Part shown: in pieces, positions 1 through 20,909 of the stretch | How the letters are laid out: every line of letters starts with the position of its first letter | How positions within the stretch are numbered: position 1 is the first letter of the stretch | Assembly: GCF_022810445.1 (NCBI RefSeq) | Contig: NZ_JAACGD010000103.1 | Coordinates: forward strand, 1-20,909 | DNA: 20,909 nt | Source of the DNA: Candidatus Cardinium sp. cBcalN2 | GTDB lineage: Bacteria > Bacteroidota > Bacteroidia > Cytophagales > Amoebophilaceae | Reading direction: 5' to 3' | Position numbers and translations under genes: made by a program | Notes under the pieces: model-generated | What the model saw: the letters and a program-made list of their open reading frames with translations, nothing else | Databases searched by the model: none | Told to the model about the DNA's origin: nothing

Positions 1-38
1 TGCTCTATATTACTACTCCAGCTAAGCAGGAACGTATC

Positions 39-128
39 TGTTCATGACATTGGTAAAAAATGAATCTTTATTGTTACTTTTTTCTTGATAAAAAAGTAAC
101 CAAAAAATCAAGCCCTCAGTAAAAAGTT
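39..128. repeat. Leader plus A-type palindromic repeat, copy 1
   Basis: Two parts recur at the far end of the window. Positions 39-59 match 20717-20737 with two differences in 21 nt. At 73-100 there is a perfect palindrome with 11-nt arms (GTTACTTTTTT at 73-83, AAAAAAGTAAC at 90-100) around the loop CTTGAT. Positions 101-128 match 20882-20909 with one mismatch in 28. The element lies beyond the 3' end of recJ, which reads leftward. The orientation is the same as the right-end copy. It could act as a terminator-like hairpin; that is inference. Confidence 0.8.
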
Positions 129-131
129 TCG

Positions 132-250
132 GCAAGCAGCCCTTACAGCTGAAATAGAAAAACAGCTTGTTTGAAGCCCGCGAAGCGGGCGAGTTCTGTT
201 TTTCTATTTCAGCTGTAAGGGCTGCTTGCTGATCGCAACTATTTTACAAG
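132..250. repeat. B-type long hairpin repeat with 34-bp perfect arms, copy 1
   Basis: Positions 132-165 are the exact reverse complement of 196-229, giving 34 perfect base pairs. The 30-nt spacer (166-195) holds a second small hairpin: GCCCGC at 176-181, loop GAA, GCGGGC at 185-190. The right arm continues to 250 with a tail that also recurs elsewhere. The 55-nt unit 196-250 aligns without gaps to 16481-16535 (about 46 of 55 identical) and with small gaps to 20763-20817. It starts 65 bp past the recJ stop codon and could stop transcription from either side or form a cruciform. It encodes no protein that I can see. Confidence 0.85.
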
Positions 251-314
251 GGGCGTTTTTGCTTTTTCTACGTAGCTTTGACACTGCGCTGAACGACTAC
301 GGGTAAAGCTGACT

Positions 315-2024
315 TCAAACAATAGATGGTTCTTCTTTAATATCCTTGATCATAAACTGTAAAGATTTATGGCCTAAGTAATAATTATACCCTATGGTAT
401 AGGCCATAGCAAAGGGCTTACCAGTAGCAACAAGTGGTAGATAGCCCCCCAAACCAAAGCCTATGGCTTCATAAGATTCCTGACCATCTATTTGATATAC
501 CTCTAGTTTAAGATGTTTTTCTTTAACCAAATGACATTTGCGAGCATAAACTTTTTCACTAGCAAATACGGGTGTGGCATTGCCTGGTCCAAAAGGAGCC
601 ATTTGCATCAATATGTTTACAAATTTTTGTGTAATAGCCTGAAAAGAAATAAGGGCATGGATGCTTTGCTGAGGAATCAATAAATCATCTGTAATGGTTG
701 CTGATACTACTTCCTCAAATTGTTGTTGGAACGTAGTCATATGTGCTAGCGGCATGGTCAGACCTGCCGCAAAAGCATGCCCACCATATTGGTCTAGAAG
801 CGGACTGCATTCGGAAATAGCTTCATAAATATTATACCCCGGTATGGAACGAGCAGAGCCAGTCGCTTTACCATCAGCAAGGGTTAAAATTACAGTAGGC
901 CTGTAGCATTGTTCAATGCAACGGGAAGCTACAATGCCAATAATACCTTTGTGCCAATCTGGATTAAAAAGCACTGTACTTTTGGTTCCATAAGCGTTAT
1001 TTTCTATCATAGTCAAAGCTTCTTGCGTAATCGTATAATCGAGGGATTGACGTAAGAGATTCTGTTGATTGATAGACTGTGCTAACTTATAGGCATTGGC
1101 TAGATCCTGTTCTATAAGTAACTGAACGGCCAAAGAGGCATGGTTCATACGTCCAGCAGCATTAATCCGTGGGCCTATTTTAAAAACAATATCAGAAATG
1201 GTAATCGTAGCCGAAAAGTAGCCTAATTCCATTAATGCTTGTAGCCCCGGACGAGGACTGTTTTCTAATTGTTTAATGCCGTAATAAGCTAAAATCCTAT
1301 TTTCATCTACCAAAGGAACAATATCACAAGCGGTACTAACGGCCACAAGGTCTAAATAATCATAAAGCATATCCGGCTTTAACCCACACCTTTGACAGAA
1401 AGCTTGTAATAGCTTAAAACCTACACCACATCCTGATAATTCTTTAAAAGGGTAAGAACAACTTGGTTGTTTTGGGTCTAAAATAGCATAAGCTGGTGGC
1501 AAACTAGCTCCTACTTCATGATGGTCACAAACAATCACATCTATGCCTCGCTGAACGGCTCGAGCAATGGGTGCATAGGCTTTTATACCACAGTCTAAGG
1601 TGATGATAAGCTTAATACCATTTTGGTAGGCACTTTCTATGGCCTGCATAGAAACCCCATAACCCTCTATCATTCGGTCTGGAACATAATAACTTAGTGT
1701 TGCACCAGGTAAGGATCGAAGGAAACCATAAACCATAGCCACAGCTGTAGTACCATCTACATCATAGTCACCATAAATTAATATTTTTTCTTTGCTGTTT
1801 ATGGCGCGGTGCAAACGGGCTACCGCTTGTTCCATCCCTTGCATTAAAAAAGGATCATGCAATTGAGATAAGGAGGGGCGAAAAAAATCCTTGGCCGCTT
1901 GAAAAGTTTCTATTTCTCTATGCACCAAAATGGATGTAATAGCAGCAGGGGTACCCAGGACCTTTTCGAGTGCTGCTACCTTATCAGGCTTTTTAAAAGA
2001 TTCAATAACCCAACGTTTCTGCAT
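315..2024 (-). CDS. recJ: Single-stranded-DNA-specific 5'-3' exonuclease RecJ
   Basis: RecJ degrades single-stranded DNA 5' to 3' in recombinational repair and mismatch repair in the cytoplasm. The 569-residue protein is a typical length and shows the DHH-family metal-binding motifs in order: DYDVDG at residues 86-91, LDCGI at 143-147, DHHE at 167-170 and GPRINAAGRM at 284-293. The C-terminal DHHA1 domain follows, with ATGSARSIPG near 387-396 and GGHAFAAG at 414-421. All expected catalytic Asp and His residues appear present. The ATG is 11 bp after the stop of the TPR gene, so recJ is probably the last gene of the pdhA-TPR-recJ operon. Nothing looks truncated. The region past the stop codon is a repeat-derived hairpin that may end the transcript. 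Confidence 0.96.
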   Translation of the reverse strand: MQKRWVIESFKKPDKVAALEKVLGTPAAITSILVHREIETFQAAKDFFRPSLSQLHDPFLMQGMEQAVARLHRAINSKEKILIYGDYDVDGTTAVAMVYGFLRSLPGATLSYYVPDRMIEGYGVSMQAIESAYQNGIKLIITLDCGIKAYAPIARAVQRGIDVIVCDHHEVGASLPPAYAILDPKQPSCSYPFKELSGCGVGFKLLQAFCQRCGLKPDMLYDYLDLVAVSTACDIVPLVDENRILAYYGIKQLENSPRPGLQALMELGYFSATITISDIVFKIGPRINAAGRMNHASLAVQLLIEQDLANAYKLAQSINQQNLLRQSLDYTITQEALTMIENNAYGTKSTVLFNPDWHKGIIGIVASRCIEQCYRPTVILTLADGKATGSARSIPGYNIYEAISECSPLLDQYGGHAFAAGLTMPLAHMTTFQQQFEEVVSATITDDLLIPQQSIHALISFQAITQKFVNILMQMAPFGPGNATPVFASEKVYARKCHLVKEKHLKLEVYQIDGQESYEAIGFGLGGYLPLVATGKPFAMAYTIGYNYYLGHKSLQFMIKDIKEEPSIV

Positions 2025-2035
2025 AAACGCATCAA

Positions 2036-2722
2036 CTACAAAGTTGCTGACAAACGATTAGATTCTTTAATGGCCAAACTACTGTTATAGCGAGAAGTTG
2101 GATATTTTGCTATAATTTCTTGGTAGCAATCATAAGCCTGTTTATATTGCCCATCTGTTTCAAAAGCGATAGCCGCTTTAATCAAATAGCCAGGGCTATA
2201 TACACTATTTTCTTTATAGTGAGCGGCCTTTATATAATAGATAGCGGCTTGTTTATGATTTTTTTGTTCACTGTGGGCATCACCCATTACAGACCAAGCA
2301 CGGGCTTGCAAGATAAAATCTTTAGCCTTAAATCTACTTAAAAAAGCTAAGGCTTCATCATATTGTTTTTGGTGCATGTAGGCAATACCTGTATAAAAAC
2401 AGGCTAGATTCGCAGTGGTAGTACCAGGGTATGCTTTAATAATTTCCAACAAACCTTTATGAAGGCCATCTCCCTTTAACGCTTTATCAAAATCACCTGC
2501 TTCAAAATGATAAACCGCTTGAAAAGCCTCATCCTCTGCTTTTAAACTCTTTGTTGGCTTGAGATACAAAAACCATAGCCAAGAAGCAGCTGCCATACAA
2601 GCGATCAAAAAGAGTAAAATATACCACTTTTTTTTGCTGTGATTGAGCTCTTTTAAACTTTCTTTTTCCCGGCTATGCGCTATAATCTTTCTAGGAATAC
2701 TGTTTATATCTATGGTTTTCAT
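2036..2722 (-). CDS. Membrane-anchored tetratricopeptide-repeat protein (YfgM-like)
   Basis: The 228-residue protein has a charged cytoplasmic N-terminus (residues 1-33), one hydrophobic segment at about 34-54 and then a helical domain. That domain holds TPR-like repeats, for example around ACFYTGIAYMHQKQYDEALAF, RAWSVMGDAHSEQKNHKQAA and IKAAIAFETDGQYKQAYDCY. This single-TM-plus-TPR layout, including the AFQAVYHFEAGDFDKAL stretch after the membrane helix, resembles the YfgM-like TPR proteins common in Bacteroidota. Such proteins are thought to assist periplasmic folding or secretion. It lies 5 bp after pdhA and 11 bp before recJ, so the three genes are probably co-transcribed. The specific partner cannot be told from sequence. 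Confidence 0.85.
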   Translation of the reverse strand: MKTIDINSIPRKIIAHSREKESLKELNHSKKKWYILLFLIACMAAASWLWFLYLKPTKSLKAEDEAFQAVYHFEAGDFDKALKGDGLHKGLLEIIKAYPGTTTANLACFYTGIAYMHQKQYDEALAFLSRFKAKDFILQARAWSVMGDAHSEQKNHKQAAIYYIKAAHYKENSVYSPGYLIKAAIAFETDGQYKQAYDCYQEIIAKYPTSRYNSSLAIKESNRLSATL

Positions 2723-2727
2723 AAAAT

Positions 2728-3762
2728 TTAATGCTGAAGAAATGGATAATCTTTTTGTTTATACACATAATCATAAACCGTTGCTGGATCTGGAAACGAA
2801 GATTTCTCTGCAAAAGCAACTGCTTGCGCAATTTGATCTTTTACTTTTTGTTCCATAGCCTCCAGTGCCGCTTCATCTGCAACTTTCTTTCTTAAAATCA
2901 ACGCTTTAAGTTTGAGAATCGGATCTTGCTCTTTGTAGATTTCTACCTCATCTTTGGTACGATAAGTAGCAGGGTCAGACATCGAGTGGCCTCTATAACG
3001 GTAGGTTACAAACTCTAATAAGCTGGGGATACCTTTTCTAGCTTTTATGGCTGCTTGTTCCACAGCACAGTGTACGGATTCTACACATAAGCCATCTAAA
3101 CGCGCTGCATCCATAGCATAACTGCTGCCCAATCGAAAGAGTTCCGTGACATTAGAACTCCGTTCTACTGAAGTACCCATGGCATACCCATTGTTTTCAA
3201 TAACAAAAATGATGGGTAACTTATAAAGCATGGCTAAATTGAAAGCTTCATGGACAGCCCCCTGACGCACTGCACCATCGCCCATAAAAGTAATGCACAG
3301 ATTGCCGGTTTTTTTATATTGTTCAGCAAACGCAATACCTACCCCTAAAGGGACGTGTCCACCCACAATGCCATGACCACCCAGAAAATGACGAGCTTTA
3401 TCGAACATATGCATAGAGCCACCATATCCTTTAGAAACACCAGTAGCTTTACCATAAAGCTCAGCCATTACTTGACTGGGGCAGGTTCCCAATGCAATCG
3501 GATGAGCATGGTCACGGTAAGCAGTAATGTATTTATCCCCTTGGCGCAGTGCCGTAACAACGCCAACTATACAAGCCTCTTGCCCTGTATAAAGGTGACA
3601 AAAGCCTCGAATTTTTTGCTGCCCGTAGAGTTGAGCTGCCTTATCTTCGAATTTACGTATCAGCCACATCATCTCATACCATTGCCCATAAAAAGGCGAA
3701 AGATCTGTCCTACTAATAGAGGATAAAGGAAGTTGTGTTTTATCTATAGTTGAAGAGATCAT
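2728..3762 (-). CDS. pdhA: Pyruvate dehydrogenase E1 component, alpha subunit
   Basis: E1 alpha pairs with E1 beta to decarboxylate pyruvate with thiamine diphosphate, the first step of the pyruvate dehydrogenase complex that makes acetyl-CoA. The 344 residues match the family length. Visible motifs are YRDHAHPIALG (82-92), the GHGIVGGHVPLGVG segment near 129-142, the ThDP motif from GDG (161-163) to ENN (189-191), and the conserved loop YRYRGHSMSDPATYR in the C-terminal half. The gene heads a minus-strand operon with a TPR gene and recJ. The beta subunit and the E2/E3 genes are not adjacent, so the complex is encoded at more than one locus. A matching Bacteroidota promoter lies 33 bp upstream of the ATG. 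A related branched-chain or acetoin dehydrogenase E1 alpha is possible but less likely. Confidence 0.93.
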   Translation of the reverse strand: MISSTIDKTQLPLSSISRTDLSPFYGQWYEMMWLIRKFEDKAAQLYGQQKIRGFCHLYTGQEACIVGVVTALRQGDKYITAYRDHAHPIALGTCPSQVMAELYGKATGVSKGYGGSMHMFDKARHFLGGHGIVGGHVPLGVGIAFAEQYKKTGNLCITFMGDGAVRQGAVHEAFNLAMLYKLPIIFVIENNGYAMGTSVERSSNVTELFRLGSSYAMDAARLDGLCVESVHCAVEQAAIKARKGIPSLLEFVTYRYRGHSMSDPATYRTKDEVEIYKEQDPILKLKALILRKKVADEAALEAMEQKVKDQIAQAVAFAEKSSFPDPATVYDYVYKQKDYPFLQH

Positions 3763-3794
3763 GGTTACGCTTGGTTGCTATCATTATCATTAAG

Positions 3795-3826
3795 CAAAAT
3801 TACCCAACTAACGACAAAAAATCAAA
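3795..3826 (-). promoter_or_regulatory. Bacteroidota-type housekeeping promoter for pdhA
   Basis: Read on the minus strand, TTTG (complement of 3823-3826) is followed after exactly 20 nt by TAATTTTG (complement of 3795-3802). This fits the -33 TTTG / -7 TAnnTTTG consensus of Bacteroidota sigma-A. It lies 32 nt before the pdhA ATG. The tRNA-Asp promoter in this window has the same 20-nt spacing. Confidence 0.7.
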
Positions 3827-3993
3827 AAAGTAAAGTATTATAGCTGTTCGGCAGGTTGACAAATAAGGATAAATAGCCGATATGGCTTTTTCTGATCATT
3901 TTATACATTATACTTTGACAGAATTAACCTAAAGTATATAGAAACAAATTAGTACTTTTTTCCCAATTTTTTCAGCCCATTATATGTAAACCG

Positions 3994-4067
3994 TGCGCTC
4001 GGAAGGACTCGAACCCTCAACCTTCGGAGCCGAAATCCGACGTTCTATCCGGTTGAACTACGAGCGC
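3994..4067 (-). tRNA. tRNA-Arg(UCG)
   Basis: The reverse complement folds into a full cloverleaf of 74 nt. The acceptor stem GCGCTCG pairs with CGAGCGC and the D arm is GTTC/GAAC. The anticodon stem TCGGA/TCCGA holds the loop TTTCGGC, giving anticodon UCG (arginine). The T arm GAGGG-TTCGAGT-CCTTC contains one G-U pair, and the discriminator is A. The CCA end is not encoded. It sits alone, upstream of and on the same strand as the pdhA operon, facing away from the lolD gene. Confidence 0.95.
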
Positions 4068-4169
4068 GTAATCAAAAATTTATATATTTTAGATTTTACT
4101 CAAGCCAAATGGAGGCTTCATTAAAATGGTAAAATTTTAGACTAAAAGTACAAAACTTTATGCAGATAT

Positions 4170-4838
4170 ATGCTTATAGCCAAAGAACTTTGTAAATCTT
4201 ATCATGCCTACAAAATCCTGAATCAGGTTAGCCTATCCATCCATGCTGGAGAAATGGTAGCCATTATGGGTCCCTCCGGGGCGGGTAAAACTACGCTATT
4301 ACATCTTTTATCTACCCTAGATAAGCCAGATAGTGGTTCCTTAACGTTAGATGGAGAAGATCTTACAGTACTGGAAGGTAATGCATTGGCAGCATTTAGA
4401 AATAAAAAAATAGGTTTTGTTTTTCAGTTTCATAACCTTTTACCTGAATTTACACTTTTTGAAAATATTTGCATCCCTGGTTATATTGGCTCTTCTGCTA
4501 AAGAATCAGTAGCTCAAAAGGCCAATGACCTTTTATCTTTGTTGGGCATTAGCCATCGAAAAAACCACTTGCCAGAAGCTGTTTCTGGTGGCGAAAGGCA
4601 GCGTGCAGCGGTAGCTAGAGCATTGATCAACCATCCGGCTATTATTTTTGCGGATGAACCAAGTGGTAACCTGGATTCCAAAAACGCACAAATGCTACAT
4701 ACCCTTTTCTTAGAGCTTTCCAAACAATTAAAACAAACTTTCGTCTTGGTAACCCATAACCAATCGCTGGCCACTATGGCAGATAGAATTTTATTACTAA
4801 AAAATGGTATATTAGAACCAGCGCAAAGCGTAGGTTGA
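4170..4838 (+). CDS. lolD: ABC transporter ATPase of the LolD / lipoprotein-release family
   Basis: The 222-residue protein is a single ABC ATPase domain with no membrane segment. It shows Walker A GPSGAGKT (34-41), Q-loop VFQFHNLLPE (Q86), signature SGGERQ (139-144), Walker B IIFADE (158-163) with PSGNLD following, and the switch His of VTHN (196). The LLPEFTLFENI segment after the Q-loop and the overall size fit the MacB/LolD group. In that group the ATPase powers lipoprotein extraction from the inner membrane together with LolC/E-type permeases. No permease gene is adjacent, which is common for lolD in Bacteroidota. FtsE or another MacB-type ATPase is the alternative. Two exported lipoproteins in this window would be plausible clients. 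Confidence 0.85.
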   Translation: MLIAKELCKSYHAYKILNQVSLSIHAGEMVAIMGPSGAGKTTLLHLLSTLDKPDSGSLTLDGEDLTVLEGNALAAFRNKKIGFVFQFHNLLPEFTLFENICIPGYIGSSAKESVAQKANDLLSLLGISHRKNHLPEAVSGGERQRAAVARALINHPAIIFADEPSGNLDSKNAQMLHTLFLELSKQLKQTFVLVTHNQSLATMADRILLLKNGILEPAQSVG

Positions 4839-4868
4839 AGCTATCTTTAGCTGTTCCTGGTTACTAAA

Positions 4869-6269
4869 ATGTTTATAACATACAAAATGAACTATATGCT
4901 TAGTAAAATGTATTCAAAGATTGTATTAACCATGGCTTTGACTTCCATCCCATGTTACGCTTCAGAATCAAAAGTATCTGCCAAGCAGAATAGCCATTAC
5001 CATGATTATCATGGTTATGTAGACTGTCATTCCTGGGCTGCTTATTTACATCATCATCCAGGTTATAAGCCCTATCATCCAGTTACTGATATTAAAAAAC
5101 ATGGATGTAATTGGGGTACCTGGGTAACTTTTCCTCAAAAAATTGAAGCTATACAGGTCAGAGTAGGCCATATTAGTACTCCCTTGGAATTACTTCGATC
5201 AAAAGATTTTTTAGTAATCTATAAGCATCCCCACTATTATGAAGAAGCTTTTTTCAATTATATAGTAGACAAGCGGTATACTTTAGAGCAAAAAAAAATT
5301 GCTGCATACGCTATGAGCAGGCACTCATATCCTTATTGGGAAAAATTTTGCGAGTTATATAAGAAAAAAGAAATAGAGCTCCCTCTTTTAGAGTTGATGC
5401 TTGCTATTCATATAACTAATTCTTTTAATGATTGTTATTGTAAGATTACGCTGACAAAAGAAATAAAACGAGTTTCTCCTACCTTGGAACGTATTCAAAA
5501 TAATATCCCAAAAGATTCGTCTTTGCATCATCATCTTAAGTCTATATTAGTAGATAGCCAATTACCAAAGTCATGGCATAAGTACCGCATACATGATTCT
5601 GGTGACATTTCACGTGGTTATTATACTGCGGACTTGCCGTTTTATGATATTCTTACTGATGCAGTCAGAGAGGCAGACTATGTAATAAATTGCAACCCTG
5701 GTGATAGCGAGTTTCGTTTAGATAACTACCCTTATTTTTTAATGGTTATGGAGCATCCTGTGGATTACTATCCTGCTCATTTTGAGCTTGGGCCAAAAAG
5801 TAAAAAAGAACAAGACACATCAAGAGAACATACGAGTGGCATAGATGTATTGCGATATAAAGGATATACGGATGAAGAAAAATCTATGACTATATTTGGT
5901 ATGTCTCAATTAGGTGTAACAAACAGCCTTGAATCCTCCGGTTATTATGCCTTTATGATAGACCATGCTATAGAATGGTATAAGCTAGGCAACCTTTCGG
6001 TACACCATTTATTGGAATTATTTATATGTAACTTTCCTACATTCTATAAATATCCTTTTTTTATTTTAGACTATAAGGAGGAAGCTATACAAAAAGCTTT
6101 GAACAAATTTATAGCAGAGCCCACCATACCGGAAGGTATTAAAGAAGTTGCCCGTAAAGTCAAAGATGGTACTTTAGCTACTAAAGAAGAAATGAACTAT
6201 ATGCAAGGCTATCGTACTTTCCGAAAAACGCATTTTACCTTGTATGAAACGATTGTCCCTCGTGATTAG
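4869..6269 (+). CDS. Exported protein of unknown function with an internal duplication
   Basis: I do not recognise this 466-residue protein. The N-terminus contains a hydrophobic stretch (about 18-30) ending in CYA-SES, a plausible signal peptidase I site. Met14 (4908) or Met10 may be the true start, because it would place a short Lys-containing segment before that stretch. After the signal comes a His/Tyr-rich region (42-80). Two segments then resemble each other. Residues 113-186 hold DFLVIYKHPHYYEE, RYTLEQKKIAAYAMS and LPLLELMLAIHITNSF. Residues 289-396 hold YFLMVMEHPVDYYP, GYTDEEKSMTIFGMSQ and VHHLLELFICNFPTF. It starts 30 bp after lolD and may share its transcript. No catalytic motif was identified. 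It could be a periplasmic, surface or secreted host-interaction protein; that is inference. Confidence 0.75.
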   Translation: MFITYKMNYMLSKMYSKIVLTMALTSIPCYASESKVSAKQNSHYHDYHGYVDCHSWAAYLHHHPGYKPYHPVTDIKKHGCNWGTWVTFPQKIEAIQVRVGHISTPLELLRSKDFLVIYKHPHYYEEAFFNYIVDKRYTLEQKKIAAYAMSRHSYPYWEKFCELYKKKEIELPLLELMLAIHITNSFNDCYCKITLTKEIKRVSPTLERIQNNIPKDSSLHHHLKSILVDSQLPKSWHKYRIHDSGDISRGYYTADLPFYDILTDAVREADYVINCNPGDSEFRLDNYPYFLMVMEHPVDYYPAHFELGPKSKKEQDTSREHTSGIDVLRYKGYTDEEKSMTIFGMSQLGVTNSLESSGYYAFMIDHAIEWYKLGNLSVHHLLELFICNFPTFYKYPFFILDYKEEAIQKALNKFIAEPTIPEGIKEVARKVKDGTLATKEEMNYMQGYRTFRKTHFTLYETIVPRD

Positions 6270-6366
6270 TACCTTACTATATTTCAACCAATAACCCACT
6301 GCGTTGAATAACTTTACTGTAATATGATAACGCCATATAGCGAGCATTTAACTGAGTAAGCTTTAT

Positions 6367-7389
6367 ATGATTCAATCCGCCCAAACAGTTCTCCAAGACT
6401 TACATAAAGGTATTTATCAACCTATTTACTTTTTGCAAGGGGAGGAAGTATACTACATTGATGCTATTACCGAATATATCGAAGAAAAACTCCTGACACC
6501 AACTGAAAAGAATTTTAACCTAACCATTGCCTATGGCAAAGAATGCAGTATGGCTACACTGCTTACCCAAGCACGTCGTTTTCCAATGGCCGCTACTTTA
6601 CAAGTGGTAGTTGTAAAAGAAGCACAAGAGATGGCAGACTTAAAAAATGCTACGGGTCAAAAGTTATTGTTACATTATTTAGATCATCCACAGCCCACTA
6701 CCTTATTAGTCTTTGCCTATAAATATAAAACCATAGATGGTCGTACTGCCTTGGGTAAAGTCTTAAGCAAAAAAAATATGCTGGTTACTGCCAAAAAGCT
6801 CTACGATCAACAATTACCTGCTTTTATTAAATCCTGTGTCAAAAACCTAACATTAACTATAACAGAAGAAGCTGCTTGCTTAGTAGAAGGCTATATAGGT
6901 AACGACCTGACCAGAATCACTAGTGAGCTCCATAAATTACGTATTAACCTTACCCCAGGTAGCACTATTACCGATAGCATCGTAGAAGCCTATATAGGTT
7001 TGCATAAACCTTTCAATGTATTTGAACTACAAAAGGCCATTATGCAAAAAGACTACCCAAAAAGTTATCAAATCATTCGTGTTTGCTCATCCAATGCAAA
7101 GGAACATGCTGCTCTTCCGATTGTAACCATTCTATATAACCTTTTTGCTAAGCTACTTGTATTGCATCAAACCAAAGAAGCCGTTCCTACTAAAATTGCT
7201 CAGCAAATTGATGTAAATCCTTATTTTATACAGGGATATCTTCATGCGATGCAAAACTATACACTGCATGAAACTATGAAAAATATCACCTATCTCCATC
7301 AAGCCGACTTACAGTTAAAAAGAATTGATTCCAATCTTAATGACTATCAAATTATGAAGGGATTAATTTTTAAATTAATGCACCCATAA
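6367..7389 (+). CDS. holA: DNA polymerase III subunit delta
   Basis: HolA opens the beta sliding clamp as part of the clamp-loader complex during replication. The 340-residue protein has the usual length and the N-terminal pattern of Bacteroidota HolA: GIYQPIYFLQGEEVYYID near 15-32, then NFNLTIAYGKE, ARRFPM and the VVVVKEAQEM strand near 77-86. The delta AAA+ fold lacks a functional Walker A, and none is seen here. The helical middle region (ITEEAACLVEGYIGNDLTRITSELHKL) and the C-terminal collar-like helices are as expected. It is separated from the previous gene by about 100 bp and followed 15 bp downstream by a repeat-related AT hairpin. Confidence 0.93.
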   Translation: MIQSAQTVLQDLHKGIYQPIYFLQGEEVYYIDAITEYIEEKLLTPTEKNFNLTIAYGKECSMATLLTQARRFPMAATLQVVVVKEAQEMADLKNATGQKLLLHYLDHPQPTTLLVFAYKYKTIDGRTALGKVLSKKNMLVTAKKLYDQQLPAFIKSCVKNLTLTITEEAACLVEGYIGNDLTRITSELHKLRINLTPGSTITDSIVEAYIGLHKPFNVFELQKAIMQKDYPKSYQIIRVCSSNAKEHAALPIVTILYNLFAKLLVLHQTKEAVPTKIAQQIDVNPYFIQGYLHAMQNYTLHETMKNITYLHQADLQLKRIDSNLNDYQIMKGLIFKLMHP

Positions 7390-7403
7390 AGTGCTTGCTA
7401 AGC

Positions 7404-7427
7404 TTACTTTTTTATCTAAAAAAAGAC
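7404..7427. repeat. Degenerate A-type palindrome downstream of holA
   Basis: The stretch reads TTACTTTTTT, a short loop, then AAAAAAAG. It has the same layout as the A palindrome at 73-100 but with a degenerate loop and a shorter stem (CTTTTTT at 7407-7413 with AAAAAAG at 7419-7425). It begins 15 bp after the holA stop and could act as a weak terminator. Family membership is inferred from the layout and position. Confidence 0.45.
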
Positions 7428-7618
7428 TTCTTGCAAAGCGCATTTGTGATCAGCCATTTTTAGGAGAAATGGAGTTAAGCACCGCAAAATACGCAATCTA
7501 TTTCAGGAGTATAGAGCAGCTTCGACACCAAGATGGCCATTAAAAATAGGCCTTGCAAGGGGTCTAAATGTAAAAGAGCGCTGAGAAAATAGTTGGATAG
7601 TAAATAGAAATCCATATG
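7428..7618. other. Intergenic region before the long TPR gene
   Basis: I see no ORF with coding character. A 6-bp hairpin (CCATTT 7454-7459 / AAATGG 7467-7472) is the only clear structure. Scattered words resemble B-repeat tails but are too short to call. Confidence 0.4.
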
Positions 7619-7648
7619 TTGGCTAACGGAAAGCACTGCTAATTTTTG
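7619..7648 (+). promoter_or_regulatory. Possible promoter for the 994-residue TPR gene
   Basis: TTG at 7619-7621 is followed by 18 nt and TAATTTTTG at 7640-7648. This is close to, but one base longer than, the TAnnTTTG consensus. It lies 22 nt before the ATG, a reasonable distance. It is weaker than the pdhA and tRNA-Asp promoters. Confidence 0.4.
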
Positions 7649-7670
7649 AACCTAAAATATCCATATATCC

Positions 7671-10655
7671 ATGCTGCAACCCATATATTCCGCCATTTTA
7701 ATTGCCATTTTCCTAATGGCTATTCCTTATCAAGGATTCTCTATGGCCAACGACCAGCTGAGACCATTTGCACAAGCTATTTTTCATGAAGGCATATGGC
7801 TTTTTAAGCAACATCAATATGCAGCAGCCGAAAAGTACTTTCAGGCCTATTTGAACACCCAGGGAAAAAAGTATAACAAAGAAGAGGCTGCTTATCATAT
7901 AGCACTATCTGCTTTGGCCAATCAAGACCGGAATCTAGAAATATTTTTGCAGTATTTTATAACCAGATACCCTAGCAGTCGATACATAGAAACGATGCGC
8001 TATTACTTGGCAAAATGCTTTTTTGAATCAGGTCAGTTTGCTAAAAGCCTCTCTTTATATCAAACTATTCAAGCAGATTGCTTAGCCCCTAAAGAGCGAG
8101 TAACCCTTGAATATGCTATAGGAGATAGCTATTTACAACTAAAAGATTGGACCCCTGCAAAAAAGTACTTTACAACTATTAGCAATAAAAACCATCCTTA
8201 TTACCATGCGGCACAATTACAGATGGCCTACATCGCTTTTCAGGAAGCAGATTATGATGGTGCGCTTGTAGCACTTGAAAAAGCTAGTAAAAAATACAGC
8301 TTAGAAGCCCAAAGTTTAACGCTAAAGGTATACCATAAAGCTGGCCAATTTGAATCATTACTTGCCTATGTAGGGCGTTATCCAGATGCATCTTTTAGCA
8401 AGCAAGACCATCTAGTTATGGCAGACGCTTATTTTTTCCTCAAGCAATACGCAGCAGCTATTACCCATTATCAGATAGCCTTAGATAATAGAACAGACCG
8501 AATGACCCGCGCTAAGCTAGGCCATGCTTTCTATGAAACAGAACAATATGCTAAAGCAGTTGCTTGTTTTCAGCAACTGCTTCATCAGACGACAGATTAT
8601 GCAAGTCAAATGGCTGCCTACTATAGCGGTCTTATCTATGAAAAAGAGGGTGCTATTCCAGCAGCTATAGCTGCTTTTTCTAAAGCAGAAGGGTTAAGAT
8701 TTGATGGAGAGCTAAGCGATTTGGCTGCTATCAAAGTTGCTGGCTTGCGTTACCAACAAGGCGCTATTACAGAGGTTATAGCAGCCATGACTGCTTTTGT
8801 TGCAAACCATGAGGAAAGTAAAAACCTTTCCACTGCACAAGCCTTACTGGTACAGTGTTACTATAAAACAAAAGCGTATCAACGCGCTATAGATTATATA
8901 GCCACACTGCCCTATAAAACGGAAACACTCTTAAAGTTGTACCAAAAAGTACTTTTTTACCAGGGAATAGAAGATTATAATCAGGATAGGTTAGAGCATG
9001 CCATACAATACTTGAAGCAATCCCTTGTTTTTCCTTTTAAACCATCCTTAGTCTTACAAGCTCAGTTTTGGTTAGGAGAAGCTTTTTCTGCACTTGGTAA
9101 ATATGAAAAAGGGTTAAAGTTTTATACAAAATGTATGCAACAAGGCAATTTAAATAAACTCTTTTATGAAAAAAACCTATATGGCCTAGCTTATAGTTAC
9201 TTTAACACTGGAGCGTACACCACTGCAGCTAAAACCTTTGAACAGTATATAGCGATTACGCAAAAACAGCCAGCTGCTACCCACTACGATGCCATTCTTC
9301 GATTAGCGGATTGCTATTATGTCAAGAAAGATTACCAACAAGCACTTAACCTATATGCAGATGTGTATACCTATAATCCTGCTCACGTTCGTTACCAGGA
9401 AGCACTGATTTATGAAGCCTTAGGAGACAATCCTCGGGCAGAGCGTTGCCTGCAAGAAGTCCTTACCAACCATACAGAAACCATATATTATGAAAAAGCA
9501 TGCTATCACAAGGCCTGTACTATATTCAATGCAGGTAACTATCAAGCAGCTATTCAAGCATTTAGCCATCTCATGCAAATAGCGTTAACTACTGATCTAC
9601 AACCAGAATTATTGATGAAACGGGCTCTTGCTTATGAAAATCTTCAAAGATATAAAAAAGCTGCTGCCGACTACGCAGCTATTTTAGACCAATACCCCAG
9701 CCATGCCTATGCAGAAAGTGCTTTAATGGCTTTATCAAACCTATGTTCTACAAAAAGAACACCTGAAAAAACAGAGGTTTACTTAGAAAAATATGCACAT
9801 ATCGCTAAAAAAATGGCTAGTCATTCTGATGAGCGTACCATTGGCACAGCTAAGCAGCTTTTTTACAATCAAACTTATGCAAAAGTATTGCAACAGTTGA
9901 CTGCTTTTGATAAGCAGTATCCAGGTAGTCCATTGCTTGGAGAAGCTTATTTTTTAATCGCAGAAAGTTATTATAGACTACAAAAGCAGAACGAGGCAAT
10001 CAGCTATTATAAAAAACTAGTAGCCACCCCCCAAACAACTTTCCATAAAAAAGCATATCTAAGAATAGCTGATTTAGCTTACGAAGGCAAACGTTTTCAA
10101 GAAGCTGTCACCTATTACCAAAAACTACAGAAAATGCAACTGACTCATAAAGAATATCACCAGACCTTAATTGGACTTATAAAAGGTAGTTTTATGCTAA
10201 AAAAATATCAAATTACCACACCTGCTTGTTTAGAATTATTGAATAGTGCTAAGGAAGCACCAATTGAAACGACACAGCAAGCTTCTCTTTACCTTGGTAA
10301 GGTAGCTATGCAACGAGCAGAATACAAACGTGCTAAAAGCCATTTTTTAAAAGCCAGTAGACCGTTGCATACGATTACTGCAGCAGAAGCACAATATCTA
10401 TTGGCCCATGTAGAATTTAAATTAAAAGCGTATCAACCCTCTTTAAATATTTTATTTGATCTAGTGGAAAAATTTCCACAGAATAACGATTATATCGATC
10501 GTGCCTTTTTACTTATGGCAGATAATTATATGATGCTAGGGAATTTTACGCAAGCTAAAGCTACCTTAGATTCTATGATCAATAACTCCAAGGATCAAAA
10601 GCAAATTGAACTGGCTAAACAAAAAAGAGGTAAGGTGGTCGCAAAGTTACAATAG
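7671..10655 (+). CDS. Large exported tetratricopeptide-repeat protein
   Basis: The 994-residue protein begins with a hydrophobic segment (about 6-24, ending near QGFSMA), so it is probably exported or anchored. Nearly all the rest is helical repeats of TPR type with typical A/G/Y/A spacing. Examples are EKYFQAYLNTQGKKYNKEEA, AYHIALSAL, YYLAKCFFESGQFAKSLSLY, LGHAFYETEQYAKAVACF and LADCYYVKKDYQQALNLY. Further repeats continue to the C-terminus (LMADNYMMLGNFTQAKATL). I count well over ten. Long TPR proteins of this size with BamD/YbgF-like spacing are common in Bacteroidota and are generally thought to be periplasmic scaffolds; the partner is unknown. The gene is monocistronic as far as can be seen, converging on the DUF4293 gene. 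Confidence 0.88.
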   Translation: MLQPIYSAILIAIFLMAIPYQGFSMANDQLRPFAQAIFHEGIWLFKQHQYAAAEKYFQAYLNTQGKKYNKEEAAYHIALSALANQDRNLEIFLQYFITRYPSSRYIETMRYYLAKCFFESGQFAKSLSLYQTIQADCLAPKERVTLEYAIGDSYLQLKDWTPAKKYFTTISNKNHPYYHAAQLQMAYIAFQEADYDGALVALEKASKKYSLEAQSLTLKVYHKAGQFESLLAYVGRYPDASFSKQDHLVMADAYFFLKQYAAAITHYQIALDNRTDRMTRAKLGHAFYETEQYAKAVACFQQLLHQTTDYASQMAAYYSGLIYEKEGAIPAAIAAFSKAEGLRFDGELSDLAAIKVAGLRYQQGAITEVIAAMTAFVANHEESKNLSTAQALLVQCYYKTKAYQRAIDYIATLPYKTETLLKLYQKVLFYQGIEDYNQDRLEHAIQYLKQSLVFPFKPSLVLQAQFWLGEAFSALGKYEKGLKFYTKCMQQGNLNKLFYEKNLYGLAYSYFNTGAYTTAAKTFEQYIAITQKQPAATHYDAILRLADCYYVKKDYQQALNLYADVYTYNPAHVRYQEALIYEALGDNPRAERCLQEVLTNHTETIYYEKACYHKACTIFNAGNYQAAIQAFSHLMQIALTTDLQPELLMKRALAYENLQRYKKAAADYAAILDQYPSHAYAESALMALSNLCSTKRTPEKTEVYLEKYAHIAKKMASHSDERTIGTAKQLFYNQTYAKVLQQLTAFDKQYPGSPLLGEAYFLIAESYYRLQKQNEAISYYKKLVATPQTTFHKKAYLRIADLAYEGKRFQEAVTYYQKLQKMQLTHKEYHQTLIGLIKGSFMLKKYQITTPACLELLNSAKEAPIETTQQASLYLGKVAMQRAEYKRAKSHFLKASRPLHTITAAEAQYLLAHVEFKLKAYQPSLNILFDLVEKFPQNNDYIDRAFLLMADNYMMLGNFTQAKATLDSMINNSKDQKQIELAKQKRGKVVAKLQ

Positions 10656-10773
10656 CAAGTGCACAAGTATATATTCAAAAGATTGGTAAATCCAGCATTT
10701 TTAACTGATTTATATAGCATCTGTTTAGAAAATGGCGTCAACTTAAGGATGACCACCATTCATACATAATCCC

Positions 10774-11232
10774 TTAGCGTAAGCGATCCTGATTAACTAG
10801 CTGTTCGTCTTTTTTAATATAATACCTTGCCAGTAGGTTGGCTGTTAAAGCAATGAAAGGAAAAAAGATGCCTATTTTATAGCTGCTATACCCCTGCAGC
10901 ATATAGGCCGTGTTAGCCTTCTTAATAAGAACCAAAGTCAAGATTATCAATAGAACTAATGTTAGGCTTATCCGAGCAGTTAAACGAAGTTGTAACTTTC
11001 TACTATCATGCCGAATAATGGCATATGCTGCTGTTAGAGCAAGGCAACAAGCTAATAAAGCCGACAAGCTATAAGGAAATATAATACTTTGTTCCTTACA
11101 AATAATAAGCGCATAGGGCATTATGGTGCAAAGACTATCCAAACCTACTTTCTCCCAAATTGGTAGTTTCAAGAAAATAAACATAGCCATGCAAACGGCG
11201 CTTAAATAAAGAGATTGAATTCTTTGAATCAT
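10774..11232 (-). CDS. DUF4293 family integral membrane protein
   Basis: The protein starting at MIQRIQSLYL has 152 residues and four hydrophobic segments, at about 8-22, 51-69, 86-105 and 121-138. That start and topology match the DUF4293 family, a small four-helix membrane protein found in Bacteroidota with no known function. I chose the ATG at 11232 because family members begin with MIQRIQ. A longer reading from 11253 would add seven residues (MPFYRSR). The gene lies 64 bp downstream of tRNA-Asp on the same strand and may be read through from the tRNA promoter. It converges with the long TPR gene. Confidence 0.8.
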   Translation of the reverse strand: MIQRIQSLYLSAVCMAMFIFLKLPIWEKVGLDSLCTIMPYALIICKEQSIIFPYSLSALLACCLALTAAYAIIRHDSRKLQLRLTARISLTLVLLIILTLVLIKKANTAYMLQGYSSYKIGIFFPFIALTANLLARYYIKKDEQLVNQDRLR

Positions 11233-11296
11233 GCGGGAACGATAAAAAGGCAAGAGAACAAAACGCTAAAAAAGAAAAGACGATCAAGAGTTTATG

Positions 11297-11370
11297 CGGT
11301 CTGGACGGGACTCGAACCCGCGACCTCCTGCGTGACAGGCAGGCATTCTAACCAGCTGAACTACCAGACC
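11297..11370 (-). tRNA. tRNA-Asp(GUC)
   Basis: The reverse complement gives a 74-nt cloverleaf. The acceptor GGTCTGG pairs with CCAGACC and the anticodon stem is CCTGC/GCAGG. The loop CTGTCAC gives anticodon GUC (aspartate). The T arm contains GCGGG-TTCGAGT-CCCGT and the discriminator is G, as expected for tRNA-Asp. CCA is not encoded. A well-formed promoter lies upstream. Confidence 0.96.
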
Positions 11371-11402
11371 TTGAAAATTTCAATAACCACTGCACCAGTG
11401 TA

Positions 11403-11434
11403 CAAATATAATGCATAAATTGCTATTTATCAAA
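11403..11434 (-). promoter_or_regulatory. Bacteroidota-type promoter for tRNA-Asp
   Basis: On the minus strand TTTG (complement of 11431-11434) is followed after exactly 20 nt by TATATTTG (complement of 11403-11410), a perfect TAnnTTTG. The -7 box ends 32 nt before the mature tRNA 5' end, leaving a short leader. Box type and spacing are the same as at pdhA. Confidence 0.75.
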
Positions 11435-11601
11435 AATAATAATCTTTTTATCTATAAAAATAATTGCAACTTAAAATTGTCTCATGTAAATTGATGGCAT
11501 GATAATGAACTTGTTATTCATAGAACCTAGTTGGTGGCTCTGGCTTAAACACTATCCACATCACCATCAATCACTGTATAATTTTTAAATCAGTATATAC
11601 T

Positions 11602-11889
11602 ATGACCAAAGCAGAAGTAATTTTAGCAATCTCCCGTAAAACGGGACTTGATAAAGAAGATGTCAAAAATACGCTAGATGAGCTATTCCATGTTATTCAA
11701 GATGCTGTAACAGCTAATCATCGGGTTCATTTCAGTGGATTTGGTAGTTTTTCTAAAAAGAAACGAGCAAAAAAAATTGGACGTAACATTAGTACCAATA
11801 CAGCTATTGTAGTAGAGGAACACCACATTCCATTTTTTAAGCATTCTAAGTTTTTTGCAGCAAAAATTAAAGCTGCTGATGCTGTATAG
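11602..11889 (+). CDS. HU-family DNA-binding protein
   Basis: This 95-residue basic protein has the HU/IHF fold signature. It shows an N-terminal helix pair with TKAEVILAISRKTGLDKEDVKNTLDELF, then HFSGFGSFSKKKRAKKIGRN (48-67), and the C-terminal IPFFKHSKFFAAKIK. It should act as a dimer that bends and compacts chromosomal DNA. In the beta-arm the common RNP turn reads RNIS, so the usual intercalating proline is absent. From memory this variant is frequent among Bacteroidota HU paralogues rather than unique here. No ihfA/B-specific context is present. It stands alone, convergent with pth. Confidence 0.93.
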   Translation: MTKAEVILAISRKTGLDKEDVKNTLDELFHVIQDAVTANHRVHFSGFGSFSKKKRAKKIGRNISTNTAIVVEEHHIPFFKHSKFFAAKIKAADAV

Positions 11890-12214
11890 CACTTTATAAA
11901 GCTTAGATAGGCTGATCATTATTATGATTATAAAATAGATTAACTAGTCAAATGGTTTATTTTTCCAGCATAGTTGGCATACCAAAATAGCCTTATAAAA
12001 ATACATAGTACAAGTTCTATTAAGCAGTAACTTTATTTATTATCTATCTTAAATAGATGATGAAAATCTGCTGCCCAATGTGAGTATTGATACAAAAATT
12101 TTTATTGTATTAGCTATATTGTTCAGGCAAATATGGCAAATAGTGTCAATTTAAACCTTTAACGCTTAGTAAATTTTTTAACAAAAAATGGATAAAGAAT
12201 CTGACCATTATCTA

Positions 12215-12256
12215 TTACTTTTTGCTTGATTACATCTTTGATCAAGCAAAAAGTAA
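12215..12256. repeat. A-type inverted repeat with 16-bp perfect arms
   Basis: TTACTTTTTGCTTGAT (12215-12230) is the exact reverse complement of 12241-12256, with the 10-nt loop TACATCTTTG. The arm shares the TTACTTTTTnCTTGAT core with the copies at 74-89 and 16986-17001. Lying between convergent genes, it is a good candidate for a bidirectional terminator, though it is 326 bp past the HU stop and 148 bp past the pth stop. Confidence 0.75.
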
Positions 12257-12353
12257 CTTAAAATTGCTGATAAGCATTTTTAGTTTTAAGTTCAATTTAA
12301 ATAAACATCTATATGCAACGGTCTGATCTATCTTGTTAGCCGCCCCCTTAAAG

Positions 12354-12381
12354 AAACCGCTGAACTGGGGTTTTTATTCCT
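12354..12381. terminator. Weak possible terminator downstream of pth
   Basis: AAACC and GGTTT words flank a 10-nt interval and are followed on the plus strand by a T-rich run. The stem is only about 5 bp, so this is a marginal call. It lies within 50 bp of the pth stop. Confidence 0.25.
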
Positions 12382-12403
12382 TTTATACCTAGCTAATTTA
12401 GCC

Positions 12404-12961
12404 CTAATTAAACTGATTCATAGCATGGAGCATACCTCTATTACACCAAGCCATCAATATTTCTCCTGCTTTATCCAAGTAATTATCCATTGCCTTTAAT
12501 TCTTCTGGGTTAAAATTACTCAAGACAAAATTCGAAAGTCCTCCTTTAGGAAAATCACTGCCAATACCTACTCGAAGACGCGGATAATGATCTGAAGCTA
12601 AAGCATGCGCAATGCTTTTTAATCCATTATGACCTGCATCAGAACCTTTGGCCCGTAAACGCATCGTACCAAAGGGAAGTGTGATATCATCTACAATCGT
12701 TAAACTTTGCTCAATGGGTATATTTAAATGATCAACCCAATACCTAACCGACCTACCACTATTATTCATATAGGTGGTAGGCTTGATTATATATACTTGA
12801 TGCTGGTGGCAAATAAAAGAGGCAATAGAAGCCAATCGACCTAATTGAAATCTAGCTTTCTGTTGAACCGCTAGATAATCCACCACTAAAAAGCCTACAT
12901 TGTGTCTGGTATAGGCATAATCGAGGCCAATATTGCCCAATCCAACCAGTAATAGCTTCAT
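12404..12961 (-). CDS. pth: Peptidyl-tRNA hydrolase
   Basis: Pth releases peptides from prematurely dropped peptidyl-tRNA, recycling tRNA in the cytoplasm. Starting at MKLLLVGLGN the protein has 185 residues, the usual size. A longer reading from 12994 would add 11 residues and is less likely. The key residues are visible: Asn10 in LGNIG, catalytic His20 in TRHNVGF, the PTTYMNNSG motif near 64-72, and VDDITLPFGTMRLRAKGSDAGHNG with the active-site Asp and the tRNA-contacting Asn. It lies 53 bp downstream of rplY on the same strand. The rplY-pth pair is a conserved order in many bacteria. Confidence 0.96.
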   Translation of the reverse strand: MKLLLVGLGNIGLDYAYTRHNVGFLVVDYLAVQQKARFQLGRLASIASFICHQHQVYIIKPTTYMNNSGRSVRYWVDHLNIPIEQSLTIVDDITLPFGTMRLRAKGSDAGHNGLKSIAHALASDHYPRLRVGIGSDFPKGGLSNFVLSNFNPEELKAMDNYLDKAGEILMAWCNRGMLHAMNQFN

Positions 12962-13014
12962 AGTTTCTTTGCTAATTGCTAAGCAGCATAGCAATGCTAG
13001 ATAAAAAGTAGTCT

Positions 13015-13602
13015 CTATTTCTTAGTTTTTTTCTCCTCTTTACTAGCTGCACTACGCAATGCTCTTGGAATCTCGATAGAGGCAACTGGTGTATTAGGCA
13101 ATGCCAAAATAGTATAATTTTCTATTGGGATCTGATGCACACGCACAATTTGCCCTAAATCAAGATCAGAAACATCAATATTAACCATCGATGGCATATC
13201 TTTAGGATAAGCAGAAATAGCTAGTTTTCTTTGCTTTTTTGAGAGTACTCCTCCTTTGGATACACCTATCGCTTTACCAACAAATGCGGTAGGTATTTGC
13301 ATTTTTATTTTCTTATCATCAAAAATTTGTAAAAAATCTACATGCAACATCATTTCACTTACAGGGTGAAATTGCATTTCCTGCAAAATACATCTGTAAA
13401 TAGATCCTTCAATATTTAGATCTACAAAATGGGCATGAGGTGTATAAACCAAGTCACGTAAAAAAACCATAGGTACATAAAAATGGACTTGTTCTGTTCC
13501 CCCATATAGTACACCTGGTACTTGTGCAGCTATTCTTAACTGCTTAGACTCAGCTTTACCGAGATTTGCTCTTTTATACCCTAGAATCTCTATTACCTTC
13601 AT
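13015..13602 (-). CDS. rplY: 50S ribosomal protein L25, Ctc form
   Basis: L25 binds 5S rRNA in the large ribosomal subunit. The 195-residue length marks the long Ctc/TL5 type, with an N-terminal 5S-binding domain and a C-terminal beta domain. The N-terminal domain contains GYKRANLGKAESKQLRIAAQVPGVLYGG and HFVDLNIEG...CILQEMQFHPVSEMMLHVDFLQI. The C-terminal domain contains PTAFVGKAIGVSKGGVLSKKQRKLAI and the VNIDVSDLDLGQIVRV stretch. A Lys-rich tail (KEEKKTKK) ends the protein. Just upstream on the minus strand, a TAAATTTG word (complement of 13696-13703) could be a -7 box, but no -33 box sits at the right distance. Co-transcription with pth is likely. Confidence 0.94.
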   Translation of the reverse strand: MKVIEILGYKRANLGKAESKQLRIAAQVPGVLYGGTEQVHFYVPMVFLRDLVYTPHAHFVDLNIEGSIYRCILQEMQFHPVSEMMLHVDFLQIFDDKKIKMQIPTAFVGKAIGVSKGGVLSKKQRKLAISAYPKDMPSMVNIDVSDLDLGQIVRVHQIPIENYTILALPNTPVASIEIPRALRSAASKEEKKTKK

Positions 13603-14075
13603 ATCTGTTGTTTATGATCAATGTAAAATTAATATGTTTGATGTATTTTGGACTTGCTATCCTATTGCTATACGGTAACTAAGCAGAATCAAAATCAAAT
13701 TTAATAAAAAAATCGATATAAAAATGTATAGTGGACTGGTTTATTCAGACAAATTGTATGGGTTCAAGACTATGGCTATTCTAGGCAAAACCGGCCCTTG
13801 TCAAATAATTGCGATCAGAAAAACATAGCTTACAGATAACAAAGCAAAATAGTTGCAGGGAGGGGGCTCAAGGGGTGGATCCTGTTTTGCCAGCTGTAAG
13901 GGGTGATTGCAGCAATTTTTTACCCAGGGCTTGCTTTTTTACCAAAATCAGGAACAAATACCGCTTATCAAAAAATATTTTTTCGTAACATTGTCAAAAC
14001 TATTCATGGAATACTGCACCATGCAAAATCCTGTAAATACGCTGTACCTACTATATATTTTAATGTTACGATCAA
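13603..14075. other. Divergent intergenic region between rplY and the first lipoprotein gene
   Basis: This 473-bp gap must hold promoters for both flanking genes. Only a partial -7 word for rplY was found. It also contains a degenerate B-type hairpin (13796-13935). A rightward reading frame at 13907-14212 lies in this gap and then overlaps the lipoprotein gene; it has no coding character. Confidence 0.6.
13796..13935. repeat. Degenerate B-type hairpin repeat
   Basis: The left arm (13796-13851) resembles the reverse complement of the 196-250 unit: CCTTGTCAAATAATTGCG against CCTTGTAAAATAGTTGCG, then GATCAG, then CTTACAG. After a G-rich spacer (13852-13879) the right arm starts at 13881 with CTGTTTTGCCAGCTGTAAGG, in the same sense as copy 1. 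This preserves the left arm, spacer, right arm layout, and its left arm keeps the tail segment that is missing from the left side of copy 1. It is decayed but recognisable. Confidence 0.65.
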
Positions 14076-14792
14076 GTGAACCTATATCATTATACCATCA
14101 ATGGAATAAAAATGGTATTAACAACTATTTTGTTTTACTTTTTTATGTTGCTTGTTTCTGGATGTGGACGAATTCGAACCACTGCTGCTATGATACCTAC
14201 AGAAAATCATGATAACCGCCCTGCACCAGCTCTACTACACACTACTGAACTCAATCAGCATATTCTAACAACTATTCAAGATGTTCAGATTGCTGGAACA
14301 GATGCTAACCAAGCGGTTTGGACTGCTAATACATTAATTATTGATATTGTTAGACTAGTTAAATCTACCCAATATGGGTCTACATTGCATCTTAATAAAG
14401 CTGAGAAAAGTTTTAATGAAGTGAAAAAAGCTACTAGTGTCGTTAATAAATCTGTTGATCAAGCATTAACTATGCTAGGTCGTGCTATAACTAGTGTAAT
14501 GGCTGAAAAAAGTAGTAAGGGAAACAGTCTTGCGAACCTTATTTACCCTCGCCTACATGAGCTGACTAAACATCTTACCGATGCGCAAAAATTGGTTCAG
14601 AAAGTTCATGAAGAAGTGCAACTTTACTACAAAGAGTCCATTGTAGCCCGTAAAACAAGAACGCGTGCTGAAGATTTTAGTAAAATTCACCTAGCTTCTG
14701 TTAATAATTGCCAACGTATCGGGTATATTGATAACCATATTGAAAATTGTTGTAAAAAACTTAAGCGTTATATTGAACTTTACTGTAAATAG
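14076..14792 (+). CDS. Helical lipoprotein of unknown function
   Basis: I do not recognise this protein. Read from the GTG at 14076 it has 238 residues. An ATG at 14112 (Met13) is the alternative start, but it would leave no positive charge before the hydrophobic segment, so the GTG or Lys12 context favours the longer form. The hydrophobic stretch ends in LLVSGC (Cys30), a good lipobox, so the mature protein is probably a lipoprotein. The rest is mostly predicted helix with heptad-like spacing (TTELNQHILTTIQDVQ, EKSFNEVKKATSVVNKSVDQ, RLHELTKHLTDAQKLVQKVHEEVQ), suggesting a helical bundle or coiled coil. A degenerate repeat lies upstream, and a second lipoprotein gene follows 342 bp downstream. 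Confidence 0.72.
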   Translation: MNLYHYTINGIKMVLTTILFYFFMLLVSGCGRIRTTAAMIPTENHDNRPAPALLHTTELNQHILTTIQDVQIAGTDANQAVWTANTLIIDIVRLVKSTQYGSTLHLNKAEKSFNEVKKATSVVNKSVDQALTMLGRAITSVMAEKSSKGNSLANLIYPRLHELTKHLTDAQKLVQKVHEEVQLYYKESIVARKTRTRAEDFSKIHLASVNNCQRIGYIDNHIENCCKKLKRYIELYCK

Positions 14793-15134
14793 CTTACTAC
14801 CTATACAGTTGTTATCAACTTAAGCAAGTTGTTCGTGTTCTTACACGATTTGTCTGTACCAACTTTTTACCTAAAATTTGATTTATTAGCTACTGCTTGA
14901 TAAAGAAAAAAATGCAAGACAATGTAGAACTAATATGCTAGGAACCAGTTCTATTAAACGGCTGTAGCTAACAAATGTTTTTACATATAAGGCATGTAAT
15001 TTTTTAAAACTTATCCACAATACATTATATTTTGACTAATTTTCCTAGACTTGATGCCATTGTGTGAACAAATACAATTAAACTAAACCCATGACTTTAA
15101 AATTGTTCAAAATTAAAAATTAATATTATTAGCT
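14793..15134. other. Intergenic region between the two lipoprotein genes
   Basis: This very AT-rich 342-bp gap has no convincing ORF. It contains a small stem (TCGTGT 14833-14838, loop TCTT, ACACGA 14843-14848) 41 bp past the first lipoprotein stop. There is no confident promoter for the downstream gene. Confidence 0.5.
14833..14855 (+). terminator. Possible terminator after the helical lipoprotein gene
   Basis: A perfect 6-bp stem with a TCTT loop is followed by a short T-rich run (ATTTGTCT). The position is right for a terminator but the stem is short and the T-run weak. Confidence 0.3.
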
Positions 15135-16397
15135 ATGTTAAAATTTAATTCTAAAAAATACCTTTTTCTTATTCTATTAGGTTGTATACTATATAATTGC
15201 CAGCAGCATGATTCACTGAATTGGCTTAAGCGTAAAAAAAACACCCGTACCAGTTTAGGTCCCCAAAGTGATATGAATAGCAATTCTAATAATATTTCAG
15301 AATCAAAACTGAAAAATTTCCTTGTAGTGTTACATGGTCATCGGATGAATAACCAAAATACACCAGCAAAAGATATTGGAGACAACGTTAACCTAATATT
15401 AGAAGAGAACGCTAAAATACCCTTTACAATTTTTAAGCCAACATGTAGACAGAATGAGGTATCTGACAAACTCAGTATCCTTGATCAATCAAGATTAGTG
15501 GTCAATGAATTACAAGCAGCACTAAAAGCATACCTTAGAAAAGAATTCCCCAAATGGTCAGAAATAGAGATTGCGGAAGGAGTTAAAAAAGTTCCAGTTT
15601 ATCTGCTTGGAAATAGTCAAGGGGGACTTGTAGCACTTATGATCGGGTACAACCAAACAAAAAAAAGCACTCATCCTAAAGTGAAAATAAATCTTAAAAG
15701 GATAATAGCCTGCAGTACACCTACACAAGGTCTTGAACTACTCAGTAATGCTTATCGGGACGCACAGCGTTTTGTAAGAACAATCAACAACATACTACCC
15801 CAAGCCTATAACTTAGTTGGTAGCAGCAAGAAACAAGTAACTAGGATGCCTATAGTATTAGGCTTAGCGCGCTGCTTACCTGCTTGGTTGACCTCCAAAA
15901 CCACACTAGGCCCAGGGCTCTTAGATATGCACCCAAGGTCTAAGACTATTCAGCAGGTAGTTAGCTTTATCAATGACCCAAAGCATGGTATACCTATATG
16001 CCTAATAGGTGGTAAGACAGACAAGATTAGTAAATATATTAGTAAAAATAATGGTATTAAAAATGATATTGATCCTGGTGCAATCTCTCAAGAGTCTAAA
16101 AATTTGTTTGATGAAAACTATGCACAAGTTGTTACTGGAAAAAAAGACGGAAAGCATGATGGTATCATTTCTTTAGATAGCCAGCTATGTGACAAGACTA
16201 ACATTGAATTTCATGAAACAACTAAGGGGGACGTTATTAACAAAGATAATAAGGTCACCAGAATTCTTTTATCTGGTGATTACATACATTGCTATAATTT
16301 TACGCTAAATGATAAGCTAGGCTTCAACGAAAAAAGTGACACAACTGTAGTAGAATCTAAGAGAGCTGCAAAGTATATAGCAGCAGATATACATTAG
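15135..16397 (+). CDS. Putative lipoprotein serine hydrolase (alpha/beta hydrolase, lipase-like)
   Basis: The 420-residue protein has an N-terminal export signal (KKYLFLILLGC) with a likely lipobox Cys17; Cys22 in LYNC is less likely. It then has alpha/beta-hydrolase features. A strand with HG in LVVLHGHR (67-68) could form the oxyanion hole. The nucleophile elbow is GNSQGG, with Ser161. HDGIISLDSQ near 341-350 contains a candidate Asp342. GDYIHCYNF contains a candidate catalytic His385. The spacing and the late DGxxxxxSQ motif resemble triacylglycerol lipases and PGAP1-like hydrolases. The substrate is unknown: lipid, phospholipid or a peptide ester are all possible. A surface or periplasmic lipase in a symbiont could act on host lipids; that is inference. 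A B-type repeat follows the gene. Confidence 0.75.
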   Translation: MLKFNSKKYLFLILLGCILYNCQQHDSLNWLKRKKNTRTSLGPQSDMNSNSNNISESKLKNFLVVLHGHRMNNQNTPAKDIGDNVNLILEENAKIPFTIFKPTCRQNEVSDKLSILDQSRLVVNELQAALKAYLRKEFPKWSEIEIAEGVKKVPVYLLGNSQGGLVALMIGYNQTKKSTHPKVKINLKRIIACSTPTQGLELLSNAYRDAQRFVRTINNILPQAYNLVGSSKKQVTRMPIVLGLARCLPAWLTSKTTLGPGLLDMHPRSKTIQQVVSFINDPKHGIPICLIGGKTDKISKYISKNNGIKNDIDPGAISQESKNLFDENYAQVVTGKKDGKHDGIISLDSQLCDKTNIEFHETTKGDVINKDNKVTRILLSGDYIHCYNFTLNDKLGFNEKSDTTVVESKRAAKYIAADIH

Positions 16398-16449
16398 CAC
16401 ATGGGCAATGAATCAAATATTGCCATCAAACCTATTGACATTACATCTT

Positions 16450-16535
16450 AAAGGAAAACAACAGTTTTTGTATAATATTACTGTTTTTCTATTGCAGTTG
16501 CAAGGGTCACTTGCTGAGCAGAACTATTTTACAAG
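16450..16535. repeat. B-type repeat arm with left-arm remnant
   Basis: Positions 16481-16535 align without gaps to 196-250, about 46 of 55 identical, starting CTGTTTTTCTATT and ending ACTATTTTACAAG. A shorter left remnant (GGAAAACAACAG near 16453-16464) sits where the inverted arm would be. It lies between the lipase-like gene and the ftsL-like gene, about 70 bp before the latter. Confidence 0.75.
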
Positions 16536-16550
16536 TGATATTTTTGGGTC

Positions 16551-16569
16551 CACTGCTGCCACAGTAGTG
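16551..16569. repeat. Short hairpin upstream of the ftsL-like gene
   Basis: CACTGCTG (16551-16558) and CAGTAGTG (16562-16569) can pair with one G-U, around a 3-nt loop. It ends 36 bp before the ATG. A role in expression is possible but unsupported. Confidence 0.35.
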
Positions 16570-16605
16570 CATAGATAGCTATTTATAGTTTAAACCCATC
16601 TCAAA

Positions 16606-17034
16606 ATGATAGAAAATACTTATAAGCCGATTAAAAAATCAAATTTATTTAATCGGTTAGAAAAGAAATTCCGTTTATATGGGATAGCATTAGATATCCC
16701 TTACTATTTACCTCGTCTATTGTATATTTTCTCTTTGGGGTTAGTCTACATCTGGAATGCCCATTATCATGAAAAAATGTTGCATCAAATCAACGAGCTT
16801 CAGCCTATGGTAGATGGACTTCGCGTAAAGCATATGAGATTGCAGTCTAGCTATATGTTTGAACGTAAACAATCAGAAGTGGCTAAAAAAGTTGCTCAGT
16901 TGGCTATTTATGAAAGTAAAGTTCCCCCTTATTTAATAGCCGCCTCTAGAAGGGCTACTTTGGCCAGTCCAAGGAATATTTTATCTTACTTTTTGCTTGA
17001 TCAAAAACCAAGGAAAAAATCAAATGTTAGCTAA
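16606..17034 (+). CDS. ftsL: FtsL-like cell division protein
   Basis: The 142-residue protein has a cytoplasmic N-terminus, one transmembrane segment (about 34-50, PRLLYIFSLGLVYIWNAHY) and then a periplasmic coiled-coil-like helix (EKMLHQINELQPMVDGLRVKHM). The motif RKQSEVAKKV follows. This arrangement, directly upstream of the ftsI-type gene, is the standard Bacteroidota dcw position for the FtsL-like protein that helps assemble the divisome. The final 15 or so residues (SYFLLDQKPRKKSNVS) are encoded by a stretch that aligns gap-free with the intergenic A repeat at 74-112, so the native C-terminus was probably replaced or extended. rsmH and mraZ, which usually precede it, are absent from the window. 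Confidence 0.82.
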   Translation: MIENTYKPIKKSNLFNRLEKKFRLYGIALDIPYYLPRLLYIFSLGLVYIWNAHYHEKMLHQINELQPMVDGLRVKHMRLQSSYMFERKQSEVAKKVAQLAIYESKVPPYLIAASRRATLASPRNILSYFLLDQKPRKKSNVS

Positions 17035-17080
17035 ATAGTTGCAAAAAACAACTATTTTGCAATGCATGTTTTTGTTTTTT
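16986..17080. repeat. A + B repeat remnant overlapping the ftsL-like 3' end
   Basis: Positions 16986-17024 align gap-free to 74-112 (shared words TTACTTTTT, CTTGAT, AAAAA and AAAAAATCAA). Downstream, AAATAGTTG (17033-17041) and CAACTATTT (17049-17057) form a 9-bp stem. From there to 17080 the sequence follows the B tail at 235-267. The A-then-B order is the same as at 73-267, so this looks like a copy whose hairpin centre was deleted. Confidence 0.7.
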
Positions 17081-17103
17081 TGCGTATGTCCCCATTGGGC
17101 TGA

Positions 17104-19230
17104 ATGCATAAATCCCATCTAACCAAGCAAGTGCGATTTACGAAGTCAATTTTATTACGTGCCAGAATCATTCTTCTGTCTGTTATATTCTTTTTAGTAG
17201 TTATTACCTGGAAAATAGCTCACTTGCAGTTTGTAGAAGTGGATAAATGGTGTAACCGTGCCAAGCTTACCCAATTAGCCTATAAACCTATTGTAGCATC
17301 CAGAGGTAATATTTATGCCTACGATGGCGCTTTATTAGCTACTTCTCTTCCCTTTTATAGCGTTGCTTTAGACCCTGTTGTGGCTTCGAATGAGTGCTTT
17401 AAAAAAGGTATAGATCCACTTAGCCAAGCATTGGCTAATTTTTATCAAGATAACCCTCCCCAATATTACAAAAGTCGTATCGTAGAGGCACGTAATAAAA
17501 AACGGAGATATCTATTGTTGCACACAAAACAGATCACTTATGAAGAAAAAAAGCAAATGAGCCATTGGCCTATTTTTAATCAAGGTAAATTCAAAGGAGG
17601 GGTGATTTTTCAGGAGCAATATAAACGTTACAATCCTTTTAAAGAATTAGCCAGACGAACGATTGGTATGCATAGAGAAAAACATGGTTATGGCCTAGAA
17701 TATGCTTTTAACAAAGTATTAAAAGGAGTAGATGGGCAAGCGCTTTATCAGAAAGTAGTAGGTGGTAATTGGAAACAAGTCGCCGAAAGTACTATGATAC
17801 CTCCCATACATGGGGCTGATTTGATTACTACGCTGGACATCGATCTACAAGATGTAACCCAAAGCAGTTTGTTATTCGTTCTTGAACAAACCCATGCACA
17901 AAATGGCTGTGCTATTGTAATGGAAGTGGCTACCGGAGCCGTTAAAGCTATTGCTAATTTAGCTCGTACAGAATCTGGTAAGTATACAGAATCTTATAAT
18001 TATGCTATTGGTAATCAAGGTACCGTTGAACCAGGTTCTATTTTTAAGTTGGCATCTATGTTGGCTTTGTTAGAAGAAACAGGATGGCCCCTTACTAAGC
18101 CAATAGATACGGGACATGGTGCTATTCAATTCTATAATAGATGGATGAAAGATGTAAAAAAAGGGGGCTATGGGTTACTTACCTTGCAAGAGGTATTTGA
18201 AAAATCTTCTAATGTTGGGCTTTCCATGGCCATTCATGAAACATTTGGCACCAACCCTGAAAAGTTTATTGACTACATGGAGCAATTGGGCATGCACGAA
18301 CCTTTAGCCATTGAACTAGCTGGAGAAGGTAAACCTTATATACTCACTCCGAAAAGCAAAATGTGGAGCGGGGTGGCATTGCCATGGCTCTCTATTGGAT
18401 ACAACCTACAGCTTACCCCCCTGCAAATATTAGCACTATACAATGCAGTAGCCAATAATGGTAAAATGATTAAACCCCTATTTGTGCATCGCATAGAATC
18501 AGCAAACGGTCTAGTTAAAAAATTTCCGACTACTATTTTAAAGGAAAAGATCTGTTCAGATGAAACTTTATATAAACTGAAAGTAATGCTAGAAGGAACA
18601 GTAGAAAACGGTTTAGCCCAACGGATTAAGCATGGATTTTATAAAATAGCTGGTAAAACAGGTACCGCACAAAAGTTGGTCAATGGGAAGTATACAGACG
18701 ATCACCTTACTTCATTTGCAGGTTATTTCCCAGCAGATCATCCTCGTTACAGTTGTATCATTGTAGTAGACAGTCCACAAGGGGAAAGCTTTCGCTTTGG
18801 TTCAGAAGTACCTGCACCTATATTTAAAGATATTGTCGATAGAATAGCTGGAAAAGATCTAGAAGCAAGAAAACCAATTAATGGATCGATAGGATCTCAT
18901 ACAACAACACTGTCTAATGTTGGCTATAGGGAAGACTTACGTTTTTTATATCAATATCTCCAGCTTCCTATGCCTGAAAATGTAGGTGTAACAGCAAGTT
19001 GGGGCAACCTAACTATCCGTTCTACCGAAAGCAAATTTGAGCCATGTAAGGTCCAATCTTTCAAAGAATGGCCTGGTGTATGGCCTATAGTATTAGGTAT
19101 GAAGCTACGTGATGCGCTCTTTTTATTGGAAAAAAATGGCTTATCCATTACGGTAGAAGGGAACTTACATGGTAAGGTATGCAAACAATCTAAAATAAAA
19201 GCTAATCAAATTACCATCTTATTAAAATAA
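17104..19230 (+). CDS. ftsI: Septal peptidoglycan D,D-transpeptidase (FtsI/PBP3-type, with PASTA domain)
   Basis: This class B penicillin-binding protein cross-links septal peptidoglycan in the periplasm. The 708 residues comprise a short cytoplasmic end, one membrane anchor (about 18-37), the PBP dimerisation domain with RGNIYAYDGALLATS (68-81), the transpeptidase domain and a C-terminal PASTA-like domain. The active-site motifs are intact: SIFK with Ser312 and Lys315, SSN at 368-370 and KTG at 518-520. The PASTA-like segment (about 655-708, MKLRDALFLLEKNGLSITVEG) ends slightly early but carries the expected pattern. The gene follows the ftsL-like gene by 69 bp, most of it repeat remnant, and its TAA overlaps the murE ATG by one base. 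Confidence 0.95.
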   Translation: MHKSHLTKQVRFTKSILLRARIILLSVIFFLVVITWKIAHLQFVEVDKWCNRAKLTQLAYKPIVASRGNIYAYDGALLATSLPFYSVALDPVVASNECFKKGIDPLSQALANFYQDNPPQYYKSRIVEARNKKRRYLLLHTKQITYEEKKQMSHWPIFNQGKFKGGVIFQEQYKRYNPFKELARRTIGMHREKHGYGLEYAFNKVLKGVDGQALYQKVVGGNWKQVAESTMIPPIHGADLITTLDIDLQDVTQSSLLFVLEQTHAQNGCAIVMEVATGAVKAIANLARTESGKYTESYNYAIGNQGTVEPGSIFKLASMLALLEETGWPLTKPIDTGHGAIQFYNRWMKDVKKGGYGLLTLQEVFEKSSNVGLSMAIHETFGTNPEKFIDYMEQLGMHEPLAIELAGEGKPYILTPKSKMWSGVALPWLSIGYNLQLTPLQILALYNAVANNGKMIKPLFVHRIESANGLVKKFPTTILKEKICSDETLYKLKVMLEGTVENGLAQRIKHGFYKIAGKTGTAQKLVNGKYTDDHLTSFAGYFPADHPRYSCIIVVDSPQGESFRFGSEVPAPIFKDIVDRIAGKDLEARKPINGSIGSHTTTLSNVGYREDLRFLYQYLQLPMPENVGVTASWGNLTIRSTESKFEPCKVQSFKEWPGVWPIVLGMKLRDALFLLEKNGLSITVEGNLHGKVCKQSKIKANQITILLK

Positions 19231-20708
19231 TGATCAAACCTCTTCAAGAACTGCTTATAGGTCTACCTATAAAAAACATATTGGGTTCAACCGACCTAGC
19301 TATACGCACCCTTTGTTTTGATAGCCGTAAAGTAGCTGCTGACGCTTGTTTTTTTGCTATAGAAGGCACCCAAGTAGATGGTCATAACTACATAGCAATG
19401 GCCATAGCTGCAGGTAGTCGTGTGATCGTGTGTGCAAGGTTACCTGACTCCATTCAGGACAATGTAACCTATATAGTGGTCCACTCTACGCTTAGCGCAC
19501 TGGGCATTATGGCTGCTCATTTTTATGACCAGCCTAGCCAAAAACTTAAAATAGTAGCCGTTACTGGTACAAACGGTAAAACTACCATTGTCCATCTGCT
19601 CTATAAGATGGTCATGCAGATGGGCCATAAAGCTGGTATGATCTCTACTATATATAATAAAGTGGTAGATGAAAGCTATCCAGCTAGCCATACTACACCA
19701 GATGCACTCCAATTACAGTTTCTATTACACCTTATGGTAGCAGCAGGTTGTAGCTATTGTTTTATGGAAGCTAGTTCGCATGCTCTTGTTCAAGAAAGAT
19801 TAGCAGGTGTACATTTTACGGGTGCTATTTTTACCAATATCACCCATGATCATTTGGATTATCATCTTGATTTTGGACACTATATTCAGGCTAAAAAAAA
19901 GCTATTTGATGGGTTGTCTGTTACATCTTTTGCCCTTATGAACCACGAAGATAGGAATAGCCCTATTCTTATTCAGAATTGTAAGGCTAAAAAGTTTACT
20001 TTTTCACTTCGAGACGCTGCTGATTTTAGAGCAAAACTGATTACCAATACACTAGATGGGTTAGAGTTGGCAATAGATCATCAATCGATTTGGTTCCAGC
20101 TAATGGGTGCATTCAATGCCAGCAATCTATTGGCCGCTTATGGTGCCGCTCAGTTATTGGGACTTAATAGCCAAGAAAGTTTGGTAGCCCTTTCGACTAT
20201 TCCCCCTATTGTAGGGAGAATGAATAAAGTAGATCATGGCCAATCACAACAGGTTATAATAGACTATGCCCATACCCCAGATGCTGTGCAAAAGGTTATC
20301 CATACATTACGTGCTCTACTCCCTGCTGGCAGTAGGCTCATTACCATTATGGGCTGTGGAGGCAATCGTGATCAACAAAAGCGGGCAATGATTGGAAAAA
20401 TCCTATCTAAAAATAGTGATATAGCTATATTTACTAGTGATAATCCAAGGGATGAAGATCCACAGGAAATTATACATGCCATGCAACAAGGAGTGCCTCA
20501 AGCAGCCTTGCCCAAGGTGCTATCTATTATAGATAGAGCTATGGCTATTAAAACAGCTTGCTACATGGCTCATGCAAAAGATCTTATTTTAATAGCAGGA
20601 AAAGGTCATCAATGTTATGAGGAAATCAAAGGGATCAAACATTTCTTTTGCGAGGAAAAGATTGTTCAGGAAATTTTGGGTGATACAAAAAATGTTTCAA
20701 TAACTTAA
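19230..20708 (+). CDS. murE: UDP-N-acetylmuramoyl-L-alanyl-D-glutamate--2,6-diaminopimelate ligase
   Basis: MurE adds the third residue to the peptidoglycan stem peptide in the cytoplasm, using ATP. The 492-residue protein has the Mur-ligase P-loop GTNGKTT (113-119), TTPDALQ near 155-161, EASSHAL (180-186), NITHDHLDYH (203-212), and AKKKLF with the lysine (222) expected to be carbamylated. YAHTPDAVQ (346-354) and DNPR (404-407) follow. The DNPR motif is the established signature for meso-diaminopimelate rather than L-lysine. The ATG overlaps the ftsI stop (TAATG), implying translational coupling. The gene normally found next, mraY, does not follow; a repeat region begins instead. Confidence 0.96.
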   Translation: MIKPLQELLIGLPIKNILGSTDLAIRTLCFDSRKVAADACFFAIEGTQVDGHNYIAMAIAAGSRVIVCARLPDSIQDNVTYIVVHSTLSALGIMAAHFYDQPSQKLKIVAVTGTNGKTTIVHLLYKMVMQMGHKAGMISTIYNKVVDESYPASHTTPDALQLQFLLHLMVAAGCSYCFMEASSHALVQERLAGVHFTGAIFTNITHDHLDYHLDFGHYIQAKKKLFDGLSVTSFALMNHEDRNSPILIQNCKAKKFTFSLRDAADFRAKLITNTLDGLELAIDHQSIWFQLMGAFNASNLLAAYGAAQLLGLNSQESLVALSTIPPIVGRMNKVDHGQSQQVIIDYAHTPDAVQKVIHTLRALLPAGSRLITIMGCGGNRDQQKRAMIGKILSKNSDIAIFTSDNPRDEDPQEIIHAMQQGVPQAALPKVLSIIDRAMAIKTACYMAHAKDLILIAGKGHQCYEEIKGIKHFFCEEKIVQEILGDTKNVSIT

Positions 20709-20716
20709 AAGTATCA

Positions 20717-20817
20717 TGTTCATAACATTAGTAAAAAGCTTTTATGGCAACTTTCATCGCAACTGTTTTGCTATTTCAGCCGTAAAGGGCACTTGCTAGA
20801 TCGCAACTACTTTTGTA
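20717..20817. repeat. Leader and single B arm downstream of murE
   Basis: 20717-20737 repeats the leader at 39-59 with two differences in 21 nt. 20763-20817 repeats the 196-250 unit with small indels (CTGTTTTGCTATTTCAGC, then TAGATCGCAACTA). The arrangement begins 9 bp after the murE stop. No left arm is visible, so this is a solo arm. Confidence 0.7.
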
Positions 20818-20852
20818 TTTATTCTCCAGCTTTGGTAAAAAAAGCTTTTCTA

Positions 20853-20909
20853 TACCCCTTTTTTCTTGATAAAAAAGGGTACAAAAAATCAAGCCCTCTG
20901 TAAAAAGTT
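20853..20909. repeat. A-type palindrome, copy at the right edge
   Basis: TACCCCTTTTTT (20853-20864) and AAAAAAGGGTA (20871-20881) pair around the loop CTTGAT with one bulged C. Downstream, 20882-20909 matches 101-128 with one mismatch. Two base pairs of the stem differ from copy 1 on both sides, so the pairing is kept (75/98 and 76/97 against 20856/20879 and 20857/20878). The copy runs off the window edge. Confidence 0.8.

Follow-up and report, generated by a model that had tools for sequence, protein, structure and literature searches.

What kind of repeat recurs along this stretch of a Cardinium contig, and by what means has it spread? The window (the whole 20,909-nt stretch of Candidatus Cardinium sp. 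cBcalN2 that was analysed) was described in a first-pass annotation as carrying, at seven places, a composite repeat made of a short palindrome (A) followed by a long hairpin (B), belonging to a non-autonomous family that has spread and is now eroding. This composite reading was judged right, but it overlooked the terminal inverted repeats lying beyond the reported coordinates, the IS66-type nature of these ends, the 8-bp duplications found in a congener and a potential pseudoknot, and it lacked the occurrence of A+B well beyond the lineage. We consider it probable that two layers are superimposed, namely a genus-level MITE moved by IS66 and, within it, an older structured A+B cargo.

Copies in the window

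The window was scanned with a profile built from 13 own-genome copies lying outside it, the chance level being given by 50 Markov-simulated windows. Six of the seven places were backed by this profile, 12215-12256 only marginally (E 2.4e-4 vs 0.0017 for the best simulated window), and 7404-7427 was not, its match (E 0.03) failing to rise above chance (0.028 for the second best simulated window). The repeat at 39-250 is genuine, and the profile extends it on both sides; those at 13796-13935, 16450-16535, 16986-17080 and 20717-20909 are genuine as well. The scan also returned a decayed half-copy at 14858-14914, absent from the seven places. The features are as follows:

34..300, + strand: complete element (end, A, B, end), 267 bp; profile match 30-302, E 1.7e-69, both ends recovered
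34..57, + strand: left terminal inverted repeat GTATCTGTTCATGACATTGGTAAA, 0 mismatches to the end consensus
73..112, + strand: module A, with stem 73-83/90-100, loop CTTGAT 84-89, linker 101-106 and ATCAAG 107-112; read from the sequence
113..254, + strand: module B, long imperfect hairpin (~140 nt); fold computed, outer limits set by eye
277..300, - strand: right terminal inverted repeat, 2 mismatches to the end consensus
12211..12266, no single strand: two A arms in inverted orientation, marginal; minus 12266-12226, E 2.4e-4, and plus 12211-12232, E 0.47
13755..13961, - strand: near-complete copy, A stem lost; profile 13943-13755, E 1.5e-37; end-like words at 13951-13961 and 13756
14858..14914, - strand: decayed A half-copy, E 4.2e-5
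16480..16578, + strand: right half (B 3' arm and right end), E 9.2e-16
16970..17114, + strand: centre-deleted copy; profile 16970-17043, E 4.3e-9, and 17049-17114, E 3e-4
20747..20813, + strand: B 3' arm fragment, E 1.3e-11
20829..20909, + strand: left part of a further copy (A and start of B), ended by the contig end; profile 20829-20908, E 5.1e-16

The element at 34-300 has the short size, the lack of genes (no ORF of at least 60 aa within 34-300) and the terminal inverted repeats, here imperfect, of a MITE; no target duplication was seen at its flanks. In module A, the ATCAAG at 107-112 is complementary to the CTTGAT loop, giving a potential H-type pseudoknot, and the inner arms of module B (129-165/196-232) are 97% complementary. 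According to ORFs, Pfam and translation, the centre-deleted copy encodes approximately the last 21 residues of an FtsL-like ORF (16606-17034) and extends to the start of a penicillin-binding-protein ORF at 17104. The end of a cell-division gene is here supplied by a MITE copy, and these repeats account for much of the repeat content of the symbiont genome.

Inverted ends, target duplications and a probable IS66 link

At the genome scale, 93 A cores and 131 end-consensus matches, each at up to 2 mismatches, were counted in the own genome, where one copy may be counted twice because some of them lie at contig ends (the assembly has 272 contigs, many of which end in these repeats). The reversed and control patterns returned 0, and the shared words are therefore commoner than chance. 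Congener G023 holds 76 A cores by pattern count; the 48 loci used yielded 44 distinct A copies and 23 complete elements of 255-258 bp. A single A core was found in congener G025, the sole end-consensus match lying far from it, and none of the matches listed from this genome spans the flanks of the unit for an empty-site comparison.

Target-site duplications, which the first-pass annotation had proposed to look for, were found mainly in the congener. Exact 8-bp duplications flank 5 of the 23 complete G023 elements and a sixth element matches at 7/8 positions, while exact duplications of 6, 7, 9 or 10 bp are absent from these 23 elements. Six duplications of at least 7/8 compare with a mean of 0.365 and a maximum of 2 in 1000 flank re-pairings; the other 17 elements have no recognisable duplication. 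In the own genome, there are only two possible cases, both of 9 bp, among 11 end-to-end candidates (L009 and L137).

Target duplications of the IS66 family are 8 bp long. IS66-family matches occur in 5 of 7 congeners, with matching ends in G024 and G023. The G024 element is 1539 bp long, with ends GTGTGCGTTCAGCGTAGTGG / GTATGTGTTCAGCGCAGTGG, a flanking duplication ACTCTTTT and a 405-codon ORF that matches PF03050. G023 has another IS66-family ORF, of 444 codons, which is bordered by similar ends but shows no duplication. The right end of a G023 MITE (L318) is identical to one end of the G024 element over 25/25 nt and matches the three other IS66 ends compared at 22/25. The G023 left end is identical to the four IS66 ends at 16-18/25 and the ends of the window copy at only 13-16/25. 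Because of the G023 8-bp duplications and this 25-nt identity, the elements in this genus are most likely IS66-type MITEs. Like MITEs with an IS66 parent, they are short, gene-less and present in many copies, with an 8-bp target duplication and inverted ends like those of an IS found in the genus; unlike them, they carry a structured module which occurs elsewhere without these ends.

The ends, size, copy number, G023 duplications and 25/25 end identity are observed. The outer layer would accordingly be a gene-less MITE of about 255-290 bp with imperfect inverted ends, which an IS66-family DDE transposase would mobilise in trans, producing 8-bp target duplications. No IS66 transposase match was obtained in the own genome (a fragmented assembly), whose parental IS was presumably lost or not assembled.

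The A+B module within and beyond the genus

The stem and loop pairings of A covary. Pairs 1, 9, 10 and 11 of the stem beat all 500 shuffles in 27 distinct sequences from the genus, and in 53 distinct sequences from other genomes pairs 1 and 10 again beat all shuffles (pair 10 by one). In these other genomes, pair 11 merely equals the shuffle maximum and pair 9 shows no covariation (31/53 paired; shuffle mean 29.7, maximum 31). A scan for the loop pairing which left its inner pair free returned 61 matches in 11 of 395 genomes. Among the 38 matches listed, the inner pair is T-A in 30, C-G in 6, A-T in 1 and mismatched in 1, but these matches are not independent, since 28 of them come from three genomes. 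When the stem alone was searched for, ATCAAG was found within 30 nt of a CTTGAT loop in 87 of 92 cases and two loci combined CTTGAC with GTCAAG; copies from Parabacteroides and an Ilyobacter plasmid pair CTTGAA with TTCAAG. Uncompensated loops also occur: CTGGAT or TTGGAT with ATCAAG in genome G015 (3 of 6 copies listed), CTTGAC with ATCAAG in one G003 copy, and CTTAAT, CTTCAT or TTTGAT in single copies from the genus.

Template switching can likewise keep the arms of a hairpin matched.

A+B was found in scattered Bacteroidota, Orenia, Ilyobacter, one Calditrichia and one Paceibacterota MAG, a distribution drawn mostly from exact or near-exact patterns, so that relatives with an altered A are missed; the reversed A pattern gave 0 in every genome searched. 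Outside the genus, clear inverted ends were seen at only 1 of 111 units, an Orenia copy (L102, 18 bp). Elsewhere they reach 12 bp (L081) or 11 bp (five units), and random end pairs gave at most 10, apart from a single random draw of 41, presumably an accidental pairing of overlapping loci. B sequences vary between lineages. An apical CTCG...TCAAACA motif follows A in 14/111 units vs 0/96 upstream control windows, and is absent in such form from the other 97. Three places in G417, a Bacteroidia genome, have A cores arranged as inverted pairs that face one another.

A phage origin was rejected, the exact pattern matching two stretches in viral_contigs and no element pattern matching in phage records. 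A common protein partner near A was likewise rejected: when 731 ORFs from 106 A loci were clustered, the largest clusters covered 8/106 loci and included no transposase family. With Rfam, only two tRNAs were detected in the window, with no match to the element at the gathering score, and across 20 loci the sole match above gathering was a tmRNA adjoining the element but outside it. The same loci also gave weak matches under the gathering score, among them Flavo-1 and Acido-Lenti-1. Searches with sequence words and topic words among open-licence PMC papers found no description of A+B.

The A-then-hairpin architecture is thus present in distant genomes, along with covariation in A. The inner layer would be an older structured repeat, in which A may fold as a hairpin with a pseudoknot-forming hexaloop and B as a long hairpin whose apex would sometimes carry the CTCG...TCAAACA motif. 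A+B may have been acquired horizontally, enclosed by IS66-type ends in this genus and then amplified, and its own mover might act on a folded single strand, DNA or RNA. More tentatively, A+B could form an undescribed class of non-autonomous elements across several phyla, moving as folded single strands via a partner, with the IS66-type and Orenia ends as secondary captures. A conserved structured module is revealed in several phyla and its mover can be sought directly.

Alternative origins

Structured, intergenic and dispersed, these repeats resemble REP-type repeats mobilised by RAYTs (REP-associated tyrosine transposases), which form dispersed intergenic hairpins in Bacteroidota as well. In particular, atypical structures that recur at other sites of the genome are described on the flanks of RAYT genes of Bacteroidetes subclass 2.6 (PMC6006769), and Y1_Tnp genes were detected in 18 of 20 genomes tested. 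RAYT linkage was nevertheless rejected (0/55): no A core at up to 4 mismatches flanks the 28 weak RAYT-like loci, which represent 25 distinct regions, or the 27 IS200-like loci, together 55 among 66 matches listed, with flanks of ~1.5-2.5 kb, some ended by contig ends, while the same finder detects 121 A matches in 106 positive loci. PF01797 has no match in the own genome, and inverted ends with 8-bp duplications are not known as hallmarks of RAYTs. The pairing of the A loop with downstream sequence and the ~200-nt unit also set A+B apart, and we regard this origin as improbable. A relationship to MITECca01, an IS982-derived MITE of Cardinium cOegib, is very unlikely too, although it comes from the same probable genus and is similar in size and copy number (~240 bp, 169 copies; PMC9769881). 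MITECca01 has the ends of ISCca4 (IS982) and was found by its authors in no other strain, whereas the ends and 8-bp duplications observed here fit IS66. MITECca01/02 share with our elements the probable genus, size class, abundance and derivation from an IS; it is by their description as IS982-derived and reported only in cOegib that they are set apart (PMC9769881). A word fitting the AGMTTGTW motif of MITECca01 is present at 164-171 of the window copy (by eye), but in the middle of B and not beside an end.

There is little probability that A+B is an ordinary MITE interior, its distant occurrences being separate AT-rich palindromes. A is indeed AT-rich and B sequences are unlike between lineages, but the null score of the reversed pattern and the motif that follows A, and not the upstream windows, argue against such coincidence. 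A cis-acting RNA or terminator of neighbouring genes, rather than a mobile element, would account for the covarying stems and for the intergenic position of the copies, only 2 of 75 falling within an ORF of 110 aa or more. Against this reading stand the inverted ends, the duplications and the many copies seen in the genus, the absence of a dominant neighbour family and the orientation of the 75 copies relative to the flanking ORFs, which shows no clear bias (25/18/18/14); we judge it highly improbable.

Copies of the repeat in the window and its own genome

Window coordinates were set by a profile built from 13 copies of the same assembly (1.05 Mb, 272 contigs) lying outside the window, in whose repeat listing blocks common to the copies are visible. 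The first-pass annotation had reported seven places; six are supported by this profile, with 12215-12256 being marginal, while 7404-7427 is not, and the scan revealed an extra copy, beyond that list, at 14858-14914. Genome-wide, at up to 2 mismatches, the core of the A hairpin was matched 93 times and the end consensus 131 times, versus 0 for the reversed pattern in both cases. The 105 blast matches break single copies into several pieces and cannot be read as a copy number. A Candidatus Cardinium plasmid was also matched (69% identity, 72% of the query covered), and the window probably belongs to Cardinium (Amoebophilaceae).

Within 16606-17114, a centre-deleted copy (16970-17114) codes for roughly the 21 C-terminal residues of FtsL_2, a tail which falls beyond the Pfam match of this ORF (residues 31-113), and runs on to where the following ORF, for a penicillin-binding protein, begins.

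Inverted ends and the link to IS66

The complete element, present in the window at 34-300, contains the hairpin module A and the long hairpin B between inverted ends, GTATCTGTTCA-6N-TGGTAAA, which are located outside the coordinates first annotated. In G023, one of seven further genomes of the genus, both ends are present in 23 of 44 distinct A copies (255-258 bp; 48 loci used). Exact 8-bp flanking duplications border five of these 23 complete elements and one more shows a 7/8 match; no duplication was seen at 17/23, and none was exact at 6, 7, 9 or 10 bp. Two loci of the window's own genome (contigs C14 and C204) are mini-elements of ~107 bp, in which two inverted left ends surround one A hairpin, without B.

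PF03050 (IS66) matches, some of them weak, were obtained in 5/7 congeners. Congener G024 contains an IS66-family element (1539 bp) bounded by such ends and by an 8-bp duplication, with an ORF of 405 codons matching PF03050. In G023 a 444-codon IS66-family ORF has similar ends on both sides, the duplication being absent. The right end of one G023 MITE agrees with an IS66 end of the G024 element at 25/25 nt, and its left end shares 16-18/25 with IS66 ends. Since the ends of the window copy share 13-16/25 with IS66 ends and a PF03050 search of its own 272 contigs gave no match, the IS66 assignment of the window depends on the family link via congeners. Within the genus, a DDE transposase of the IS66 family would likely move the element in trans.

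An IS982-derived MITE, MITECca01, has been reported from a Cardinium genome (PMC9769881), as have 13 IS66 transposase copies in Cardinium cPpe (PMC6232779), RAYT genes accompanied by atypical structures in Bacteroidetes (PMC6006769) and CGTC repeats listed for Bacteroidetes (PMC3733652). A description of A+B was not found in the available portions of these four sources or of a MITE review (PMC10969869), from whose main text the words IS66 and Bacteroid are absent.

Fold and conservation of modules A and B

Module A is a hairpin with the hexaloop CTTGAT, followed downstream by ATCAAG. A pattern with a free inner loop pair gave 61 matches in 11/395 genomes; among the 38 matches listed, 28 of which come from just three genomes, this pair is T-A in 30, C-G in 6, A-T in 1 and mismatched in 1. 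Two loci from a stem-only scan have CTTGAC together with GTCAAG, and the Parabacteroides and Ilyobacter copies have a CTTGAA loop with TTCAAG downstream; loop changes without compensation are present too. Taken with the stem covariation given next, the loop-pair evidence on balance supports a predicted H-type pseudoknot. Stem covariation, measured on copies retrieved with the 5' arm left free, is pronounced within the genus (pairs 1, 9, 10 and 11) and partial outside (pairs 1 and 10). It is weaker evidence for function than loop pairing, as template switching alone could keep hairpin arms matched. For A+B outside the genus, the fold suggests a mover that may recognise a folded single strand.

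Module B varies in sequence among lineages. CTCG...TCAAACA occurs in 14/111 units versus 0/96 control windows, and TCAAACA by itself in 24/111 versus 3/96. In the window copy, a form of this motif is present in B on the other strand.

Distribution and setting outside the genus

The A pattern occurs in at least 106 stretches of GTDB genomes and, among the 80 matches listed, mostly in Bacteroidota, along with Orenia, one Calditrichia MAG and one Paceibacterota MAG; MAG contigs may be misbinned. In even phylum samples A is rare (8/395 and 11/395 genomes for two patterns, own genome counted). In the window's own lineage, it is present in 5/8 genomes of the genus, 0/13 others of the family and 1/36 others of the order. 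Twenty positive genomes contain 1-20 copies each. In other genera, blocks common to same-genome copies mostly start ~10-35 bases upstream of the core and stop at ~+160 to +225, some being much longer.

Clear inverted ends were found in only one of 111 units outside the genus, in Orenia, as an 18-bp inverted repeat unlike IS66-type ends. Among 75 copies for which each flank has an ORF, two lie inside an ORF, and orientations relative to the flanking ORFs are distributed 25/18/18/14. No linkage of A to RAYT was seen in the flanks of 55 RAYT/IS200-type loci. One genome (G417) has three inverted A pairs with members 290-433 bp apart. In another (G191), two inverted A cores ~3.1 kb apart enclose one ORF, which we take from its sequence to be a nucleotide-sugar dehydrogenase; the surroundings resemble an exopolysaccharide locus.

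Same-orientation A core clusters were observed at four loci (L253, L254, L258 and L260), and core spacing in clusters is ~200 bp in a Bacteroidia MAG, 229-264 bp in Sphingobacterium and 556-637 bp in Pedobacter cryophilus. In a type I-D CRISPR operon of Aureibacter pAT6, cas5d and cas7d are separated by an A+B unit (L407:1201-1244).
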